The notes under the pieces: model-generated | The model's database searches: none | Seen by the model: only the letters and a program-made list of their open reading frames with translations | Told to the model about the DNA's origin: nothing | Assembly: GCF_003201775.1 (NCBI RefSeq) | Contig: NZ_QJJZ01000009.1 | Span: 1-64,000 of the forward strand | DNA length: 64,000 nucleotides | Direction of reading: 5' to 3' | Source of the DNA: Arenibacter sp. ARW7G5Y1 | GTDB lineage: Bacteria > Bacteroidota > Bacteroidia > Flavobacteriales > Flavobacteriaceae | Made by a program: the position numbers and the translations under genes | Part shown: positions 1-64,000 of the stretch, one piece after another | How positions within the stretch are numbered: position 1 is the stretch's first letter | Layout: each line of letters begins with the position of its first letter

Positions 1-155
1 CCCCAGTTACCAAAAAGAACATTATAAGCAGCCAACTTTATTTCAACAGATGCCTCAGGTCGTTTTGGATCAACTTTCTGTTTATTTTTAGGCTTGCATG
101 AAATTATTGCAATTACCACTAGGGTCAAAGTTGCTAGAACTGTTGATTTTGTCAT
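1..155 (-). CDS. Lipoprotein, N-terminal part only (possible endonuclease/exonuclease/phosphatase family)
   Basis: The gene starts at the ATG at 153-155 on the minus strand and runs off the left edge, so only about 51 residues are visible. They show a lipoprotein signal peptide with a lipobox ending IISC (Cys20), a Lys-rich linker, then KLAAYNVLFGNWG. The AYNVLFG stretch resembles the first beta strand of the endonuclease/exonuclease/phosphatase fold, which usually carries an (S/Y)-(W/Y)-N motif. The catalytic half is outside the window, so the family call is tentative. It probably acts in the periplasm or on the outer membrane. Confidence 0.6.
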   Translation of the reverse strand, partial: MTKSTVLATLTLVVIAIISCKPKNKQKVDPKRPEASVEIKLAAYNVLFGNW

Positions 156-393
156 GAATTCTCTTCTTTTTATTTTACCTGTTTCAATTGTTAATAATCA
201 AGCTTGGATTCAATCTTTCAATGGAATAAAGCGTTGCAAATGTAAGTTGAAATTATCATGTTTGCCAGCACGAAGCAATATCGTAAGCTTTACCTAGTTG
301 ATATTTGTTTAGTTTTCCAGTTGTAAGTCCTTTTAAAATTTTCGATATAAAAGATTCAGAATACCGCCTAATTACTTTGTCATTTTTGAAGCC

Positions 394-741
394 TTGGCCA
401 TGGAGTTGGGAATTAGCCAACAAAGCGTTTCTTTAATAGAGCAAAGTGAAACTATAGAGAAAGAAAAACTGGAAAAGGTGGCCAAAGCTTTGGGCGTTAC
501 CGCCGAGGCGATCAAGAATTTTTCTGATGAAGCGGTTTTTAATATTATTTCGAACACTTATAATAATTCTAGTAGTGATAGTTCTACCATTATGGCAAGT
601 TCTCTGAATTATCAGCCGACATTCAATCCAATTGATAAAATCATGGAGTTGGTTAAAGAAAACAGAAAGCTTTATCAAGAATTACTAAAAGCAGAAAAAG
701 ATAAGGTGTCCTATCTGGAAAAGCTATTGAACAAAAAATAG
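394..741 (+). pseudogene. 5'-truncated XRE-type helix-turn-helix regulator remnant
   Basis: The frame encodes the recognition half of a Cro/C1-type helix-turn-helix (MELGISQQSVSLIEQSE), the linker KVAKALGVTAEAIKNFSDEA typical of Bacteroidota XRE regulators, and a C-terminal coiled coil of about 40 residues. Full-length members have about 25 more N-terminal residues forming the first helices. Here the frame continues upstream to a stop near 334 without a matching N-terminus or an ATG; the first start is a TTG at 394 inside the fold. It is most likely a decayed or frameshifted gene. A short functional protein from the ATG at 400 is possible but would lack a complete DNA-binding domain. Confidence 0.55.
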
Positions 742-1143
742 ATTTCTCTTTTTATAGAGAGCTTAGTATTTTAAGATCATACCCGATTTAATTCAAAAGG
801 GAACCGGTTATGGTTTTCTTTTTTATTAAAGATCATAAGTTCTTTGCAACCAACGGGAGCAAAGCAAGATCGTCTTTGTTGCAACAAAGACACATCTTGA
901 ATTCTCTATTTGCCGTAAAAAATTGCCTAAAAATGGGGCTTTCGGAAGCTTTTGCCGTAAAAATCTAATATTAACCTAGACTTTTTTCAGTTAATTATTT
1001 GATAGTCAATATTATACATGCAGTAACACCGCTTCAGCGTGTTACCCTCTTGCTATTCTTAATATTAAAATTAAAAAACTAAATCTTTTTCGTGTTCTAT
1101 AGGTTTTCTTAATGCGTAGTAAAATAAACATTTAGTATAAAAC
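742..1143. other. Non-coding stretch with two hairpins
   Basis: No convincing gene is seen. The region contains a strong interrupted palindrome at 865-899 (listed separately) and a second hairpin at 1023-1045 (GTAACA plus CGC arms around TTCA, with one bulged base) not followed by a clear T run. It lies downstream of the tracrRNA terminator, so the tracrRNA transcript should not enter it. Confidence 0.5.
865..899. repeat. 20-bp perfect palindrome inside a longer inverted repeat
   Basis: Positions 872-891 are a perfect palindrome (GTCTTTGTTG followed by its reverse complement). CAAGAT at 865-870 and ATCTTG at 894-899 extend it into an interrupted inverted repeat of about 35 bp. There is no T tract beside it, so it is not a standard terminator. 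It could be a recombination site, a mobile-element end or a cruciform-forming site. Confidence 0.7.
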
Positions 1144-1232
1144 AAAAAAAGTCCCACCGAAGCAGGACTAAAGGTTTTCACCTACGGCATATAGCCTTAT
1201 TGTGATAAGATTAAGGATTAGAAGTTTTAATC
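1144..1232 (-). ncRNA. tracrRNA of the type II-C CRISPR-Cas9 system
   Basis: Read on the minus strand, an anti-repeat at 1225-1200 pairs with repeat positions 2-27: 22 of 26 plus-strand bases equal the CRISPR repeat, and one difference gives a G-U pair. It is followed by a nexus containing ATAAGGCTATATGCC (GGC/GCC stem, 1196-1186), a small hairpin AGGT-GAAA-ACCT (1183-1172), and a terminator hairpin with a TTCG loop (1168-1151) ending in seven T (1150-1144). This order is the normal tracrRNA design. A -7-like element TATCTTAG at 1245-1238 puts the 5' end near 1232, just ahead of the anti-repeat. It is transcribed away from cas9 and shares its upstream operator. The exact 5' end is inferred. 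Confidence 0.88.
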
Positions 1233-1267
1233 TTATGCTAAGATACTAAAAATTGTAAATATGGGTA

Positions 1268-1283
1268 TTACGGAAAACTGTAA
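1268..1283. promoter_or_regulatory. Palindromic operator between divergent tracrRNA and cas9 promoters
   Basis: The site reads TTACGGAAAACTGTAA, a 16-bp imperfect palindrome of the five-member family described in the findings. Toward cas9 it is followed after 20 bp by TATGTTTA (1304-1311), one base from the Bacteroidota -7 consensus, 21 bp before the ATG. Toward tracrRNA it is followed after 22 bp by TATCTTAG (1245-1238). The site centre would therefore be near -41 for both promoters, as for an activator touching RNA polymerase. The position is seen in the sequence; the activator role is inferred. Confidence 0.65.
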
Positions 1284-1332
1284 AATGTTAAAGTAAATTT
1301 TCTTATGTTTAGTAATAATAAAATGTAAAAAA

Positions 1333-4300
1333 ATGGCAAGAATTTTAGGTTTGGATTTAGGGACAAATTCTATTGGATGGGCGATTGTTGATGATATGGA
1401 TAATAAGATATTAGGTATGGGAAGTAGAATTTTTCCAATGGGAGTTGAGAATTTAGGAGAAGGTGAAGGAAGGGAAATTTCTAAAAACGCAGGAAGAACT
1501 GGTGCAAGAGGAGTTAGAAGACAATTTTTTAGAAGAAGATTACGAAAGAAAATATTATTAAAAGCACTTTCTGAAAATAAGATGTGTCCAATGATTGCTT
1601 CGGATTTTGAAGATTGGAAAAAAACTAAACAATTCCCAACTGAAAAATTAGCTAATTGGTTTGCCTTAAATCCTTATGAATTACGTCAAAAAGCTTTGAA
1701 TAGAAAATTATCTTTTGAAGAAATTGGTAGAATTTTTTATCATTTAATTCAAAGACGTGGATTTTTGAGTAATAACAGAAAAGGTGAAACTGATGACGGA
1801 GCCATTTTTAAAGGAAACGAAAAAGAAGGTAAAATAGGAATTACCAAAACACAAGAAAGTATTCAAGATAAAACTTTAGGGTCTTATTTATTTGAAATTT
1901 ATCCAAAAGAATATCAACCTTTTCAGAATAGTTTGGAGAGAATTCGTAATCGTTACACAACCCGTAAAATGTACATTGATGAATTTGAATTGATTTGGAA
2001 TAAACAATCAGAATTTCATTCAAATTTGAATGAAGATTTGAAAACACTATTTGGGGGAAGAAAATTAGATGGCTATAGAGAAGATGGTATTTTATTTCAT
2101 CAACGACCTTTACGTTCTCAGAAACATTTGGTTGGAAATTGTTCTTTTGAACCAACTAAGACAAAATGCCCAAAAAGTGCCATTCCATTTGAAAAATTTA
2201 GAGTATGGCAATGGGTAAATACGGTGGAGTACAACGGAAATAAAATTTCACTAGAAGAAAAAGAAAAAATTATAACATTCCTTTATACCAATGAAAAACC
2301 CAATTTTAAAAAAATAAGAAAAGTTATTGGGAAGGAAAGTGCAGAATATAAATTCAACTATAAAAACGATGATAAAATAGTGGGTACGCACACTATTTCA
2401 AACTTGTCAAACAAGAAGTATTTTGGTAATAAATGGTTTGATTTTTCAGAAAAGGAACAAGAGGATATTTGGCACACTTTGTATTTCTTTGATAGTAAAT
2501 CCAACCTAAAAGAATACGCAGTTAAAAATTGGAATTTTACCGAAGCAAAAGCAGAGGCTATTTCAAAATTTAATGTAAAAGATGGCTATTCCAGCTTAAG
2601 CCGTAAAGCAATACATAACATTTTACCTTTTTTACAGTTGGGCTTTACCTATGATGTTGCGGTGGTTTTAGGTGGAATTAAAAATACTTTTGGCACGGAT
2701 TGGGAACAATTATCAAATAAAAAAAGAAACTTTTTAATTAACAATGTTGAGGATATAGTCAGATTTAAAAGCATTGGCGGATTTATAGGAGTAATTAAGG
2801 ATATTCTGCGAAAGGAGTATAATTTGTCCGATTCTCAATTGAGAAAATTATATCATCATTCGGCAGATATTACTATAAAGGAGTTATTGGAAAAATTGCC
2901 AGTTGGCAAAGATGCCGACAAAGAAATACAATCTATTAAAAACCCTATAGTTATTACAGCTTTATTTGAGTTGCGAAAATTGGTTAATGAATTAATTGAT
3001 GAACACGGCAAAATTGATGTGATAAAAGTGGAAATGGCTCGGGATTTAAAAATTTCAAAGTCGCAGCGAAATAAAATTAGAAGTGAGCAAAAAAGATTGG
3101 AACGTGAGAACGATAGGGTAAAAGATAGATTGAATGAAGTAGGTATTCGAATAACACATGACAATCTTTTATTGTACAAACTTTGGGAAGAGTGTAAAAA
3201 AACCTGTCCATATACAGGTGAACCAATTTCTATAACCAAATTGTTTTCTGGTGAAGTTCAAATAGAACATATCCATCCTTGGAGCCGTTCATTAAATGAT
3301 AGTTTTTCAAACAAAACTTTGTGTTATGCTGATGAGAATAGAAAAAAGGGAAACAAAACACCCTATGAATATTATGGAAATGACAATGCCAATTGGTCTG
3401 CAATAAAAGAACGTGCTTTAAAGTTGTTTTCTGACACCAAGGAATATCCAAATGCTTACCAAAAGTTTAAACGATTTGTACAACAAAAATTTGATGATGA
3501 TTTTTCCACAAGACAATTAAACGATACCCGTTATATTAGTAAAGAAGCAAAAAACTATTTATCAAAAATCTGTAAAAATGTAATCGTCTCGCCTGGACAA
3601 GCCACTTCAAATTTGAGGCAAAAATGGGGCTTGAATTCTGTTTTAAATATTGAAAATACAAAAATAAGGGAAGATCATAGGCACCATGCAGTTGATGCAT
3701 TGGTTATGGCTTGTACAAAAGTTTCGTTTGTGCAAGAACTTTCAAAATGGAATAGGTATAATAGAAATTCCGAATTGAAAAACTTCCCTATGCCTTGGGA
3801 AACTTTTAGGTATGATGCCGAAAAGGCAGTTGATAAAGTTTTGGTTTCCCATAAAAAGGTTTCAAATGATATTACCATTAGAATTCATATCACTGAAAAG
3901 AATGGTAAAAAATATGACAACACCGGTGTAGCAGCAAGAGGGCAACTGCATAAAGAAACTGTTTTTGGAAAGCGTAATTTTAACGGAGAAGAAGCTTTTC
4001 ACGTGAGGAAACCGATTGATGGTTTAACAACTGTAAAACAAATTGAAAAAGTTGTTGATGAAACTACTCGCTTATTGATTTTAAAAAGGATTAATGAATT
4101 GGGGGGATTTATAAAAGATAAAGTTCCTGCAAATACTTTTTTTGTAGTGGATGAAAATGGGGTAAAACAGCCCCAAATTTTCTTACCTAATAAAAACGGT
4201 GAAGCTGTTCCAATTTTTAAGGTAAGAGTGAAAGAAAATATTGGTGGTGCGGAAAAGCTAAAAGAAAATGTAAATCAATGGGTAAATCCTAGAAACAACC

Positions 4301-4713
4301 ACCATGTATTGATTTATAAAGATGAACAAGGAAACCTAAAAGAAGAAGTAGTGACTTTTTGGACGGTTGTAGAGCGAAAACGCACAGGGGATTCAGCCCA
4401 TAAATTACCAATTGATGGAAAAGAAATAGTAACAACGTTACATATTAATGATATGTTTTTATTGGGTTTAAAAGAAGAGGAAATCAATTGGGAGAATCCA
4501 GATTATGAAGTTTTGAAGGAGCATTTGTATAGGATACAAAAGTTGTCTTCTAAATTTTATGAATTTAGGTTAAATACTGAAGCTTCAATTCAGAATAATT
4601 TTCAACCCTTTTATGTAAGAATCCATAGCTTTGGAGAAGGAAAAACAGGATGGCTAACATTTAATCCGATAAAAGTAAAAATTTCAGTTTCTGGGAAAAT
4701 CCAAAAAGTATAA
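1333..4713 (+). CDS. cas9: CRISPR-associated endonuclease Cas9, compact type II-C
   Basis: RNA-guided nuclease that uses a crRNA:tracrRNA duplex to cut both strands of matching DNA. The RuvC-I motif is at the N-terminus (ILGLDLGTNSIGWAI, catalytic Asp8), followed by the Arg-rich bridge helix around residues 55-78. RuvC-II is IKVEMARDLK with Glu567. The HNH domain has CPYTGEP and then IEHIHPWSRS with catalytic His646 and a downstream ADENR. RuvC-III is HRHHAVDALVMA with His785 and Asp788. The C-terminal 300 residues should be the wedge/PAM-interacting part. All catalytic residues are intact. At 1126 aa it falls in the short II-C class; many flavobacterial Cas9 proteins are nearer 1400 aa. The array follows directly on the same strand. 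The start is the first ATG, before the conserved ARILGLD. Confidence 0.97.
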   Translation: MARILGLDLGTNSIGWAIVDDMDNKILGMGSRIFPMGVENLGEGEGREISKNAGRTGARGVRRQFFRRRLRKKILLKALSENKMCPMIASDFEDWKKTKQFPTEKLANWFALNPYELRQKALNRKLSFEEIGRIFYHLIQRRGFLSNNRKGETDDGAIFKGNEKEGKIGITKTQESIQDKTLGSYLFEIYPKEYQPFQNSLERIRNRYTTRKMYIDEFELIWNKQSEFHSNLNEDLKTLFGGRKLDGYREDGILFHQRPLRSQKHLVGNCSFEPTKTKCPKSAIPFEKFRVWQWVNTVEYNGNKISLEEKEKIITFLYTNEKPNFKKIRKVIGKESAEYKFNYKNDDKIVGTHTISNLSNKKYFGNKWFDFSEKEQEDIWHTLYFFDSKSNLKEYAVKNWNFTEAKAEAISKFNVKDGYSSLSRKAIHNILPFLQLGFTYDVAVVLGGIKNTFGTDWEQLSNKKRNFLINNVEDIVRFKSIGGFIGVIKDILRKEYNLSDSQLRKLYHHSADITIKELLEKLPVGKDADKEIQSIKNPIVITALFELRKLVNELIDEHGKIDVIKVEMARDLKISKSQRNKIRSEQKRLERENDRVKDRLNEVGIRITHDNLLLYKLWEECKKTCPYTGEPISITKLFSGEVQIEHIHPWSRSLNDSFSNKTLCYADENRKKGNKTPYEYYGNDNANWSAIKERALKLFSDTKEYPNAYQKFKRFVQQKFDDDFSTRQLNDTRYISKEAKNYLSKICKNVIVSPGQATSNLRQKWGLNSVLNIENTKIREDHRHHAVDALVMACTKVSFVQELSKWNRYNRNSELKNFPMPWETFRYDAEKAVDKVLVSHKKVSNDITIRIHITEKNGKKYDNTGVAARGQLHKETVFGKRNFNGEEAFHVRKPIDGLTTVKQIEKVVDETTRLLILKRINELGGFIKDKVPANTFFVVDENGVKQPQIFLPNKNGEAVPIFKVRVKENIGGAEKLKENVNQWVNPRNNHHVLIYKDEQGNLKEEVVTFWTVVERKRTGDSAHKLPIDGKEIVTTLHINDMFLLGLKEEEINWENPDYEVLKEHLYRIQKLSSKFYEFRLNTEASIQNNFQPFYVRIHSFGEGKTGWLTFNPIKVKISVSGKIQKV

Positions 4714-4785
4714 TTTGTCCTCCCTCATTACAATCTTAGATTATAAAAAAAGTTCTTTGATATAAAGCTTAAAATCTATAAATGT

Positions 4786-4821
4786 GGTATACATGTAGCC
4801 TTCACTAAAAATCACGATATT
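4786..4821 (+). repeat. Degenerate CRISPR repeat at the cas9-side end of the array
   Basis: This 36-bp segment lies exactly one 30-bp spacer before the first intact repeat. Its last ten bases (TCACGATATT) are identical to the repeat end, while the 5' 26 bases match only at scattered positions (20 of 36 overall). The in-register spacing shows it is a decayed repeat. In type II systems the repeat that pairs with tracrRNA lies 3' of its spacer, so the spacer at 4822-4851 can still use the intact repeat at 4852. Confidence 0.8.
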
Positions 4822-4851
4822 GTACCATTGTAGAGAACGTGACAGGGAGGG

Positions 4852-5743
4852 GTTGTGGTTTGATTAAAGATTAGAAGTCACGATATTCAACAACTTATTA
4901 AGGTGTGCCTCTTCCCTGTTGTGGTTTGATTAAAGATTAGAAGTCACGATATTTTTATGCCTATACAGATAAGGACCTTGCTCGTTGTGGTTTGATTAAA
5001 GATTAGAAGTCACGATATTCGAGGATGAAGAGGAAGAAACGTTCTACAGGTTGTGGTTTGATTAAAGATTAGAAGTCACGATATTAGCAAATAAAGTATA
5101 CAACATGCTTAACAGTTGTGGTTTGATTAAAGATTAGAAGTCACGATATTAAGAACCTCTATCGGTATCCATAACAGCGTGTTGTGGTTTGATTAAAGAT
5201 TAGAAGTCACGATATTTGGGATGATGCCAGAGCCTTACATACCTTCGTTGTGGTTTGATTAAAGATTAGAAGTCACGATATTTAGTCCTAAATAAGACCC
5301 TTGCACGCATCCGTTGTGGTTTGATTAAAGATTAGAAGTCACGATATTCGTGCAATCAATTAAGACTTATGACAACACGTTGTGGTTTGATTAAAGATTA
5401 GAAGTCACGATATTCACAACTTTTGTTGCTAAAGACAACGCTGCGTTGTGGTTTGATTAAAGATTAGAAGTCACGATATTGATGATAGGTTTAAGGATGA
5501 GGAGGGCAATGTTGTGGTTTGATTAAAGATTAGAAGTCACGATATTTTTTGAAAAGGAAATGATGTTATCCATTCCGTTGTGGTTTGATTAAAGATTAGA
5601 AGTCACGATATTTAATTTCACCCAATCCCATACGTTGTTGACGTTGTGGTTTGATTAAAGATTAGAAGTCACGATATTCAAATCCTTCTCATATTGATTA
5701 ACATCCTGTTGTGGTTTGATTAAAGATTAGAAGTCACGATATT
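4852..5743 (+). CRISPR. Type II-C CRISPR array, 14 repeats and 13 spacers
   Basis: Fourteen 36-bp repeats begin at 4852, 4918, 4984, 5050, 5115, 5181, 5247, 5313, 5379, 5445, 5511, 5577, 5643 and 5708. I saw no variation among them. The repeat starts GTTGTGGTTTGATTAAAG and ends TCACGATATT. Spacers are 30 bp, except 29 bp at 5086-5114 and 5679-5707. The tracrRNA anti-repeat pairs with the 5' part of the repeat as read on the plus strand, so crRNAs come from the plus strand. A further spacer (4822-4851) sits before the first intact repeat. The 5' GTTGTGG start is typical of II-C repeats. Confidence 0.98.
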
Positions 5744-5795
5744 AGTTGTCTTGTGGCCTTCTGGTAGTCAGCAAATTAAGAGGTAATATCGGGAT

Positions 5796-5844
5796 AAAAA
5801 ATGCTCCTTTTTAGCAGTGATAAGGCTAGATTGGGGCATTTTTT
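5796..5844. terminator. Bidirectional terminator between the array and cas2
   Basis: AAAAAATGCTCC (5796-5807) pairs with GGGGCATTTTTT (5833-5844), giving a 12-bp stem with one G-T pair and a 25-base loop. T runs occur on both strands, so it can end the array transcript (plus) and the cas1-cas2 transcript (minus). The loop contains ATAAGGCTA, the same nine bases as the tracrRNA nexus core (see findings). Confidence 0.75.
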
Positions 5845-5929
5845 GGTTTAGAAAAAATGGCACTTAAAGAAAATTTGATATTATGCCATAAAAAGGGTAC
5901 AAGAAGGCTATTTTAAAGGAGGCACTATT

Positions 5930-6259
5930 TTAAAATAATTCTAACTGCGTAGGTTGCGGCTCTGTAGGGACTTCAAGTTTTCCCCAGAAGTTTAGGGTAT
6001 TTCCGAATTGTTTATCGGTAATGCGCAATATACTGACTTTGCCCAAAGGGGGCAGTAGGCCATGAACACGTTTTTCGTGTACGTCGGCACTTTCACTACT
6101 TGCACAATGTCTCATATACACCGAATATTGCATCATCGTAAAGCCATCCTTCAATAGATCCTTTCTAAAGCCGGATGCATTCTTGCGGTCTTTTGCAGTG
6201 TCGGTTGGTAAATCAAAGAATACAAATAACCACATAATTCTATAACCGTTTAATTCCAT
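5930..6259 (-). CDS. cas2: CRISPR-associated protein Cas2
   Basis: Small adaptation protein that bridges two Cas1 dimers during spacer integration. The ferredoxin-like fold begins MELNGYRIMWLFVFFDLPTD, with the conserved Asp after the first strand (FFDLPT), and continues through RKDLLKDGFTMMQYSVYMRHC and the second-strand region KVSILRITDKQFG. I chose the ATG at 6259, which overlaps the end of cas1 by 10 bp. A longer frame to 6301 adds 14 unrelated residues inside cas1. The length of 109 aa is normal. It is co-transcribed with cas1 and convergent with the array. Confidence 0.93.
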   Translation of the reverse strand: MELNGYRIMWLFVFFDLPTDTAKDRKNASGFRKDLLKDGFTMMQYSVYMRHCASSESADVHEKRVHGLLPPLGKVSILRITDKQFGNTLNFWGKLEVPTEPQPTQLELF

Positions 6260-7155
6260 AGTTGGGGGAACTTGATCTTTTTCCGTTCTCCCGTATAGCA
6301 TTGTTGTAGGGAGCTGGCAGTTTTTTGTAAGCCTACCATTAAGGGGCTTTTTTCACTTTTAAAATATACAGTGCGTGTTAGCAAATTAAGCATTTCGGAT
6401 TTGATGGAAGTGTTTAGTTCTTGTATATCATAGGATTCTATTAGGGTGTACACCAGTTCATCTACCAATGGCCTGTATGGTTCCATAATATCATCTGCAA
6501 GGGCAAAGGCATTGTATTTATTTTTATGGTGTATTCCTAGGGTGTTCAACAAGCCGCTGCCAGATAATGCCCTAGCGGTGGCCGCCCTTAGGATAGCATA
6601 ACCGTAGTTTAAAAAATTATTGGGGTAATTTCCGAATCGCTCCCTTTTAAATGGTTGTTCAAAAAAGGAACTCCAATAAGCACTGGCGGCAACCCCTTCC
6701 ATATTGGAGGTATCACCGCTTAAAACCTTGCTCGATAAATAATCGAATTGATTTTTCTTTTGTGTCATCCTCTCGAGAAGTATACCCTGATTGTTTATTT
6801 TTTCCTTTACGGTTTGTTGCCATAACTTCTTTTTTAACGGTACACTGGCCTCCAATTGGTATTTGAACAATTGTTGTTGAATATGGTGTCCATCCAAATT
6901 AAGGAACATACCACTGGGCATATGGACCTTATTACAGATAATTATGGAGGTATTTTTTTCTATAAGATGATTGAGTGCAGGGATGCTAATAAAGGTTTCC
7001 GGGTGGTCTATTACCAAAAAGCCAATATCTTCCATTGGAATAGTAGCCGTTCGTTCTTCGGTTTCAATGAAAAGCTGTAGGTTTCGGCATATGATTTTAG
7101 CTTTCTTCTCTATTAAAATAGATCTTTTTATCATTTTTACGGTATTAGAAAACAA
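6250..7155 (-). CDS. cas1: CRISPR-associated endonuclease Cas1
   Basis: Spacer integrase. The 301-aa protein has the N-terminal beta domain (IKRSILIEKKAKIICRNLQL, then ERTATIPMEDIGFLVIDHPE) and the helical catalytic domain. Metal ligands appear as Glu in SNMEGVAASAYW, His in LGIHHKNKYNAF and Asp in ALADDIMEPYRP, so the active site looks intact. It lies on the strand opposite cas9 and ends overlapping cas2. There is no csn2 or cas4, in agreement with type II-C. The -7-like element TATCTTAG at 7174-7167 leaves only a very short leader before the ATG. Confidence 0.95.
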   Translation of the reverse strand: MFSNTVKMIKRSILIEKKAKIICRNLQLFIETEERTATIPMEDIGFLVIDHPETFISIPALNHLIEKNTSIIICNKVHMPSGMFLNLDGHHIQQQLFKYQLEASVPLKKKLWQQTVKEKINNQGILLERMTQKKNQFDYLSSKVLSGDTSNMEGVAASAYWSSFFEQPFKRERFGNYPNNFLNYGYAILRAATARALSGSGLLNTLGIHHKNKYNAFALADDIMEPYRPLVDELVYTLIESYDIQELNTSIKSEMLNLLTRTVYFKSEKSPLMVGLQKTASSLQQCYTGERKKIKFPQLWN

Positions 7156-7195
7156 ATAGGTTTTTTCTAAGATAGAATATTGAACCGCTCAAGTT

Positions 7196-7211
7196 TTACG
7201 GATTTTCGTAA
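7196..7211. promoter_or_regulatory. Palindromic operator between cas1-cas2 and the secreted nuclease gene
   Basis: TTACGGATTTTCGTAA is a member of the five-site palindrome family. In the cas1 direction it is followed after 21 bp by TATCTTAG (7174-7167), the same octamer as at tracrRNA. In the direction of the 7260 gene it is followed after 22 bp by TATTTTAG (7234-7241). One site can thus serve both divergent promoters at about -41. Confidence 0.65.
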
Positions 7212-7259
7212 GGACAACTGCCTCTTTTTTAACTATTTTAGTATCCTAATACATACTGG

Positions 7260-8072
7260 ATGTTAAAAAATCTACTTTTTATATTCCTTGCCCTTCTTCA
7301 CTTTAATTTTTATTCCCAGAAAGATAATATCAAACTGGTATCCTGGAACATACGGGATTTTGGACAAACAAAAAGCAGTGAGGAATTGGATGAAATTGCC
7401 GAAATTGTTCGGGATGTGGATATTATAGCCATACAGGAAGTAGTGGCCGGTTATGGGGGTGCTCAGGCCGTGGCAAAACTGACCGATATGTTGAACAGAA
7501 AGGGCAATAATTGGGATTATGTGATCAGTAACCCCACGAATAGCTCAAAGTATGTTACAGAACGTTATGCTTTTATCTGGAAAACCAAGCACATAAAGAT
7601 CAAAAATAGGGGCGGGCTGGTTGCAGAATTGGATTCTCAAATAGATCGGGAACCCTTTTTATTGGATTTCTATTTGGGTAAAAGAAAGTTCAGTATACTC
7701 AATTTTCATTCAAGACCCTTTAATAAAGATCCAGAAAGTGAAATTAGGGCCTTGACCAAGTTTGTGACTAACACGGCCAACACAACTTTGATACTTGCAG
7801 GGGATTTTAATGTAGACGAAAAGGAAGCTGTATTTAGCGAGCTTAAAAGGAAAGGTTTTGCCGCTGCGGTTTCGAATCAAAAAACAACCTTAAAAAGAAC
7901 ATGTGATCAAAACGATTACCTCAATTATGCCATTGATAATATTTTTTATTCCAAGGAGGTCTATAAATTGGAAGGTAGGGTTATAGATTTTGTGAAGTTC
8001 TGTGAAAGTCTGGAAAAGGCAAGAAAAATATCCGACCATTTACCGATTTTCCTAAAGTTTAGTTTGAGATAA
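7260..8072 (+). CDS. Secreted endonuclease/exonuclease/phosphatase family protein
   Basis: A 270-aa protein with a Sec signal peptide (about residues 1-20, ending FNFYSQ) followed by a DNase I-like fold. The family motifs are present in order: KLVSWNIRDFGQ (Asn ligand), DIIAIQEVV (Glu metal ligand), ILAGDFNVDE (the GDFN catalytic strand) and KISDHLPIFL (final Asp-His pair). It is probably a secreted or periplasmic metal-dependent nuclease acting on DNA or RNA; a phosphatase role cannot be excluded. It is divergent from cas1 and shares an operator with it, so it may be produced together with the CRISPR adaptation genes. Confidence 0.85.
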   Translation: MLKNLLFIFLALLHFNFYSQKDNIKLVSWNIRDFGQTKSSEELDEIAEIVRDVDIIAIQEVVAGYGGAQAVAKLTDMLNRKGNNWDYVISNPTNSSKYVTERYAFIWKTKHIKIKNRGGLVAELDSQIDREPFLLDFYLGKRKFSILNFHSRPFNKDPESEIRALTKFVTNTANTTLILAGDFNVDEKEAVFSELKRKGFAAAVSNQKTTLKRTCDQNDYLNYAIDNIFYSKEVYKLEGRVIDFVKFCESLEKARKISDHLPIFLKFSLR

Positions 8073-8152
8073 GGCTTTCTATATCTTCCTTCTTTAACAG
8101 GGTCTTGTTCTATTTTATAGCCTGAGGTGTTTGATTATTTATGGTCATTATT

Positions 8153-8413
8153 TTACACTCCATTTGGGAACATAAATTGTAAAAGCAAAAATACAACGGA
8201 TAATAATAGCAATATATTTAATAAACACCCACTATTCTTAGTTTTGGAAAAAGTCTTACGGTAAGTTAAGCCAGGTATTCCGGTTCTTACCGAATATCCC
8301 TTTGAACTTAAACTTCCTCTTCCGGTTCTAAGACTGGGTGTTATTCCAGATTTGCTAATGTTAATTCCTAATCCTTTAATTAGGTTGACTCTTTTATTAA
8401 ATCTGAATGCCAT
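8153..8413 (-). CDS. DUF4236 domain membrane protein
   Basis: An 86-aa protein. Residues 1-52 match the DUF4236 pattern (FRFNKRVNLIKGLGINISKSG, then a Gly/Arg/Ser-rich stretch ending RTGIPGLTYRKTF). A single hydrophobic segment follows (about 63-81, LLNILLLLSVVFLLLQFMF). The function of DUF4236 is not known. It starts 3 bp after the upstream lipoprotein gene stops and is the last gene of the 11.5-8.15 kb operon. Confidence 0.8.
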   Translation of the reverse strand: MAFRFNKRVNLIKGLGINISKSGITPSLRTGRGSLSSKGYSVRTGIPGLTYRKTFSKTKNSGCLLNILLLLSVVFLLLQFMFPNGV

Positions 8414-8416
8414 AGC

Positions 8417-9325
8417 TTATTCATTTAAAATAAAATCACGTATCACATTTTCTATATTTGAAGGTAAATCGGCTTGTTTTATTTCGAAATTGCTTACATT
8501 CATTTCAGTCAGCCATTTGGTCCAGTAAGTTCTTATAATATCTTCTTCATAAGGATTTTTGGCATCAGGATTTATACCCAATACTAGAACCTCAAGCTTA
8601 TTCAGGTGTTTATTGGCCGTTACAAATCCGAAATCTTGTTGATCAAATTTGTCTTTCCAACCTGGTTTGTTAAATGTATAATGCTTTACATCTTGCGGAG
8701 TTAAATATGTTGTTCTATTTCCTTCCTTAATTTTGGTATCCTTATGGTAGATATAGCCATCCGTTAAAATTATTAGAATATTTCTGTAGCCATCAGTTAT
8801 ACAGTAATCGTTAACCTTATTCTTAAAAAAACGCCAAATATCAGAACCAACATAGTGGTTGTCTTTAATGGCAGCTTCGTAAATCAAAGTAGAGATACTG
8901 TCATATTTTTGACAAGTGGCTAAAATTCCTTTTTTTGTAACTGTGTTCTTATCAAAAGAAATTTTAAGTACCTCCAATTTTTTGTTTAGAGTTTTATCTG
9001 AAGGTTCTGGGTCAATAAATACTTGAATTTTGTCGTCTATTTTTATTAATTTTTTATTCATGATATGAGACTCAAAATTCTCTGCAATAGTTTTTAAATA
9101 GCCGATATCTCTTTGATAAAATTCCATTGCTGGAGCAGGATATTTTTCTGGGTTTATCCTGTCTGACAAATCCAAAAGTATACTAATGTTTAGATCATCT
9201 TTTGCTAAAACCTTTGGGAATTCATGTTTATGAATAAGCTCATCATACTTAGGGCTATCTTTACAAGAGACAACAGTAAAAGATAATAGCATTAATATTA
9301 TTGAGGACTGGATATAATTTTTCAT
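8417..9325 (-). CDS. VWA-like lipoprotein
   Basis: A 302-aa lipoprotein with the lipobox TVVSC (Cys21). The mature part has a von Willebrand A-like layout: a beta strand with a partial MIDAS motif (NISILLDLSDRINP), a central region, then YRNILIILTDGYIYHKDT, which matches the second MIDAS strand with Thr-Asp-Gly. The metal site looks degenerate because the usual DxSxS is DLSDR. It probably mediates protein contacts in the periplasm. It lies 4 bp after the four-TM gene, so the two are translated together and may form a complex. Confidence 0.7.
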   Translation of the reverse strand: MKNYIQSSIILMLLSFTVVSCKDSPKYDELIHKHEFPKVLAKDDLNISILLDLSDRINPEKYPAPAMEFYQRDIGYLKTIAENFESHIMNKKLIKIDDKIQVFIDPEPSDKTLNKKLEVLKISFDKNTVTKKGILATCQKYDSISTLIYEAAIKDNHYVGSDIWRFFKNKVNDYCITDGYRNILIILTDGYIYHKDTKIKEGNRTTYLTPQDVKHYTFNKPGWKDKFDQQDFGFVTANKHLNKLEVLVLGINPDAKNPYEEDIIRTYWTKWLTEMNVSNFEIKQADLPSNIENVIRDFILNE

Positions 9326-9329
9326 TTTA

Positions 9330-10592
9330 TTAGTTTACTAGTTTGTATAAACGTCCTTCATAGTTTTCATCGGCAATATCATGTTCTTGCAAATGCTTTT
9401 TTTCTTCAGTAGTACAAAGAGATAATAATTCGTCTTTTCTTTTTAAATCGTCGAAATTATCAGCTATTCCAAGAAACCACCCTTTAACATATTCAGCATG
9501 ATAAGTGAGATAGTGCTTATTGGAAAATACAAAGCCATCTATAGTTCGTTGTAAATCGTTTATTTTACCTTCAAATCCTGAAATTTCTTCTTTTATAGGG
9601 TTTAATTTTTCTATTTGAGATATGATTTCCTGTTCACAGTTTTTGATGTCTTCTCTTTTGGATCTTATAAATGTCTTGATTTTATCAAAGTTGTCATATT
9701 CTTTCATAATAAAATCGAAAACCAACCCCCAAATAATATAGACTACAAAACCTGCGAAAATAATACCCCAAAATTCAGCTTTTGTGAAAGCTATTTGAGC
9801 GTTAAAGTCAGGGGAATTAAGTGTCTTCTCTATATCATAAATTTTCTTTTCAATTTGATATGCTAGAATTGAGTCAAAAATAAAAGTAACTATAAACAAG
9901 GTCGCTATCTTAACATAGGAAAGCCAGTTTTTATGTTTTTGAAACATATGGATTAAATATCCCAATCCCATAAAGGCGAAAGGAATAGTCGCAACAAACA
10001 CTCCTTCCAACCAACCATCTTCTATTGCTTTTGTTAAGGCATTGGCATCAAAAATTGCATTGGTAAGTTGGTCAGTATCAAATGTTTTAAAAAAGGCAGA
10101 ATAGGAGGCAGAAATATAGAAAACTAGTAAATAAAAAGTGATAGGAATCAGGACAGCCAAACCAAGATAAAATTGTGCTTTTGGCTTCTTGTCAACATCC
10201 TCTACAAATTTTTCAGGATTATGCTTTACTTCCGATATTTCACTTTTAAAAATTGAAATCTTACTTTCCAAAGCAGCAATACATTCCTCGATAATACTTT
10301 TTACTGTTTTTCTTTTCTTTAATTCAATTTCATACTTACTTCTTTCTTGTACATAAGGTTCCTTTAATTCTTTCTGGAGCTTTTCATCTTCACGACATTT
10401 ACCCTTATAATCCATATAAACATTTTGCAAACAAGCCTTGAATATTGTATGATTACCTGATGCTTGTTTTGATGAACCATAGCCACTTTCAAAAAATGAA
10501 AGTTTTATTTTTTTAACATCTTCCTCTTTAGGTTTTTCAATTTCCTGAGGAATACTTTTTTTTATGGAGAATATATTTTTTAAAGTACTCAT
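9330..10592 (-). CDS. Four-TM coiled-coil membrane protein, unknown
   Basis: A 420-aa protein of no family I recognise. Residues 1-140 are cytoplasmic and highly charged, with a coiled coil about 65-125. Four hydrophobic segments lie near 141-162, 197-216, 227-246 and 273-294. A second coiled coil covers about 300-350, and the C-terminal 70 residues are soluble. The layout suggests a membrane hub with large cytoplasmic arms. It is one base pair from the TerB-like gene upstream and 4 bp from the VWA lipoprotein downstream, so the three products probably work together across the inner membrane. Confidence 0.65.
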   Translation of the reverse strand: MSTLKNIFSIKKSIPQEIEKPKEEDVKKIKLSFFESGYGSSKQASGNHTIFKACLQNVYMDYKGKCREDEKLQKELKEPYVQERSKYEIELKKRKTVKSIIEECIAALESKISIFKSEISEVKHNPEKFVEDVDKKPKAQFYLGLAVLIPITFYLLVFYISASYSAFFKTFDTDQLTNAIFDANALTKAIEDGWLEGVFVATIPFAFMGLGYLIHMFQKHKNWLSYVKIATLFIVTFIFDSILAYQIEKKIYDIEKTLNSPDFNAQIAFTKAEFWGIIFAGFVVYIIWGLVFDFIMKEYDNFDKIKTFIRSKREDIKNCEQEIISQIEKLNPIKEEISGFEGKINDLQRTIDGFVFSNKHYLTYHAEYVKGWFLGIADNFDDLKRKDELLSLCTTEEKKHLQEHDIADENYEGRLYKLVN

Positions 10593-10593
10593 A

Positions 10594-10989
10594 TCATTCT
10601 TGCATTTTGGTAATTAATTCTTTTAAGGAGGTTTTTTCTTTTGCATTTTCCAAAAGAAACTCACATATACCATCAATGTTTTCTTCTAAAAACTCAAATT
10701 TCATACAATACTTTTTTAAGGTATTTGTTTCATCTTCCGTGACTATACCATCTGCCCAGATCATTAGAGCTAAATCATATAGATATTCAATCTTCTCATC
10801 TAAGGATTCGGGAACTAAAGACTCCTGTGAAGGGTTTAATAAAATTTCATTCAATTGATCTTTACTAAGCCCTCTTTCTTCTGCAAAATTGTAAAGCATC
10901 TTTAATTCAAGAACATTGAAATTATCATCTGCAAAAGCCATTAGATATAATCTTAAAAAGTGACTTTTTAATTCGGTTGATATATTCAT
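10594..10989 (-). CDS. TerB-like helical protein
   Basis: A 131-aa all-helical protein. LYLMAFADDNFNVLELKMLYNFAEERGLS and LALMIWADGIVTEDETNTLKKYC form the two pseudo-symmetric TerB-type halves, each with the acidic (A)DG/D-x-x-E loop that binds metal in the tellurite-resistance TerB family. TerB proteins are cytoplasmic and usually act with membrane and VWA partners. Here a membrane protein and a VWA-like lipoprotein follow directly, which supports the assignment. The substrate or stress is unknown. Confidence 0.72.
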   Translation of the reverse strand: MNISTELKSHFLRLYLMAFADDNFNVLELKMLYNFAEERGLSKDQLNEILLNPSQESLVPESLDEKIEYLYDLALMIWADGIVTEDETNTLKKYCMKFEFLEENIDGICEFLLENAKEKTSLKELITKMQE

Positions 10990-11001
10990 TTTAACTTCTA
11001 T

Positions 11002-11298
11002 TTAATTTTCACAAGCGATATTATCATTGTCTCTATCTAAATTGGAATAACAATCTTTATCAGTTTCAAATGTTGATTGGGCCTCTGCTTGCGTAGCGAA
11101 GTCTGAATATTTTTTGGACTCGCAAGTAGATTCTGAGTTACAGGAGAGACCTGTCAATGCAGCCAGTATGATGAGAAAAATACCTAAACAACCTTTTTTG
11201 TTATTTCTTTTAAAAATTTTATTTGATCGACCTTTGCTTACAAAATGTCCTTGAACATAGGTTCCATCTTTCTTAAAATATCCTTTTCGATAACTCAT
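11002..11298 (-). CDS. Membrane-anchored Excalibur calcium-binding domain protein
   Basis: A 98-aa protein. The basic N-terminus (about 1-34, YRKGYFKKDGTYVQGHF) resembles the short Arg/Lys-rich start seen in many flavobacterial Excalibur proteins. A hydrophobic segment (37-52) ends with LSC, possibly a lipobox. The C-terminal 40 residues are an Excalibur domain: CESKKYSDFATQAEAQ, a Cys pair and the calcium-loop motif DRDNDNIACEN. It sits inside the YegP-TerB-DUF4236 operon, 12 bp before the TerB-like gene. Confidence 0.8.
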   Translation of the reverse strand: MSYRKGYFKKDGTYVQGHFVSKGRSNKIFKRNNKKGCLGIFLIILAALTGLSCNSESTCESKKYSDFATQAEAQSTFETDKDCYSNLDRDNDNIACEN

Positions 11299-11321
11299 TT
11301 TAATACGAACTAAAAATTACT

Positions 11322-11507
11322 TTATGATAAGTCTATCACTTCTGCATTAGAAGCATCTCTTTTTACAGCGTCAATACCATCTTTGCAATTCTGTTTTGCA
11401 TTATACATCTCGCTCGTCGCTATAACCTCTCCGTTACCTTTTGACCTTAGATTGAAGTAAAATTTACCGTTTGAACTTTTTTTGATTTCAAATTTTGGAT
11501 TAGCCAT
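11322..11507 (-). CDS. YegP family (DUF1508) small protein
   Basis: A 61-aa protein with one DUF1508 repeat: PKFEIKKSSNGKFYFNLRSKGNGEVIATSEMY, then the Ala/Lys helix NCKDGIDAVKRDA. Members are small cytoplasmic proteins, often induced by stress, without a known biochemical role. It is the first gene of the operon reaching to 8153. Its promoter has a perfect -7 element TAGGTTTG (11538-11531) and a palindromic operator 21 bp further upstream. Confidence 0.85.
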   Translation of the reverse strand: MANPKFEIKKSSNGKFYFNLRSKGNGEVIATSEMYNAKQNCKDGIDAVKRDASNAEVIDLS

Positions 11508-11559
11508 GATTATTTTATTTATTAATTATTCAAACCTAAACTCTTTGGAAGAGAATACC

Positions 11560-11575
11560 TTACAGATTTCCGTAA
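11560..11575. promoter_or_regulatory. Palindromic operator upstream of the YegP-TerB operon
   Basis: TTACAGATTTCCGTAA, followed on the minus strand after exactly 21 bp by TAGGTTTG (11538-11531), a perfect -7 element; the ATG is at 11507. Spacing and -7 sequence are the same as at the 12382 site. Confidence 0.7.
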
Positions 11576-11579
11576 TAAA

Positions 11580-11608
11580 AAAAAGAACTGATGTTAATAG
11601 TTCTTTTT
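11580..11608. terminator. Hairpin terminator upstream of the YegP promoter
   Basis: AAAAAGAACT (11580-11589) and AGTTCTTTTT (11599-11608) form a 10-bp stem with a nine-base loop and T/A runs on both strands. It can stop minus-strand transcripts from the DUF2188 gene before the next promoter. Confidence 0.65.
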
Positions 11609-11899
11609 GATTGACGGTATTAAGGGTATTTTCTAATCCTCTGAACCATATAAGGTTCTACCCATTTCTTTTTATAACTTCATAGGGTTTTGTAAAACAA
11701 TTAGAGAGTCCTCTAAGTGCTTTTTTGAAATGTTACTTTCCTATACATATATAGACTTAGGTGTCAATGAAGCTAAGATAAAAAGGAGTTAAGAATGTTA
11801 CTATGATAAATAGTTTAGACATTCTTTAATTATACGGAGTTTTAGTGTGATTTATTTTTTAATCATACGTCACTTTCTAAACGGCGCAAACATGTTGTT

Positions 11900-12142
11900 C
11901 TAATGTTTTGTGTCTTTTGATGACTTAGGATCATTCCCAGGTTTAACCGTGTCAGAGTCTCTTATTTTACCATCTAAGCCATGTATTCTAACCTCTCCAC
12001 CGCCAGAATTAGAAGATAATTCTTTTGCCCTTTTTTCGGCTTCTTTTTGTGTGTTGGCATATTCACTAACTTTTTCTCCTCCCTCTTTTTGAATTCTCCA
12101 TTTATCTTTATTGTTGTCTTTTGAAACATGATAATTTGCCAT
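11900..12142 (-). CDS. DUF2188 small protein
   Basis: An 80-aa hydrophilic protein. Residues 1-58 match DUF2188: NYHVSKDNNKDKWRIQKEGGEKVSEYANTQKEAEKRAKEL, then the strand EVRIHGLDGKIRDSDTV. The C-terminal tail is Lys/Asp/Ser-rich and disordered. DUF2188 and DUF1508 (YegP) are small stress-associated proteins, and both occur here under look-alike promoters. It lies 33 bp after the small Cys-containing gene and is probably co-transcribed with it. Confidence 0.8.
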   Translation of the reverse strand: MANYHVSKDNNKDKWRIQKEGGEKVSEYANTQKEAEKRAKELSSNSGGGEVRIHGLDGKIRDSDTVKPGNDPKSSKDTKH

Positions 12143-12175
12143 AGTATTTAGTTTTGGTTATTATTTATTGTAGAT

Positions 12176-12325
12176 TCAATTTTTACAGCCATTTTTATCA
12201 CATGTAATCCTTTCTGAAGTATTTATCCAATGATTTGGATTTTCTGTTGTGTTGAACCCGCAACCTGTTTTCCCTCCTTTTGTTCCTGAATGAACTTCAT
12301 TTGTTGGTGTATGCTTAACTGCCAT
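12176..12325 (-). CDS. Small Cys-containing protein, 49 aa, unknown
   Basis: Begins at the ATG at 12325 with MAVKHTPTNEVHSGTKGG and ends ITCDKNGCKN. It has three Cys (GCGF and CDKNGC) plus His residues, so a zinc- or metal-binding knuckle is possible. A longer frame to 12433 would run through the promoter and operator and is rejected. The gene follows a perfect -7 element TAGGTTTG (12360-12353), 27 bp upstream, with the palindromic operator at the same 21-bp spacing as for the YegP operon. I do not recognise the family. Confidence 0.7.
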   Translation of the reverse strand: MAVKHTPTNEVHSGTKGGKTGCGFNTTENPNHWINTSERITCDKNGCKN

Positions 12326-12381
12326 AATATTTAATTTTAAATTAATAATATACAAACCTAAACCCATTAAAAAAGAATCCC

Positions 12382-12397
12382 TTACGGATATCTGTAA
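12382..12397. promoter_or_regulatory. Palindromic operator upstream of the small-protein operon
   Basis: TTACGGATATCTGTAA, embedded in a larger inverted repeat (AATCCCTTAC at 12376-12385 and GTAAGGGATT at 12394-12403). On the minus strand TAGGTTTG (12360-12353) follows 21 bp after the 16-mer. The extended hairpin might also act as a terminator for convergent transcripts. Confidence 0.7.
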
Positions 12398-12429
12398 GGG
12401 ATTGGTAATTTTTGAAAATAAATATGTAT

Positions 12430-13095
12430 TCAAATCAGTCCATCACGGGTGAGTAGGGCAATTAGTTGGGTTGTATTTTTTGCTCCAAAATCATCAAATA
12501 ATTTGCTCACTCTTTTATCAATGGTACTTTCGCTATTAGGGGTAATATTATGTTGTTTGAATTTTTCCGCGATTTCCTTTTTGCTTAGACCATTGGCCAG
12601 CTCTGTTAAAATAAGGATGTCAAATTCATCTAATTCGAATACATTGTTGCCGGATACCATGTTTATTTGAGGGGAAACATAGGTTTGGCCCTGATTCACC
12701 ATGTGGATTGCTTCCACAAGTTCGGTTAAACTATGGCGTCCCTTACAGACATAACCATTAATTTTTTGTTCTTGAAAAAGGGATTTTATTTTGGCAGGAT
12801 TGTCTTCCATAGAATTAACAATCACCTTTATATTGGGCTGAATTGCTTTTATGGAATTAATAAGATTTATACCCGAGGTAAGTTTACGGTCTACATAACT
12901 CTCCTTAAAGGACAGGTCCGTAATTAAAAGTTGAAAAGGAACTTTATTTGTAAGTGCTAGTTTAAGTCTGTTATACGCCTTATCACAATAGAGTTCTTCT
13001 TGTATTTCAGGGATATTCAGTTTGTGTGATAAGGTAGTTGCAATACCCGTATTGGTATCTTGAAAATCTTCGGCGATCAAAATTTTTTTGAACAT
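12430..13095 (-). CDS. LuxR/NarL-type response regulator
   Basis: A 221-aa two-domain regulator. The receiver domain (about 1-125) has the acidic pair Glu9-Asp10 (LIAEDFQD), the phosphorylation site Asp60 (QLLITDLSF), and Lys118 (YVCKGR). The C-terminal domain (about 150-221) is a LuxR-type helix-turn-helix (FDILILTELANGLSKKEIAEKF, then STIDKRVSKLFDDFG). It lies 14 bp after the histidine kinase gene and is its obvious partner. NarL-family regulators often bind palindromes of about 16 bp, so it is the best candidate to bind the TTACGGATATCCGTAA-like sites around it; this is inference. Confidence 0.9.
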   Translation of the reverse strand: MFKKILIAEDFQDTNTGIATTLSHKLNIPEIQEELYCDKAYNRLKLALTNKVPFQLLITDLSFKESYVDRKLTSGINLINSIKAIQPNIKVIVNSMEDNPAKIKSLFQEQKINGYVCKGRHSLTELVEAIHMVNQGQTYVSPQINMVSGNNVFELDEFDILILTELANGLSKKEIAEKFKQHNITPNSESTIDKRVSKLFDDFGAKNTTQLIALLTRDGLI

Positions 13096-13109
13096 AGTGT
13101 AGAACGTTT

Positions 13110-15056
13110 TTAATTTGGAGTTTTAATCTGGGCCTTAAATCCTTTGCCTTTTTCAGTTTCAAATATAATTGTTCCCCCAATTGCCCGAATACGCTTTTCT
13201 GTATTACGAAGTCCATTTTTATTCCCCAATTGTACTTTGGTAGCTCCTACACCATTATCGGAATATTGGATTTGTAAGAGATCCGACGTTTTTTTGAAAG
13301 TTATGTTTACTGCACTTGCCATACTGTACTTGGTCATGTTTATCATTAATTCCCTAAGCACTTTGTACAATGTTATTTTGGTCAATCCATTTACTGTTGA
13401 CCAATCTATTTCCTTACTTCCCCTAAGGATTAATTTGACGGTCTTAGGAGTATGCGAACGCAGCATTTGCAAAAGTTCCTCCCTAAAGTTGGCGTCTAAC
13501 TCTATCTCATTGATTTCCCTTGAAAAGTCCCTACTTTGATTATAAAGTCCTTCCAAAGTATCTAGTATGGTTGGTTTATCTGTATTATTTTGAACCATGA
13601 TCATAGCGTGATTTAGTTTTCCTCCAAAGTCATCATGTAGTTTTCTGGATAATTCAGCCTCGGTTTCATATGTTGCTTCAAGTTTTGCAAACTTGTTTTG
13701 TTCCAATAAACGTTTGTTACGTTGTTTATAGAAGATGAACATAAAACCAATGATCATTAAAAGTAATGCCAAACCAAATAGAGCCAAGGTTTTCTGGTTG
13801 CGCTGTCTTGCTACATCCAGTTGTTCTTCCGCCTTTTCTTTTTGTAAAAGCAGTATGGATTCCAGCTTTAACCTATCATCGTATTTGTATTTGGCAAATT
13901 GGGTTTTCACCTTTAATTCTTGGGTGTAAAGACTATCTTGTAAAAAAATGTAGCGATCTCTAAATTCAATGTTTTTAGGAGTTAATTGTATAAGAAACGT
14001 TAAGGCATCTTTTTCTGCCTTGGGAATTTTAAGGGTTTTGGATAATTGTATTGCCAAATCAAAATAGGAAATCGCTTTTTTAATGTCGGTTTTTGAATAA
14101 AACGCACCTAAATGGGTAAAGCTGGCAATTTGTCCTCGCTTGTCATCATTCTTTACCCTAATTTCCAAGGCCTCCTTAAAAATTGCTTCCGCATTTGTAG
14201 TAGTATTGTTTAACCATTCTGCATAAGCCAAGTTGTCCATTGACCGGGCGTATTCTTTTGGACTTTTTAGCAGTAGTGTATCATGAACTATATCTTTAAG
14301 AATGCCAATAGCCTTTTCAAATTGGTTAAAGTCCGAGTGAGTAGCCGCTAAGTTGTTCTTATAGACCAACCTGTCCTCTTTAGAATCCGTAGTTTCAATT
14401 GCCTTATAATAATAGCCAATGGCATCATCGTAATTCATTAACTTTCTGTGATTGGTGGCCAAGGCATTATAGCAAGATGATAAGAATTGGATATCCTCTT
14501 CTGAGTTTAGAAACTGTATGGCCTCGGTTAAAGTTTCCTTACTTCCATAATGGTCATTCTGATTTTGTTGAATGAGACCCATGCTTAAAAGGTTATTTCC
14601 TACCCAACTACTATCCTGAATGTATTGAAAGTGACTTTTTGAAAGGTTATAATTGATAAATGCACTATCAGGATTATGGGTAATCTCATCAAAATAATAT
14701 GCCCTTAAATAATGGTATCTTCCTAAAATGTATTTGTTTTCCACCTGATCGGCAAGCCTTTTTAGAAGATTACCAAAGATATTTAAACTATCGTATTGTT
14801 GCTGAGTATAATGAAGAAGGGTTTTCTGATAAAGTATTCTTAAAAATAAACTATCACTACCCATCATTTTTGCATAATGCAAAGACATGTTTACATCTGA
14901 TTGCCTTTGGACTAGTGAACGATTCTTGTTTTTGGAAGCCTTGTAATAAAATATAATACTGTCCTGTATTCCTTCATTTTTTAAGGAATCTGTCCGATGA
15001 CTATGTCGGCAGGAGCAAAGCAGACTAATAAAAAACAAAATTAATATTTTTCTCAA
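13110..15056 (-). CDS. TPR sensor histidine kinase (HisKA_3-like)
   Basis: A 648-aa sensor. It has a signal/lipoprotein-like N-terminus (LISLLCSC, Cys16), then a long helical region of tetratricopeptide repeats (about 60-380; for example YNALATNHRKLMNYDDAIGY) predicted to face the periplasm. A coiled coil precedes one membrane segment near 424-443 (TLALFGLALLLMIIGFMFIF). The cytoplasmic part has the phospho-acceptor motif SRKLHDDFGGKL (His near 474) and an HATPase with an N-box-like region and YSDNGVGA near 600. It phosphorylates the regulator encoded next. A strong hairpin lies just upstream, so its expression is probably lower than that of the 55-aa lipoprotein gene before it. Confidence 0.9.
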   Translation of the reverse strand: MRKILILFFISLLCSCRHSHRTDSLKNEGIQDSIIFYYKASKNKNRSLVQRQSDVNMSLHYAKMMGSDSLFLRILYQKTLLHYTQQQYDSLNIFGNLLKRLADQVENKYILGRYHYLRAYYFDEITHNPDSAFINYNLSKSHFQYIQDSSWVGNNLLSMGLIQQNQNDHYGSKETLTEAIQFLNSEEDIQFLSSCYNALATNHRKLMNYDDAIGYYYKAIETTDSKEDRLVYKNNLAATHSDFNQFEKAIGILKDIVHDTLLLKSPKEYARSMDNLAYAEWLNNTTTNAEAIFKEALEIRVKNDDKRGQIASFTHLGAFYSKTDIKKAISYFDLAIQLSKTLKIPKAEKDALTFLIQLTPKNIEFRDRYIFLQDSLYTQELKVKTQFAKYKYDDRLKLESILLLQKEKAEEQLDVARQRNQKTLALFGLALLLMIIGFMFIFYKQRNKRLLEQNKFAKLEATYETEAELSRKLHDDFGGKLNHAMIMVQNNTDKPTILDTLEGLYNQSRDFSREINEIELDANFREELLQMLRSHTPKTVKLILRGSKEIDWSTVNGLTKITLYKVLRELMINMTKYSMASAVNITFKKTSDLLQIQYSDNGVGATKVQLGNKNGLRNTEKRIRAIGGTIIFETEKGKGFKAQIKTPN

Positions 15057-15083
15057 AATGCCATTTTCTCTTTAAATGTATTC

Positions 15084-15116
15084 AAAAAAATGAACCATAC
15101 CTTAAGGTATGGTTCA
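15084..15116 (-). terminator. Terminator/attenuator between the small lipoprotein and the kinase gene
   Basis: Positions 15091-15116 are a 26-bp perfect palindrome (arm TGAACCATACCTT), followed on the minus strand by seven T (15090-15084). It stops most transcripts of the 15138-15305 gene just before the kinase ATG at 15056. Readthrough would give low kinase and regulator levels. Confidence 0.85.
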
Positions 15117-15137
15117 AATCAGTAAAGATTATTTATT

Positions 15138-15305
15138 CTAATCTTCATCATCAGGTGGTGGAGGGGGGGGTTTAACTTGGCCATCATCCCCCTCGGTAGC
15201 TTGGTTTTCATATAATGAATCGTTCCCTGAGACAGAATCGTCGGTACAGGAAAATAAAAACATATTAAAAGCGAGTACCATTACGGCAATTATTACTTTT
15301 TTCAT
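15138..15305 (-). CDS. Small proline-rich lipoprotein, 55 aa
   Basis: Begins MKKVIIAVMVLAFNMFLFSC, a lipoprotein signal peptide with the lipobox FSC at Cys20. The 35-residue mature part is acidic (TDDSVSGNDSLYENQATEGD) and ends in six prolines and DDED. The stop is at 15138-15140. It is below the usual ORF length cut-off but has a clean signal peptide, a strong terminator behind it and the sensor kinase gene next to it. A role as a periplasmic ligand or output marker of the kinase is possible but unproven. Confidence 0.75.
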   Translation of the reverse strand: MKKVIIAVMVLAFNMFLFSCTDDSVSGNDSLYENQATEGDDGQVKPPPPPPDDED

Positions 15306-15476
15306 AATTTGTGATTTTGAGATTAAACAAAGGGGTTGCTGTCCGTGCTTTCGTTCGAAAGGTTTTTGGGTACAACAACCCGTTGAAAATGTTAGGATCG
15401 CTCCTTTGTTTTTGAGAAGTAGAAAATGTAATGCAGTAGTTTTAACTACTTCTCAACCGGCCAATCACCAACTGCA
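15306..15476 (-). promoter_or_regulatory. Structured leader/intergenic region of the small lipoprotein gene
   Basis: This stretch holds several nested hairpins: GGGTTG/CAACCC (15333-15338 with 15376-15381) enclosing CTTTCG-TT-CGAAAG (15348-15361), and an AGTAGTT/AACTACT hairpin (15435-15450) inside a 12-bp inverted repeat at 15426-15437/15471-15482. No reading frame is convincing. If the lipoprotein promoter lies upstream of these elements, its mRNA would have a long folded leader. Confidence 0.5.
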
Positions 15477-15492
15477 TTACATATTTCCGTAA
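15477..15492. promoter_or_regulatory. Palindromic operator at 15.5 kb
   Basis: TTACATATTTCCGTAA is the most diverged member of the site family. In the plus direction TATGTTAG (15514-15521) follows after 21 bp, so it would drive the 15691 gene with a leader of about 165 nt. In the minus direction no -7 element is seen at the matching distance. It overlaps the right arm of the inverted repeat ending at 15482. Confidence 0.5.
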
Positions 15493-15690
15493 GAATGATT
15501 TTTGTACATTGGCTATGTTAGCTTTACACAGCGGTAAATCAATCTTGGGGCAAAGTAAATTGAAGATCAAAAAGGAATTGCAGACAAAGAATAGACTTGT
15601 GTCGGACATTTTTTGGACACTAATGATAGTAGGGGGTTTCAAGAGGTTGTGTCTATATGTTGTCTGGGAATAATTTGTATTTTTAGAGTA

Positions 15691-16449
15691 ATGAACGAGC
15701 GTTTTATAAAAGAAATAGTTTGTGAGGCCTTTGAAAAAGCTAAGGGGAGTTGTGCCATACACTCAAAATATGCATTGTCAAAACATATTGGCGAGGCAGT
15801 CCATTTAAGCTCAAAAACCCTTGAAAGGGCATATGACAAATATGTTCAGGAGAAAAAGAAGGCTAAAGCTATAAGCGAGACTAGTTTAAATCTATTATGT
15901 GAATATCTTGGTTATACTAACTATGAGGGTTACATGACCGAAAAATCCAATGATGAAGAAAAAAGGAAGGAAATACGATCTATAAAAGTTAGGAAAGATG
16001 AGGAGAAAAAAGAAAATGGAGGAAGTGGGAAACCTAAATTTCCAATAACGATTGGTGTTGGTGTTGTATTTGGAGTTGTTTTGTTGGGTATATTATACTT
16101 AGGAGGCAGAAAGGAAATTCGCTGTATGACATGGGCAAAAAACCATTTTGAAGAAATATCCTGTGGTACAAAACCTTATTCTAAATATGGAACCGATGTT
16201 GTACCTTATGAAGAAGTAAAAATTAAAAATTTTAAGAAAATTGAGGTAAACATGGCAACTGAATTTTTTTCTCGAGTGACTCATAAGCCATTAATTTGGT
16301 ATGTTAAAAATAAAGATGGAGAAATTGAATATTTTACCAGTCCTGGTCTTCATCCTCTGACCGGCAAAACCTTAGATGAAATTACTCCCTATATCATCCA
16401 AAAATATGTGCCACTTCATTCTAATAATAAGGATTCGTTTGTTGACTAA
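15691..16449 (+). CDS. Single-TM protein with N-terminal helical, HTH-like region, unknown
   Basis: A 252-aa protein from the ATG at 15691; an upstream extension in frame has no better start. Residues 1-90 are helical (KYALSKHIGEAVHLSSKTLERAYDKY, then LLCEYLGYTNYEGY) and recall the N-terminus of uncharacterised flavobacterial regulator-like proteins. A charged Lys/Glu linker precedes one membrane segment (about 137-160, ITIGVGVVFGVVLLGILYL). The C-terminal 90 residues lie beyond the membrane and contain a Cys pair and PGLHPLTGKTLDEITPYI. I do not recognise a domain. The topology suits a membrane-bound sensor. Confidence 0.7.
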   Translation: MNERFIKEIVCEAFEKAKGSCAIHSKYALSKHIGEAVHLSSKTLERAYDKYVQEKKKAKAISETSLNLLCEYLGYTNYEGYMTEKSNDEEKRKEIRSIKVRKDEEKKENGGSGKPKFPITIGVGVVFGVVLLGILYLGGRKEIRCMTWAKNHFEEISCGTKPYSKYGTDVVPYEEVKIKNFKKIEVNMATEFFSRVTHKPLIWYVKNKDGEIEYFTSPGLHPLTGKTLDEITPYIIQKYVPLHSNNKDSFVD

Positions 16450-16689
16450 AGAAATGGTATGGGAATTGATTATTCAAAAAACAGTGAAGAACAATTAACA
16501 GATCGGAGATTAGTTTTGAGTTAATTAACTCGTATCTTTATAACACTAAAGAATAGCAAATAACATCTTTATAGTTCTTATTTGGTTTTGAGTGTACAAA
16601 TAGGTGTGCAAAACGAAAAATAATATTGTAAAAAATTGTAAAACAGTGTTTTGGGTATAGGTAGTTAGGTCTGCCACCCCGACCAAGAA
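16450..16689. other. Non-coding stretch
   Basis: AT-rich sequence with no supported gene. It ends with a GC-rich segment (CTGCCACCCCGACCA at about 16671-16685) directly before a strong terminator. The CCA end is tRNA-like but no cloverleaf could be built upstream, so no RNA gene is called. Confidence 0.4.
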
Positions 16690-16719
16690 AATCCGATCAC
16701 GAAAGTGATCGGATTTTTT
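16690..16719 (+). terminator. Strong rho-independent terminator
   Basis: AATCCGATCAC (16690-16700), loop GAAA, GTGATCGGATT (16705-16715) and a T run to 16719. It lies 240 bp beyond the 15691 gene, so it may end that transcript or an unrecognised small RNA. Confidence 0.75.
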
Positions 16720-16726
16720 GTTTTCC

Positions 16727-17039
16727 AATGCGTAGCGCCACTAGGTGCTAAAGTGTTGGAAAACAAAAAAAGACGCACAGGCACGAGCCTGTGCCGGATT
16801 GTCTTGAGCAACGATCCATAAGCAGGATCACCGAACGCAGTGAGGTAATCCTCAACGTACAACCAGAACCAATGCGTAGCGCCGTCAGGAGCTAAAGCGT
16901 TGGAAAACAAAAAAGACGCACAGGCGGGAGCCTGTGCCGGATTGTCTTGAGCAACGATTCATAAGCAGGATCAGCGAACGCAGTGAGGTAATCCTCTACA
17001 TACAGTCAGGACCAATGCGTAGCGCCGCCAGGAGCTAAA
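16727..17039. repeat. Tandem 143-bp intergenic repeats (two full, one partial)
   Basis: Unit 1 is 16727-16870, unit 2 is 16871-17013, and a partial third copy begins at 17014. Each starts AATGCGTAGCGCC and contains a GC-rich palindrome (GCACAGGC/GCCTGTGC), then GGATTGTCTTGAGCAACGAT and CGAACGCAGTGAGGTAATCC. The GC content is clearly above the flanks. A diverged single copy lies at 25321-25467, so this is a dispersed repeat family. No transposase is nearby. Confidence 0.85.
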
Positions 17040-17225
17040 GGGATCATGGATCGCTAAGGTTCAAGGAAAGGGATCTTCAAACTGTTTGGGTTATTTTTTA
17101 TCAGATAAGGGCATAAAATATTCAATCGCATAGATATTGTAACTCGACATAATAAAGCAAAGACTATTTACTTTGAGTTTTGCTTAAGAACAGTTGGGTT
17201 TTAAAGATATACAATCGTTTTTCAT

Positions 17226-17705
17226 TCATTCTATTATTTTTATATCTACCGATGTTCTGCTTTGCCACCCTGTTTCATCGATTACCGAAAAGGAACAATG
17301 GTAATCCCCGGTATCAATATTGTGGGGTATCGTTAGGCTGATACCAATTTCATAGTTGGTCAACCCGCCTTCTATAGAATAATTTTCTATAAAAATCCAT
17401 GGATTTGTGGGTGTTTTTTTAGGGTCCAGACTGCACTCTCCATCTTGATCATCATGGGTGTGATGGTCAAAATTGTGATGGATATCCAGACTATAAGAGG
17501 CCAATTCCGCATTATCAGAGACCATCGCCTTAAAGGAATAGGTCTCCCCTCTTACAACTTGTGAACAGGCTTGGGGAAACCCTTCATCATAATTGATGTC
17601 AATGGTTGGTTTTTGTTCATCCTTATCTGCATTCTCATCGGTGGTACAGGAGCTGACTACTAGGATAAGTATCGCGATGTAAAAATATTTTGTTGAAAAT
17701 TCCAT
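17226..17705 (-). CDS. DUF4625 lipoprotein, single domain
   Basis: A 159-aa lipoprotein (start at the ATG 17705) with the lipobox VVSSC. The mature part is one DUF4625 domain, an Ig-like beta sandwich: PTIDINYDEGFPQACSQVVRGETYSFKAMVSDN, a His-rich loop (DIHHNFDHHTHDDQDGEC) and a C-terminal strand pair (HCSFSVIDETGWQSR). The His/Asp loop suggests metal binding. It is the last gene of a group with a second DUF4625 protein and a TonB receptor, so a surface role in metal capture is likely but inferred. Confidence 0.8.
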   Translation of the reverse strand: MEFSTKYFYIAILILVVSSCTTDENADKDEQKPTIDINYDEGFPQACSQVVRGETYSFKAMVSDNAELASYSLDIHHNFDHHTHDDQDGECSLDPKKTPTNPWIFIENYSIEGGLTNYEIGISLTIPHNIDTGDYHCSFSVIDETGWQSRTSVDIKIIE

Positions 17706-17768
17706 AATGTAAATTTTAAACCGCATGACATCAATGTGTCCATGTCATGCGGTATTGTTATAATATTA

Positions 17769-18560
17769 TTATGCGGTAACGTCTATATGATCTTCGTACT
17801 CAAAGATATTCCCGTCTTCATCCTCAATGGTAAAAGTAACATGGTATTCGCCAGCTGGAGCTGTTGCGGGAACGTCGAAATGTTTATGGAATTCCGCTTC
17901 GGTCTCTTCGTGGAAACCATCCTCAAAAACTTCTTCATAGTCCCACTCTACTTCCCCGTCACCTATTGCAAGTCCATGGGCATGGATATCTACGCTTATA
18001 TTATGTATACCATTAACCGCAGCAATCATATATTCAACATGAAAATCACTTCCTCTTGCCACTGTTTCATCCATATCAAAATCACTAATAGCGATAGGAT
18101 CCAAGATGTCCAGATGTCCCTCAACCTCTGTGCTATTTCCAAGTTCATCGGTTACCGTTAATAAAATATGGTATTCACCTGCCGGAATGTTGGATGGAAT
18201 ATCGATATGTTCATGAAAGGTTGGGTTGATGACAAGATAAGAGGCATCTGTCCAAGTCAGTTCATAATCCCATTCCACTTCACCTTCGCCGACCACAAGA
18301 TCATGGGCATGTATGTCTATAGAAATACTACTAACGATTCCTTCTGCGTTTATTGCCGCTTCCAGATGAAGGTCGGACCCCTTGTAGGCAAATGGTTCTG
18401 TGGAATGATCGCTTCCTTCTCCAAATTCGAAATCGGTAATTACTGGGGCCGCTGCATTGGTAGCACCGTCGTCATCACTACTACAAGACTGTAAAAAGAG
18501 TCCTAAAAAGGTGACAATGGCCAAAAATTTAAAATTTGATTTCAATGTGTTTGTTTTCAT
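17769..18560 (-). CDS. DUF4625 lipoprotein, two tandem domains
   Basis: A 263-aa lipoprotein with the lipobox LQSC. Two related DUF4625 repeats follow, about 40-150 and 151-263. Both contain DIHAH, a (V/D)GEVEWDYE block, a FH-H-DIP/DVP strand and AGEYHxxxT. The His-Ala-His and Phe-His-x-His sets repeat in each domain and would suit divalent metal binding. The gene lies 45 bp after the TonB receptor gene, on the same strand. Compared with the 17226 gene it appears to be an internal duplication of the same domain. Confidence 0.82.
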   Translation of the reverse strand: MKTNTLKSNFKFLAIVTFLGLFLQSCSSDDDGATNAAAPVITDFEFGEGSDHSTEPFAYKGSDLHLEAAINAEGIVSSISIDIHAHDLVVGEGEVEWDYELTWTDASYLVINPTFHEHIDIPSNIPAGEYHILLTVTDELGNSTEVEGHLDILDPIAISDFDMDETVARGSDFHVEYMIAAVNGIHNISVDIHAHGLAIGDGEVEWDYEEVFEDGFHEETEAEFHKHFDVPATAPAGEYHVTFTIEDEDGNIFEYEDHIDVTA

Positions 18561-18605
18561 GTGTTTGATTTTAATTGTTATTAATTTATTTATGTTTACT
18601 ATTTA

Positions 18606-20975
18606 TTAAAAAGGTATTGTTACTGAGATGGATAGGTTTCTGCCAGGTTCTGGGACATCTATCAACCGGTAAAAACTGGTATGGTCATAAAAGTGTGTGT
18701 TCAACACATTGTTTAGTTTTACCCGCACGTCAAAAGGCTTGGCGCTTTTAAAAAGGTTCATTTGAGCTGTAAAGGACATGTTGAGCACCTGATATCCCTC
18801 CGTTACTTCTTCGGGAGGTACTATTTCATTTTGTGCTGCCGTAATCCTATAGTCTGCTCTTACTTGAGGTTTTCCAAGAAAGAGAAAGTCCTTGAATTGA
18901 TAACTGGCCGAGAACAGTCCAGCCAATGGGGGTGAAAACGGAAGTGTAAAGCCCTGCTTGGGTCCACTTGTTTGCCTGGAATAAACGTACTCCGCAGAAG
19001 CATCCAATTGTAGATTTTTTAATAAAGTGGTACTTGCCCTGATCTCTCCTCCGGCTCTAAACACCTTGCTCTGAGTGTACTCATAAATCTGTAGGGTTTC
19101 ATAATAATTGGAAGTTGGATTTAGGTAGATGAAATTCTCAAAAAAATTTACAAAGGGACTGGCTCCAAAACTAAATGAAGTAGTGGTATGGTCTATATCA
19201 AGATCCAATTGATAAGAGGATTCAGGGTCAAGATCAAGATTTCCCCTTTCGTACCGATACATATGATAATTTACGCCGTCCGAGGCCAGTTCGTTGGCCA
19301 AAGGCATTCTAAAGCTTTTTCCTAAATTGACTTTATAGGTAGTATTTTTATGTATGTAACTTATCCCAAGGGAAGCACTGATATTGCCGAAATCCAAGGT
19401 TTTGTTTTTGGCTCTCTGAAGATAGATGTAGGATGTTGATCCATCACTGTTGTTCACTGTTGAGGAATACCAGTCATAATGGGATTTACTTTCCAGCGCC
19501 CCATAGTCATAACGCAAGCCTCCTAATAAATGGAGATCTTGATGAACCTCGAATTGGTCATAGGCAAAAGCTCCAATGGTAAAACGGTTATATGCAGGAA
19601 TCAAAAAGCCCCATCCCCCTATGTTATTGTCTTGATATTCCAAATTTACACCTGCTGCAACATCATGTCTTTGATAGGGGCTAAAGGAATCCTTAATATT
19701 TAGGGTGTAGGTATTTTTATCAAATATCCGTTCCTTGCTATCTGGTGGCGTTGGCATATATCCGTGTGGAACAGGTTCTGATAGTTCCTCCCTGTGGTTG
19801 TTTTGATATCCCAGGTCCAGTTGAAGGGTATGGTTTCCAATACCTACGGTGGTATTGTTGGTAATTTTAAAATGGTTTACCTTATGATAGGGTAAATCGA
19901 TATCCCTGTTGGAACTATCGTAATCAATGCTGGAACTTCTGACCTCCAAGCCATGGGCATTGGCAAAAAAACCATTTTTGGCATTTACATTGCTAAAATT
20001 GGTTTCAGACTTTATGTTGCCTGAAATAAAACCGATTCCCAAGCTGGCATCAGCTTCCTTCCCGGCTGTATTCCTCAAGTTATTGTCATGCAGTTCAAAA
20101 ATGTAATTCTCATAATTGATTCTATCCGCTGGCACTTTGTAATCGCCATAATCCCTATACGTTAATCGCCCGCGATAAAACCACTTGTTTTTACGCCCTT
20201 GTATGCCTGTTGAAACCCCCAAAAGATCATTATTGGTTTCTCCTAACATGTTTACCTCTCCCTTAAACGAATTTTTACCTGGCAATTTCGAAGCCTGAAT
20301 ATCTACCACCCCCGAAATGGCATCGGAACCATATTGCAATGAGGCGGGACCCTTTATAATCTTTACGGATTCGACCCCGTATTGGTCAATTTCCAAGCCA
20401 TGGTCATTGCCCCACTGTTGGGCCTCGTGTTTTATACTGTTCTGTACTACGACTACCCTATTGAACCCCAAGCCCCTGATTACCGGTTTAGATTGCCCAG
20501 AACCAATATTGATGGTGCTTACGCCGGGTATATTTTTTAAAGTCTGCATCAAACTGTTTTCCCTGTTGTTTTCCAGGAAATCTTTAGAGACGGTGTGCGA
20601 TACAGTAGCCAGTTCTTGGGCCTCCCTTTTATGGGTTTTACCATTGACTTCCACATCTTGAAGCTCGGTGACAGACTCCCTTAAGTAGACCTTTAAGGTG
20701 TCCATTTTTGGTCCTACCCTAATAGATACTGTTTCGGACGAGTAACCAATATGGGATATAGTTATGGAGTAGGTACCCTCAACTACATTTTTTATGGTAA
20801 ATGTCCCGGTTGAAGAGGAAGTTGAAAAAAGGCCATTACCAAAAATATTGGCGCCTTCTATAGGCTGTAAAGTGTTGGCATTTACAACGGATCCTTTTAT
20901 TTGGAAAGAATCCTGTGCAAACGTTATGGAGATTAGGCTAAAATATAGCCATACCCCCAGCATTTTATGGATCAT
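18606..20975 (-). CDS. TonB-dependent outer-membrane receptor, probably for a metal or metal complex
   Basis: A 789-aa receptor. After a signal peptide (SLISITFAQ) comes a carboxypeptidase-like regulatory domain (about 25-110), then the plug (MQTLKNIPGVSTINIG, IRGLGFNRVVVVQNSIKHE, GVESVKIIKGPASLQYGSDA) and a 22-strand-type barrel ending in NLSISVTIPF with the terminal aromatic residue. The plug contains a His/Asp patch (QQWGNDHGLEIDQYG). The partners are two DUF4625 lipoproteins, and a MerC gene and Fur-family regulator lie upstream, which points to metal import such as zinc or iron. There is no SusD partner, so glycan import is unlikely. Confidence 0.88.
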   Translation of the reverse strand: MIHKMLGVWLYFSLISITFAQDSFQIKGSVVNANTLQPIEGANIFGNGLFSTSSSTGTFTIKNVVEGTYSITISHIGYSSETVSIRVGPKMDTLKVYLRESVTELQDVEVNGKTHKREAQELATVSHTVSKDFLENNRENSLMQTLKNIPGVSTINIGSGQSKPVIRGLGFNRVVVVQNSIKHEAQQWGNDHGLEIDQYGVESVKIIKGPASLQYGSDAISGVVDIQASKLPGKNSFKGEVNMLGETNNDLLGVSTGIQGRKNKWFYRGRLTYRDYGDYKVPADRINYENYIFELHDNNLRNTAGKEADASLGIGFISGNIKSETNFSNVNAKNGFFANAHGLEVRSSSIDYDSSNRDIDLPYHKVNHFKITNNTTVGIGNHTLQLDLGYQNNHREELSEPVPHGYMPTPPDSKERIFDKNTYTLNIKDSFSPYQRHDVAAGVNLEYQDNNIGGWGFLIPAYNRFTIGAFAYDQFEVHQDLHLLGGLRYDYGALESKSHYDWYSSTVNNSDGSTSYIYLQRAKNKTLDFGNISASLGISYIHKNTTYKVNLGKSFRMPLANELASDGVNYHMYRYERGNLDLDPESSYQLDLDIDHTTTSFSFGASPFVNFFENFIYLNPTSNYYETLQIYEYTQSKVFRAGGEIRASTTLLKNLQLDASAEYVYSRQTSGPKQGFTLPFSPPLAGLFSASYQFKDFLFLGKPQVRADYRITAAQNEIVPPEEVTEGYQVLNMSFTAQMNLFKSAKPFDVRVKLNNVLNTHFYDHTSFYRLIDVPEPGRNLSISVTIPF

Positions 20976-21234
20976 GATTTAATTACTATAAGTTTGAACA
21001 ATTGCCCCAGGGAGAGGGGCATTACAAAACCTATACCACTAATCCTATATGGAAATTGATAACTCTGTCTTGGTTTTTAGCAGCTAGCCAAAAGACCTTG
21101 AAGCCTACGATTGCTAATTGCAAAAAACGATTATGTGCAATAACCTATATACCATTCTCCGTCACGAAAAAGGTATAGCAATAATGCATTGGAATTATCC
21201 AGGATATCCAGAAAGAAATAAGTGCAAGGGAAAC

Positions 21235-21543
21235 TTAAAGTAAAGAGGGGGGAGGTCGTGAAAAGAGCTGGTCGGTAGCAATAGTACTTGAAACAACAAA
21301 ATCGTAATGTTCAGAATTCTCTAATTGAGGAATGGATTCTGTGTTTTTAATCCCATATTCCGGTATATCCGCTGAAATTGCCGGAGTTAAATTATTAGAA
21401 ACGGCATGGTCACAAATGTAACAATGCAATGCATGCTCCTTATCGTCCGTATGGGAAAGCACATGCAGCCCCGCCATTTTCATCGAAAGGAAAAGAGCAA
21501 GGAACAGAATGCTGATACTATTTTTTAGACGACTATTTTTCAT
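21235..21543 (-). CDS. Small secreted/membrane His-Cys protein
   Basis: A 102-aa protein from the ATG at 21543. One hydrophobic segment (about 10-27, ISILFLALFLSMKMAG) is followed by HVLSHTDDKEHALHCYICDHAVSN, a dense His/Asp/Cys motif with CxxC that could bind metal, and a disordered tail. I recall similar short proteins beside TonB metal receptors in this group, but no named family fits. It lies between the receptor and MerC genes on the same strand. Confidence 0.65.
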   Translation of the reverse strand: MKNSRLKNSISILFLALFLSMKMAGLHVLSHTDDKEHALHCYICDHAVSNNLTPAISADIPEYGIKNTESIPQLENSEHYDFVVSSTIATDQLFSRPPPSLL

Positions 21544-21600
21544 CAATAGCAAACATACTAAATTAAAAAAATTACGGTGTTAAAATAATCTTAACAAAAT

Positions 21601-21987
21601 TTAATGTATATGATTTACCCTGTATCTGAGTATTTTCCAGTTATGATAGTGGGCCAGGGAGACTAACAAGGTACCTATTATTGTATTAGCTATTTCCCAT
21701 GTTTCTGTAAGTTGGAGCCTTCCCAAACCAATAAATAGAAACCCCAGAATAGCAAACCGCAAGGGTCTCCGTATACCGTGAACTTTGTAATAACTGGGCC
21801 ATAAAGAAGCTAGGACCAAGACAAAGCCTAGGCCAATAAATGCCTTTTCTATAATTGGGTTGGCCAAAAAATGGATACTTCCAAAAGTGGTAGATGTAAG
21901 TATTATAGGGATAGTGGCGCAATGTATTCCACAAATAAGGGAGCTTGTAAGGGCTATAAGGTCTAATGTACTGTTCCTAATTTTCAT
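21601..21987 (-). CDS. MerC domain membrane protein
   Basis: A 128-aa membrane protein with four hydrophobic segments. The first carries the MerC signature SLICGIHCATIPIILT, with Cys and His-Cys in helix 1. MerC proteins carry mercuric ion across the inner membrane; chromosomal homologues without other mer genes are common, and their substrate is uncertain. The start overlaps the methyltransferase stop by one base, so the two are in one operon with the Fur-site-controlled oxidoreductase gene. Confidence 0.85.
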   Translation of the reverse strand: MKIRNSTLDLIALTSSLICGIHCATIPIILTSTTFGSIHFLANPIIEKAFIGLGFVLVLASLWPSYYKVHGIRRPLRFAILGFLFIGLGRLQLTETWEIANTIIGTLLVSLAHYHNWKILRYRVNHIH

Positions 21988-22613
21988 TATTTAAGTTGTG
22001 GGTTTAGACTTTTTGTTTTCTGGCAGACGATGAAGAAGAATGGTTGGTCTTCATTGATCTCTATTATTTCACAAAGACCTACCACACCAAATTCGTCCTC
22101 TACAGATTTCTCGTCGTAATAAAATACTTGGGCGCCTTCGTGAAACTCATAGCGATCTGTGCCAATATGTTTTCCCTTTCCAAAATTTGGAGCTTTTTTT
22201 GTTATGGCCGTAAAAATCATATAACCATTTTCCGATAGTTGGTTATAGCAATCCAAGATTAGTTTCTTTCTCTCTTTTTTGGTAAATAAGTGAACCAGTG
22301 CATAACAAAAAATTCCTTCATAAATTTTGGAATCAAATGGCATATCGGTCACGGAACCGTGGTATATGGTCATATTGGTTCCATAATGCTTTCTAGCCAA
22401 TTCTATAGCGGTTTTGGAAATCTCTATACCCGTCACCTCAAATCCATTGTCTTTGAATAGTCGTGCGTTCCGTCCATAGCCAATACCTGGAACAAGAATG
22501 TTTTTTATACTTTTGTCAAGGAAAAAGTCTTTTGCCAATAGGGCTGATTGGGCAGGTTTTAATCCCCACATTTCCTGTTTTTCCTTAAAGTTTGATTCCC
22601 AAAATTCTGTCAT
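21987..22613 (-). CDS. Class I SAM-dependent methyltransferase
   Basis: A 208-aa methyltransferase. The SAM-binding motif I is NILVPGIGYGRNARLF, the acidic end of strand 2 is VTGIEIS, and motif IV is GIFCYALVHLF. This matches the thiopurine/tellurite-type methyltransferase group (WESNFKEKQEMWGLKPA at the N-terminus). The start at 22613 overlaps the upstream stop as ATGA. The substrate is unknown; near MerC and a Fur-type regulator, detoxification of a metalloid or thiol is a possibility. Confidence 0.85.
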   Translation of the reverse strand: MTEFWESNFKEKQEMWGLKPAQSALLAKDFFLDKSIKNILVPGIGYGRNARLFKDNGFEVTGIEISKTAIELARKHYGTNMTIYHGSVTDMPFDSKIYEGIFCYALVHLFTKKERKKLILDCYNQLSENGYMIFTAITKKAPNFGKGKHIGTDRYEFHEGAQVFYYDEKSVEDEFGVVGLCEIIEINEDQPFFFIVCQKTKSLNPQLK

Positions 22614-22870
22614 ATCACTGTCTGTTTCCTGCATAGTCTATCTTCTAGAATTTCACATTCAAAGCCAAGGGTATTGACTTCTTTTGTAAAAGTTTCTGCC
22701 AAAACCGTATTGCCTTCAACCCTTAGTATGCTATGATCGCAAGGGTAATTGATGATTGTTCGTTCTTTATCAAAACTAATTTTCAAGCCTAAGAATTTAT
22801 TTTCAAGCACACTTATAATTTCATCAGCTTGATGTTTGTTAGGGATATTTGTAGTGAAAACTTCAACCAT
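22610..22870 (-). CDS. Small HMA-like protein, unknown
   Basis: An 86-aa protein with a beta-alpha-beta-beta-alpha-beta pattern (VEVFTTNIPNKHQADEIISVL, ISFDKERTIINYP, STILRV-like strand, NTLGFECEIL) similar to a ferredoxin-like heavy-metal-associated fold, but without the usual CxxC. It lies 12 bp downstream of the oxidoreductase gene and overlaps the methyltransferase start. The role is unknown. Confidence 0.65.
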   Translation of the reverse strand: MVEVFTTNIPNKHQADEIISVLENKFLGLKISFDKERTIINYPCDHSILRVEGNTVLAETFTKEVNTLGFECEILEDRLCRKQTVI

Positions 22871-22882
22871 AATTAAATTTGT

Positions 22883-23890
22883 TTAAAATTGTTCGTCCGA
22901 TAATTCTTTATTGACCATGGCGCCCGCAATATTTCCTGTTGCTACAGCGAAGGCTACCGAACGCATGGGACTGGAATTATCTCCACAGGCGAAAACACCA
23001 TCAGCAGTGGTTTGCTGAAGAAAATCTACTTTGATATGACCCTGTTCCGTTAATTTGCACCCTAGGTCAAAAGAGATGGAAGTATGCTGTTCAAATGGAA
23101 TTGCTGCATAGGCTGCAAGGAAACTTTCTTTACTACCATCTTTGAAAACTATTTTTTGGATATGACCCTTTTCATGTTCTATTTCCATTATTTCCTTTTC
23201 TATTATTTTAATATTGTTCTCTTTGAGCTTTTTTAATTGCGATTCTTCAAAATCTATTTTACCATTGGTCAAGATGGTCAAATTATCGGTAAGGTTATGA
23301 ATTAAAGGTGCCATATGAAAAGCTCTTTCACCATTGGTGATAAGGGCTGTTTTTACCGCTTTATGCTCATAACCGTGGCAATAGGGGCAGTGTATTACAG
23401 AAATTCCCCAGCATGCTGAGAATCCTTTGATGTTTGGCATTATGTCCTTAATTCCGGTGGCAAAAATTATTTTTTTTGCTGTAAATGCCTTGCCGGTTTC
23501 TGTTTTAATTTCAAAACCTACAGGTATCTTTCGTCCATGTACGGCCAGGTCATTTAAGAAAGAAACGGTGTTGTATTGTTCAACCTGGTGTTTGGCTATA
23601 TTGGAAATTTCTTTTGGTGTCTTGTCATCTTGTGTCAAGAAATTATGGGAATGTGGTGTTTGGCTATTACAGGGTTTTCCACTATCGATTATTAGCACAT
23701 TTCGTAAAGAGCGGCCTAATGCCATGGCTGCTGAAAGCCCTGCATAACTCCCGCCAATAATAATCACTTCAAAAGTTCTATTTTCTTTCATAACGTTAAT
23801 GTTGGCTTTTGTAAAACTGGTAAATGAACTAAGTAAAGTAATGGACAGAGCGGCTAGACTTCCTTGCTTGATTACTTCTCTTCTAATCAT
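22883..23890 (-). CDS. Thioredoxin-reductase-like FAD/NAD(P) oxidoreductase
   Basis: A 335-aa flavoprotein. The N-terminus MIRREVIKQGSLAALSITLL resembles a twin-arginine signal, which is unusual for this family and suggests export. The FAD motif is VIIIGGSYAGLSAAMALG, the redox-active pair is CPYCHG, and the C-terminal FAD contact is VFACGDNSSP. Such enzymes pass electrons from NADPH to a disulfide partner. The gene is first in the minus-strand operon. An operator-like 7-5-7 palindrome lies 13 bp upstream of the ATG, and the Fur-family gene is divergent. Confidence 0.85.
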   Translation of the reverse strand: MIRREVIKQGSLAALSITLLSSFTSFTKANINVMKENRTFEVIIIGGSYAGLSAAMALGRSLRNVLIIDSGKPCNSQTPHSHNFLTQDDKTPKEISNIAKHQVEQYNTVSFLNDLAVHGRKIPVGFEIKTETGKAFTAKKIIFATGIKDIMPNIKGFSACWGISVIHCPYCHGYEHKAVKTALITNGERAFHMAPLIHNLTDNLTILTNGKIDFEESQLKKLKENNIKIIEKEIMEIEHEKGHIQKIVFKDGSKESFLAAYAAIPFEQHTSISFDLGCKLTEQGHIKVDFLQQTTADGVFACGDNSSPMRSVAFAVATGNIAGAMVNKELSDEQF

Positions 23891-23903
23891 CCAAATTGTT
23901 TTA

Positions 23904-23922
23904 AATGCGAATGTATCGCATT
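23904..23922. promoter_or_regulatory. Fur-family operator box 1
   Basis: AATGCGA-ATGTA-TCGCATT: a perfect 7-5-7 inverted repeat of 19 bp. It lies just upstream of the oxidoreductase ATG at 23890, where a bound repressor would block that promoter. Confidence 0.75.
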
Positions 23923-23955
23923 AAATTAATTGCAAATATATCTTTATTTCGTAAT

Positions 23956-23974
23956 ATTGCAATACTATCGCAAT
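23956..23974. promoter_or_regulatory. Fur-family operator box 2
   Basis: ATTGCAA-TACTA-TCGCAAT: 7-5-7 with one mismatch between the arms, in the middle of the divergent intergenic region. Confidence 0.7.
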
Positions 23975-23979
23975 AAATA

Positions 23980-23998
23980 ATTGCGAATTAATCGCATT
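23980..23998. promoter_or_regulatory. Fur-family operator box 3
   Basis: ATTGCGA-ATTAA-TCGCATT: 7-5-7 with one arm mismatch. It starts 24 bp after box 2 and ends 3 bp before the proposed start of the regulator gene, consistent with autoregulation. Confidence 0.7.
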
Positions 23999-24001
23999 AA
24001 T

Positions 24002-24385
24002 TTGAAAAAAAGAAGGAACACACCCACTAAAGAAGCTGTTTTAGAGGTCTTGGCCACGACAGGGAGAGCAATGAGTCAAGATGCCATTGAGAAAAAGATA
24101 GACATTGATATTGACAGGGCTACCATCTATCGTGTTCTGAACCGCTTTTGTGAAGATGGGGTTTTACATAAGGTTGTTGCCGAAAATGGTAAACAGTATT
24201 TTGCCTTATGTATGAAATGTGATGAAAATAAAAGGCCAATGCATCATTTTCATTTTAGGTGTATAAAATGTGAAACGATAGAGTGCCTTCCAGTAGAAGT
24301 AAATTTTTCAATTCCAGATGATTACTTGGTTGAAAATGTAAATTGTGTTTTAACTGGAACCTGTAAGGAATGTTCATATAATTAG
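24002..24385 (+). CDS. Fur-family transcriptional regulator (Zur-like)
   Basis: A 127-aa metal-dependent regulator. The winged helix is TPTKEAVLEVLATTGRAMSQDAIEKKI, then the recognition part DRATIYRVLNRFCEDG; the dimer domain has HHFHFRCIKCETIECL and the C-terminal CKEC, giving the four-Cys structural zinc site. I chose the TTG at 24002 because the only upstream in-frame start, a TTG at 23981, lies inside operator box 3. Three 7-5-7 boxes precede it. Zn(II) rather than Fe(II) is suggested by its neighbours, but peroxide or iron sensing cannot be excluded. Confidence 0.85.
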   Translation: MKKRRNTPTKEAVLEVLATTGRAMSQDAIEKKIDIDIDRATIYRVLNRFCEDGVLHKVVAENGKQYFALCMKCDENKRPMHHFHFRCIKCETIECLPVEVNFSIPDDYLVENVNCVLTGTCKECSYN

Positions 24386-24645
24386 AAGCAATGCTGGTTG
24401 CATGCCCAAGTTTGTTAATCAAAAACTCAGGCTAGGATTACAATATTTAACTTCGTCTTTTAGGCTTAATTTCGGTGTTGTGATCATTCAGGTAATATTA
24501 AAGTTATCAGGTTTAAAGTTCTTGCCACGATGCTAATTGCGGCGGTTACTATTTGCTTTGTACAATTCATCACTTTTAAACCAGCCCTATTTTGATCCTA
24601 AAGAAATCTTATGGTTGAAATTGATATTTTTCATACTTTAGAATT

Positions 24646-25164
24646 ATGAAAATGAGTGTTATTTTAGTTTTGTTCTACACATTTAGTGTTTGCGTTTATT
24701 CACAGGACAAAGAATTTAAAGGTTGGCTACCAGCAGAAATTAATTACTATAATAACCTCAAAGGGTTGGCTGAATATGTAAATGGGAAGTCTGATGTTAA
24801 TATTGGCCAGGACTCCATTATTCACAAATTCCTAAAAATCGAGGAAGCATCTAGAGATTCAGTTAACAAGAATACGGTTTACAGTATTGAGTATAGGAAT
24901 GGTGTTTTTACATCTTTTGTTAATAAAATCAATAGTCATGGGCTGGATAACCTGGATGCCAAGCCACTCCGATTCTATAAGGAAAACGATTCATTATACC
25001 GTCCATTTGTTTCGGCCTTAAAAGAAGTAGCTCCCAATGTAATGGTATACTATAGGAAGGAATGTCCCGAAAAACCTTTGGGAACACTATTGTTCGACAA
25101 CGAAACCCATAAATTAATATCATGGGTTTTACTGCAAGGTGCTGGTGCATCGTATTTCTTTTGA
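24646..25164 (+). CDS. Secreted protein, unknown
   Basis: A 172-aa protein with a clear Sec signal peptide (1-19, ending VCVYSQ). The mature protein is mixed alpha/beta (FLKIEEASRDSVNKNTVYSIEYRNG, then a GTLLFDNETHKLISWV strand near the end). No domain is recognised. It stands alone, 260 bp after the Fur-family gene and before the dispersed-repeat copy. Confidence 0.65.
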   Translation: MKMSVILVLFYTFSVCVYSQDKEFKGWLPAEINYYNNLKGLAEYVNGKSDVNIGQDSIIHKFLKIEEASRDSVNKNTVYSIEYRNGVFTSFVNKINSHGLDNLDAKPLRFYKENDSLYRPFVSALKEVAPNVMVYYRKECPEKPLGTLLFDNETHKLISWVLLQGAGASYFF

Positions 25165-25708
25165 GTTATTTGATAAGAGTTGTAAGAAATTTGGTAAAAT
25201 TTTTTGGCACCGCCAACTGAAAGCTATATTCCAATCTTTTTAATCTTATTGAGATAATCCTTTGTAATTGACAATGGTTTTATTTTTTGCCTAATGACTT
25301 TAGGGGTTTAAGGGGTGGACAATAAAACAGGCATACAGGCACGTGTCTGTGCCGGATTGTCTTGAACAACAATCCATAAGCGGGATCACCGAAGGCCTTG
25401 AGGTAATCTTATATACCTGGCCAGTGCCAATGTATAGGGCCACAAGTAGCTTAAACATTGGAGAATAAATTGTATACCTAATAGAATCAGTAACAAAATT
25501 ACTTGGTCACACCAAAATTACTACCACTCAAATAAATGCCTTACTAGCTTAAAAAATAGTAACTGAGAGTGTGAAAATAATTCCAAACCAACGACTAACG
25601 TAAAGAAAAAAGTAAATTTTTAAAATCTTCCTATATATTAAAATTGGACTTTTCAGCAAAGTAGGTTGAGATATTTTTAAAGAATTTTGGTCCATAAATA
25701 TTGAAATA
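25165..25708. other. Non-coding stretch containing a dispersed repeat copy
   Basis: No gene is supported. The section 25321-25467 is a diverged copy of the 143-bp repeat at 16727; the rest is AT-rich upstream sequence of the 25709 gene. Confidence 0.5.
25321..25467. repeat. Diverged single copy of the 143-bp dispersed repeat
   Basis: Shares GTGCCGGATTGTCTTGA, CAATCCATAAGC, GGATCACCGAA and GAGGTAATC in the same order and spacing as the tandem units at 16727-17013, then a weaker copy of the AATGCGTAGCGCC junction (CAATGTATAGGGCC). Confidence 0.8.
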
Positions 25709-26938
25709 ATGGAAAATAATTCAAAAAAAATCAAAAATAAAAAGAATCCAAAAAAATCAATTTTAATACGATCGATTCATGTTATGGGCATTCTGGTGTT
25801 ATCCTTCACCCTGCTTATCGTTGGTTCTGCGGTCTATATCGCCATCAATGACAAAGCAGCATCAGCACCAACATATACTGGACCAATTATCAATGATGAA
25901 CGTCAAAAACCCCTTGTTAATAATTTTCATCATCATACAGAAGCTATGGATGTTGTAGAAGGGCTTGATTTAAAAGGAAAAATAATTGTAATGACCGGGG
26001 GGCATAGCGGAACAGGGATAGAAGCTACGAAAGCATTTGTCAGTAGAGGAGCTACGGTTGTTGCCCTAGCTAGAGATGTAGGGTGGGCAAAAAATAATTT
26101 AGCGGAACTCCCTAATATCGAAATTGAATATGTAGATCTGTTGAAACCAAAATCAATTGAAACATTTACTCGAAAATTCTTGAGGTCCGGTCGGCCTATT
26201 CATGCACTTATAAATAGTGCAGGAATATACAATATTCCATTAACTAGAGACCAAAGAGGGTACGAGTTGCAATTTGCAACCAATGTTTTAGGACATTACG
26301 AGCTCATTGTTAAACTACTTCCGGCTTTGAAGAAAGCAAATGGCGCACGCATTGTCAACTTATCATCTAGGGGCCATAGGTTAAGTAATGTTCTGTTGAA
26401 CGATGTTAATTTTGAACAAACCGAATACTCTGGAATGAAGGCGTACGCCCAAAGTAAAACAGGCCTTATTCTATTGTCTGTGAAGTTGGATGACCTATTA
26501 AAAGATTCAAACATTAGAACTTTTGCGGTACACCCTGGTCCAATTCCGTCCTCAGATCTTTTCGCTACTTCACAAGTGGGAATAGCTTCGAACACTAAGG
26601 TCTGGCTAATGAGAGCTACTGCTGAATTTTCTAGGGCAATTAATTACACTGGCTTGCTGAACTTTTTTAGAAACCCCAATAATATTGGCGATGTCTATAA
26701 AACCGTAAAAGAAGGGGGAGCCACAACGACCTGGGCCGCCGTTAGCCCCGAGCTATCGGAAAAAGGGGGGGTGTATTTGGAAGATTGTAATATTTCAAAT
26801 GTTGTACCTAACCATAGTGACGCCCCATTTGGTGTTAGGCAATATGCTTTGGATATGGAGTCTGCCGACAAGGTCTTTGAAATTTGTGAAAAAATGACGG
26901 GTATTACTTTTAAAAAGAAGGTAGATGGAGAAGAGTAA
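25709..26938 (+). CDS. Membrane-anchored short-chain dehydrogenase/reductase
   Basis: A 409-aa SDR with a basic N-terminus and one membrane segment (about 21-49, VMGILVLSFTLLIVGSAVYIAI), unusual for SDRs. The Rossmann domain starts near residue 87 with IIVMTGGHSGTGIEATKAF (TGxxxGxG). The structural motif is NSAG, and the active site is Ser in VNLSSRG with YAQSK (Tyr/Lys). The C-terminal part resembles the WW-domain oxidoreductase/retinol-dehydrogenase-like SDR group. It overlaps the next gene by 14 bp and heads the redox island. Confidence 0.85.
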   Translation: MENNSKKIKNKKNPKKSILIRSIHVMGILVLSFTLLIVGSAVYIAINDKAASAPTYTGPIINDERQKPLVNNFHHHTEAMDVVEGLDLKGKIIVMTGGHSGTGIEATKAFVSRGATVVALARDVGWAKNNLAELPNIEIEYVDLLKPKSIETFTRKFLRSGRPIHALINSAGIYNIPLTRDQRGYELQFATNVLGHYELIVKLLPALKKANGARIVNLSSRGHRLSNVLLNDVNFEQTEYSGMKAYAQSKTGLILLSVKLDDLLKDSNIRTFAVHPGPIPSSDLFATSQVGIASNTKVWLMRATAEFSRAINYTGLLNFFRNPNNIGDVYKTVKEGGATTTWAAVSPELSEKGGVYLEDCNISNVVPNHSDAPFGVRQYALDMESADKVFEICEKMTGITFKKKVDGEE

Positions 26939-27965
26939 TTTAAACACAAAAGTATTGGTAACAGGTGGAACAGGTTTTCTAGGAGCCTATACCATTCTTC
27001 AACTGATGCAAAAAGGATATTTCGTTAAAACAACAATTCGTTCTCTGAAAAGAAAAGTAGAGGTGTTGGACAAGCTTAAAAACGGAGGTCTGGAATCATT
27101 TGAGAACCTCGAATTTATAGAAGCCGATTTGACCAAAAACGATCATTGGGACGATGCTGTGAAGGATTGTAAATATGTTTTACATATTGCTTCGCCATTT
27201 CCTTCAGCAGAACCTAAAGATGAAATGGAATTAATTATTCCGGCAAAAGAAGGTACATTGCGCGTGTTGAAAGCGGCACAAAATGCTTTTGTAAAACGTG
27301 TTGTAATGACCTCTTCCTTTGCCGCAATAGGTTATGGTATTAATCCAAGAAACCATGTTTTTACGGAAGAAGATTGGACAGACCCCAATGCAAAAATTGG
27401 AGCATATATTAAATCAAAGACCATTGCGGAACGTGCTGCTTGGGAATTTGTTAATAGTTCGGATAACAAAATGGAGTTGGTTGTCATTAACCCTGTGGGG
27501 ATTTTTGGGCCTATTTTGGGTAAGGATTTTTCAAGTTCTGTACAATTGATAGAACAACTTATGAGCGGTAAAATGTCCGCAACTCCAAAAGTGAATTTTG
27601 GAATAGTGGATGTCCGGGATGTGGCGGACGTTCATATTAAAGCAATGACAATTGAAGGGGCAAAGGGCCATCGTTTTTTGGTTACATCTGATGATGTTAC
27701 TTCCTTGCCGGAGATTGCTGGAATTCTTCGCCAACAGCAAAACCATTTTGCAAACAAAGTTACCAAAAGAGTGCTGCCAAATTGGATTGTGAAAATTCTG
27801 GCTTTTTTTAAACCGGAGTTAAAAGCTGTTTCTGACCAAGTAGGGATCATTAAAATGTTATCGAACAAAAAAACTAAGCATACCTTGGGTTGGCAACCAA
27901 GAAACAAAGAAACTATTATCGCAGATACTGCCAAAAGCTTGATTAAATTTGAAATTATAAAATAG
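26925..27965 (+). CDS. NAD-dependent epimerase/dihydroflavonol-reductase-like protein
   Basis: A 346-aa extended SDR. The nucleotide-binding motif is VLVTGGTGFLGAYTILQLM, followed by FIEADLTKND, VLHIASPFP, MTSSFAAIGYG and the catalytic YIKSKTIAE (Tyr-x-x-x-Lys). It matches dihydroflavonol 4-reductase-like aldehyde or ketone reductases. The start overlaps the upstream SDR end; an AraC regulator follows after 2 bp, so the three form a translational unit. Confidence 0.87.
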   Translation: MEKSNLNTKVLVTGGTGFLGAYTILQLMQKGYFVKTTIRSLKRKVEVLDKLKNGGLESFENLEFIEADLTKNDHWDDAVKDCKYVLHIASPFPSAEPKDEMELIIPAKEGTLRVLKAAQNAFVKRVVMTSSFAAIGYGINPRNHVFTEEDWTDPNAKIGAYIKSKTIAERAAWEFVNSSDNKMELVVINPVGIFGPILGKDFSSSVQLIEQLMSGKMSATPKVNFGIVDVRDVADVHIKAMTIEGAKGHRFLVTSDDVTSLPEIAGILRQQQNHFANKVTKRVLPNWIVKILAFFKPELKAVSDQVGIIKMLSNKKTKHTLGWQPRNKETIIADTAKSLIKFEIIK

Positions 27966-27967
27966 AA

Positions 27968-28744
27968 ATGGATATACAATCTTGCTATATCGGGCCAGAA
28001 ATCTCACCTGAGCAATTTATTCCGGAGCATTTCTTTCTTTTTTTAATAAAAGGCACTTTGAATGGATATGATGGCAGTAAAAATGTCACACTGAAACCCG
28101 GGGAATATTGTATTGTACGTAAAAACCATTTGGTGCGATACAATAAGCAAAAAGCGGAGGACAAGTTTGAAAAGGTAGTCATACTATTCGATGAAATGTT
28201 TCTTAAGCAATTTCAAATAAAACATAAACCACATATAGAAAATCACTCGATTTCCGGGGCCATTCTGCATATGAATAAAAATGAGCTGATAGCTGGCTAT
28301 ATCAACTCATTAATTCCATATTATACTGGGGCCGGAAGAATTGAAAATGCTTTTCAGGATATTAAGCGGGAAGAACTCTTACTTATCTTATTAAAGATAC
28401 AACCCGAGTTATCAGGTATATTTTTTGATTATGGTAAACCTGAGAAAATAAACTTGGAGGAGTTTATGAACCAAAATTATAAATTCAATGTGGGTATAGA
28501 GCGTTTCGCATTTTTAACCGGACGCAGTTTATCTGCATTCAAGCGGGATTTTAAACAAGTTTTTAATGAAACCCCCAATCGCTGGTTAATTCAAAAAAGA
28601 TTGCAAGAAGCTCATTTCCTTATTGATAAAAGGAAAAAAAAACCATCCGATATTTATGTGGATTTAGGCTTTGAAAACTTATCCCATTTTTCATTTGCTT
28701 TTAAAAAACAATTTGGAATTAGCCCAAAGAATTTATTGTGTTAA
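27968..28744 (+). CDS. AraC-family transcriptional regulator (copy 1)
   Basis: A 258-aa regulator with an N-terminal effector-binding half (about 1-150; LFLIKGTLNGYDG, LKPGEYCIVRKNHLVRYNK) and a C-terminal AraC double helix-turn-helix (FAFLTGRSLSAFKRDFKQVF, then KKPSDIYVDLGFENLSHFS). It lies 2 bp after the reductase gene and likely controls the island. It is paralogous to the 37736 regulator through the whole DNA-binding domain. Confidence 0.88.
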   Translation: MDIQSCYIGPEISPEQFIPEHFFLFLIKGTLNGYDGSKNVTLKPGEYCIVRKNHLVRYNKQKAEDKFEKVVILFDEMFLKQFQIKHKPHIENHSISGAILHMNKNELIAGYINSLIPYYTGAGRIENAFQDIKREELLLILLKIQPELSGIFFDYGKPEKINLEEFMNQNYKFNVGIERFAFLTGRSLSAFKRDFKQVFNETPNRWLIQKRLQEAHFLIDKRKKKPSDIYVDLGFENLSHFSFAFKKQFGISPKNLLC

Positions 28745-28796
28745 TTATTTCAATTTAATTTTATTTGGCTAACTTTATTGGACGCTATCTAAGCAA

Positions 28797-29396
28797 ATGA
28801 TTTCAATGGATTCAAGAGTAATATTGGCCCAATACCTCAAAAATTATGTTGATTTGAATGAAGATGAAAGCCATCAATTCGTCAGCTGTTTTGAGGAGAT
28901 AAAGGTTAAAAAAAGACAATTCATTGTGCAACCTAATTTTATTGCACATCATGTACATTTTATCGTTAAAGGAGCTTTCAGATCTTATGTTGTAACAGAA
29001 GATGGTAACGACCATACAACTTCTTTTGCCATTGAAAATTGGTGGATTACGGACTACAATAGCTTTATATACCAACAGCCGGCAACATCATTTGTTATTG
29101 CTCTTGAGGATAGTGTTGTACTAAGGGTACATTTTGAAAAACAAAAAGAGCTAAAACAAGCTAATCATAAGTTTGAAACTTTTTTCAGAATTATTGCAGA
29201 AAGAGGCTTGGCTTTTTTTCAGCGAAGAATAACAAATAATTTGACTTTATCGGCCGAAAGGCGTTATGATCAATTTTTGAATAAATATTCACATATTGCG
29301 CAACGCTTACCTCAATACGCATTAGCATCTTTTTTGGGAATGACACCTGAATTCCTATCCAAGATAAGAAATAACAAGGTTCAAAAAAAATCTTAA
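28797..29396 (+). CDS. Crp/Fnr-family regulator (copy 1)
   Basis: A 199-aa protein with a cyclic-nucleotide-binding-like beta roll (VKKRQFIVQPNFIAHHVHFIVKGAFRSY, SFAIENWWITDYNSF) and a short C-terminal region (LASFLGMTPEFLSKIRNNK) with a winged-helix recognition helix. There are no Fnr-type cysteines, so oxygen sensing by a cluster is unlikely. A perfect 16-bp palindrome follows the gene at 29463, just before the hydrolase. It is a paralogue of the 32949 regulator. Confidence 0.85.
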   Translation: MISMDSRVILAQYLKNYVDLNEDESHQFVSCFEEIKVKKRQFIVQPNFIAHHVHFIVKGAFRSYVVTEDGNDHTTSFAIENWWITDYNSFIYQQPATSFVIALEDSVVLRVHFEKQKELKQANHKFETFFRIIAERGLAFFQRRITNNLTLSAERRYDQFLNKYSHIAQRLPQYALASFLGMTPEFLSKIRNNKVQKKS

Positions 29397-29462
29397 TCTA
29401 CTTCAACCATTTTTCCTAATCTACTTCATTGGAACTAGGAAGCGGTTCATTGCACTTTTGTA

Positions 29463-29478
29463 ACGTCAATATTGACGT
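29463..29478. promoter_or_regulatory. Perfect 16-bp palindrome upstream of the hydrolase gene
   Basis: ACGTCAATATTGACGT lies between the Crp/Fnr gene and the alpha/beta hydrolase start (24 bp before its ATG). It looks like a dimer-binding site. Half-site TTGACGT resembles TTGACATT at 33531, beside the other Crp/Fnr gene. Confidence 0.55.
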
Positions 29479-29501
29479 ATAATAATTTAAACAAAAGTAA
29501 A

Positions 29502-30521
29502 ATGAAAATAATATCACTTATTCTAATTATTGTCAGTGCACAAATAAATGCTCAAGTAAAAGATTACTTGAATGATGAACACATAGACAGTGGCACCAAA
29601 GAATTTTTAAAAGTGCTTAACACTCCCAACGGCCCTGGGTTGGAAACTTTAACTAAAGAAGATGCCCGTCAGGTTCTAATTGGAGCGCAGGCATCAATAG
29701 ATGTAGACCTTTCAGGTATTGAAGCATCTGAAAAAACCATTAATCAAGATGGATATGAAGTAAAACTAAATATCGTTCGTCCGAGTGGTATTAAAGCAAC
29801 GCTACCAGTTTTTATGTTTATCCATGGTGGAGGGTGGATATTAGGAGACTACCCAACACACAAAAGGCTGGTGAGGGATTTAGTAGTTCGTTCAGGTGCA
29901 GTAGCGGTATTTGTAAATTATACGCCTTCACCAGAGGCACAATTCCCTACTGCGATCAATGAAATTTATGCGGCTACTAAATGGGTGTCCAAACATGGAG
30001 AAGAAATTAATGTAGATGGCCGGAAAATTGCGGTAGTTGGGAATAGTGTTGGTGGTAATATGGCAGCAGTTACTGCTATTAGGGCAAAAGAAGAAAAGGG
30101 TCCGCTATTAAAAGCTCAAATATTATTGTGGCCAGTAACAGATGCCAGTATGTCACAAGAGTCTTATAAGACTTTTGCTAAAGACCGATTTTTGACCACG
30201 GCCATCATGGAATGGATGTGGAATCAATATACCACGAACACCAAAGAACGTAATTCAATTTACGCCTCACCACTTAATGCTAGCTTGGAACAGTTATATG
30301 GATTGCCGCCAACCGTAATACTGGTAGCAGAAAACGACATTTTAAGAGATGAAGCAGAAGCTTATGGCCGTAAACTTGATAAAGCGGGAGTTGAAGTTGC
30401 GACTGTAAGGTATAATGGTACAATCCATGATTTTGGAATGCTCAATGCTTTGGCAAGTATACCATCAACCCAAGCAATGCTTGACCATGCTGCAGCAGAA
30501 ATAAAAAAATATCTGAAGTAA
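29502..30521 (+). CDS. Secreted alpha/beta hydrolase (HSL-type esterase)
   Basis: A 339-aa protein with a signal peptide (MKIISLILIIVSAQINAQ); an upstream start at 29472 would fall inside the palindrome. The oxyanion-hole motif is FIHGGGWILGD, the nucleophile elbow is VVGNSVGGNMAA (Ser), the acid is in ILVAENDILRDEAEAYG (Asp), and the His is in NGTIHDFGML. This is the hormone-sensitive-lipase family of esterases. It probably hydrolyses a small ester or lactone outside the cytoplasm. Confidence 0.88.
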   Translation: MKIISLILIIVSAQINAQVKDYLNDEHIDSGTKEFLKVLNTPNGPGLETLTKEDARQVLIGAQASIDVDLSGIEASEKTINQDGYEVKLNIVRPSGIKATLPVFMFIHGGGWILGDYPTHKRLVRDLVVRSGAVAVFVNYTPSPEAQFPTAINEIYAATKWVSKHGEEINVDGRKIAVVGNSVGGNMAAVTAIRAKEEKGPLLKAQILLWPVTDASMSQESYKTFAKDRFLTTAIMEWMWNQYTTNTKERNSIYASPLNASLEQLYGLPPTVILVAENDILRDEAEAYGRKLDKAGVEVATVRYNGTIHDFGMLNALASIPSTQAMLDHAAAEIKKYLK

Positions 30522-30578
30522 ATATTTAATAATCCAAAACAAGTATAACCGTCAGTAATGACATAAATAAATTTAAAA

Positions 30579-31103
30579 ATGAAAACAGCAGTAAAAACAA
30601 AATGGAATTTAGATGTAGCACATTCTGAAATAAGCTTTAAAGTTAAGCATATGATGATCTCTACAGTAACAGGACACTTCGAAGACTTCAGCGCAACAGC
30701 TGAAACTGAAAACGAAAATTTCGCAAATGCAGATTTTAAATTTGTAGCAAATGTTGATTCTATCAATACTAAAAATAGTGACAGGGATGCACATTTAAAA
30801 TCTGATGACTTTTTCAATGCGGTAGAATATCCAGAATTGACCTTTAAGTCCAAATCTTTTGATGGGGATAAATTGGTTGGAGATTTAACGATTAGGGATA
30901 AAACCAAGGAGGTTGTATTGGATGTGGATTTTAATGGATTGGCGATAGACCCTTATGGTCAAACCAAAGCAGGTTTTGAAATTACCGGAAAAGTGAATAG
31001 AAAAGATTTCGATTTAACTTGGAGTGCGGTAACAGAAGCAGGAAGTATAGTGGTAAGTGATACTATAAAGCTTGTTGTTGACCTACAATTTGTTAAGGAA
31101 TAG
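30579..31103 (+). CDS. YceI family protein
   Basis: A 174-aa lipocalin-like protein: KWNLDVAHSEISFKVKHMM, TVTGHFEDFSATAETE, NSDRDAHLKSDDFF and the C-terminal LTWSAVTEAGSIVVSDTIKL are the family's conserved blocks. YceI proteins bind polyisoprenoids or quinone-like amphiphiles. No signal peptide is present, so this copy should be cytoplasmic. It is co-oriented with the island genes. Confidence 0.92.
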   Translation: MKTAVKTKWNLDVAHSEISFKVKHMMISTVTGHFEDFSATAETENENFANADFKFVANVDSINTKNSDRDAHLKSDDFFNAVEYPELTFKSKSFDGDKLVGDLTIRDKTKEVVLDVDFNGLAIDPYGQTKAGFEITGKVNRKDFDLTWSAVTEAGSIVVSDTIKLVVDLQFVKE

Positions 31104-31204
31104 TTTTTGGTCAGTACTTTTTGTTGAGGCTGAACAATTTGTTTCAGCCTCAATATTCGGTAAAGTAAATGGTAGCAAATAGGAACATCTTGGAAAATAA
31201 TAAA

Positions 31205-31669
31205 ATGGAAGATCAAACAAAATCAAAGGGAGGATTAAACACCTTGGCCTTATATAACGTTGCTTTTGTGGTGTCTAATATAGAAGATTCCATAAAATGG
31301 TATGATAATATCCTGGGGTTTAAATTATTGATGAAACAAGCCATTCCCGTAGAAAAAGGTGAGTTGCAAATGGCCTTTATGGAAGGTGCGGGTATGAAAA
31401 TTGAAATGCTTCAAAATTCAGATAGTCAATTAATCCATGCGATTGTCGAGGACTCAAAAATGGATGCTCCACCCACAGTAATAAGTAGTAAAGCTCTGGT
31501 GTTTCAAGTAGAAGATTTAAAGGTAGCAACAAAAGAACTTGAAGATAAAGGAGTGGAGTTTTTATGGAAAGAGAGATATCTAGCAGAGGGGGCCTTGTTT
31601 TGTACCATGGCTTTGGACCCGGACAATAATCGTATAAATATTTTTCAATCAAATACAGTAATTCAATAA
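31205..31669 (+). CDS. VOC (glyoxalase/bleomycin-resistance) family protein
   Basis: A 154-aa single-domain VOC protein from the ATG at 31205: LALYNVAFVVSNIEDSIKWYDNILGFKLLMK starts the first beta-alpha-beta-beta-beta module, and MALDPDNNRINIFQ ends the second. The usual first-strand metal His is replaced (NVAFVV), so a metal-free binding role is possible. Its stop overlaps the next start (TAATG), coupling it to a second VOC gene. Confidence 0.85.
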   Translation: MEDQTKSKGGLNTLALYNVAFVVSNIEDSIKWYDNILGFKLLMKQAIPVEKGELQMAFMEGAGMKIEMLQNSDSQLIHAIVEDSKMDAPPTVISSKALVFQVEDLKVATKELEDKGVEFLWKERYLAEGALFCTMALDPDNNRINIFQSNTVIQ

Positions 31670-32190
31670 TGGAAACTACTAATATTATCACCAAAATAGA
31701 TCATATAGGTTTAAATGTACCGGATATTAATATTGCAACCACCTTTCTACAAGAGGCGTTTGATGCCGAGATTATTTATGAATCCTACAGCCGGGCGCTT
31801 CCACCTATGGAAGCATCTGAAGAACTCGCATCAGCATTGAACCTGGCGCCCAAGGCAACCCTGTATTCGTGTAGAATGATTAAGATAGGAAGTGGTGTTA
31901 AAATAGAATTATTTGAAATTCACGTTGATGGTCAGAGACAACCCGTAAAATCAAGCGATTTGGGTTTAATACACTTTGCTTTGTACACGGATAATATGCA
32001 TAAGGCAATCCAAAAATTTGAAGCTGCAGGAGGAATAATGTTATCGGATCCAAATCCCTTTTTATTCCCGGCAGAGAAAGGAGATAAAAATTTCTTCTGC
32101 TATGGTTTAACACCTTGGGGAACAACCATTGAGTTTATCACCTATCCAGAAGGGATGCCCTATGAAAAGAATATTAATCTTTTTAAATAG
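31669..32190 (+). CDS. VOC family protein
   Basis: A 173-aa VOC protein: KIDHIGLNVPDINIATTFLQEAF (His ligand), VKIELFEIHVDG, GLIHFALYTDNMHKAI and TPWGTTIEFITYPEGM. The metal residues look complete (His, Glu, His, Glu), unlike the gene before it. It is similar to the VOC half of the 35277 fusion. Start and stop codons overlap with the upstream gene. Confidence 0.87.
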   Translation: METTNIITKIDHIGLNVPDINIATTFLQEAFDAEIIYESYSRALPPMEASEELASALNLAPKATLYSCRMIKIGSGVKIELFEIHVDGQRQPVKSSDLGLIHFALYTDNMHKAIQKFEAAGGIMLSDPNPFLFPAEKGDKNFFCYGLTPWGTTIEFITYPEGMPYEKNINLFK

Positions 32191-32234
32191 CAATTTTCAA
32201 TACAAACCGATATTAAAAATAAAAACATAAGATT

Positions 32235-32831
32235 ATGAAAACGGCAATTATAGGAACAGGAAAAATTGGAGAAGCAATAGCCAAAAAATTAATTAAGGCC
32301 AAGCATAGTGTTTTGCTTACAAACAATAAAGGAGCTGCTAGTTTAAAAGAAAAAGCAGCAAAGCTGGGCAGTCTTGCAATTCCGGCGGAATTAAGTGAAA
32401 TAACTCGGGCAGATGTGCTTTTCCTTACAGTTAGATGGTCCCATTTGAAACAAGTAGCAGCAGATGTCCCTAACTTGGATGGTAAGATTTTAGTTGATGT
32501 TACCAACCCAATCTTGGATGATATGAGTTATGACAATTTAAAAGGAAAAGCGGCTAGTGAAATTGTACAAGAACTTTTTCCAAAGACACGGGTAGTAAAG
32601 ACATTGAATCATTACTTTTTGAAATGGATAGATGCAGACCCAAAAGTTGACAATGGTAAACGAATTGCTTTTGTATCAGGTGATGATACTGAGGCTAAGA
32701 ACACAGTTGTGAATCTACTTAATGAATTTGGTTTTAAGTCAATTGATTTGGGAGACCTGGCCACAGGAAGTAAACTACAGCAAGCTGGTGGACCATTGGC
32801 CGCGTTAAATTTAGTAAGCTATCCTGCTTAA
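32235..32831 (+). CDS. NADPH-binding reductase of the F420/NADP oxidoreductase type
   Basis: A 198-aa protein with the N-terminal motif MKTAIIGTGKIGEAIAKKLI (GxGxxG), then VLFLTVRWSHLKQV, KILVDVTNPILDD and VKTLNHYFLKW, as in the NADPH-dependent F420 reductase family. In organisms without F420 these act as small NADPH-dependent reductases. A good terminator follows at 32866. Confidence 0.87.
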   Translation: MKTAIIGTGKIGEAIAKKLIKAKHSVLLTNNKGAASLKEKAAKLGSLAIPAELSEITRADVLFLTVRWSHLKQVAADVPNLDGKILVDVTNPILDDMSYDNLKGKAASEIVQELFPKTRVVKTLNHYFLKWIDADPKVDNGKRIAFVSGDDTEAKNTVVNLLNEFGFKSIDLGDLATGSKLQQAGGPLAALNLVSYPA

Positions 32832-32865
32832 ATGATTTTTTGTTCCCCAAAAAGGAAAAAACAAT

Positions 32866-32909
32866 AGCCTAAAGTACTTGTTTTAATGTACATTTAGGCT
32901 TATTTTTTT
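32866..32909 (+). terminator. Rho-independent terminator after the NADPH reductase gene
   Basis: AGCCTAAA (32866-32873) pairs with TTTAGGCT (32893-32900), with an inner GTAC/GTAC pair, and is followed by a T run to 32909. Confidence 0.75.
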
Positions 32910-32948
32910 GCAATATTTTCAGAGTTAAATTTTTAACTTTGTAGTATA

Positions 32949-33527
32949 ATGTTGGAAGTTTTCAAGAAATATATAACCGATAAAGTATCTATATCCGAGG
33001 ATGAATTAAATGAGATACTTTCTTATGCCATATTAAAAAAATTGCGTAAGAGGCAATTTCTATTGCAAGAAGGGGATGTTTGGCGTTATAATGCTTTTGT
33101 TAGCAGTGGCTTTCTTAGAAAATTCTCAGTAGACGACAAAGGAACAGAGCACATAATGAGCTTCTCTCCTGAAAACTACTGGACTGGCGACAGGGAAAGT
33201 CTAGTTAATGAAACACCTTCAAAATTTAATATAGAAGCTCTTGAAAATTCAGAAATTCTGCTATTTAAAAAAGAGGACTTTGAAATGCTTTGCAGGAAAA
33301 TCCATGTTTTTAACAATATGGTCAATAATATATTACACAGGAGCTTCATTACTTCTCAAAGTAGAATCCATTCCAGTATTAGCCTCAGCTCGGAAGAAAA
33401 ATACAATAATTTCGTTTTAAAATTTCCATCCATCGCAAATCGTGTTCCTCAACACATGATCGCTTCTTATATAGGTATTTCGCCAGAAACCTTAAGCCGC
33501 ATTAGGTCCCAAGCAAATAAAAAGTAA
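32949..33527 (+). CDS. Crp/Fnr-family regulator (copy 2)
   Basis: A 192-aa regulator with a cNMP-binding-like fold (LRKRQFLLQEGDVWRYNAFVSSGFLRKFSVDDKGTEHIMSF, ENYWTGDRESLVNETPS) and C-terminal recognition helix (MIASYIGISPETLSRIRSQ). The inverted repeat just after it (33531) may be its site at the next gene. It is paralogous to the 28797 gene. Confidence 0.87.
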   Translation: MLEVFKKYITDKVSISEDELNEILSYAILKKLRKRQFLLQEGDVWRYNAFVSSGFLRKFSVDDKGTEHIMSFSPENYWTGDRESLVNETPSKFNIEALENSEILLFKKEDFEMLCRKIHVFNNMVNNILHRSFITSQSRIHSSISLSSEEKYNNFVLKFPSIANRVPQHMIASYIGISPETLSRIRSQANKK

Positions 33528-33530
33528 AAT

Positions 33531-33571
33531 CATTGACATTTATCAATAGTTTTTTCATTTAAATGTCAATG
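33531..33571. promoter_or_regulatory. 11-bp inverted repeat upstream of the SDR gene
   Basis: CATTGACATTT (33531-33541) and AAATGTCAATG (33561-33571) are perfect complements separated by 19 bp. There is no T run behind it, so an operator is more likely than a terminator. The SDR start is 58 bp further on. Confidence 0.55.
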
Positions 33572-33629
33572 GAAAAAGGGTCACTTCAGTGGCATCTTTG
33601 TCTCATTAATAATTTAAAATTTTATAAAA

Positions 33630-34487
33630 ATGGGCAAAGTAATTTTTATCACAGGAACAAGTTCAGGTTTTGGTAAATTAACAACCATCACCTTATCAAA
33701 AGCAGGTAATACAGTAATTGCAGGTATGAGAGGCGTATCGGGCAAAAATAAAGAAGCAGCTGACGAACTTTCGGCTCTGCCAAACGTTGAAGTAGTGGAA
33801 ATTGATGTGACCGATGACCATTCGGTATCAAATGCATTTCAGCAAGCTCTCACAAAACACGGAAAAATAGATGTATTGGTCAACAACGCAGGTGTGACCG
33901 GTTTTGGGCTTTTGGAAGCCACTTCAATTGAACAAATCCGTAAAATGTTTGAAGTAAACTTTTATGGTGTTATTAGAAATTATCAAGCCGTTTTACCAAG
34001 TATGCGTAAAGAGAAAAGTGGTCTTATAATCAATATAACATCAGGAGCTAGCGCACATACATTACCATTTATGATCCCCTATTTAGCTTCAAAGTTTGGT
34101 GTGGAAAGTATTGCAGAAGGTCTCCAAGTAGAGTTGGCCCAATTCAATATTGAAAATGTAACCATACAACCGGGTGTTTATCCTACCGAAATGAACAATG
34201 GCAGTAAACAAGGAATTGGTGCAGACAAGCCAGATGTTGCAGCAGCTTATGATCCTATTGCAACAGATATGTTTAACGCTATTGGAGCAGGATTATTTGG
34301 TAAAATGCAAGAGTTTGATATGAACCCACAAACAATTGCTGATGGAATATTAAACCTGGTAAGCATGCAAGATGGAACCAGACCATTGAGATACCCACTT
34401 GATGCCATTGCACAAGGTACGGACATTGAATTTATCAATGCGAGAGCGGAGATAAAAGAAAAATGGTTGGCTAAGTATAGCGGATAA
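33630..34487 (+). CDS. Short-chain dehydrogenase/reductase
   Basis: A 285-aa classical SDR: VIFITGTSSGFGKLTTITL (TGxxxGxG), VLVNNAGVTGFG (NNAG), INITSGASAH (Ser) and the active-site YLASKFGVESIAEGL (Tyr-x-x-x-Lys). The second glycine motif position is normal. The substrate is unknown. It is probably transcribed alone or with the nitroreductase gene, with a hairpin (34503-34529) between them. Confidence 0.9.
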   Translation: MGKVIFITGTSSGFGKLTTITLSKAGNTVIAGMRGVSGKNKEAADELSALPNVEVVEIDVTDDHSVSNAFQQALTKHGKIDVLVNNAGVTGFGLLEATSIEQIRKMFEVNFYGVIRNYQAVLPSMRKEKSGLIINITSGASAHTLPFMIPYLASKFGVESIAEGLQVELAQFNIENVTIQPGVYPTEMNNGSKQGIGADKPDVAAAYDPIATDMFNAIGAGLFGKMQEFDMNPQTIADGILNLVSMQDGTRPLRYPLDAIAQGTDIEFINARAEIKEKWLAKYSG

Positions 34488-34502
34488 TTGTTCAATCAAA
34501 CA

Positions 34503-34529
34503 CGCTTATCCCAACACCTGGGATAAGCG
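34503..34529. terminator. Hairpin between SDR and nitroreductase genes
   Basis: CGCTTATCCC and GGGATAAGCG form a perfect 10-bp stem with a seven-base loop, without a T run. It lies 18 bp before the nitroreductase ATG and may act as a partial terminator or processing site. Confidence 0.5.
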
Positions 34530-34547
34530 TTAAAAGCCTTGGATAAA

Positions 34548-35180
34548 ATGGAAACTATAGAAGCAATGAAGTGGCGTTATGCTACCAAGAGAATGTCAGG
34601 TAAAACAATACCGGATAGTACCGTAAATAAAATTATAGAAGCTATGCACTTAGCTCCTTCGGGAATAGGTTTACAACCTTATGAGATCATCAGTATTACC
34701 AATAGCGAACTGAAAAGAAAAATAGAGCCCATTGCTTTTAACCAAAAACAGATAATTGAGTGTTCGCACCTACTTGTTTTTGCCGCTTGGGATACCTATT
34801 CAAAAGAAAGAATTGATGGGGTTTTCGATTATTTGGCAAAAGAGCGTAATCTTCCTATTGAAAAGACTTCAGGTCAAAGGAATTTTTCGAAACAGTTTTT
34901 TGGTGCTATGAGCGATGAAAACAATTTTCATCATGCAGCCAAGCAGGCACATATTGCATTGGGAATTGCAACACTTACCGCAGCCCTTGAAGGGATAGAT
35001 GCTACTCCAATGGAAGGTTTTGATCCGATGGCTTTGGACGAATTACTGGGTTTGAAAGAAAAAGGATTAAAAAGTTCAATGCTATTGGCTTTGGGTTATA
35101 GGGATGACAGTAACGACTGGAATTTAAACCTTAAAAAGGTAAGAAAACCATTGTCTGAATTTTTAACAGAAATTAAATAA
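34548..35180 (+). CDS. Nitroreductase family protein
   Basis: A 210-aa flavoenzyme from the ATG at 34548. FMN-binding motifs are AMKWRYATKRMSG near the N-terminus and LAPSGIGLQPYEI; the C-terminal LKSSMLLALGYRDDSNDWN completes the fold. This is the NfsB/DrgA-type group that reduces nitroaromatics and quinones with NAD(P)H. It fits the surrounding redox and detoxification genes. Confidence 0.9.
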   Translation: METIEAMKWRYATKRMSGKTIPDSTVNKIIEAMHLAPSGIGLQPYEIISITNSELKRKIEPIAFNQKQIIECSHLLVFAAWDTYSKERIDGVFDYLAKERNLPIEKTSGQRNFSKQFFGAMSDENNFHHAAKQAHIALGIATLTAALEGIDATPMEGFDPMALDELLGLKEKGLKSSMLLALGYRDDSNDWNLNLKKVRKPLSEFLTEIK

Positions 35181-35276
35181 ACCATTGTGAGATGAGTCAA
35201 ATCAATTCTGGAAATCGACCAAAATGTTGATTGGCAAATTACATCTGACCATTTTAAAATAAATAAATATTAACAG

Positions 35277-36203
35277 ATGAAAACAAAAATTTTAATCTTG
35301 ATGATTGGGTTGGTCGCAATGTTTAATACCCAATCGGTCGCGCAAAATTTCAATGTAAAAGGAGTGGGCCATATAGGTATAAATGTGCCGGACTTAGACG
35401 GGGCATTGACTTTTTTTTCAGATGTTTTAGGTTTTGAAAAAGCATCAGAACTTGAACTATTGGAATTGGACGAGAGTTGGAAAAAGCGTTATAAAATTCA
35501 CAAGGAAGCCGTAATAGAGAGGATTGTGGTAATTCAATCTAGCAGCGGAAGCAAAATAGAATTATTTCAATACAAGTCAGAGAAAAGTAATAAGAAATTA
35601 CCTTTTGGCGAAGATCCGGCTTGGTATCACATAGCATTTTACACCGACGATATTTATAAAAGTGTGGCCTATTTAAAATCAAAAGGAATCACATTTCTAG
35701 ATGATCCATTTGTAAATAGTAATGGAGAACTGTGGTCCTATTTTACATCTCCTTGGGGATTGCAAATGGAATTGATCTCTTATCCCAAGGAGAAAAACAA
35801 TAACGAAAAACGTCTAACATTAAAAACACGAACAAAAATGAGTAAAGTAGATATAGAAGCCTTAACGAAAAGGCATTTGGAAATATGGACAGAAAAAAAT
35901 GCTGAAAAGCGAAATGAGTCCATTAAAGAAGTATACACAGAAGATGTAGAAATAATTGACCCATTCTTTGTAATAAATGGACATTCCAAACTAAATGATT
36001 TTATTGAGGACTTACAAAAAAAGCATCCTGGATTTGATTTTAGTTTAGCAAGGCCAATTGAAAGTCATAATAATATAGCTAGGTTATTCTGGCAGTTTGG
36101 TACAGCATCTAAACCAAATGAGATAACAGGACAGGACATTTTTACCATAGAGAATGGTAAAATAAAGTCGCTTTACATTTTCATTGATGGATTAAAAAAT
36201 TAA
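35277..36203 (+). CDS. Secreted VOC domain fused to a SnoaL/NTF2-like domain
   Basis: A 308-aa protein. After a signal peptide (1-23, ending TQSVAQ) comes a VOC domain (about 28-170; GVGHIGINVPDLDGALTFFSDVLGF, AWYHIAFYTDDIYKS, SPWGLQMELISYP). A Lys/Asn linker leads to a SnoaL-like domain (about 190-308; VDIEALTKRHLEIWTEKN, EIIDPFFVINGHSKL). The second domain begins MSKVDIEA, like the start of an independent gene, so a fusion is likely. If exported, both domains go with it. Confidence 0.85.
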   Translation: MKTKILILMIGLVAMFNTQSVAQNFNVKGVGHIGINVPDLDGALTFFSDVLGFEKASELELLELDESWKKRYKIHKEAVIERIVVIQSSSGSKIELFQYKSEKSNKKLPFGEDPAWYHIAFYTDDIYKSVAYLKSKGITFLDDPFVNSNGELWSYFTSPWGLQMELISYPKEKNNNEKRLTLKTRTKMSKVDIEALTKRHLEIWTEKNAEKRNESIKEVYTEDVEIIDPFFVINGHSKLNDFIEDLQKKHPGFDFSLARPIESHNNIARLFWQFGTASKPNEITGQDIFTIENGKIKSLYIFIDGLKN

Positions 36204-36230
36204 TAATAAAACTATTTAAAAAATATAATC

Positions 36231-36761
36231 ATGAGTACAATAGTAAAAATCTCCAATCTCCTTTTTGGAGATCGTAAAAGCAATAGCTTTGCTTCCATAG
36301 GTTTATTGATAATACGTTTAATAGCAGGTTTTGGTTTAATTATGCACGGATTGCCAAAGCTCGCAGCCCCTATGAGTTTTGCAGGGGAAGCCTTCCCTGG
36401 TATCTTACAATTATTGGCTGTTATAAGTGAATTCGGAGGTGGTATCGCATTGATACTCGGCATTTTTGTGCCATTGGCATCATTGGGAGCCTCTATAACT
36501 ATGTTTGTGGGAATAGTTTTTATGCATATTCCCTTTAAAGACCCTATTTACCGTATTACCGTAAAATATTCGTTTGAAGGCGACGGAGATCCTTTTTTCG
36601 GGTTTCCGCTATGGTTGGCAAAAGCTGATGGACATAGTGTAGCCGGTTCGGGTTCGGCGGAACTGGCACTATTATATTTTGTAATAACATTATGTTTGTT
36701 TTTTGTTGGTGGCGGATATTATTCCTTGGACCATTATTTAAGATTTAAAAGACAATATTAA
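36231..36761 (+). CDS. DoxX family membrane protein
   Basis: A 176-aa protein with four membrane helices. The first carries LLIIRLIAGFGLIMHGLPKL and the second VISEFGGGIALILGIFVPLAS, the DoxX signatures. DoxX proteins are small inner-membrane components of redox or thiol-stress systems with quinone-related roles. It follows the VOC-SnoaL gene by 27 bp. Confidence 0.9.
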   Translation: MSTIVKISNLLFGDRKSNSFASIGLLIIRLIAGFGLIMHGLPKLAAPMSFAGEAFPGILQLLAVISEFGGGIALILGIFVPLASLGASITMFVGIVFMHIPFKDPIYRITVKYSFEGDGDPFFGFPLWLAKADGHSVAGSGSAELALLYFVITLCLFFVGGGYYSLDHYLRFKRQY

Positions 36762-36920
36762 TTTAGTAAGCAAATTATCCAACACGGATATCTTGCTTTT
36801 TAATGTATTGATATGTCCTTGACAACAACGTATATGCCCAACAAACATGTTTGAGCTTTTGAGCAAAGTTTCACCCTTTATATCACGCTATTTTTGCATT
36901 GCATTTAAAAAAAATAAGAT

Positions 36921-37736
36921 ATGAGCAAAATAGTTTTAATAACTGGAGCTTCTTCAGGAATAGGTAAAGCCACCGCTAAATTGTTGTTAAAAAAAGGATA
37001 TATAGTGTACGGTGCCGCGCGAAGGCTAGATAAAATGAAGGATTTGGAACAGTTGGGAGCAAAACTCCTTCATATGGACCTAACTGATGATAGTACAATG
37101 GTATCCGGTATCGAAGAAATTATCACATGCGAAGGGCGAATAGATGTATTGATTAACAACGCAGGTTTTGGATCCTATGGTGCTATAGAAGATGTAGCTA
37201 TTGAATCTGCCCGTTATCAATTGGAAGTTAATGTGTTTGGAGCGGCAAGATTAATGCAATTGGTTTTACCATATATGCGAAAAGCCCAATTTGGTAAAAT
37301 TGTTAATATATCCTCTATTGGAGGGAAATTGGCAAATCCTTTTGGTGGTTGGTATCATGCGAGTAAGTTTGCATTGGAAGCCTTAAGTGATAGCCTGCGT
37401 ATGGAGATAAAACATTTTGGAATAGATGTAATTCTCATAGAACCAGGGGGGGTCAAATCTGAATGGAGTGATATAGCGATGGAAAATGCCCGTAAGGTTT
37501 CTGAAAAGGGAGTTTATGGAACAATGGTTGATAAAATGATAGAAACAGGTGAAAAGTTTAAAAATAAAAATACCGATCCTGCGGTAATTGCCACCCTTAT
37601 TCTAAAGGCAATTACAGTAAACAGGCCTAATACAAGGTATAGTGGTGGCTTTATGGCAAAACCTTTACTTTTAATGAATAAGGTGTTATCTGATAAAATG
37701 ATGGATAAAATAATTTTGAGCCAATTCAAAAAGTAA
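36921..37736 (+). CDS. Short-chain dehydrogenase/reductase
   Basis: A 271-aa classical SDR with VLITGASSGIGKATAKLLL, the cofactor-specificity region YGAARRLDKMKDLE (Arg pair, NADP preference), LINNAGFGSYG, VNISSIGG and the active site YHASKFALEAL. The stop overlaps the AraC start (TAATG), which repeats the reductase-AraC arrangement at 26925-28744. Confidence 0.92.
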   Translation: MSKIVLITGASSGIGKATAKLLLKKGYIVYGAARRLDKMKDLEQLGAKLLHMDLTDDSTMVSGIEEIITCEGRIDVLINNAGFGSYGAIEDVAIESARYQLEVNVFGAARLMQLVLPYMRKAQFGKIVNISSIGGKLANPFGGWYHASKFALEALSDSLRMEIKHFGIDVILIEPGGVKSEWSDIAMENARKVSEKGVYGTMVDKMIETGEKFKNKNTDPAVIATLILKAITVNRPNTRYSGGFMAKPLLLMNKVLSDKMMDKIILSQFKK

Positions 37737-38545
37737 TGGCAATGGGAGTGCAGAACTATAATATTCTATATTCCTGTGTCTATGAAAAAGAAAGGGGTAA
37801 TGAGCAATTTGTAGAAGAGAATGCCTTGGGAATTGTCCTTTCCGGCGAATTGCACCTTTATTCAAATGGTGGTACCGTTGTTTTTAAAAAAAATAGTATA
37901 GGGCTAATCCGTAGGAATCAATTGGCAAAATCCATGAAATTACCAGAGGCTAAGGGTAAGCCTTTTAGGGCAATAAATATTTTACTGGATCAAAATGCAT
38001 TATGGAAATATGCGTCCACCCATGCCATTGAAAACAATAATCGATATCATGGTGATTACATCATCGATTTAACAAAAGATGTTTTGTTGAAGGATTACCT
38101 CGAATCTTTATTGCCGTATATTGATAATCCTCAAATGTTAACTAGAGCAATTTCTGAACATAAGATATTGGAAGCTATTGAGTTACTCTTAAAAGTGAAG
38201 CCGGAGCTCATCAGTTTTTTATTCGATTTTAATGACCCCCATAAAATAGACTTGGAAGCATATATGATCCAAAATTTCACCTTCAACGTTCCGCTTGAAA
38301 AATTTGCCAAACTTACAGGAAGGAGTCTAGCCACGTTTAAACGTGATTTTAGAAAAACATTTAACGATTCACCAAGGCAGTGGTTAACAAAAAAACGTCT
38401 TGAGGAAGCACATTTTCTTATGAACACTAAGCATAAAAAGCCTTCTGAAATATATCTGGATCTAGGTTTTGAAGATTTGTCCCATTTTTCATACTCTTTC
38501 AAAAAAATGTTTGGTATTGCACCGTCAATGATTTTGAAGAGGTGA
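37736..38545 (+). CDS. AraC-family transcriptional regulator (copy 2)
   Basis: A 269-aa regulator; the C-terminal FAKLTGRSLATFKRDFRKTF and KKPSEIYLDLGFEDLSHFS match the DNA-binding domain of copy 1 almost residue for residue. The N-terminal half is more diverged (LGIVLSGELHLYSNGGTV), so the two may sense different ligands. The start shares bases with the SDR stop. It is the last gene of the redox island. Confidence 0.88.
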   Translation: MAMGVQNYNILYSCVYEKERGNEQFVEENALGIVLSGELHLYSNGGTVVFKKNSIGLIRRNQLAKSMKLPEAKGKPFRAINILLDQNALWKYASTHAIENNNRYHGDYIIDLTKDVLLKDYLESLLPYIDNPQMLTRAISEHKILEAIELLLKVKPELISFLFDFNDPHKIDLEAYMIQNFTFNVPLEKFAKLTGRSLATFKRDFRKTFNDSPRQWLTKKRLEEAHFLMNTKHKKPSEIYLDLGFEDLSHFSYSFKKMFGIAPSMILKR

Positions 38546-39033
38546 TTATAGAACAGTGCCTAATGAATGCCTGTGTATGTCGATAATAATGGACAGTTAT
38601 ACATATAAGACATATCTATTTGGGCCAACAGTAACATGGAAGGGTTTTAAGGTAAGGATTGCATCAAGGGCAGGTCGGAAGATCCGGACCCAAAAACCTA
38701 TTTGGCCATACCAAACTTCTACGGAGATATATCCCTATTGTCCATGAGGACCCATTATACGGGACTTTTCCATCTTGTTGTAAAGTATCACATGAAGGAC
38801 AAGAAGATTGGAATCAAATCAATAGCAAACGGAATAATACGGACAAGCTGGTCAAAAGTGCCAACGCGGCCCTGTCACAATAGGTTTCGAAGAACTATTG
38901 GGATTACTTTACCCAAATGGATTCCTCCCAATATGTTGATAACGTGATAGGTAATTGAATATCTAACCTTGGCATAAGTCTTCTGCCTGGCAATCTTGTC
39001 CTTTATTTTTTATGTATGGCAAAAAATATATAA
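38546..39033. other. Non-coding stretch
   Basis: Several overlapping short frames occur (for example 38556-38747 and 38702-38947), but none has a recognisable domain or start signal. A decayed gene is possible but cannot be shown. Confidence 0.4.
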
Positions 39034-40026
39034 TTAGTGATGGGATGGAATTGGTTGTAATTCCATTCGTCCCAAATCCCGCAACATTTTAAAGTGTTCG
39101 AAAATTGCCGAGGCAAAAGATCCGTTGGAGTGATACGGTAAACCAAACTCTTCCGCGGTACGTTGTACGATTGGTGCAATTTTACGATAATGTATGTGTG
39201 AAATGTTAGGAAAAAGATGGTGCTCTATCTGATTGGTTAGTCCACCGACCAACCACGATAATAGTGCACTGTTTGGCGCATAATTACAAGTGGTCTCCAA
39301 TTGGTGGGCCAAACGCTCGGATTCCAAATTTCCATTGTTGTCTGGTAGAGGAAATGAAGCATTGGGCATAATGTGCGCCGTCTGAAAGACCAATGTGATG
39401 CATAGGCCAGTTACAAAGTGCATGGCCAAAAAGCCCAAAATTATTACCCAAGGAGAAATAGAGGTCAATAGTATGGGTAAAGCCAAAGCATATGAAAAAT
39501 AGATTATTTTCCAAGCCATAATCTTAAGAATTCCTTCAATATAGGTCCTTCTGTTTTTAACCAGTCCCATTTTGTAATATCTGGTATATCGGACAAAATC
39601 TTTAGAGGTGACCCATGAAATTGTTGATAGACCATAAAAGAACCAAGCGTAATAATGTTGATACTTATGAAGTTTGTTCTTTTTGGCGTGAGGTGAAAAC
39701 CTCAAGAAAAATGGTGCGTTTATATCATCGTCATGTTCCTCGATATTGGTATAACTATGGTGCAAAACATTATGTTGCAACCTCCAGACCTTGTCATTTG
39801 CACCAATAAGGTTGATGGTATAGCCCATAATTTTATTGACCATTTTATTCTTGGAAAAGGACCCGTGAATGGCATCATGCATTACTCCCATGCCTATACC
39901 GGCCATACCCAAACCACTCAAGATGTACAATCCGAACAATAACAGGATACTTGTGGGAGGAAAGAAAATAATAGTTGCTAAAGGGGTAAAAAACAGCAAT
40001 AACATTACGATGCTTTTAAAAAGCAT
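39034..40026 (-). CDS. Fatty-acid desaturase (acyl-CoA/acyl-lipid, membrane)
   Basis: A 330-aa di-iron membrane desaturase from the first ATG. The three histidine boxes are present: HDAIHGS (box 1), HNVLHHSYTN (box 2) and NQIEHHLFP (box 3). At least four membrane segments are visible. The reading frame stays open to 40140, and the extra residues (NLSFPTSVGSDF, then LKKRVSEYFKSTKKSRHGN) look like the normal cytoplasmic N-terminus of this family. The true start is therefore probably upstream, at an ATT near 40140, giving 368 aa. It introduces double bonds into membrane fatty acids. Confidence 0.88.
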   Translation of the reverse strand: MLFKSIVMLLLFFTPLATIIFFPPTSILLLFGLYILSGLGMAGIGMGVMHDAIHGSFSKNKMVNKIMGYTINLIGANDKVWRLQHNVLHHSYTNIEEHDDDINAPFFLRFSPHAKKNKLHKYQHYYAWFFYGLSTISWVTSKDFVRYTRYYKMGLVKNRRTYIEGILKIMAWKIIYFSYALALPILLTSISPWVIILGFLAMHFVTGLCITLVFQTAHIMPNASFPLPDNNGNLESERLAHQLETTCNYAPNSALLSWLVGGLTNQIEHHLFPNISHIHYRKIAPIVQRTAEEFGLPYHSNGSFASAIFEHFKMLRDLGRMELQPIPSHH

Positions 40027-40140
40027 TTGACGGTTGCCATGCCTAGATTTTTTAGTGCTTTTGAAATATTCGGAAACACGTTTTTTTAGTGTTTTTGAAA
40101 AATCGGAGCCTACTGATGTTGGAAAAGATAGATTTTTAAT

Positions 40141-40769
40141 AAATGAAAAAATTAGTTAAACAATAAATTACTTCAAAATGTGTAAAAAAACGAGAAGTAA
40201 AATCTTGTGATAATTGCTTAACGAACTACTGCAAATTGGCAATAGGTAATACTATTTTGACTGTTCTGTAGTGCAGAACATGTACAAAGTTACCTTAATT
40301 ATGTTGAATTACCTAATGTTAACTGCAAATAAGGTTCTCGATTCCGTTTGTACATCATCGTTTTGGTGAGCCAAATCGATTTTAAAAAAGGAGATGTAAA
40401 CTTGATATAGGGGGCAACCGATTATCAAATAAACATTACCTAACCACTTGACGATGGTAAATAGAACAAAGGGCTATTTAAGACAATAAAAGGACAGATA
40501 ATACATGTGATGGAAGATCGGAAATGAAGTTAAATAGACCAATAAGCAGGTGGCATAATAGCTATTTATGAATATGAAAAATCCTACTTATGAAAAATGA
40601 TATAAAATTATTTTTGTGTTCTTTTATTATCATATTATTGGTGTTTTTCGATAAATGATGAATTAAATTTACTGAAACTAACAATTATCAGAGTAAAACA
40701 CAGCATTTGGTAAATATTACTGAGGTGCTGGCAAATTTGTTAGGCCTGGATTATCTAATATTGAGCACT
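40141..40769. other. Non-coding divergent region between desaturase and Lrp genes
   Basis: No gene is supported; AT-rich. A weak repeated half-site AATTACCTAATGTTAA occurs near 40308. The two divergent promoters must lie here. Confidence 0.4.
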
Positions 40770-41228
40770 ATGAAAGATAGAATGGATGAAATGGATTTCA
40801 AAATTTTAAGTTTACTGGCAGATAATGCCCAGATGCCTTATACCGAAGTAGCGAAAAAGGCAGGTATTTCACCAGGGACAGTCCATGCAAGAACCAAAAA
40901 AATGATAAACCTTGGGTTGATAAAAGGTTCAACCCTTAATTTGGACTACAGTAAAATAGGGTGGAAAATGACTATTTTCTTAGGAGTTTATCTACGGGAA
41001 AGTTTTATGTACAAACAGGTTATTGAAGCCTTACGCAAGGTACCGGAAATAGTTAAAATTCATCATAGTACCGGTAAATTTGATATTTTTCTTAAAATGC
41101 ATGCCAAAGATAGTATGCACTACAGGAAGGTATACCAGGATGCTATTTTAACCATTGAAGGCATAAAAGGGGTAGAATCCTTTATGTCCGTTGAGGAAAA
41201 TATGAGCCGACATATAGTTTTCGAGTGA
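40770..41228 (+). CDS. Lrp/AsnC-family regulator
   Basis: A 152-aa regulator from the ATG at 40770: the N-terminal helix-turn-helix (MDFKILSLLADNAQMPYTEVAKKAGISPGTVHARTKKM) and a C-terminal RAM ligand-binding domain (KMTIFLGVYL, KVPEIVKIHHSTGKFDIFLKM, IEGIKGVESF). It may control the divergent desaturase or another amino-acid-related target. Its length is normal for the family. Confidence 0.9.
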   Translation: MKDRMDEMDFKILSLLADNAQMPYTEVAKKAGISPGTVHARTKKMINLGLIKGSTLNLDYSKIGWKMTIFLGVYLRESFMYKQVIEALRKVPEIVKIHHSTGKFDIFLKMHAKDSMHYRKVYQDAILTIEGIKGVESFMSVEENMSRHIVFE

Positions 41229-41488
41229 TAGGTGTTTCCTAATCTGTTAGACGCTACCCAGCCATAGATAGGGCTAAATGGGACTCCCATCTTTTTTGAT
41301 AGCACTTTTTACTTGAATCTGGGACAAATACTAAGGCATTATCCTATATGATCCAAGTGTTAATAAGGGGAGTGCTCCGCAATTCCCAGATGCAACTACC
41401 TTTAAACTCCCTAAACTGGAAAACACAATCCAAATCCTTCAAAGTGATTCTCCTTATACAATAGGTCAAAATACTACGAAGGGGATGA

Positions 41489-42868
41489 TTACATGTTTTT
41501 CAATTCGGCCACCAAATCAGTCAGCGCAGCCTTGGCGTCTCCGAAGAGCATGGAGGTTTTGGAATTATAGAAAAGCTCATTCTCTATCCCGGCATAACCC
41601 GCGTTCATGCTGCGTTTGTTTACGATGATATGTTTGGCATTTTCCACATCCAAAATAGGCATACCGTAAATTGGGCTCGCTGGATTGTTATGTGCAGCAG
41701 GGTTAACAACATCATTAGCTCCAACAACCAGCACTATATCGGTATTGCTAAACTGGGGATTGATATCTTCCATTTCAACCAGCATATTGTATTCCACATT
41801 GGATTCCGCCAATAGTACATTCATGTGGCCCGGCATACGCCCTGCTACCGGATGAATGGCATATTTTACGTTCACCCCCTTTTTTGTCAATAGCTCTTCC
41901 AACTCATGTATTACATGTTGGGCCTGTGCCACTGCCAGGCCATAACCAGGAACTATCACCACCTGGTTGGCGTAATTCATCATAATGGCCGCATCACTGG
42001 GATTGGTGCTCTTTATAGACCCTAAGGCCTTATTTTCGCCTATGGCTGTAGCTGCTCCTCCAAATGCACCAAAAATTACGGAACCCAAAGTCCTGTTCAT
42101 GGCCCTGCACATGGCTACCGTTAGAATAATACCGGCAGATCCTACCAAAATACCCCCAACGAGCATCACCATATTGTTATAAAGTATCCCTGTAATGGCA
42201 GCAGCAATACCTGTCAAAGAATTCAATAAAGAAATTACCACTGGCATATCCGCTCCCCCTATGGGAAGGACAAATAGAATGCCATAGATCAGGCCTGAGG
42301 CCAAAAATGCATATAATAGTAGTTGACTATCTACGCCTGTAGCGACCATAAATGCCGCAAAAATGACAATTCCAATAATTACAAGGTTGTTTATGATATT
42401 GTAGTAGGGTATCCTCACCACACTTTTTAACGAGCCGTTTAGTTTGCCCCAGGCAATTAAACTGCCGGAAAATGTAATGGCCCCGATTATTATGCCAGAA
42501 ACTATGGTGGTAGACTGGGTAATGTTATTTACATTTTTACTGTATTCTACCAACCCTATAAGCGCTGCACTGGCACCGCCAAAGCCGTTGAACAAAGAGA
42601 CCAATTCCGGCATTTTCGTCATTTCCACCTTTATTGCTATCAGCCAGCCAATTAAGGAGCCTATAAGTATTGCCGCGGCAATCAGGATATAAATTAAAGG
42701 TGGAACCTGCTGTTCATGTACAAAAACGGTACCCACAATGGCCAAACCCATCCCGGCGGCCGCAATTAAGTTACCTTTTTTTGCCGTTTCCGGGTGGCCT
42801 AGCATTTTTAGGCCAACTATAAAGGTAACGGTTGCGATCAGATATATTATATTCAATAAAATCCCCAT
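41489..42868 (-). CDS. pntB: NAD(P) transhydrogenase subunit beta
   Basis: A 459-aa subunit with nine or so membrane helices in the first 270 residues and the NADP(H)-binding domain at the C-terminus (VVIVPGYGLAVAQAQHVIHEL, PVAGRMPGHMNVLLAE, DIVLVVGANDVVNPAA, AGYAGIENELFY). With the two genes upstream it forms the proton-translocating transhydrogenase that makes NADPH from NADH using the proton gradient. It overlaps pntA2 by one base. Confidence 0.95.
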   Translation of the reverse strand: MGILLNIIYLIATVTFIVGLKMLGHPETAKKGNLIAAAGMGLAIVGTVFVHEQQVPPLIYILIAAAILIGSLIGWLIAIKVEMTKMPELVSLFNGFGGASAALIGLVEYSKNVNNITQSTTIVSGIIIGAITFSGSLIAWGKLNGSLKSVVRIPYYNIINNLVIIGIVIFAAFMVATGVDSQLLLYAFLASGLIYGILFVLPIGGADMPVVISLLNSLTGIAAAITGILYNNMVMLVGGILVGSAGIILTVAMCRAMNRTLGSVIFGAFGGAATAIGENKALGSIKSTNPSDAAIMMNYANQVVIVPGYGLAVAQAQHVIHELEELLTKKGVNVKYAIHPVAGRMPGHMNVLLAESNVEYNMLVEMEDINPQFSNTDIVLVVGANDVVNPAAHNNPASPIYGMPILDVENAKHIIVNKRSMNAGYAGIENELFYNSKTSMLFGDAKAALTDLVAELKNM

Positions 42869-43179
42869 TATTTTTTTCTTTTAAACATTTGTAACATTCT
42901 GTCGGTAACAGCAAAGCCACCAACTACATTTAAGACCCCCAAAACTACTGCCACGAAACCCAATGACAAGGCTACATAATCAGTAGGGTCTGCATGAAGC
43001 ATTACTAAAATGGCCCCTACTATAACCACACCGCTCAAAGCATTGGCCCCTGACATCAAGGGTGTGTGCAAAACTGCGGGAATGCTTTTTATTACCTCTA
43101 CACCAACAAATATGGCCAGGATAAGTATGTATGTAATCTGTAGGTTGTTTCCAATAAATTCCAAAATCTCATTCATCAT
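42868..43179 (-). CDS. NAD(P) transhydrogenase subunit alpha, membrane part
   Basis: A 103-aa subunit with three membrane helices (ITYILILAIFVGVEVIKSIPAVLHTPLMSGANALSGVVIVGAILV is split over two of them). In E. coli this segment is the C-terminal part of PntA; the split three-gene form occurs in many bacteria. It lies between the soluble alpha and the beta genes. Confidence 0.92.
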   Translation of the reverse strand: MMNEILEFIGNNLQITYILILAIFVGVEVIKSIPAVLHTPLMSGANALSGVVIVGAILVMLHADPTDYVALSLGFVAVVLGVLNVVGGFAVTDRMLQMFKRKK

Positions 43180-43188
43180 TTATTTATT

Positions 43189-44289
43189 TTAATTTTTTCT
43201 AATGGTTCCATTTTTAACAATCAGGGTCTCATCTGTAATTTGTTCATCCAGATCCCATTTAAAATGGGTTTCTTCGGTTAAATGCATAATGTAGTTGTAG
43301 ATATTTTTTGCATAAAGATCACTGGCATTGGTAGAAACGCTTCTTGGATCAATACTGGTGCCTATGACTTTTACTCCATTTTTGACAATGGTCTTGTTTA
43401 TCTGACTTACTTCGCAGTTTCCACCTTGTGCGGCGGCCAAGTCGATGATTACCGCACCGTTTTTCATTTGCATTACCTGTTCCTCCGTTATTAGAATCGG
43501 TGCCTTTCTTCCAGGAATATTGGCCGTGGTAATAACCAAGTCTGCTTGGAACAATGATTTATTTACAGCCTCTTTTTGTCTTTTTTGATAATCTGCCGAG
43601 GCTTCCTTGGCATAACCCCCTTCCGATTCCTCTCCCTCATTGTTGACCGAGATAAATTTTGCTCCCAAGGATTCTGCTTGCTCCTTGGTTTCGGATCTAA
43701 TATCAGTGGCCTCAACAATGGCCCCCAATCGTTTGGCTGTGGCTATGGCTTGAAGACCTGCAACGCCAATACCATATATCAATACTCTTGCGGGTGGTAT
43801 GGTTCCCGCCGATGTCATCATCAAAGGAAATATTTTGGTCATTTCAAAGGCTCCCAAAATCACCGCCTTATAGCCTGCCAAATTGTTTTGTGAACTCAGT
43901 ACATCCATATCCTGGGCCCTTGATATCCTTGGAATGGCATCCATAGAAAAAGCGGTTACCCCTTTATTGGCAATGGCTTGGACTAGTTGGGGGTTCGACT
44001 TATGGTACAGTTTACTGATCAGAATCTGACCTTTGTCCACAAGTTTTAAATCTTCTTCATCAAAGGGGTTGATTTTCAGCAATATCTCTGCTTCGTGAAA
44101 AACGACCGCTCTTTTTTCAACAGCAACCTCAACATTTTTATAATCCGAATCCTTAAAGGAAGAGTTCTCACCAGCACCTTCCTCTATGAGAACTTCAAAA
44201 CCCGAGGCCCTTAATTGTTTCGCAATAATTGGCGTAATGGCAACCCGTCTTTCACCATCCAAGGTTTCTTTTAATATGCCTATTTTCAT
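43189..44289 (-). CDS. pntA: NAD(P) transhydrogenase subunit alpha, NAD-binding part
   Basis: A 366-aa protein from the ATG at 44289. It begins MKIGILKETLDGERRVAITP, as in alanine dehydrogenase/PntA proteins, and has the NAD-binding fold VLIYGIGVAGLQAIATAKRLGAIVEATD. No membrane segments are present, as expected for the split alpha subunit. It is followed after 9 bp by the membrane subunit. Confidence 0.95.
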   Translation of the reverse strand: MKIGILKETLDGERRVAITPIIAKQLRASGFEVLIEEGAGENSSFKDSDYKNVEVAVEKRAVVFHEAEILLKINPFDEEDLKLVDKGQILISKLYHKSNPQLVQAIANKGVTAFSMDAIPRISRAQDMDVLSSQNNLAGYKAVILGAFEMTKIFPLMMTSAGTIPPARVLIYGIGVAGLQAIATAKRLGAIVEATDIRSETKEQAESLGAKFISVNNEGEESEGGYAKEASADYQKRQKEAVNKSLFQADLVITTANIPGRKAPILITEEQVMQMKNGAVIIDLAAAQGGNCEVSQINKTIVKNGVKVIGTSIDPRSVSTNASDLYAKNIYNYIMHLTEETHFKWDLDEQITDETLIVKNGTIRKN

Positions 44290-44811
44290 TTTGGTCAATG
44301 GTTTGGTTAAAAATGATTTATGTTAACTAATTGGTTAAAAATCACTAAAAAATGTCAAAACTAGTGAATCGTTAAAATTATTGATACGTTTTAATAAAAG
44401 ATTACAATTTTCGTGTTAATTGTTGAATTATTTACAATAGGGCGGTAAAACAAATGTCTTGGATCTTCTCCTAAGGTAACCTTAAGTTTTATACTTTTTT
44501 ATCAATGTTTCAATTGCCCATTCGAAACAACAGTGATCTGTTTAATGAGTTTTTTTATTATATCCTTTACAGTCTTGTTTTTAGATCCATTAGGATGGAA
44601 TATACTGTAGGTTCCACGGGAGGCGGCTTATGTAAATGGCTTAACTAGGAGTTTGGTGTTCGTACATGTGAACTGGAGCTAAACATAGTTGATATACTAA
44701 ACTATCACTTGAAATCCTTTTATGATCCCGTTCAGGGGGAGCGCCGAAATGATATCAGTAGTTCCTTCCGATGCTCTAAAGGCATGTCTATAGGTGGTTG
44801 GTTACTAAGAT
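44290..44811. other. Non-coding stretch upstream of the transhydrogenase operon
   Basis: No gene is supported. It contains a near-direct repeat GGTTAAAAAT at about 44305 and 44332, close to the pntA start. The rest shows no clear structure. Confidence 0.4.
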
Positions 44812-46701
44812 TTATGACTTCTTGGGTAGTTTGTGGGCCGCTCTCAATTGATCGCTATCCCAATGATTGTCAAATTCAATAATCCCTCTTTTTAAATCTT
44901 CCTCCAATTGTTTTTCTTGTTGTTTAATCTCTTCTTTGGCCTTAAATATATATTCGTCCCTAGTTTTGGGTTTATCGGCCAAACGTCTCAGGCCTTCCTC
45001 ATCGTATTGAATAAATTTCTGGGCCTGTCTGTATATGGTGTATTTTCTAAATCCCAAATGGTTTAGGGCATCACCTGCCATTTTAACGGAGGTTTCCAAA
45101 GATTCCCTGTACACATCCTCAACCCCCATATTAAGTAGGTCATAAGCGTCATATCTATTTCTCGCACGGACCATCAATTTTACGTTTGGATATTTTTCCT
45201 TGACCATTTTTGTCAAATGGATCACATTATCACTATTGTCGATTGCCGAGATTAAAATTTTGGCCTCTGCTATTCCGGCCGACTCCAGAAGATCTATTCT
45301 GGTGGCATCCCCATAGTAGACTTCAAACCCCATTTTCCGCAGAAGATCTACCCGGTTGGAATCGTTATCCAAAATGGTGGCTTCAATACCGTAGGATCTT
45401 AGGAACCTTCCAACCGTACTACCGAAATGGCCAAAACCTACCAGAATAACTTTGTGGGTCTTTGCTATATGATCTACCTGTCTGCTTGACACTTTTTTGG
45501 TTCCAACACGTGGTAGGATCATTCGCTCATTTATTATTCCAATTATGGGGGTAAAGGCCATGGTAAGTGCGGTTACCACCAGCATCATATCCAATTCAAC
45601 CCTATCCAGAATATTCAATTGAAAGGCAAAGGAAAGTAGTACAAATGCAAACTCCCCAATCTGCGCAAGCCCAACCGTTAGCAGTAGCCTTTGATCGGCC
45701 TTGAGCTTAAAAAGGGCCCCGACCAAAAATAGGATTAGGGCCTTTAATACGATTACGCCGACCACTAAACCACTAATCATTAAAGGATTGTCCCCAATAA
45801 CAATAAAATTGATGGATGCCCCAACCGCCATAAAGAACAGGCCCAACAATAGGCCTTTAAAGGGTTCCAAATTACTTTCCAGTTCGTGTTTAAATTCACT
45901 GGTAGCCAACACCACACCGCCGAGAAATGCACCCAATGCCGGACTTAAACCAACCAATTCCATAAGATAGGCAAGGGCAATTACAATAAGCAGGGCAGAG
46001 GCGGACAATAGCTCCCTCAGCCTGGTTTTGGCCACAAGCCGTAACATGGGTACGAAAAAATAACGGCCGGCTAGTATTACTAAAACAACCGACAGGAAAA
46101 TGGCCATGGCCTGAAAACCTAATGGCAAATTTTCTAGTAGATATATATGATCCGAATGACCGTCGGCAATTGTAGTTTTTTCCGAATCCGTAAGTAGGGG
46201 GATAACCGCCAACATCACAATAACTATAATATCCTGAAACAGAAGAATGGAAAAGGAAGAGGCTCCATAGGTGGTATTCATTAAACCATTTTCCTTAATG
46301 GTCTGTAAGGTTATGGCAGTGGAGGAGAGGGATACTGCCATGGATATGATCAGGGAAACTTTCCAATCGAATCCAATGGTGTTAAAGAGGAGAAAGGAAA
46401 CTATCATGGTACCCAAGACCTGGGCTCCACCCATACCAATTATAGTTTTCCTCATTTGCCAAAAGCTCTTTGGTTCTATTTCGAGGCCTATAAGAAAAAG
46501 CATCATGACCACACCAAATTCGGCAAAGTGAAGTATATCCTGGCCTTCATCGCCAACAAAGCCCAAAATATAAGGTCCTATTAGTACTCCGGCCAACAGA
46601 TAGCCAAGAACAGAACTTAATCCAAATTTCTTGGCGATGGGTACGCAAATAATGGCACCGGTCAGGAATACAATTGCCGCGAACAGAAAGCTACCATTCA
46701 T
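44812..46701 (-). CDS. Monovalent cation:proton antiporter of the CPA2/Kef type
   Basis: A 629-aa antiporter: about twelve membrane helices in residues 1-385 (with FGVVMMLFLIGLEIEPKSFW, the CPA2 signature), then a TrkA-N/RCK domain starting VILVGFGHFGSTVGRFLRSYG, and a charged tail. This is the KefB/KefC layout, used for potassium or proton control in electrophile or pH stress. The next gene overlaps by 4 bp and encodes the KefF/KefG-type partner. Confidence 0.9.
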   Translation of the reverse strand: MNGSFLFAAIVFLTGAIICVPIAKKFGLSSVLGYLLAGVLIGPYILGFVGDEGQDILHFAEFGVVMMLFLIGLEIEPKSFWQMRKTIIGMGGAQVLGTMIVSFLLFNTIGFDWKVSLIISMAVSLSSTAITLQTIKENGLMNTTYGASSFSILLFQDIIVIVMLAVIPLLTDSEKTTIADGHSDHIYLLENLPLGFQAMAIFLSVVLVILAGRYFFVPMLRLVAKTRLRELLSASALLIVIALAYLMELVGLSPALGAFLGGVVLATSEFKHELESNLEPFKGLLLGLFFMAVGASINFIVIGDNPLMISGLVVGVIVLKALILFLVGALFKLKADQRLLLTVGLAQIGEFAFVLLSFAFQLNILDRVELDMMLVVTALTMAFTPIIGIINERMILPRVGTKKVSSRQVDHIAKTHKVILVGFGHFGSTVGRFLRSYGIEATILDNDSNRVDLLRKMGFEVYYGDATRIDLLESAGIAEAKILISAIDNSDNVIHLTKMVKEKYPNVKLMVRARNRYDAYDLLNMGVEDVYRESLETSVKMAGDALNHLGFRKYTIYRQAQKFIQYDEEGLRRLADKPKTRDEYIFKAKEEIKQQEKQLEEDLKRGIIEFDNHWDSDQLRAAHKLPKKS

Positions 46702-47303
46702 TGTGTAATTACTTTATTTAGTTGGGGAGTGTCATTTAAGAATTCACAGTTTGCGATCTCATCAAAAGGAAGATTCTGCCTTAATCCAACAATTAATTGT
46801 TCGTATTGGAGGGTGTATTTGTCCAGTTCTTCGTTGGATATGTTATGGGTCCCCATAACCGTAAACGGAGGAAGATATTCCATTCCACAAAGTCTGGCCG
46901 TTTGCTCAAAAGGGCGTAAAAATTCGTTTATCGAGTAGTTGTTGGAGCCCGTTGGGCAATAGACTTCCCTGGTACCCCCAGTGGTGATTACATTTAAACA
47001 CTTTTTAGTATGTAGTGCATTTGCCTTGGGGCCGTAGGCCCAACCAAATTCCAGGACAACATCCATCCATTGTTTCAATAAGGGCGGACAACTGTACCAA
47101 TAAAAAGGATGGTGCCAAACAATGACATCATGCTCGTCCAAAAGTTTTTTTTCTCCAATGATATCTATGTTAAAATCCGGATACCGTTCATATAGGTCAT
47201 GAAAGGTAACGCCCTCCTTGTTCTCAATCATTTTGACCAAAGCTTTGTTTGCCCTGGATTGTTCAAACTTTGGATGTGCAAACAAAATCAATATTCGTTT
47301 CAT
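46698..47303 (-). CDS. NAD(P)H-dependent oxidoreductase, KefF/KefG-like partner
   Basis: A 201-aa flavodoxin-like quinone reductase: ILILFAHPKFEQSRANKALVK, then IVWHHPFYWYSCPPLLKQWMDVVLEFGWAYG and LNVITTGGTREVY, as in KefF, KefG and NQO-type enzymes. The four-base overlap with the antiporter gene supports a regulatory partnership. Confidence 0.9.
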   Translation of the reverse strand: MKRILILFAHPKFEQSRANKALVKMIENKEGVTFHDLYERYPDFNIDIIGEKKLLDEHDVIVWHHPFYWYSCPPLLKQWMDVVLEFGWAYGPKANALHTKKCLNVITTGGTREVYCPTGSNNYSINEFLRPFEQTARLCGMEYLPPFTVMGTHNISNEELDKYTLQYEQLIVGLRQNLPFDEIANCEFLNDTPQLNKVITQ

Positions 47304-47370
47304 ACATTCAATTTAATGGAAAACTCTGGAACAAAGGTTTCGTTTCCGATAATTTTGGTAAATCTATCTA

Positions 47371-48651
47371 TTATTGCGGTCCTTGCTTCTTAAAGTTCCC
47401 TTTGTCCAATACATCGTTAAATGAAGTTGGTAGTTCAAATACCTCCAACTCAAAATATGGCAGTGCGGCCAATAGATGGTCAAATATATCGGCCATTATG
47501 TATTCGTAGTTTTCCCAACGTTTGTCACTGCTAAAGGCATAGATTTCCAAGGGTATCCCTTGGGGGGTAGGAGGTAATTGCCTGGTCATGAGGGTCATGG
47601 TCTGGTTAATTGCGGAATGGTTTTTAAGGTAAGTTTCCACATATTTTCTAAAAACACCCAAATTGGTGAGATTCCTTCCATTTATGGCCAATTGTTTGTT
47701 GATATCGTGTTCTTTATTATAGGTTTCTATATTTGCATTCCTAGTCTCCAGATATTTGGAAATTATCTGAATACTTTTTAGGGTTTCAATGTTTTCAGAA
47801 GTAAGGAATCTAATGCTTTTCTGTTTTATAAGCAGCGCCCGTTTAATTCTTCGACCCCCGGATGCCTCCATACCTCTCCAGTTTTTAAACGAATCGGAAA
47901 TTAGGGAATAGGTGGGAATAGTGGTTATGGTCTTGTCAAAATTCTGAACTTTCACTGTGGCAAGGGAAATTTCCGTAACATTACCATCGGCCCCAAATTT
48001 CTCAAAAGTTATCCAATCCCCAATGCGGACCATGTCGTTTATACTCACCTGAATACTGGCTACCAAGCCCAATATGGTATCCTTAAAAATTAAAAGGATT
48101 ACAGCAGAGGCCGCACCCAAAGCGGTAAAAAATTTCCAAATGGTGGTATCGGTCAATACCGCAAATAGAGTTAATAGGCCGCCTATCCAGGCAAATATCA
48201 TAAACACCTGGATATAACTATCCAAGGGTTTATCTTTCATATGGGGCAGGGTCTTTAGATAATCCTTAATGCTTCGCAACAAACTTCGTATCAAAAGAAG
48301 CACCAAAATTATGGTTAGGATTTCAATGGCCTTCAAAATAATGCCCTCAGTATTTTCAAAATCTAGAAAGGCTAAAGGTAGATATCGGTACAACAGCCAT
48401 AGCGGTATAATGTGCGCCACAAGTCTAGGGACCTTATTGAACACTAAAAAATTGTCAAAATTGGTCTTGGATTGCCTAGCAAACCTTACCGATAAGAATC
48501 TCAATAGTTTCCAAAGGAAATAATCCATTACTAAGGCCACTAAAATTATTCCAACGAATAGTATTAGGGCATTTAGGTAGGCGGCCGTGTTGGCTTCCAA
48601 ACCCGACTGGATAAGGTACTCGTAAAGTAATCGTCTTAAACCGTTGTTCAT
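47371..48651 (-). CDS. Mechanosensitive ion channel (MscS family)
   Basis: A 426-aa channel from the ATG at 48651. Five hydrophobic helices lie before the pore region; the MscS beta domain is recognisable in DTILGLVASIQVSINDMVRIGDWITFEKFGADGNVTEI, followed by TTIPTYSLISDSFKNW. It belongs to the YbdG/YnaI-like medium-sized class, which opens under hypo-osmotic shock. It follows the Kef pair on the same strand, 67 bp away. Confidence 0.88.
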   Translation of the reverse strand: MNNGLRRLLYEYLIQSGLEANTAAYLNALILFVGIILVALVMDYFLWKLLRFLSVRFARQSKTNFDNFLVFNKVPRLVAHIIPLWLLYRYLPLAFLDFENTEGIILKAIEILTIILVLLLIRSLLRSIKDYLKTLPHMKDKPLDSYIQVFMIFAWIGGLLTLFAVLTDTTIWKFFTALGAASAVILLIFKDTILGLVASIQVSINDMVRIGDWITFEKFGADGNVTEISLATVKVQNFDKTITTIPTYSLISDSFKNWRGMEASGGRRIKRALLIKQKSIRFLTSENIETLKSIQIISKYLETRNANIETYNKEHDINKQLAINGRNLTNLGVFRKYVETYLKNHSAINQTMTLMTRQLPPTPQGIPLEIYAFSSDKRWENYEYIMADIFDHLLAALPYFELEVFELPTSFNDVLDKGNFKKQGPQ

Positions 48652-48832
48652 GACCGGAATGCAATGTTGAATATTTTGCAAAAATAAGGATTGAAGATCA
48701 GTTCTGGCAGTAGATATAAAAAAAGTATGGAAGTCCTGGGCTAAAAACTATTTTAAACCCCTTAACAGGGCTTGGGAGATTGTTTGCAATATCTGTAAAA
48801 AAGGGTGCCATAAAATGTACAGTTGGTATTTC

Positions 48833-50245
48833 TTACCTTCTTATGGTTTCCTTGTTCACAACATTCCCATCTACGTCATAATGTATAAATTCAACAATAG
48901 GGGTATTCCCTTCCCGATATACTTTTACAGCCAAAAAACCTCCCTTTACCCTTAGAAATTTGTGTTCGGGTCTCTTGTCATTTTGATCCCAACCTTGGGC
49001 GTGGGAATCACTGGAAGGTCCTTGACTAAATTCCATTAACCCGGTTACAGGGTCAACGGAGACATATTGCCAATGCCTGTCCCCATTGATTACGAACATT
49101 TTTTGTTCGGATAGATATTTGCGCAACCACTCGCCTTCCGTTTTAAAGGAAGCATTGGAATGGTTGTCAGTTTTACCTTTTGCCCTATCGGGTCCAACTA
49201 CAGGTGTAGGCGAACTAAGTATTTTAAAAGTTGCATCGGATGCCTCTACGGTTTGTTTAAACCACTCTATTTGTTCCTTGCCCCAAATACTTTTTTCCAT
49301 TCCATCGGGCGCCTTATTGTCACTTCTAAAATCCCTGCCTTCCACCATCCATATTTGAAGGTCTTTTCCCCATCTGAATGTTCGGTAGGATTTATCCATT
49401 ATCGGTGCTTGCTCGTTCCAAATTAAGAGACCATCCTCAAAACTCAGCTCCCCAAAAGGGGAGGAGGTAGGCATGGCATCGTCCTTTAATAAATCGTGAT
49501 CGTCCTTTTGCAGGTAGAGGGGCGTATTGTTGTAGAAATTGTTCAAAGAGGGCCAGGAATTAATGGCGTGCCATTTATGTCTTGCCAACTCCAGATTATA
49601 GGCCATGGGCCCGGGTTTGTCGTAATAAACATAATCGCCCGTTTGGCAGTGAAACATGGGATTTAATTTTAGCATGTTATCGTATACCTTAAACCCTCTT
49701 TTGGGATCGTCATAGGACCAAAAGTATTGACAAGTGGAAGAGGTGAAAAGTACTGGCACCGCTTCATTGGCCTTGGGGGCCGTGGTAAATACTCCCTGTA
49801 TTTGGGAAATTGGCGCTTTGTTATACTTCCTACCCCTAATGGTTACAGAGTAGGTTGTATTGGATTTGAGCCCGGAAAGCCTATGTTTGAAGGTAAAGTC
49901 TCTATACTCGGAGACATATTGCCATGGCGTGTTTATCACAGTATCTTTGGACCGCACTTCAATACTGATCTGCCCAAAGGAGCCCTCCACGGCCCCGTCC
50001 ATTTCATTTACCGGCATATTATTGTCAAAATCGATGGGACTTCTAAAGGGAGCGCCTTTTTGCGTATGTTTTATGGGTACCGGTTTTTCGGAACTACACA
50101 ATCTGGTCCATAGTATTGCGGAGGAATCGGTTAATTCTCCAATCTTAAAGCCATTGGTAAAATATACCTGCTCACTATTCTGTCCTTGCGCTGGTGTTAC
50201 TAAAACAGCAAAAATCAGTACTAACACTAAAAACGTTCTCCTCAT
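48833..50245 (-). CDS. Secreted PhoD-type alkaline phosphatase/phosphodiesterase
   Basis: A 470-aa protein with a signal peptide (1-22, ending PAQGQ). An N-terminal fibronectin-like region is followed by the PhoD core: FTSSTCQYFWSYDDP, HCQTGDYVYYDKPGPMAY, YLQKDDHDLLKDDAM and ILSSPTPVVGPDR, with FVINGDRHWQYVSVD for the final metal ligands. It removes phosphate from organic phosphoesters in the periplasm or medium. Confidence 0.88.
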   Translation of the reverse strand: MRRTFLVLVLIFAVLVTPAQGQNSEQVYFTNGFKIGELTDSSAILWTRLCSSEKPVPIKHTQKGAPFRSPIDFDNNMPVNEMDGAVEGSFGQISIEVRSKDTVINTPWQYVSEYRDFTFKHRLSGLKSNTTYSVTIRGRKYNKAPISQIQGVFTTAPKANEAVPVLFTSSTCQYFWSYDDPKRGFKVYDNMLKLNPMFHCQTGDYVYYDKPGPMAYNLELARHKWHAINSWPSLNNFYNNTPLYLQKDDHDLLKDDAMPTSSPFGELSFEDGLLIWNEQAPIMDKSYRTFRWGKDLQIWMVEGRDFRSDNKAPDGMEKSIWGKEQIEWFKQTVEASDATFKILSSPTPVVGPDRAKGKTDNHSNASFKTEGEWLRKYLSEQKMFVINGDRHWQYVSVDPVTGLMEFSQGPSSDSHAQGWDQNDKRPEHKFLRVKGGFLAVKVYREGNTPIVEFIHYDVDGNVVNKETIRR

Positions 50246-50593
50246 TGTATTTATTGGTTGTTAGGGATTTGTTATTGTCCTTGGTAAAATTCATTCCAAA
50301 TACATTTTTTTATATGGCCGTAAACCATAAACACTCAGGTTGCGGTTTGGCCCATTTACGTGTATCGTATTCAAAACATCATTTTGAAATTCGTTGGATT
50401 TGATTTGAATTAATCTTCCCGAGTAAAGGTACGCCATCAGTTTTAAAAAGCCCCTATGCCTGTCTCCTCCGTTGTGCAATGGTACCTCTAGGGGACTTCT
50501 GTACATTCAAATATATGTTATTTTAACAAATCCCACTTTGCCCTAAAGGGTTGTATCCAAAAGGATATGGGCTTCGATATTTTTTGAATATAT
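50246..50593. other. Non-coding stretch
   Basis: No gene, repeat or strong hairpin is evident between the phosphatase start and the end of the LysR gene. Confidence 0.4.
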
Positions 50594-51505
50594 TTAAACG
50601 TCACTTTTCATTTTAGTAATAAAGATATCTTGAAGTATGGCCAATTCCTTTTTGTATTTTAAGTCGGACCGCGAAGCGAAGTAGAGGATGTTTTCTGTAG
50701 GGGCAGTTCCCTCCCATACCAATTCAATCCCATGGTTGGCAATGGCTTCCTTACACAGGAAATCAGGCACCAAAGCCAAGCCATTCTCATGGCTCAAGCA
50801 TCGGATGATCGAATTAATACTTGGCAAAATATAATTAGGTTTAAAAGAGGGGCGCTTGTTAAAATTTTCATACCAAAACCTTCTAAAGTGTTCCATTTCA
50901 TTGGAGGCACTATACCATCTGTGCTGCTGCAATTCCTTTTCCAAGGCCACCTTATCTTGGTTTTTGAGGAGGATATTTATAGGGGTGGTATCTGTTTGTT
51001 TTCCCGCAATCAATACAATCCTTTCCTTGGAGAAGGGGGTATAGGTAACCAATGATGTTTTGTTGGTATGTTTCTTAGGGGTAATGACCAAATCCAATAT
51101 ACCGTTGTTCAGGTCTTTTATCAAATCCATATGGTTTCCAAACTTGGCCACTAAATCAAATTGTAATTTGGGTACCTCGGGCTCAATAATAATTTGAAAG
51201 GTTTCGGAGCACATACCAACATGCAGGGAAGGATTTTTATCTAGAGTTGTTTTTTTAAAGTGCTGTTCCGCTATTTCAAGTGTTTTTATGGAATCTATTA
51301 TATACTCATAAAGAAATTTACCTTCTTCGGTAGGAATCATTTTCCTTGAAGTACGTTCAAAAAGTTTTTTGCCAATATAGGCTTCAAGTGCATTTAAATG
51401 AACACTTACTCCAGGTTGTGAGGCATATAAGGCCACAGAAGCCTTTGTTAGGGTGCCGTTCTCATAGATTTCCTTAAAGGTCCTATACCATTCCAAATTC
51501 ACCAT
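50594..51505 (-). CDS. LysR-family transcriptional regulator
   Basis: A 303-aa regulator: the N-terminal winged helix-turn-helix (WYRTFKEIYENGTLTKASVALYASQPGVSVHLNALEAYIG) and a C-terminal substrate-binding domain (LHVGMCSETFQIIIEPEVP, ILDLVITPKK, NGLALVPDFLCKEA). It is divergent from the 51598 oxidoreductase, which is the usual layout for a LysR regulator and its target. Confidence 0.93.
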   Translation of the reverse strand: MVNLEWYRTFKEIYENGTLTKASVALYASQPGVSVHLNALEAYIGKKLFERTSRKMIPTEEGKFLYEYIIDSIKTLEIAEQHFKKTTLDKNPSLHVGMCSETFQIIIEPEVPKLQFDLVAKFGNHMDLIKDLNNGILDLVITPKKHTNKTSLVTYTPFSKERIVLIAGKQTDTTPINILLKNQDKVALEKELQQHRWYSASNEMEHFRRFWYENFNKRPSFKPNYILPSINSIIRCLSHENGLALVPDFLCKEAIANHGIELVWEGTAPTENILYFASRSDLKYKKELAILQDIFITKMKSDV

Positions 51506-51597
51506 TTCTATTAAAATTTTAATACAAAGGTATGATTTGTATTATTTTTAAAATACATATAAGCCGACTAATTTTGTGCCATATTAAAATCAAAACA

Positions 51598-52188
51598 ATG
51601 AAAAAGATATTTATCATAAATGGCGGCCACCCCTTTGCTCATTCTGGAGGTAGGTTTAACGAAATCCTGTTCAATACTACTATTTCACATTTTACATCCC
51701 AAGAGGGGTATACCGTAAAATCAACAGGGGTGGGTGAAAACTATGATGCGAAAGAGGAAGTCGAGAAATATAAATGGGCGGATCTTATAATTTACCATAC
51801 TCCAATTTGGTGGTTTCAACTTCCCTTTGGTTTTAAAAAATATATTGATGAAGTATTTACCGAAGGTCATCAAAATGGAATTTACAAGAGTGATGGTAGA
51901 AGTAGAAAAAATCCAGCAATAAATTATGGAACCGGGGGCCTGTTAAAGGGCAAAAAATATATTTTGACCACTAGCTGGAATGCACCAAAGGAGGCATTTA
52001 CTTTGGAAGGGGAATTCTTTGGTCAGACCTCTGTAGATGATGGTGTAATGTTTGGTTTTCACAGAATGAATGCCTTTGCCGGTTTGGAAAGGTTGTCGAC
52101 CCATCACTTTCACGATATAGAAAAAAATGCAGACGTTCCAGCGGAATTGAAGAATTATATAAATTTTTTAAAGGAATCGGTCAATTGA
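51598..52188 (+). CDS. NAD(P)H-dependent quinone oxidoreductase (MdaB/NQO-like)
   Basis: A 196-aa flavodoxin-like enzyme from the ATG at 51598: IFIINGGHPFAHSGGRFNEIL, then LIIYHTPIWWFQLPFGFKKYIDEVFTEG, YILTTSWNAPKEAF and FFGQTSVDDGVMFGFHRMNAF. It reduces quinones with NAD(P)H by two electrons. It is the likely target of the divergent LysR regulator. Confidence 0.9.
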   Translation: MKKIFIINGGHPFAHSGGRFNEILFNTTISHFTSQEGYTVKSTGVGENYDAKEEVEKYKWADLIIYHTPIWWFQLPFGFKKYIDEVFTEGHQNGIYKSDGRSRKNPAINYGTGGLLKGKKYILTTSWNAPKEAFTLEGEFFGQTSVDDGVMFGFHRMNAFAGLERLSTHHFHDIEKNADVPAELKNYINFLKESVN

Positions 52189-52293
52189 TTTGTAGGTAGT
52201 GGGGTAAAACAGCACAGATATTGGAAAATCCTGTTGTTCCATTGGTGTACACCTACCCATAACTTTGCAACTATATTCTATAAATACTTCGTT

Positions 52294-52845
52294 ATGAAAA
52301 AATTGAACTTTTACCCCAAGACCTGGCAAGTGGTACCTTTGCTTTCCGATAGGTATAGAATGGATTCAGATGGAAAATGTATAAAGGATTTAGTATTGTG
52401 TAATTCATATGTCACGGATATGAAAGTGTCCGAAATGGATTTGAACATCACCAAGTTTTCTGCTATAGATATTAATGGACGGGAGCATTTTATTGCCAAC
52501 TTCCCAGGCCAGGCTTCCATACCTATCAAAGGCATGCATACCGGTCTTTTTTTAAAATCCAAAAGCGTACTTGCCTTGGAACCTGGCTCATATAGGGAAT
52601 TTAGATTTTATCTTGCGAAAACTGGGAGCAGAATCACCTATAGTGATAGGTGTATTGAGCGTGCGGAAGGAATTGAATTCATGGATTTCGAGATAGCGAA
52701 CGGATTGACCATTATGGGAGAGGAGTCACCTGAAGCCATCCTCCGGTTTAATTTTGTACCCTTTAAAACAATGGGGCCTTTAAAATCCTTTTTACAATTA
52801 TTTAAAGGACCTGGCTTATTCTCAGGAAAATTGGCACACTCTTAG
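52294..52845 (+). CDS. Hypothetical beta-rich protein
   Basis: A 183-aa cytoplasmic protein from the ATG at 52294, with no signal peptide or membrane segment. It is beta-rich (WQVVPLLSDRYRMDSDGKCI, LALEPGSYREFRFYLAKTG, EGIEFMDFEIANGLTIMG). No known domain was recognised. A clear terminator at 52933-52969 follows it. Confidence 0.65.
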   Translation: MKKLNFYPKTWQVVPLLSDRYRMDSDGKCIKDLVLCNSYVTDMKVSEMDLNITKFSAIDINGREHFIANFPGQASIPIKGMHTGLFLKSKSVLALEPGSYREFRFYLAKTGSRITYSDRCIERAEGIEFMDFEIANGLTIMGEESPEAILRFNFVPFKTMGPLKSFLQLFKGPGLFSGKLAHS

Positions 52846-52932
52846 GTTTAGAAATTCAAAACCTCCATTAATTCTGGCATAAATTTAGTTTCCAGAGAAG
52901 TGGGAACTTAAGTATTAAGAACATCAAAGAAC

Positions 52933-52969
52933 CCTCAAGACTTAAAAATAATGCCTTGAGGTTTTTTTT
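52933..52969 (+). terminator. Rho-independent terminator
   Basis: CCTCAAG (52933-52939) pairs with CTTGAGG (52955-52961), followed by eight T. It ends the transcript of the 52294 gene. Confidence 0.8.
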
Positions 52970-53107
52970 ACTTATTATTCCCTGTTATAAGGGATAGCTG
53001 TAAATTGCTCAATGATATCGATAGCTGATAATTATCATAGTTAAAATACAGTAATTCCCGAACTTTGTCTATTGCACTTATCCCAGTAAACAAAATAAAA
53101 AGGTAAT

Positions 53108-54520
53108 ATGTGGAATACGATTTTTCTTAGTCTTTATTTACTTATTGCTTTAGCCATCATTATAAGTATCCTTTTACACGGTGCCAGACCTTCAAAAAGT
53201 TTGGCCTGGCTTTTGGCCATTTTCACCATTCCCGTGGGTGGGATGTTCCTGTATCTTCTTTTGGGAAGAAATCGGAGAAAGAATAAATTGTTAAAATTAA
53301 AAAAGAAGGCATTTTTGAACCTGCCGGAACCCTTGATGCAGCACATGGCCTCCATGAGCGGAAAGTACCGTAAGCTGATGACCTTGGTATACCGAAGTTC
53401 CCATTTCCCTCCCACGGAATTCAACAAACTAAAACTCTTGAAAGATGGTAAAACAACCTTTGAATCTATCTTTGAAGCTTTGGAAAATGCCCAACACAGA
53501 ATACACTTACAATATTACATTTTTGAAGAAGGGGAACTTACACAAAGACTATTAAGGCTTTTTGAACGTAAAATTGCACAAGGTGTGGAGGTAAGAATGA
53601 TCTATGATGGTATTGGTAGCTTTTCATTAAGTAAGGCCTATTTGAAGAAATTGGCAAACATTGGTGTAGAGGTATATCCTTTTCTGCCCTTTAAGTTCGG
53701 ACGTTTTTTTTCCTCTTTAAACTATAGAAATCATAGAAAGATAATTGTTGTAGATGGCCAGGTGGCATTTACCGGAGGGATCAACGTATCGGATAAATAC
53801 CTGAAAGGTGATGTGGAACTGGGCAACTGGCACGATATGCACCTGAAACTTGAAGGAGCCGCTGCCAGTCATTTGGACTTTGTTTTTGCAATGGATTGGT
53901 ACTTAGTGTGCCAAAAGACCATTACTGTGCTGCCCTTGGAACCAGGTGTGGATAAAATTGAAAAAGTTAAAGGCAAGCTTGTCCAGATTGTAGCTGGTGG
54001 ACCGGACGATGATTTTCCTTCCTTGGAACAGGCGTATTTTACCATTATCAATAAGGCTAAGGACTATCTGTACATTACCAACCCTTATATCATCCCTGGT
54101 CAGGCCATAATGCAAGCGTTGCAGACCGCTGCTTTGGGCGGGGTAGATATACGTTTGATGGTTTCCGAGAATGCGGACAACAAAATAGTAAGCTGGAGTG
54201 TACGGTCTTATTTTGAGCCCCTTCTTAAATCCGGGGTGAAGATATATTTATTTCCTGACGGCTTTTTACACAGTAAGATCATTGTTAGTGACGATGCCAT
54301 AGCTACCATAGGTACGGCCAATTTGGACGACAGGAGTTTTGAGCAGAACTATGAGGTAAATGCCATTGTTTATGATGCTCCTTTTGCACAACTTTTGAAG
54401 GAAGATTTTCTTAAGGATGCCTACTCAAGTAGAATGTTGGACTATGAAGATCATATTAAGAGACCTTGGGGAGAAAAGCTAAGGGAAGGTTTCGGAAAAG
54501 TGTTTAGTCCGTTGTTATGA
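53108..54520 (+). CDS. cls: Cardiolipin synthase
   Basis: A 470-aa phospholipase D-superfamily enzyme. Two N-terminal membrane segments (about 3-52) precede the two catalytic motifs: HRKIIVVDGQVAFTGGINVSD near residue 214-234 and HSKIIVSDDAIATIGTANLDD near 395-415. It joins two phosphatidylglycerol molecules to make cardiolipin. The end overlaps the convergent dehydrogenase gene by 6 bp. Confidence 0.93.
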   Translation: MWNTIFLSLYLLIALAIIISILLHGARPSKSLAWLLAIFTIPVGGMFLYLLLGRNRRKNKLLKLKKKAFLNLPEPLMQHMASMSGKYRKLMTLVYRSSHFPPTEFNKLKLLKDGKTTFESIFEALENAQHRIHLQYYIFEEGELTQRLLRLFERKIAQGVEVRMIYDGIGSFSLSKAYLKKLANIGVEVYPFLPFKFGRFFSSLNYRNHRKIIVVDGQVAFTGGINVSDKYLKGDVELGNWHDMHLKLEGAAASHLDFVFAMDWYLVCQKTITVLPLEPGVDKIEKVKGKLVQIVAGGPDDDFPSLEQAYFTIINKAKDYLYITNPYIIPGQAIMQALQTAALGGVDIRLMVSENADNKIVSWSVRSYFEPLLKSGVKIYLFPDGFLHSKIIVSDDAIATIGTANLDDRSFEQNYEVNAIVYDAPFAQLLKEDFLKDAYSSRMLDYEDHIKRPWGEKLREGFGKVFSPLL

Positions 54521-55522
54521 ATGGATGGTCTCAAGACCCAATTCATTGGTGCATGGTTTACCTTTTTCCCAACTATTTAGATTTTCAAAGGTAACTTCGG
54601 CTATATTGGTCAACGCCTCTTTGGTTATAAAACCTTGGTGTGGTGTAAGCAGTACATTGGGAAAGGATAACAATTTTTTTAAGAGTTCGTCTTTGATCCC
54701 TTCGGTAGAATTGTCCTTAAAGAACGACCCTACTTCTTTTTCATAAACATCTGTACAGTAGCCACCAATTGCCTTTTTTTCCAAAGCACTGATCAATTCC
54801 TTGGTTTCCACTAAGGCCCCTCTGGCAGTATTTATCAATATAACATCGGGTTTCATTAGGGCTAATTTTTGTTTGCCTATCAAATAATAATTCTCTTGGG
54901 TAAGCGGTATGTGAAGGCTTATTATATCGGATTGTTCACATAGCTTATCCAATGAGGTATAGGTTACGTCGTACAATTGAACAAGTCTGTAATCCGGTTC
55001 GAGGTCGTGGGCCAGTATTTTACAACCAAAACCGTGCATGATCTTCGTCATAACACTGCCAATTTTGCCCGTTCCAACAATGCCTACGGTCTTTCCGTTC
55101 AAATCGAAGCCCATCAGATTATTTTGTAGAAAATTATAGGAGTGTACCTGCTTATCTGCCAAAATAATCTTCCGGTTAAGAGTCTGCAATTGGGCAACGG
55201 CATGTTCGGCAATGGAGTAGGGGGAATACTCAGGAACATTGGCTACCTTAAGCCCAAATTTATGGGCTGTTTTTAAGTGTACGTTGTTATACCCGGCCGA
55301 ACGCAAGCTAATATAACGAACTCCCAGATCTGATAATTTTTCCAATACCAGGGAAGAGGCATCATCGCCTGAAAATATGGAAACCGCCTTATGGCCAACG
55401 GCTTGGATGGCCGTCTCGGCATTTAAGGCATCTTTTGTATATGTAACTTTATGACCGTTGTTATTGGCCTTATTTAAAAAAGGGATTTCAAAATCTTTAG
55501 CGCTATAGACCAGTAATTTCAT
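54515..55522 (-). CDS. D-2-hydroxyacid dehydrogenase, D-lactate dehydrogenase type
   Basis: A 335-aa NAD-dependent dehydrogenase. The nucleotide motif is VGIVGTGKIGSVMTKIMHGFG, the substrate Arg is in INTARGALVE, and the catalytic His is in LTPHQGFITKEA. Size and motifs fit fermentative D-lactate dehydrogenases (LdhA). It overlaps the upstream lipoprotein gene by 20 bp. Confidence 0.9.
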   Translation of the reverse strand: MKLLVYSAKDFEIPFLNKANNNGHKVTYTKDALNAETAIQAVGHKAVSIFSGDDASSLVLEKLSDLGVRYISLRSAGYNNVHLKTAHKFGLKVANVPEYSPYSIAEHAVAQLQTLNRKIILADKQVHSYNFLQNNLMGFDLNGKTVGIVGTGKIGSVMTKIMHGFGCKILAHDLEPDYRLVQLYDVTYTSLDKLCEQSDIISLHIPLTQENYYLIGKQKLALMKPDVILINTARGALVETKELISALEKKAIGGYCTDVYEKEVGSFFKDNSTEGIKDELLKKLLSFPNVLLTPHQGFITKEALTNIAEVTFENLNSWEKGKPCTNELGLETIHS

Positions 55523-56159
55523 TTTTTTCTTCTTTGATAAATATTAGATCCTGGTCTTCCATGGCCAGTATAACAAGCTTTATATAATCCTTAATGGTTT
55601 TTTGAATGTTCTTGGGGTCTGAGATGTCGATGCTTCCCCTCCAGATCATAGACCTTTCCTTGCCTTCACATATACAGTACAGGGTGGTTTCGGCATGGTA
55701 TACCGTAAATTTATCATAGTACCCTTGGTCGTAATAGATGTCCTGGTGACTTAAATAATCATCATTGAACCTACCTTGGTAATTGTTCCATCTGGAAATG
55801 GATTTCAAAAAGCTTTCCTTGTCCTCGGAGCCAACGACTTTGGTAAACAATATGGCATCAAAATCCTTGTCCAACAGACTTTGTTCCACATCATCAAGTT
55901 CTTTTTCGGTCTTTCTGGAATCGGTAAAGGAAACGTCAAAAACATCAAGGCTACGCATGGCTTCAATATTCCGCTTGCTAAATTCTTTCTGCATGTTCGT
56001 TTCAAAATCCAACCTGGCCTCCTCGTTTGATGCCATGCCTACGATCAATACCTTATTGGCATGGAACAGTACAATGTCCGGGTTTTTCCAGTTTTCAACC
56101 AGACTCGTGGAAGTGCATCCCGTTAGTAATATTGCGAATAGAATTAATATATTTTTCAT
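55503..56159 (-). CDS. Hypothetical lipoprotein
   Basis: A 218-aa lipoprotein with the lipobox LLTGC (Cys15). The mature part is alpha/beta (KVLIVGMASNEEARLDFETNMQKEF, FDAILFTKVVGSEDKESFLK), like short uncharacterised Bacteroidota lipoproteins. No function is known. It overlaps the dehydrogenase gene, so the two are translationally coupled. Confidence 0.72.
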   Translation of the reverse strand: MKNILILFAILLTGCTSTSLVENWKNPDIVLFHANKVLIVGMASNEEARLDFETNMQKEFSKRNIEAMRSLDVFDVSFTDSRKTEKELDDVEQSLLDKDFDAILFTKVVGSEDKESFLKSISRWNNYQGRFNDDYLSHQDIYYDQGYYDKFTVYHAETTLYCICEGKERSMIWRGSIDISDPKNIQKTIKDYIKLVILAMEDQDLIFIKEEKNEITGL

Positions 56160-56284
56160 GGTACAGGCCTTTGTAATGACAATTTATCTTTTTTATGTTC
56201 AGGAATAGTCGCCAAGGTAGTAAAAGTGACTGAAAAATAATATGACGTTGGTCATTACTACCCTTATTTCACTTTGGGCTTGCT

Positions 56285-56692
56285 CTATATAAGTAGGCTT
56301 CCGGTATAGTTAAAAATTTCGCTTTTTAGATCTTGATAATCCCCCTGACATTCATCGACCTTCAATTGTAGACTATTACTTTTTTTAATGTCGTCCGCAC
56401 CAATGGAGTTGTCCCCTACATTCAACTCGCTGCCCAAATTGTTTTCGTGCAAGGAAATTTGGGCCCTTACGGCAGCATTTCTCTTGTCGATTAATTGCAA
56501 CCGGGTTTTAAAATCCTGTAGACGTTCAAAGAGGTTGGGGATGTTATCCTTAAAGGCGTTGGAATCCAATAAACGTTTAATAAAAACAATTTCGTCATCC
56601 ATTAATTGAAACTTCAATTTCCATTGCTGTATTTTCCAGTGCCATGAGGCAGCTTGTTTTTCTTTGTCCATAATAGGTTCTTTATTTTTCAT
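56285..56692 (-). CDS. Hypothetical coiled-coil protein
   Basis: A 135-aa hydrophilic, helical protein (WHWKIQQWKLKFQLMDDEIVFIKRLLDSNAF, then LFERLQDFKTRLQLIDKRNAAV) with two or three long helices and no membrane segment. No family is recognised. It sits alone in the stress-gene block, upstream of a repeat-rich stretch. Confidence 0.65.
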   Translation of the reverse strand: MKNKEPIMDKEKQAASWHWKIQQWKLKFQLMDDEIVFIKRLLDSNAFKDNIPNLFERLQDFKTRLQLIDKRNAAVRAQISLHENNLGSELNVGDNSIGADDIKKSNSLQLKVDECQGDYQDLKSEIFNYTGSLLI

Positions 56693-56784
56693 AATTCTGG
56701 AGATCGGATAAATTTAGCGACTGGAAAAAACACTTGCAATGAGAATTGTCATCTTCATTTTAGATAAAAGGTATTAAACCTCAG

Positions 56785-56840
56785 GGCAGGCCTGTCTGCC
56801 GATAAAGGTAGGCCTGTCTTCCGACAAAGGCAGGCCCTGA
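56785..56840. repeat. 22-bp tandem repeat, 2.5 units, inside an inverted repeat
   Basis: Units begin at 56785, 56807 and 56829 (partial). Each reads GG(C/T)AGGCCTGTCT(G/T)CCGA and ends in AAA. TCAGGGC before and GCCCTGA after close it into an inverted repeat. It is GC-rich compared with its surroundings. Confidence 0.75.
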
Positions 56841-56855
56841 ACCCAATGATAGGAA

Positions 56856-56871
56856 TCGACCCTAGGGTCGA
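56856..56871. repeat. Perfect 16-bp palindrome
   Basis: TCGACCCTAGGGTCGA lies 16 bp after the tandem repeat block. On its two sides are the near-direct repeats GGTATTAAACCT (56770) and GGTATTGAACCT (56872). Confidence 0.7.
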
Positions 56872-56946
56872 GGTATTGAACCTAGATCCCGCCGAAAAAT
56901 GTGGGATTAGTTCAACCTGCAATTTTAAGTGCGTCTTACCGAATTC

Positions 56947-58332
56947 TCAAAATTGAGTTTCACTAATAAATATCTTAACTATTTCATTCAATTTAGGAAT
57001 GTGCACCTTCCAACTGTGAACATCCTTTATCTTCACCCTAAATGCATCCAAGGAAGTAGGTTCGCCATGGATAAGGAAAACGGTTTCCGGAATATTTTCA
57101 ATTTCCTCCATCCAATGTAACAACTCACTTTGATCGGCATGGGCCGATAGACTTTCCAAATGATGAATTTTTGCTTTAACCGGATAATATTTTCCAAACA
57201 GCTTTATTTCATAGGCCCCTTCCAGAAGTTGGCGGCCCCGGGTTCCTTCCGCTTGGTAACCTACTAATAGAACCGATGTTGATGGGATGTCTATCAACTG
57301 TTTTAAATAGGTAAGAACCCTGCCTCCGGATACCATGCCGCTTCCAGCAATAACAATTTTGGATCTGGGATCGTCAATGGTCTTCCAAGTGTCTGCATAA
57401 GAGGTAATGATATTGAAATGATTGCACATGGCATTATACTCGTTCGTGGACAGTTTATGCCAACGTGGAAATTGTTCAAAAACAGCTAGCACATTGTTGC
57501 CCATAGGGCTATCGATAAAAATGGGAATATTGGGGATTTTATTTTTCTTATACAATTGCCAAAGCAGATACATTAAAGATTGTAGTCGCTCTACGGCAAA
57601 GGACGGGATAATCAGGTTTCCCTTTTCCCGAAGGGTTGTTTTTATGAGATTGCTGAGTATTTCCTCCACATCTTCCTCTGGATGTAATTTATTCCCATAG
57701 GTGCTTTCCACAAAAAGATAATCGGCCCATTTAGGACGTTCCGGGGTTTCCAAAAGGTAGTCCTGCAATCGGCCTACGTCCCCAGAGAAAACGAACATTT
57801 TTCCAAAGATTTCCAGTTCAATAAAGGTGGCACCGATGATATGGCCATTATATCTGTATTTGAGACGAATATGCTCCGATAGGGTAATCCAAATATCCTT
57901 CTCCTTGGATTGAAACAAATCGATAGTACGCTCGGCTTGTTTTACCGTATAAAATGGGAGTGCAGGGTTGTGCTTGCTATACCCTTCCTTATTGGCACGT
58001 TCGGCTTCCTCTTCGTGTATCTTGGCACTGTCCAAAAGAATAATCCGAGTAACCGCCAAGGTGGGGGCCGTACCTATAATCTTTCCTTTAAAACCTTCTT
58101 TTAATAATCTGGGCAAGTATCCTGTATGGTCGAGATGTCCGTGGGTCAATAAAACCAAATCTATTTTGGAGGCATCTATTGGAAGGGGGGACCAATTAAG
58201 TTGCCTAAGTTCCTTTAGACCTTGGAACATGCCACAATCGATCATTAGGTTTAATTCTGGGGTTTCCAAATAAAACTTTGAGCCTGTTACGGTTCCCGAG
58301 GCCCCCAGAAAATGTATTTTGATAGTATTCAT
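56947..58332 (-). CDS. MBL-fold/beta-CASP metallo-hydrolase
   Basis: A 461-aa protein: HGHLDHTGYLPRLL (the HxHxDH zinc motif), VFSGDVGR, then the beta-CASP part with VLLVGYQAEGTRG and the last His in LSAHADQSELLHW. These match RNA-processing hydrolases of the CPSF73/RNase J-related group. A nuclease role on RNA is probable. It starts 3 bp after the Mrr-like nuclease gene ends. Confidence 0.9.
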   Translation of the reverse strand: MNTIKIHFLGASGTVTGSKFYLETPELNLMIDCGMFQGLKELRQLNWSPLPIDASKIDLVLLTHGHLDHTGYLPRLLKEGFKGKIIGTAPTLAVTRIILLDSAKIHEEEAERANKEGYSKHNPALPFYTVKQAERTIDLFQSKEKDIWITLSEHIRLKYRYNGHIIGATFIELEIFGKMFVFSGDVGRLQDYLLETPERPKWADYLFVESTYGNKLHPEEDVEEILSNLIKTTLREKGNLIIPSFAVERLQSLMYLLWQLYKKNKIPNIPIFIDSPMGNNVLAVFEQFPRWHKLSTNEYNAMCNHFNIITSYADTWKTIDDPRSKIVIAGSGMVSGGRVLTYLKQLIDIPSTSVLLVGYQAEGTRGRQLLEGAYEIKLFGKYYPVKAKIHHLESLSAHADQSELLHWMEEIENIPETVFLIHGEPTSLDAFRVKIKDVHSWKVHIPKLNEIVKIFISETQF

Positions 58333-58335
58333 GTT

Positions 58336-58926
58336 TTAATGGTTACAGAGCTGTTTAATTTCGTTTAGGATTTTTTCCTTTCTGGTGTTCTTAATGCCCA
58401 TATGGTCCAAAAAGAACTTATCTTTCCATAGTTGCCTACATAGCACAACATTCCTGCTCAACAAAAACTGTTTTTCCCTATTGCTGAGTAGGGTGGATAC
58501 GGTGATGGGGTAAAGCCCCAGACGATCTATACGGTCCTTAAGACCGTCATTTAAAGGTAGGTCCCAACTCAATAGATACATGCCTGCACATTTACCGTAG
58601 GCTATGGCATCGCCGGTAAAACGGGTATTGGTTACCACCCAGCCTTTATCCAGAGGCCTATTTTCCCCTTTCTTGGTGGCCCAATGTGCTTTTACATCAT
58701 TATATCTGGAATGGATGTAGAGGGGAATCTTAACGTTGCAGTTTCGCCCTTCTTCCGAATGGAACTTACACTCTATTATAGTGACAGTGCCATTTTTTTC
58801 TGCTATTACATCAATTTCATGGGTTACACAGATACCGTTCATAATTTCATCTACCCGGGTTTGGTAGCCCGAATACTCCAAGATGGCGGCCACAAAGCGT
58901 TCAAAGGGAAAGCCTGTTGGTCCCAA
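58336..58926 (-). CDS. Mrr-like PD-(D/E)xK nuclease domain (downstream half of a frameshifted gene)
   Basis: This 196-aa frame from its first ATG carries a PD-(D/E)xK nuclease core: FPFERFVAAILEYSGYQT, HEIDVIAEKNGTVTIIECKFH (Asp, then Glu-x-Lys) and KGWVVTNTRFTGDAIAYG. The frame continues upstream to about 58975 with the residues FASKYKLKKAIYELGPTG, which connect it directly to the ATP-cone half. It is thus the second half of a fused ATP-cone plus nuclease protein seen in related bacteria. The nuclease residues look intact. Confidence 0.8.
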   Translation of the reverse strand: MGPTGFPFERFVAAILEYSGYQTRVDEIMNGICVTHEIDVIAEKNGTVTIIECKFHSEEGRNCNVKIPLYIHSRYNDVKAHWATKKGENRPLDKGWVVTNTRFTGDAIAYGKCAGMYLLSWDLPLNDGLKDRIDRLGLYPITVSTLLSNREKQFLLSRNVVLCRQLWKDKFFLDHMGIKNTRKEKILNEIKQLCNH

Positions 58927-58943
58927 TTCGTATATGGCTTTTT

Positions 58944-59180
58944 TTAGTTTATATTTTGAAGCAAAGACCGATTGGTTTTTTTCAGAAGGGCATAGGCCCT
59001 ATTATAAATCTCATTAGTAGAGATGCCGTCGTAGAGTTCATCCTTTACCCGGCCTACGATTTGTTCCACTAGATTATGGTCGGCCCCACTGTGCTTAAGG
59101 GATTTACGCAGTTTATCCAATGAAAATATGGCGCGTTCCCCAGAGGATTTTAGTATTTTAATGTCCATTTCCTTTTCCAT
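58944..59180 (-). CDS. ATP-cone domain (upstream half of a frameshifted gene)
   Basis: A 78-aa frame that is a single ATP-cone domain: IKILKSSGERAIFSLDKLRKSLKHSGADHNLVEQIVGRV, then YDGISTNEIYNRAYALLKK. It ends just after a run of seven A (plus-strand T at 58976-58982), where a -1 shift would continue into the nuclease half. The upstream MscS gene stops 1 bp before its start. Confidence 0.8.
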   Translation of the reverse strand: MEKEMDIKILKSSGERAIFSLDKLRKSLKHSGADHNLVEQIVGRVKDELYDGISTNEIYNRAYALLKKTNRSLLQNIN

Positions 59181-59181
59181 A

Positions 59182-60081
59182 TCAGTGCTTAAGATTAATA
59201 TCCAGTTCAGGTATTTTTAGTAGTTGCAGGGTGGTGGAAGCTAGTTTTACTTTGTCATCCGTAGCCACAAGTGCCTGTATAATTTGCTGGAACAATTCGT
59301 GCTTAGTAATACGCCTTAATTTATAATCTGTGATATACCTTAAATTTATAGTGATCCAATTATCCGTTGGACTAATGGCCAGGGTAGGGGCAATTTTGGC
59401 ATTTTCTATATAATAGTGCTCCACCATTTCCTCCCATTTTGCCAACGATTTCTTGGTGTATTCGGAAAGATAATCCGTTGCTTTTTCCAAGACCAGTTCT
59501 TTGGCAAGCGCAACATCCGAATCATAAGTTATAAATATATTGAGTTCATCCCATACAAAGGGGAAATCCATGGAATAGTTCTTTATGGGACCCTTAAAAA
59601 CAAAAGCATTGCTAATTTTGACGATCCTGCCCGAATAGTTGTCACTACTAACCCATTCCCCGATCTCCATTAAAGTAGTATAGATGCTATCTATATCTAT
59701 TACATCTCCTTTAATACCGTTAATTTCAATACGGTCCCCTGGTTTATAGACCTTTACAAAAAAGATATAGAAGGATCCAGCAATACTGAGGATCAATTCT
59801 TGAAGGGTAAATGTTATACCAGCTGTAAACAGACCTATAATAATGGTATAGTCCTTAATATTTTCAACTGTAAATGCCATTAGGATCAAGAGCGAGATTA
59901 GTACGTAACCAATAATCTCCACCCCTTTTTGAGCCTTATATCTAACGGAGACGTTCTCTATTCTTTTTTTAAGTGTCCTTCTAAGAAACCCAATAAAAAG
60001 TACAATGGCCAGTATCCACAGAAAAAGTTGGGCAAACCGCATTACTATGGGGTCGTTTATAAAGTCTAGGGGACTGTTCAT
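59182..60081 (-). CDS. Mechanosensitive ion channel (MscS family, small)
   Basis: A 299-aa channel from the ATG at 60081. Three membrane segments precede the MscS motif (IIIGLFTAGITFTLQELILSIAGSFYIFF), followed by the beta domain KVYKPGDRIEINGIKGDVIDIDSIYTTLMEIGEW. It is close to the canonical MscS size. It probably forms an operon with the ATP-cone/nuclease gene and the metallo-hydrolase. Confidence 0.88.
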   Translation of the reverse strand: MNSPLDFINDPIVMRFAQLFLWILAIVLFIGFLRRTLKKRIENVSVRYKAQKGVEIIGYVLISLLILMAFTVENIKDYTIIIGLFTAGITFTLQELILSIAGSFYIFFVKVYKPGDRIEINGIKGDVIDIDSIYTTLMEIGEWVSSDNYSGRIVKISNAFVFKGPIKNYSMDFPFVWDELNIFITYDSDVALAKELVLEKATDYLSEYTKKSLAKWEEMVEHYYIENAKIAPTLAISPTDNWITINLRYITDYKLRRITKHELFQQIIQALVATDDKVKLASTTLQLLKIPELDINLKH

Positions 60082-60151
60082 GGGCAAAGGATTTTAAAAA
60101 GACCGCCAGAACAATATTTGCTGCAGCGGTCTCCAATTAAAAAATAACCAA

Positions 60152-60565
60152 CTATTTTTTTGGGTCAAAAAAGTCACGAACCAAGGCTTTGGTCTGGTTC
60201 TCTGTCATGCTATCGGCTTTGGTGACGGCTTTTACTCTTGCTGCCAGGCTTTTGTGGTGTTCCAACAGTTCTTTTCTAAACTTTTCATTGGTATCTGCCG
60301 GGCCAAAAAGCGCTATGGCATCAGCATCGCCTATGGCATCTACTAGTTTTTTAAAATATGATTTTAGTTGTGCCTTCTCCCTTTCCAAATAGGTGCGGTC
60401 ATGGGTAACATCCTGGGTTGCACCGGATTTTACCCTAGGACCCGATGTTCCCTTACGGTTAAAAAATTCTACTTCAGAAAAAATGGTTTCCATATTTTCG
60501 TCTTTATGATCCAAACGAATGATATGGGCTTTTTCCCTATCCATCCATATTCCAATATTTTTCAT
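60152..60565 (-). CDS. Hypothetical, eRF1/host-attachment-like protein
   Basis: A 137-aa protein starting MKNIGIWMDREKAHIIRL, with AIALFGPADTNEKFRKELLEH in the second half. This form is like bacterial eRF1-domain (baeRF) and host-attachment-like proteins, which are short and cytoplasmic. The match is from memory and weak. It lies between MscS and the universal stress genes. Confidence 0.6.
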   Translation of the reverse strand: MKNIGIWMDREKAHIIRLDHKDENMETIFSEVEFFNRKGTSGPRVKSGATQDVTHDRTYLEREKAQLKSYFKKLVDAIGDADAIALFGPADTNEKFRKELLEHHKSLAARVKAVTKADSMTENQTKALVRDFFDPKK

Positions 60566-60734
60566 CTGATTATATTTATTTGTTAGTAATAAGACCTTCC
60601 GACAACTATCGGGAGTAATGCGCTAATCAACAGTAAAGCAAGATCCTTGTATATTTATAATTGGTATTCTTAAACCTTTGATTTCGGTTGACATCAAGGA
60701 CCAATATGTATTACTTTTGGTAAAACATTGTTTT

Positions 60735-61580
60735 TTAGGATTCGTTCAAAGCCAAAATGGGAACGATGGCATCATAACCAATTTCTTTGACCAATGGCCT
60801 GGAAAATATACTACCGAACAGAAAATGTTTTTTGTTGATGAATGCTATCATGTCACTGTTTCTACTCTCTACGAAAGAGGTGATGCCCTGGGCGATGTCC
60901 TTGTCCGTAAGTGTGTGAAAGCTATGGTCTACACTTTTAAGAATATCGTCCAAGAGTTGTTTGTGGGTTTCTTGACCTGCATCCAACCCAGTTTTTTTGG
61001 AAAAATGTAAAATACGTATTGACGTATCGTGCATTTTAGCTATTTCGATTAAATAATTCAATTCCTTACGGCTATATGTAGATTTGTAATTGGTGGGAAA
61101 GACAATTTCCTTGGGGGTTGAAAATCGAAATTCTTCAGGAATAGCCATTACTGGGCACTCCCTTATTTTCTCCATGGCATTTACCGTATTACTGCCAAAA
61201 ATAACTCCCTTGGTACCCGTAGCTCCCTGGGTGCCCATAATGAGCAGGTCTATGTCATTGCTGGCAATGGTCTGTTTTATGGCTTCTGAGAGGAAATTAA
61301 AGGAAGAAATTGTGTGATAACGATGTTTAGGGTTGTCATGGTGTAGTTCCAGCATGTCCAATAATTTGGCAAAGGCTTCCTCCGATGCCCCTTTGGCAGC
61401 TTCGTATTCTGCACTGCCAGGTTCTGGCATTATAAGGGTGTTTGTAGTATAACTATCCAAACGGAAAACGTTCAAAAAATAGAACTCGCAGTTAAGTCTT
61501 GCATAAAGATCCAAGGCATAGCGGGTGGCGTTCAGGGCATTTTTGGAGAAATCGGTAGGAATTAATATTCTTTTGTCCAT
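60735..61580 (-). CDS. Universal stress protein, tandem UspA domains
   Basis: A 281-aa protein with two Usp domains. The first has the ATP-binding motif LLIMGTQGATGTKGVIFGSNTVNAM; the second is more diverged (MIAFINKKHFLFGSIFSRPLVKEIGY). It is one of four in this block. Usp proteins respond to starvation, oxygen limitation and other stress. Confidence 0.92.
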   Translation of the reverse strand: MDKRILIPTDFSKNALNATRYALDLYARLNCEFYFLNVFRLDSYTTNTLIMPEPGSAEYEAAKGASEEAFAKLLDMLELHHDNPKHRYHTISSFNFLSEAIKQTIASNDIDLLIMGTQGATGTKGVIFGSNTVNAMEKIRECPVMAIPEEFRFSTPKEIVFPTNYKSTYSRKELNYLIEIAKMHDTSIRILHFSKKTGLDAGQETHKQLLDDILKSVDHSFHTLTDKDIAQGITSFVESRNSDMIAFINKKHFLFGSIFSRPLVKEIGYDAIVPILALNES

Positions 61581-61642
61581 GGCAATGCTTCTTTCGTTTT
61601 ATTAAAAATAATACCCTTTCGAGACATTTACTATGACAACGG

Positions 61643-62488
61643 TCAGTCTTGGGAAGGGAGAATGAGGAATGGGATATCGGAATACATGCTTAGATCTTTT
61701 ACCACTGGTTCCCGGGTAAGTTTTTCAAAAAGATTGCGCTTTTCATGAACCATGGCGAACAGGTCCACTTTCAATTTTTCCAAAAAAACATCTATTACTT
61801 TGGCTTTGTCGTCAAAATTCTTGATCCATTGAAATGAGTGTCCTACCTTATTCAGTCCAACCTCCAACTTTTTTCTGTTCTCCTCCTGGCTCTTGTTCAG
61901 TATATGTTGTTCCTGAACGTGAACGACTCTGATAGTTGCATTGGACAAAGAAGCAATTTCCAAGAGCTGGTCAATAATCTCTTGGCCGCAATCCTTTCTC
62001 AAATCGGTAACAAAGGCAATTTCTTTAATGGGATGAAAATCCATTTCGCCTGGAATGGCCAATAGGGGGCATTTTAAATTATCGGCAACCTTAATGGTAT
62101 TGCTCCCAAAAAACACATCGGTTGCTTCTGTAAGTCCTTTGTTTCCCATAGTTACCAAATCGATCTTAAGCTCCTGTATTTTTTGCGCTATGATATTTAC
62201 CAAGTCGCCTTTTTGGGAAATGGTCTTGAAGGTATGTAGGGGATTTTCATTGTCCAATACTATTTTATGCTTGGTATGCGTTAACTTTTCCTTGGACTCG
62301 GTTTCCAGTTCCTTTAGATGTTTTTTGATATTTAGGATGGGGAGTGTTCTGCCGGGGGAAATGGTTAGTTCCGAATAGGTGTTTAGAATATAAAAAGTAC
62401 AAGTTTCCGATGCTAAAAGCTTTGTTGCATAGAATAGGGCACAATAGGCATTATTGGAAAAATCGGTGGCAACAAGTATATTTTTCAT
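61643..62488 (-). CDS. Universal stress protein, tandem UspA domains
   Basis: A 281-aa protein: NILVATDFSNNAYCALFYATKLL, then the G-loop LVTMGNKGLTEATDVFFGSNTIKVA and a second half ending FEKLTREPVVKDLSMYSDIP. It is a paralogue of the neighbours. The second ATP loop is degenerate. Confidence 0.92.
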   Translation of the reverse strand: MKNILVATDFSNNAYCALFYATKLLASETCTFYILNTYSELTISPGRTLPILNIKKHLKELETESKEKLTHTKHKIVLDNENPLHTFKTISQKGDLVNIIAQKIQELKIDLVTMGNKGLTEATDVFFGSNTIKVADNLKCPLLAIPGEMDFHPIKEIAFVTDLRKDCGQEIIDQLLEIASLSNATIRVVHVQEQHILNKSQEENRKKLEVGLNKVGHSFQWIKNFDDKAKVIDVFLEKLKVDLFAMVHEKRNLFEKLTREPVVKDLSMYSDIPFLILPSQD

Positions 62489-62498
62489 TATCTACGAT

Positions 62499-63335
62499 TT
62501 AAAATTGTGGAATTACCAAAAACGGTATGGTAACGTGAAGTCCTATTTTTTTGATCACTGGTTCAATAAAAAGTCGCTCCATAAAGGTATGTTTGTTCTG
62601 TACCATGACCAGGAGGTTAATTTTTTCCTTGGCCTGGAAGGTATTGATGGCGTCTATAATTTCATTATTGGGTACATCATGGAATAATGCCTTGTGGCCC
62701 AACATTTTTTCAAGGCCTTTTTTTTGTTTTTTTTGATCCGGCGTCAGTTCATAGCCTGTGGATACGTGCAACACATTTATTTGGGATCCATGCTCATTGG
62801 CTATCTCCAAAAGTGGATTTAACCTCTCCTGTTGGTATTCAATTTCATAGTCGGTAGGAAATAGGATTTCCAAAGGATTCTCATACTCGAAATTGGGGGG
62901 TACCACCAATACTGGGCAGTTGGCCTTTCGTATTACATGTACGGTATTGGTTCCAAAGAGGATTTCCTCGGCCCCTGTGGCGCCTTTGGTGCCCATTACT
63001 ACCAAATCTATACCTTCGGATTCAACGGTTTCCAACACTTCGTTCACCAAGGTGTTAAATGCAGTTTGAACAACAAAGCTATGATTAGGATTGTTGTATT
63101 CCATTTCAAAATCACTTTTTAGTTTCTCCAGTTGGGTCATGGACGTTTCCTGCATTACGTCACCCAAGCCTATAAGACCCGGACTTCCAACCAGATATTC
63201 CGCATTGTATACCGGAGGTAAATAGGTATTCACAAGATAAAATTTACATTTGGTATTTTTAAAGATCTTCAAGGCATAGCCAATAGCCTTAATGGAGTTG
63301 TCTGAAAAATCAGTGGGTAACAATATTCTTTTCAT
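62499..63335 (-). CDS. Universal stress protein, tandem UspA domains
   Basis: A 278-aa protein: RILLPTDFSDNSIKAIGYALKIF, with LVVMGTKGATGAEEILFGTNTVHVI as a complete G-2x-G-9x-G-(S/T) motif and the second half ending MERLFIEPVIKKIGLHVTIPFLVIP. It is divergent from the thioredoxin gene. Confidence 0.92.
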   Translation of the reverse strand: MKRILLPTDFSDNSIKAIGYALKIFKNTKCKFYLVNTYLPPVYNAEYLVGSPGLIGLGDVMQETSMTQLEKLKSDFEMEYNNPNHSFVVQTAFNTLVNEVLETVESEGIDLVVMGTKGATGAEEILFGTNTVHVIRKANCPVLVVPPNFEYENPLEILFPTDYEIEYQQERLNPLLEIANEHGSQINVLHVSTGYELTPDQKKQKKGLEKMLGHKALFHDVPNNEIIDAINTFQAKEKINLLVMVQNKHTFMERLFIEPVIKKIGLHVTIPFLVIPQF

Positions 63336-63449
63336 GGTGCTTTTTACTTTAATATGGTAAATCTAAAGCGGAAGAATTTTGAAAACCATGATATTCGTCA
63401 GTTTCATATTCCCTCTGTTTAGGTAATTTTACTTTCTAAAAATTAAATT

Positions 63450-63749
63450 ATGAAGGACAGTTTTAACAATATAATCAATTCCGATACCCCGGTGCTAGTC
63501 GACTTTTACGCGGATTGGTGCGGACCCTGTAAAATGTTGGCGCCCATTTTAAAACAGGTAAAGGACGAATTGGGAAGTACCCTAAAAATTATAAAGATCG
63601 ATGTGGACAAGAATCAATCCTTGGCCAACACTTACCAAGTAAGGGGAGTACCCACCATGTTGTTGTTTAAAAACGGAAAGCAGGTTTGGCGACAATCCGG
63701 AGTACTTCAAAAGAATGACATTGTTGGGGTGGTGCAACAGCATATTTAA
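63450..63749 (+). CDS. trxA: Thioredoxin
   Basis: A 99-aa thioredoxin with the active site WCGPC (residues 23-27 in DFYADWCGPCKMLAP) and the cis-proline loop RGVPTMLLFKNG. It reduces protein disulfides in the cytoplasm. It is the only plus-strand gene between the universal stress genes. Confidence 0.95.
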   Translation: MKDSFNNIINSDTPVLVDFYADWCGPCKMLAPILKQVKDELGSTLKIIKIDVDKNQSLANTYQVRGVPTMLLFKNGKQVWRQSGVLQKNDIVGVVQQHI

Positions 63750-63792
63750 AGGGATACCCCAAGGATTGCCCCGCAATTGAGATCCAATATGC

Positions 63793-64000
63793 TTATTCGT
63801 GTACTATTAGAAATGGAATCTTGGTATGGTAACTGATTTTTTCGACCGCTGGTTTAAATAGGATGCGCTCCAAGAAGTTTAGGTTCTTGGCCACCATAAC
63901 CAACATATCCAAATCCCTACTTTCAACGAATGCCTGTACCGCATCATCCAAATTTTTTATAGTAAGGGTATGAAAGGAATGTTCATTTTCCCTAAAATAG
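63793..64000 (-). CDS. Universal stress protein, C-terminal part only
   Basis: The last 68 or so residues of a fourth Usp protein are visible before the window ends: HTLTIKNLDDAVQAFVESRD, LDMLVMVAKNLNFLERILFK and KISYHTKIPFLIVHE, the same pattern as the end of the three other copies. The stop is at 63793-63795. The start is outside the window. Confidence 0.85.
   Translation of the reverse strand, partial: YFRENEHSFHTLTIKNLDDAVQAFVESRDLDMLVMVAKNLNFLERILFKPAVEKISYHTKIPFLIVHE

Follow-up and report, generated by a model that had tools for sequence, protein, structure and literature searches.

A palindromic operator candidate next to a two-component system may link CRISPR-Cas with other anti-phage genes in Flavobacteriaceae

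Gac/Rsm regulation acts post-transcriptionally, and WYL-domain regulators act locally. The Gac/Rsm pathway of Pseudomonas coordinates antibacterial and antiviral defences in response to cell lysate; its authors describe the defence-controlling form as limited to Pseudomonas and speculate that defence-coordinating pathways of other phyla await discovery (PMC11888443). Two-component control of CRISPR-Cas is reported for VicR/K in Streptococcus mutans, whose mechanism the review calls unclear, and for KinB/AlgB in Pseudomonas aeruginosa (PMC10013973). WYL-domain regulators are described as co-localising with defence islands (PMC9122601).

The coordination of many bacterial defence systems is largely open, and we present here a concrete candidate from Bacteroidota with a named regulator, operator and targets. 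It was found in a 64-kb window, the whole stretch of DNA analysed, of Arenibacter sp. ARW7G5Y1. The palindrome TTACRGAWWTCYGTAA is very probably the operator of the response regulator encoded there, which is partnered by the adjacent kinase and would activate an antiviral regulon. The closest parallel is Gac/Rsm in Pseudomonas, where, as its authors portray it, a single regulatory pathway stands over a large, species-variable defence set, as may be the case in flavobacteria. Control was measured for Gac/Rsm, whereas for the flavobacterial regulon it is predicted and involves a DNA operator beside a NarL/RcsB-type regulator. Like VicR/K and KinB/AlgB as reviewed, the system is a two-component pair that would alter cas expression, but it belongs to another phylum, and its putative operator, the spacing and the linked regulator can be read directly from the sequence. 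It shares with the described WYL-domain regulators the association of a transcription factor with defence systems; it differs in regulator class and in having sites also far from the regulator. In pairing a regulator of the NarL/RcsB type with a kinase that has TPR or UhpB-like parts, the system resembles the UhpB, RcsB, LiaR and VraR group and presumably Porphyromonas FimS/FimR, with distant similarity that lies below NCBIfam cut-offs; to our knowledge, the known targets of these systems are not defence genes. A literature search, which missed most subscription journals, found no earlier report of the operator or regulon.

The window contains all components of a type II CRISPR-Cas system in a II-C layout: cas9, cas1, cas2, tracrRNA and the array (Table 1). 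No csn2 or cas4 was recognised by eye among the window ORFs. The tracrRNA stretch is conserved among 11 aligned cas9 upstream regions.

Table 1 Features of the window around the palindromes
Feature	Position	Strand	Basis or context
tracrRNA, approximate extent	1141-1235	-	anti-repeat, conserved body, terminator-like end; assigned by eye
-7 octamer TATCTTAG, tracrRNA promoter	1238-1245	-	22 bp from palindrome 1268
Palindrome	1268-1283	.	between divergent tracrRNA and cas9 promoters
-7-like octamer TATGTTTA, cas9 promoter	1304-1311	+	20 bp from palindrome 1268
cas9, 1126 aa	1333-4713	+	NCBIfam TIGR01865 2.6e-196
CRISPR array	4852-5743	.	14 full repeats, 36 bp each
cas2	5930-6301	-	TIGR01573 3.5e-17
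cas1, type II	6250-7155	-	TIGR03639 6.2e-86
-7 octamer TATCTTAG, cas1 promoter	7167-7174	-	21 bp from palindrome 7196
Palindrome	7196-7211	.	between cas1 and nuclease gene
-7 octamer TATTTTAG, nuclease promoter	7234-7241	+	22 bp from palindrome 7196
Endonuclease/exonuclease/phosphatase-family (EEP) protein	7260-8072	+	Pfam PF03372 4.2e-09
DUF4236 protein	8153-8413	-	Pfam PF14020 2.1e-06
302-aa lipoprotein-like protein	8417-9325	-	no Pfam family; in 25/80 loci
420-aa protein, hydrophobic stretches	9330-10592	-	same operon; no Pfam family; in 25/80 loci
TerB-like protein	10594-10989	-	PF05099 7.2e-05, under Pfam gathering score; in 25/80 loci
Excalibur-domain protein	11002-11298	-	PF05901 1.6e-04
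YegP-like DUF1508 protein, first gene of operon	11322-11507	-	PF07411 3.9e-19
-7 octamer TAGGTTTG	11531-11538	-	21 bp from palindrome 11560
Palindrome	11560-11575	.	5' of YegP...DUF4236 operon
DUF2188 protein	11900-12142	-	PF09954 1.7e-19
49-aa protein	12176-12325	-	no Pfam family; in 16/80 loci
-7 octamer TAGGTTTG	12353-12360	-	21 bp from palindrome 12382
Palindrome	12382-12397	.	5' of 49-aa/DUF2188 genes, immediately 3' of response regulator gene
NarL/RcsB-type response regulator, proposed palindrome binder	12430-13095	-	receiver residues, HTH helices, structure matches
TPR sensor histidine kinase, UhpB-like kinase part	13110-15056	-	UhpB model, HATPase_c
55-aa lipoprotein-like ORF	15138-15305	-	5' of kinase; translation
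Palindrome	15477-15492	.	faces 278-aa gene
-7 octamer TATGTTAG	15514-15521	+	21 bp rightward of palindrome 15477
278-aa ORF, one hydrophobic stretch	15613-16449	+	no Pfam family; in 59/80 loci

The pattern TTACN8GTAA occurs exactly five times in the window, all within 14 kb. These are the five copies listed in an earlier note on this DNA, which had also seen none in the remaining 48 kb. Shuffled windows contain a mean of 1.53 copies per 64 kb (s.d. 1.02), and 0 of 100 shuffles reach five. The tighter pattern TTACRGANNNNNGTAA is found at 12 distinct places of the 5.73-Mb genome; it is not enriched genome-wide (15 matches on both strands versus 17 for the pattern read backwards), and what stands out is its clustering, with five of the 12 places, the window palindromes, inside 14 kb. 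The strict palindrome TTACRGAWWTCYGTAA has three places in the genome (11560, 12382 and contig 3:95232; control 0), and sites 1268, 7196 and 15477 are each one base off. Its sole copy outside the window, on contig 3, lies upstream of a DRT3 anti-phage operon. The earlier note regarded many random or coding copies as evidence against its reading and proposed a motif scan of the genome and relatives; the strict motif has no such abundance of copies, whereas the looser pattern is genome-wide not above its control. The placement of all five palindromes between genes, also asserted there, holds provided that the 49-aa gene starts at 12325 and a 106-aa ORF is spurious. This GTG-start ORF covers palindrome 15477, and a longer TTG-start ORF (12176-12433) overlaps palindrome 12382. 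The genes that these two palindromes face had gone unmentioned.

The gap between the palindrome and a flavobacterial -7 element, measured at each of the five sites, is 20-22 bp, as previously claimed. Sites 11560 and 12382 indeed have the same gap and octamer, and the tracrRNA and cas1 promoters share theirs. The proposed position of the palindrome centre, near -41 of the predicted transcription starts, agrees with a 21-bp peak that recurs across Flavobacteriaceae. A fixed distance between operator and -7 element and a centre near -41 would be the geometry of class II activator-dependent promoters, and the 21-bp peak is present in two site sets. The regulator could instead repress the promoters by covering the -33 region. 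The operator position alone is compatible with repression, but the base-pair-exact spacing and the seemingly replaced -33 element fit activation, and we consider repression unlikely. Autoregulation of the kinase-regulator operon was rejected: the kinase-facing side of palindrome 15477 has no -7 element at 20-22 bp.

The receiver domain of the regulator is of the NarL/FixJ type, with residues E9, D10, D60, S95 and K118 invariant in 13 aligned sequences; its match to PF00072 (2.4e-05) is under the gathering score. Four C-terminal helices (157-167, 172-181, 189-203 and 208-217) form a LuxR-type HTH, which has no match among Pfam HTH models. The predicted model of the regulator matches PDB structures of RcsB, LiaR and spr1814 over the whole chain, with TM-scores of about 0.5-0.65. 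The kinase combines a HATPase region with the sequence LHDDFGGKL at residue 473, which we take to be the H-box, as in HisKA_3/UhpB-like kinases. It matches the UhpB model at 459-639 (4e-15, far under the cut-off) and HATPase_c (2.6e-05, just under the cut-off).

The window and 80 related regulator loci contain 159 palindromes with at most one mismatch, versus one in the reversed sequence. TAnnTTTG lies exactly 21 bp from the palindrome 93 times and is absent at 13-20 and 22-37 bp in these loci. Among five permuted palindromes, one sharing most of the motif letters gave 83 matches, and the others gave 0-3. Of the 13 family genomes that encode a regulator at least 60% identical, 12 contain the strict palindrome, versus 20 of 186 others (Fisher 4.6e-10). 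Ten of these 20 have a site about 1 kb or less from a more distant regulator relative; in seven, set aside as coding, the site falls within a long ORF (821-1003 aa) and looks like a chance occurrence, and in the last three it lies between genes. The strict palindrome is also found in 46 of 49 genomes reached via the regulator loci (drawn from 50 of the 80, L153 left out), with 113 sites versus 3 for the reversed pattern. Among 63 loci with at least 58% regulator identity, 50 have a site no more than 300 bp 3' of the regulator and 32 have one 2.1-2.7 kb 5' of it. The motif, the 21-bp spacing and the neighbouring regulator thus recur jointly across Flavobacteriaceae, in related-species loci that are not independent of one another. 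That the palindrome is a chance or generic flavobacterial promoter element could be argued from the looser forms, which arise randomly and show no genome-scale excess, but it is contradicted by the strict form, which is nearly absent in reversed sequence, rare without the regulator and exactly spaced; we give this reading practically no weight.

Upstream regions of cas9 carry the site with a spaced -7 element in six of seven cases from close-regulator genomes and in two of nine others; shuffled regions do so in 0.3%. The seven include M. polysiphoniae, which was found via its own site (five of six without it), and exclude G072 and L177, whose cas loci also come from regulator-bearing genomes. 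The cas9 sites of both Cellulophaga species have three mismatches. An inherent association of the motif with this Cas9 lineage was rejected, as the motif is absent from seven of the nine regions that come from genomes without a close regulator. Two genomes favour the alternative that a factor other than the adjacent regulator mainly binds a genuine operator: G389 has good sites at cas1 and cas9/tracrRNA yet no regulator relative at E<=1e-5, and G199 has a three-mismatch cas9 site and only distant regulators. The window palindromes, none of which has a spaced -7 element facing the kinase-regulator operon, also speak for another factor. Palindrome presence nevertheless tracks the regulator over 199 genomes, and half of the remaining positives have their site close to a distant regulator relative, which makes another main binder quite improbable.

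CRISPR-Cas recurs in the putative regulon as an optional member. It was rejected as the core, since cas1 is present in only 5 of the 80 regulator loci with flanks of up to 10 kb. The EEP nuclease, with an N-terminus that appears signal-peptide-like by eye, is present in 46 of 80 loci. The 302-aa protein was read by eye as 'VWA-like', and the 278-aa ORF has a possible alternative ATG start at 15692. The stretch from the lipoprotein/DUF4236 end to the EEP nuclease was considered as a defence hotspot but rejected as a general rule; of 20 loci having both ends, 15 have no more than 330 bp between them. CRISPR-Cas occupies this stretch in two Cellulophaga species, lies just beyond the nuclease in the window, and is located between regulator and nuclease in one uncultured genome.

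A second set comprises 44 strict sites mostly away from the regulator. TAnnTT is present at 20-22 bp in 35 of them (21 bp 31 times, 22 bp five times and 20 bp once; other offsets 0-5 each), and the nine without it include a type I-B CRISPR and one Hachiman site. The set retains L288 (coding) and excludes L245 and L246 (split islands); it includes L248, L291, L321, L323 and L326 with island-type genes, and L280 beside a second regulator. Genes downstream of the distant sites of relatives encode type I-B CRISPR-Cas, type IIG restriction, Druantia, Hachiman, a type I methylase, Pbe, Old, HamA, HamB, HamB-like, HsdR, PDC-M30A and a second Cas9. PADLOC matches at E<=1e-40 occur at 16 of 44 sites versus 1 of 20 control loci (Fisher 0.013), with target genes picked by the analyst, 12 of the 44 sites without any scanned gene and only 20 control loci; of the 32 sites with scanned genes, 15 have no such match. 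Several unrelated defence systems share the operator and promoter geometry and may be under a common regulator. The earlier note's idea that one activator switches on CRISPR-Cas and neighbouring stress operons is well supported computationally, but the putative regulon is wider, because it takes in unrelated anti-phage systems in relatives and DRT3 in this genome.

The regulon could alternatively serve envelope or general stress, with defence genes a minority that joined by chance. The nuclease, 302-aa, 420-aa and TerB-like proteins of the core match no established PADLOC defence system (the TerB-like protein is a weak candidate only, 3.5e-05), and some targets look unrelated to defence, such as polysaccharide-like genes in L295 and a TetR-like gene in L317. 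Against this stand the recurrence of unrelated defence systems at distant sites and the presence of sites at CRISPR-Cas of at least three lineages, and we regard a stress regulon as possible but doubtful.

We favour an antiviral regulon in which a phosphorylated regulator dimer would bind TTACRGAWWTCYGTAA centred near -41, where it would substitute for the -33 promoter element and, by class II activation, bring RNA polymerase to the -7 element at a distance of 21 bp. The conserved island would form the core of the regulon, consisting of the small-protein pair, the YegP...DUF4236 operon, the EEP nuclease and the 278-aa gene. Flavobacteria would have repeatedly put anti-phage systems onto this core: in this genome type II CRISPR-Cas, which relatives have placed there too, and DRT3; in other genomes type I-B CRISPR-Cas, restriction systems, Hachiman, Druantia, Pbe and Old. 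We speculate further, with even expectations for and against, that the two-component system is a dedicated immune master switch of Flavobacteriaceae, which senses envelope-side attack, putatively in the periplasm, and induces the antiviral repertoire, incoming adaptive and innate systems being retained once they acquire the 16-bp operator 21 bp from their -7 element.

The operator could help to find new defence systems, for example through an NB-ARC/TPR protein, an HNH-STAND protein and a member of an Hsp70-containing operon, which lie at sites and have no PADLOC model at E<=1e-5. The candidate regulon is testable in cultured marine flavobacteria. Since anti-phage systems appear to have been added to it repeatedly, the pathway would raise many defences jointly on one envelope-side signal, and much of the immune system of marine flavobacteria may be induced through a single signalling pathway.

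The five 16-bp palindromes described in the earlier note are all present in the window (see the table), and its claim that further copies are absent holds for the loose form, TTACN8GTAA, which has no other occurrence there. A TAnnTTnG-like octamer is located 20–22 bp from each of the five sites, as had been proposed. Sites 1268 and 7196 carry octamers on both sides, and by appearance they therefore look like operators shared by the divergent promoters of tracrRNA and cas9, and of cas1 and the EEP nuclease gene, respectively. The genome (5.73 Mb, 46 contigs) has the tighter form, TTACRGANNNNNGTAA, at 12 distinct places, and five of these fall inside one 14-kb stretch of the window. Across the genome as a whole this form does not exceed its backward control (15 matches, both strands counted, against 17), so the argument rests on the clustering and on the strict form, which is restricted to three places (11560, 12382 and one on contig 3), compared with none for the backward control.

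When up to one mismatch is allowed, the window and 80 regulator loci, which are related rather than independent, contain 159 sites, against one when the sequences are reversed. Of five permuted palindromes, four had 0, 3, 0 and 0 matches; the fifth, in which most letters are those of the motif, had 83. At the 159 sites, TAnnTTTG occurs 93 times at exactly 21 bp and never at 13–20 or 22–37 bp, and TAnnTT[TA]G lies at 20–22 bp on at least one side of 132 sites, other three-base offsets giving 0–7. A second set of 44 strict sites was picked by palindrome alone, and these are mostly distant from the regulator. Here the offset of TAnnTT is 21 bp in 31 cases, 22 bp in five and 20 bp in one, with 0–5 cases at any other offset; 35 of the 44 sites have it at 20–22 bp.

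The window neighbourhood encodes, according to Pfam and NCBIfam, Cas9, type II Cas1, Cas2, an EEP nuclease, DUF4236, TerB-like, Excalibur, DUF1508 and DUF2188 proteins, a TPR histidine kinase and a response regulator; the CRISPR array has 14 full repeats. The predicted structure of the regulator (mean pLDDT 85) shows a receiver and, at the C-terminus, an HTH domain of four helices. It matches RcsB, LiaR and spr1814 over the whole chain, with TM-scores of about 0.5–0.65, probably because the domains pack differently. The receiver residues are kept in thirteen aligned relatives. By eye, the kinase starts with a lipoprotein-like signal, suggestive of a TPR sensor in the periplasm. A 55-residue lipoprotein-like ORF with a proline/acidic tail immediately precedes the kinase and is a possible signalling partner. 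Beyond tracrRNA, a 115-residue protein resembles an HTH regulator by eye, and a segment 66% identical to it is found near a site in the related locus L287.

Matches to the regulator at E ≤ 1e-20 occur in 75 of 199 family genomes, 13 of which, including that of the window, have at least 60% identity. The strict palindrome is present in 12 of these 13 genomes and in 20 of the 186 others (Fisher 4.6e-10). Of 49 strict sites in the 199 genomes, 26 belong to the 13 close-regulator genomes; the backward pattern has six matches. In ten of the 20 other positive genomes the site is no farther than about 1 kb from a less similar relative of the regulator, in seven inside an ORF of 821–1003 residues, and in three elsewhere between genes. 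Among the 80 named regulator loci, a site is located at most 300 bp 3′ of the regulator in 50 of the 63 with at least 58% identity and in five of the 17 more distant ones; 2.1–2.7 kb 5′, the place of 15477, in 32 of 63 and one of 17; and anywhere in the locus in 61 of 63 and 11 of 17. Two observations count against the proposed link: genome G389 has no regulator relative at E ≤ 1e-5, although good sites stand at both cas promoters, and a close orthologue is absent from G212 and G373, the two examined congeners of the window's genome.

The island, the conserved gene neighbourhood around the regulator, includes close relatives of Cas1 or Cas9 in Cellulophaga baltica DSM 24729, C. tyrosinoxydans and an uncultured Flavobacteriaceae genome. 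Two Leeuwenhoekiella species have less closely related type II genes next to it. We searched sixteen 250-bp regions upstream of cas9 for the palindrome with at most three mismatches and TAnnTT at 20–22 bp. Such spaced sites are present in six of seven regions from close-regulator genomes (the window, both Cellulophaga species, the uncultured genome, L. polynyae and Maribacter polysiphoniae; not G011) and in two of nine others (G389 and G199; Fisher 0.04), and in 0.3% of mononucleotide shuffles. M. polysiphoniae was sampled via its own site, and leaving it out gives five of six. The sites at cas9 are degraded in both Cellulophaga species, which also counts against the proposal. An uncultured Maribacter (L306) has a strict site at a type I-B CRISPR, with TAnnTT absent at 20–22 bp. 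Judged from these sequences, CRISPR-Cas is a recurrent member of the site-bearing gene set.

The strict site on contig 3 lies 22 bp from TATATTGC, upstream of Drt3a (7.2e-134) and Drt3b (4.8e-216). Behind the relatives' sites are genes for Cas6b-Cas5b-Cas3b, type IIG restriction, DruH3, HamB, a type I methylase and PDC-S37; PbeA/PbeC, Old, HamA, a HamB-like protein and PDC-M26A; HsdR, a second Cas9, DruE, HamA, PDC-M30A and an HNH nuclease; HamB; and an NB-ARC/TPR protein, an HNH-STAND protein and a patatin. Downstream genes were scanned at 32 of the 44 strict sites, the choice being the analyst's, and match PADLOC defence models at E ≤ 1e-40 at 16 of the 44; a 17th, L316 (PD-Lambda-5), is left out, its match lying on the side that lacks a −7 element. 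As controls, 20 loci were placed at hand-picked round-number positions in 11 of the genomes that had also supplied sites; their 47 ORFs of 200 residues or more gave one such match, PD-Lambda-1 at 4.1e-166, the best weaker match being 2.4e-27. This comparison (16 of 44 against 1 of 20; Fisher 0.013), small and unblinded, supports defence genes as targets. Against it, neither side has a match at E ≤ 1e-40 at 15 of the 32 scanned sites; a few of those 15 show weaker or Pfam-level likeness to defence genes.

Other genes also adjoin sites. One operon, encoding a 515/508-residue, a 312-residue and an Hsp70-like protein, is present at one distant site and in one island; in L141 it also includes a TerB-like ORF and an AAA/protein kinase. 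The 515-residue member has no match among PADLOC models. In L318, an operator that has TAAGTTGC at 21 bp is followed after 122 bp by an 881-residue NB-ARC/TPR protein, a candidate for a new antiviral STAND system; downstream of this protein comes a 182-residue ORF that is TIR-like by eye. Proteins of about 350 residues with very similar start sequences adjoin sites in several islands, the L178 member having an HsdR N-terminal domain. Small proteins that share a CIFxxSCS motif and by eye resemble YidD are found repeatedly in the vicinity of operators. In L295, genes that by eye resemble those of surface-polysaccharide synthesis follow an operator whose TAGGTTTG is 21 bp away; they may change a phage receptor.

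Coordinates of sites and genes (window positions unless a contig or locus is given)
Feature	Position	Strand
Palindrome starts	1268, 7196, 11560, 12382, 15477	
Third strict site	contig 3:95232	
Response regulator	12430-13095	-
TPR histidine kinase	13110-15056	-
55-residue ORF	15138-15305	
115-residue protein	394-741	
Operon with Hsp70-like protein	L290:1-4106; L141:11787-19782	
NB-ARC/TPR locus	L318:1472-4117	
~350-residue proteins	L178:11547-12602; L136:10780-11829; L313:4097-5149	
YidD-like proteins	L248:4878-5216; L246:9802-10083; L134:15916-16230	
Polysaccharide-like locus	L295:1102-3881	

Most likely, a phosphorylated dimer of the regulator would bind directly to the palindrome at about −41 and activate transcription, the operator taking the place of the −33 element; we infer the binding, the activation and the signal for the system. 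The nearest functional parallel is Gac/Rsm of Pseudomonas, and VicR/K and KinB/AlgB influence CRISPR-Cas in other bacteria. In architecture, the regulator and kinase conform to ordinary NarL/RcsB-type systems; the unusual feature is their set of targets.
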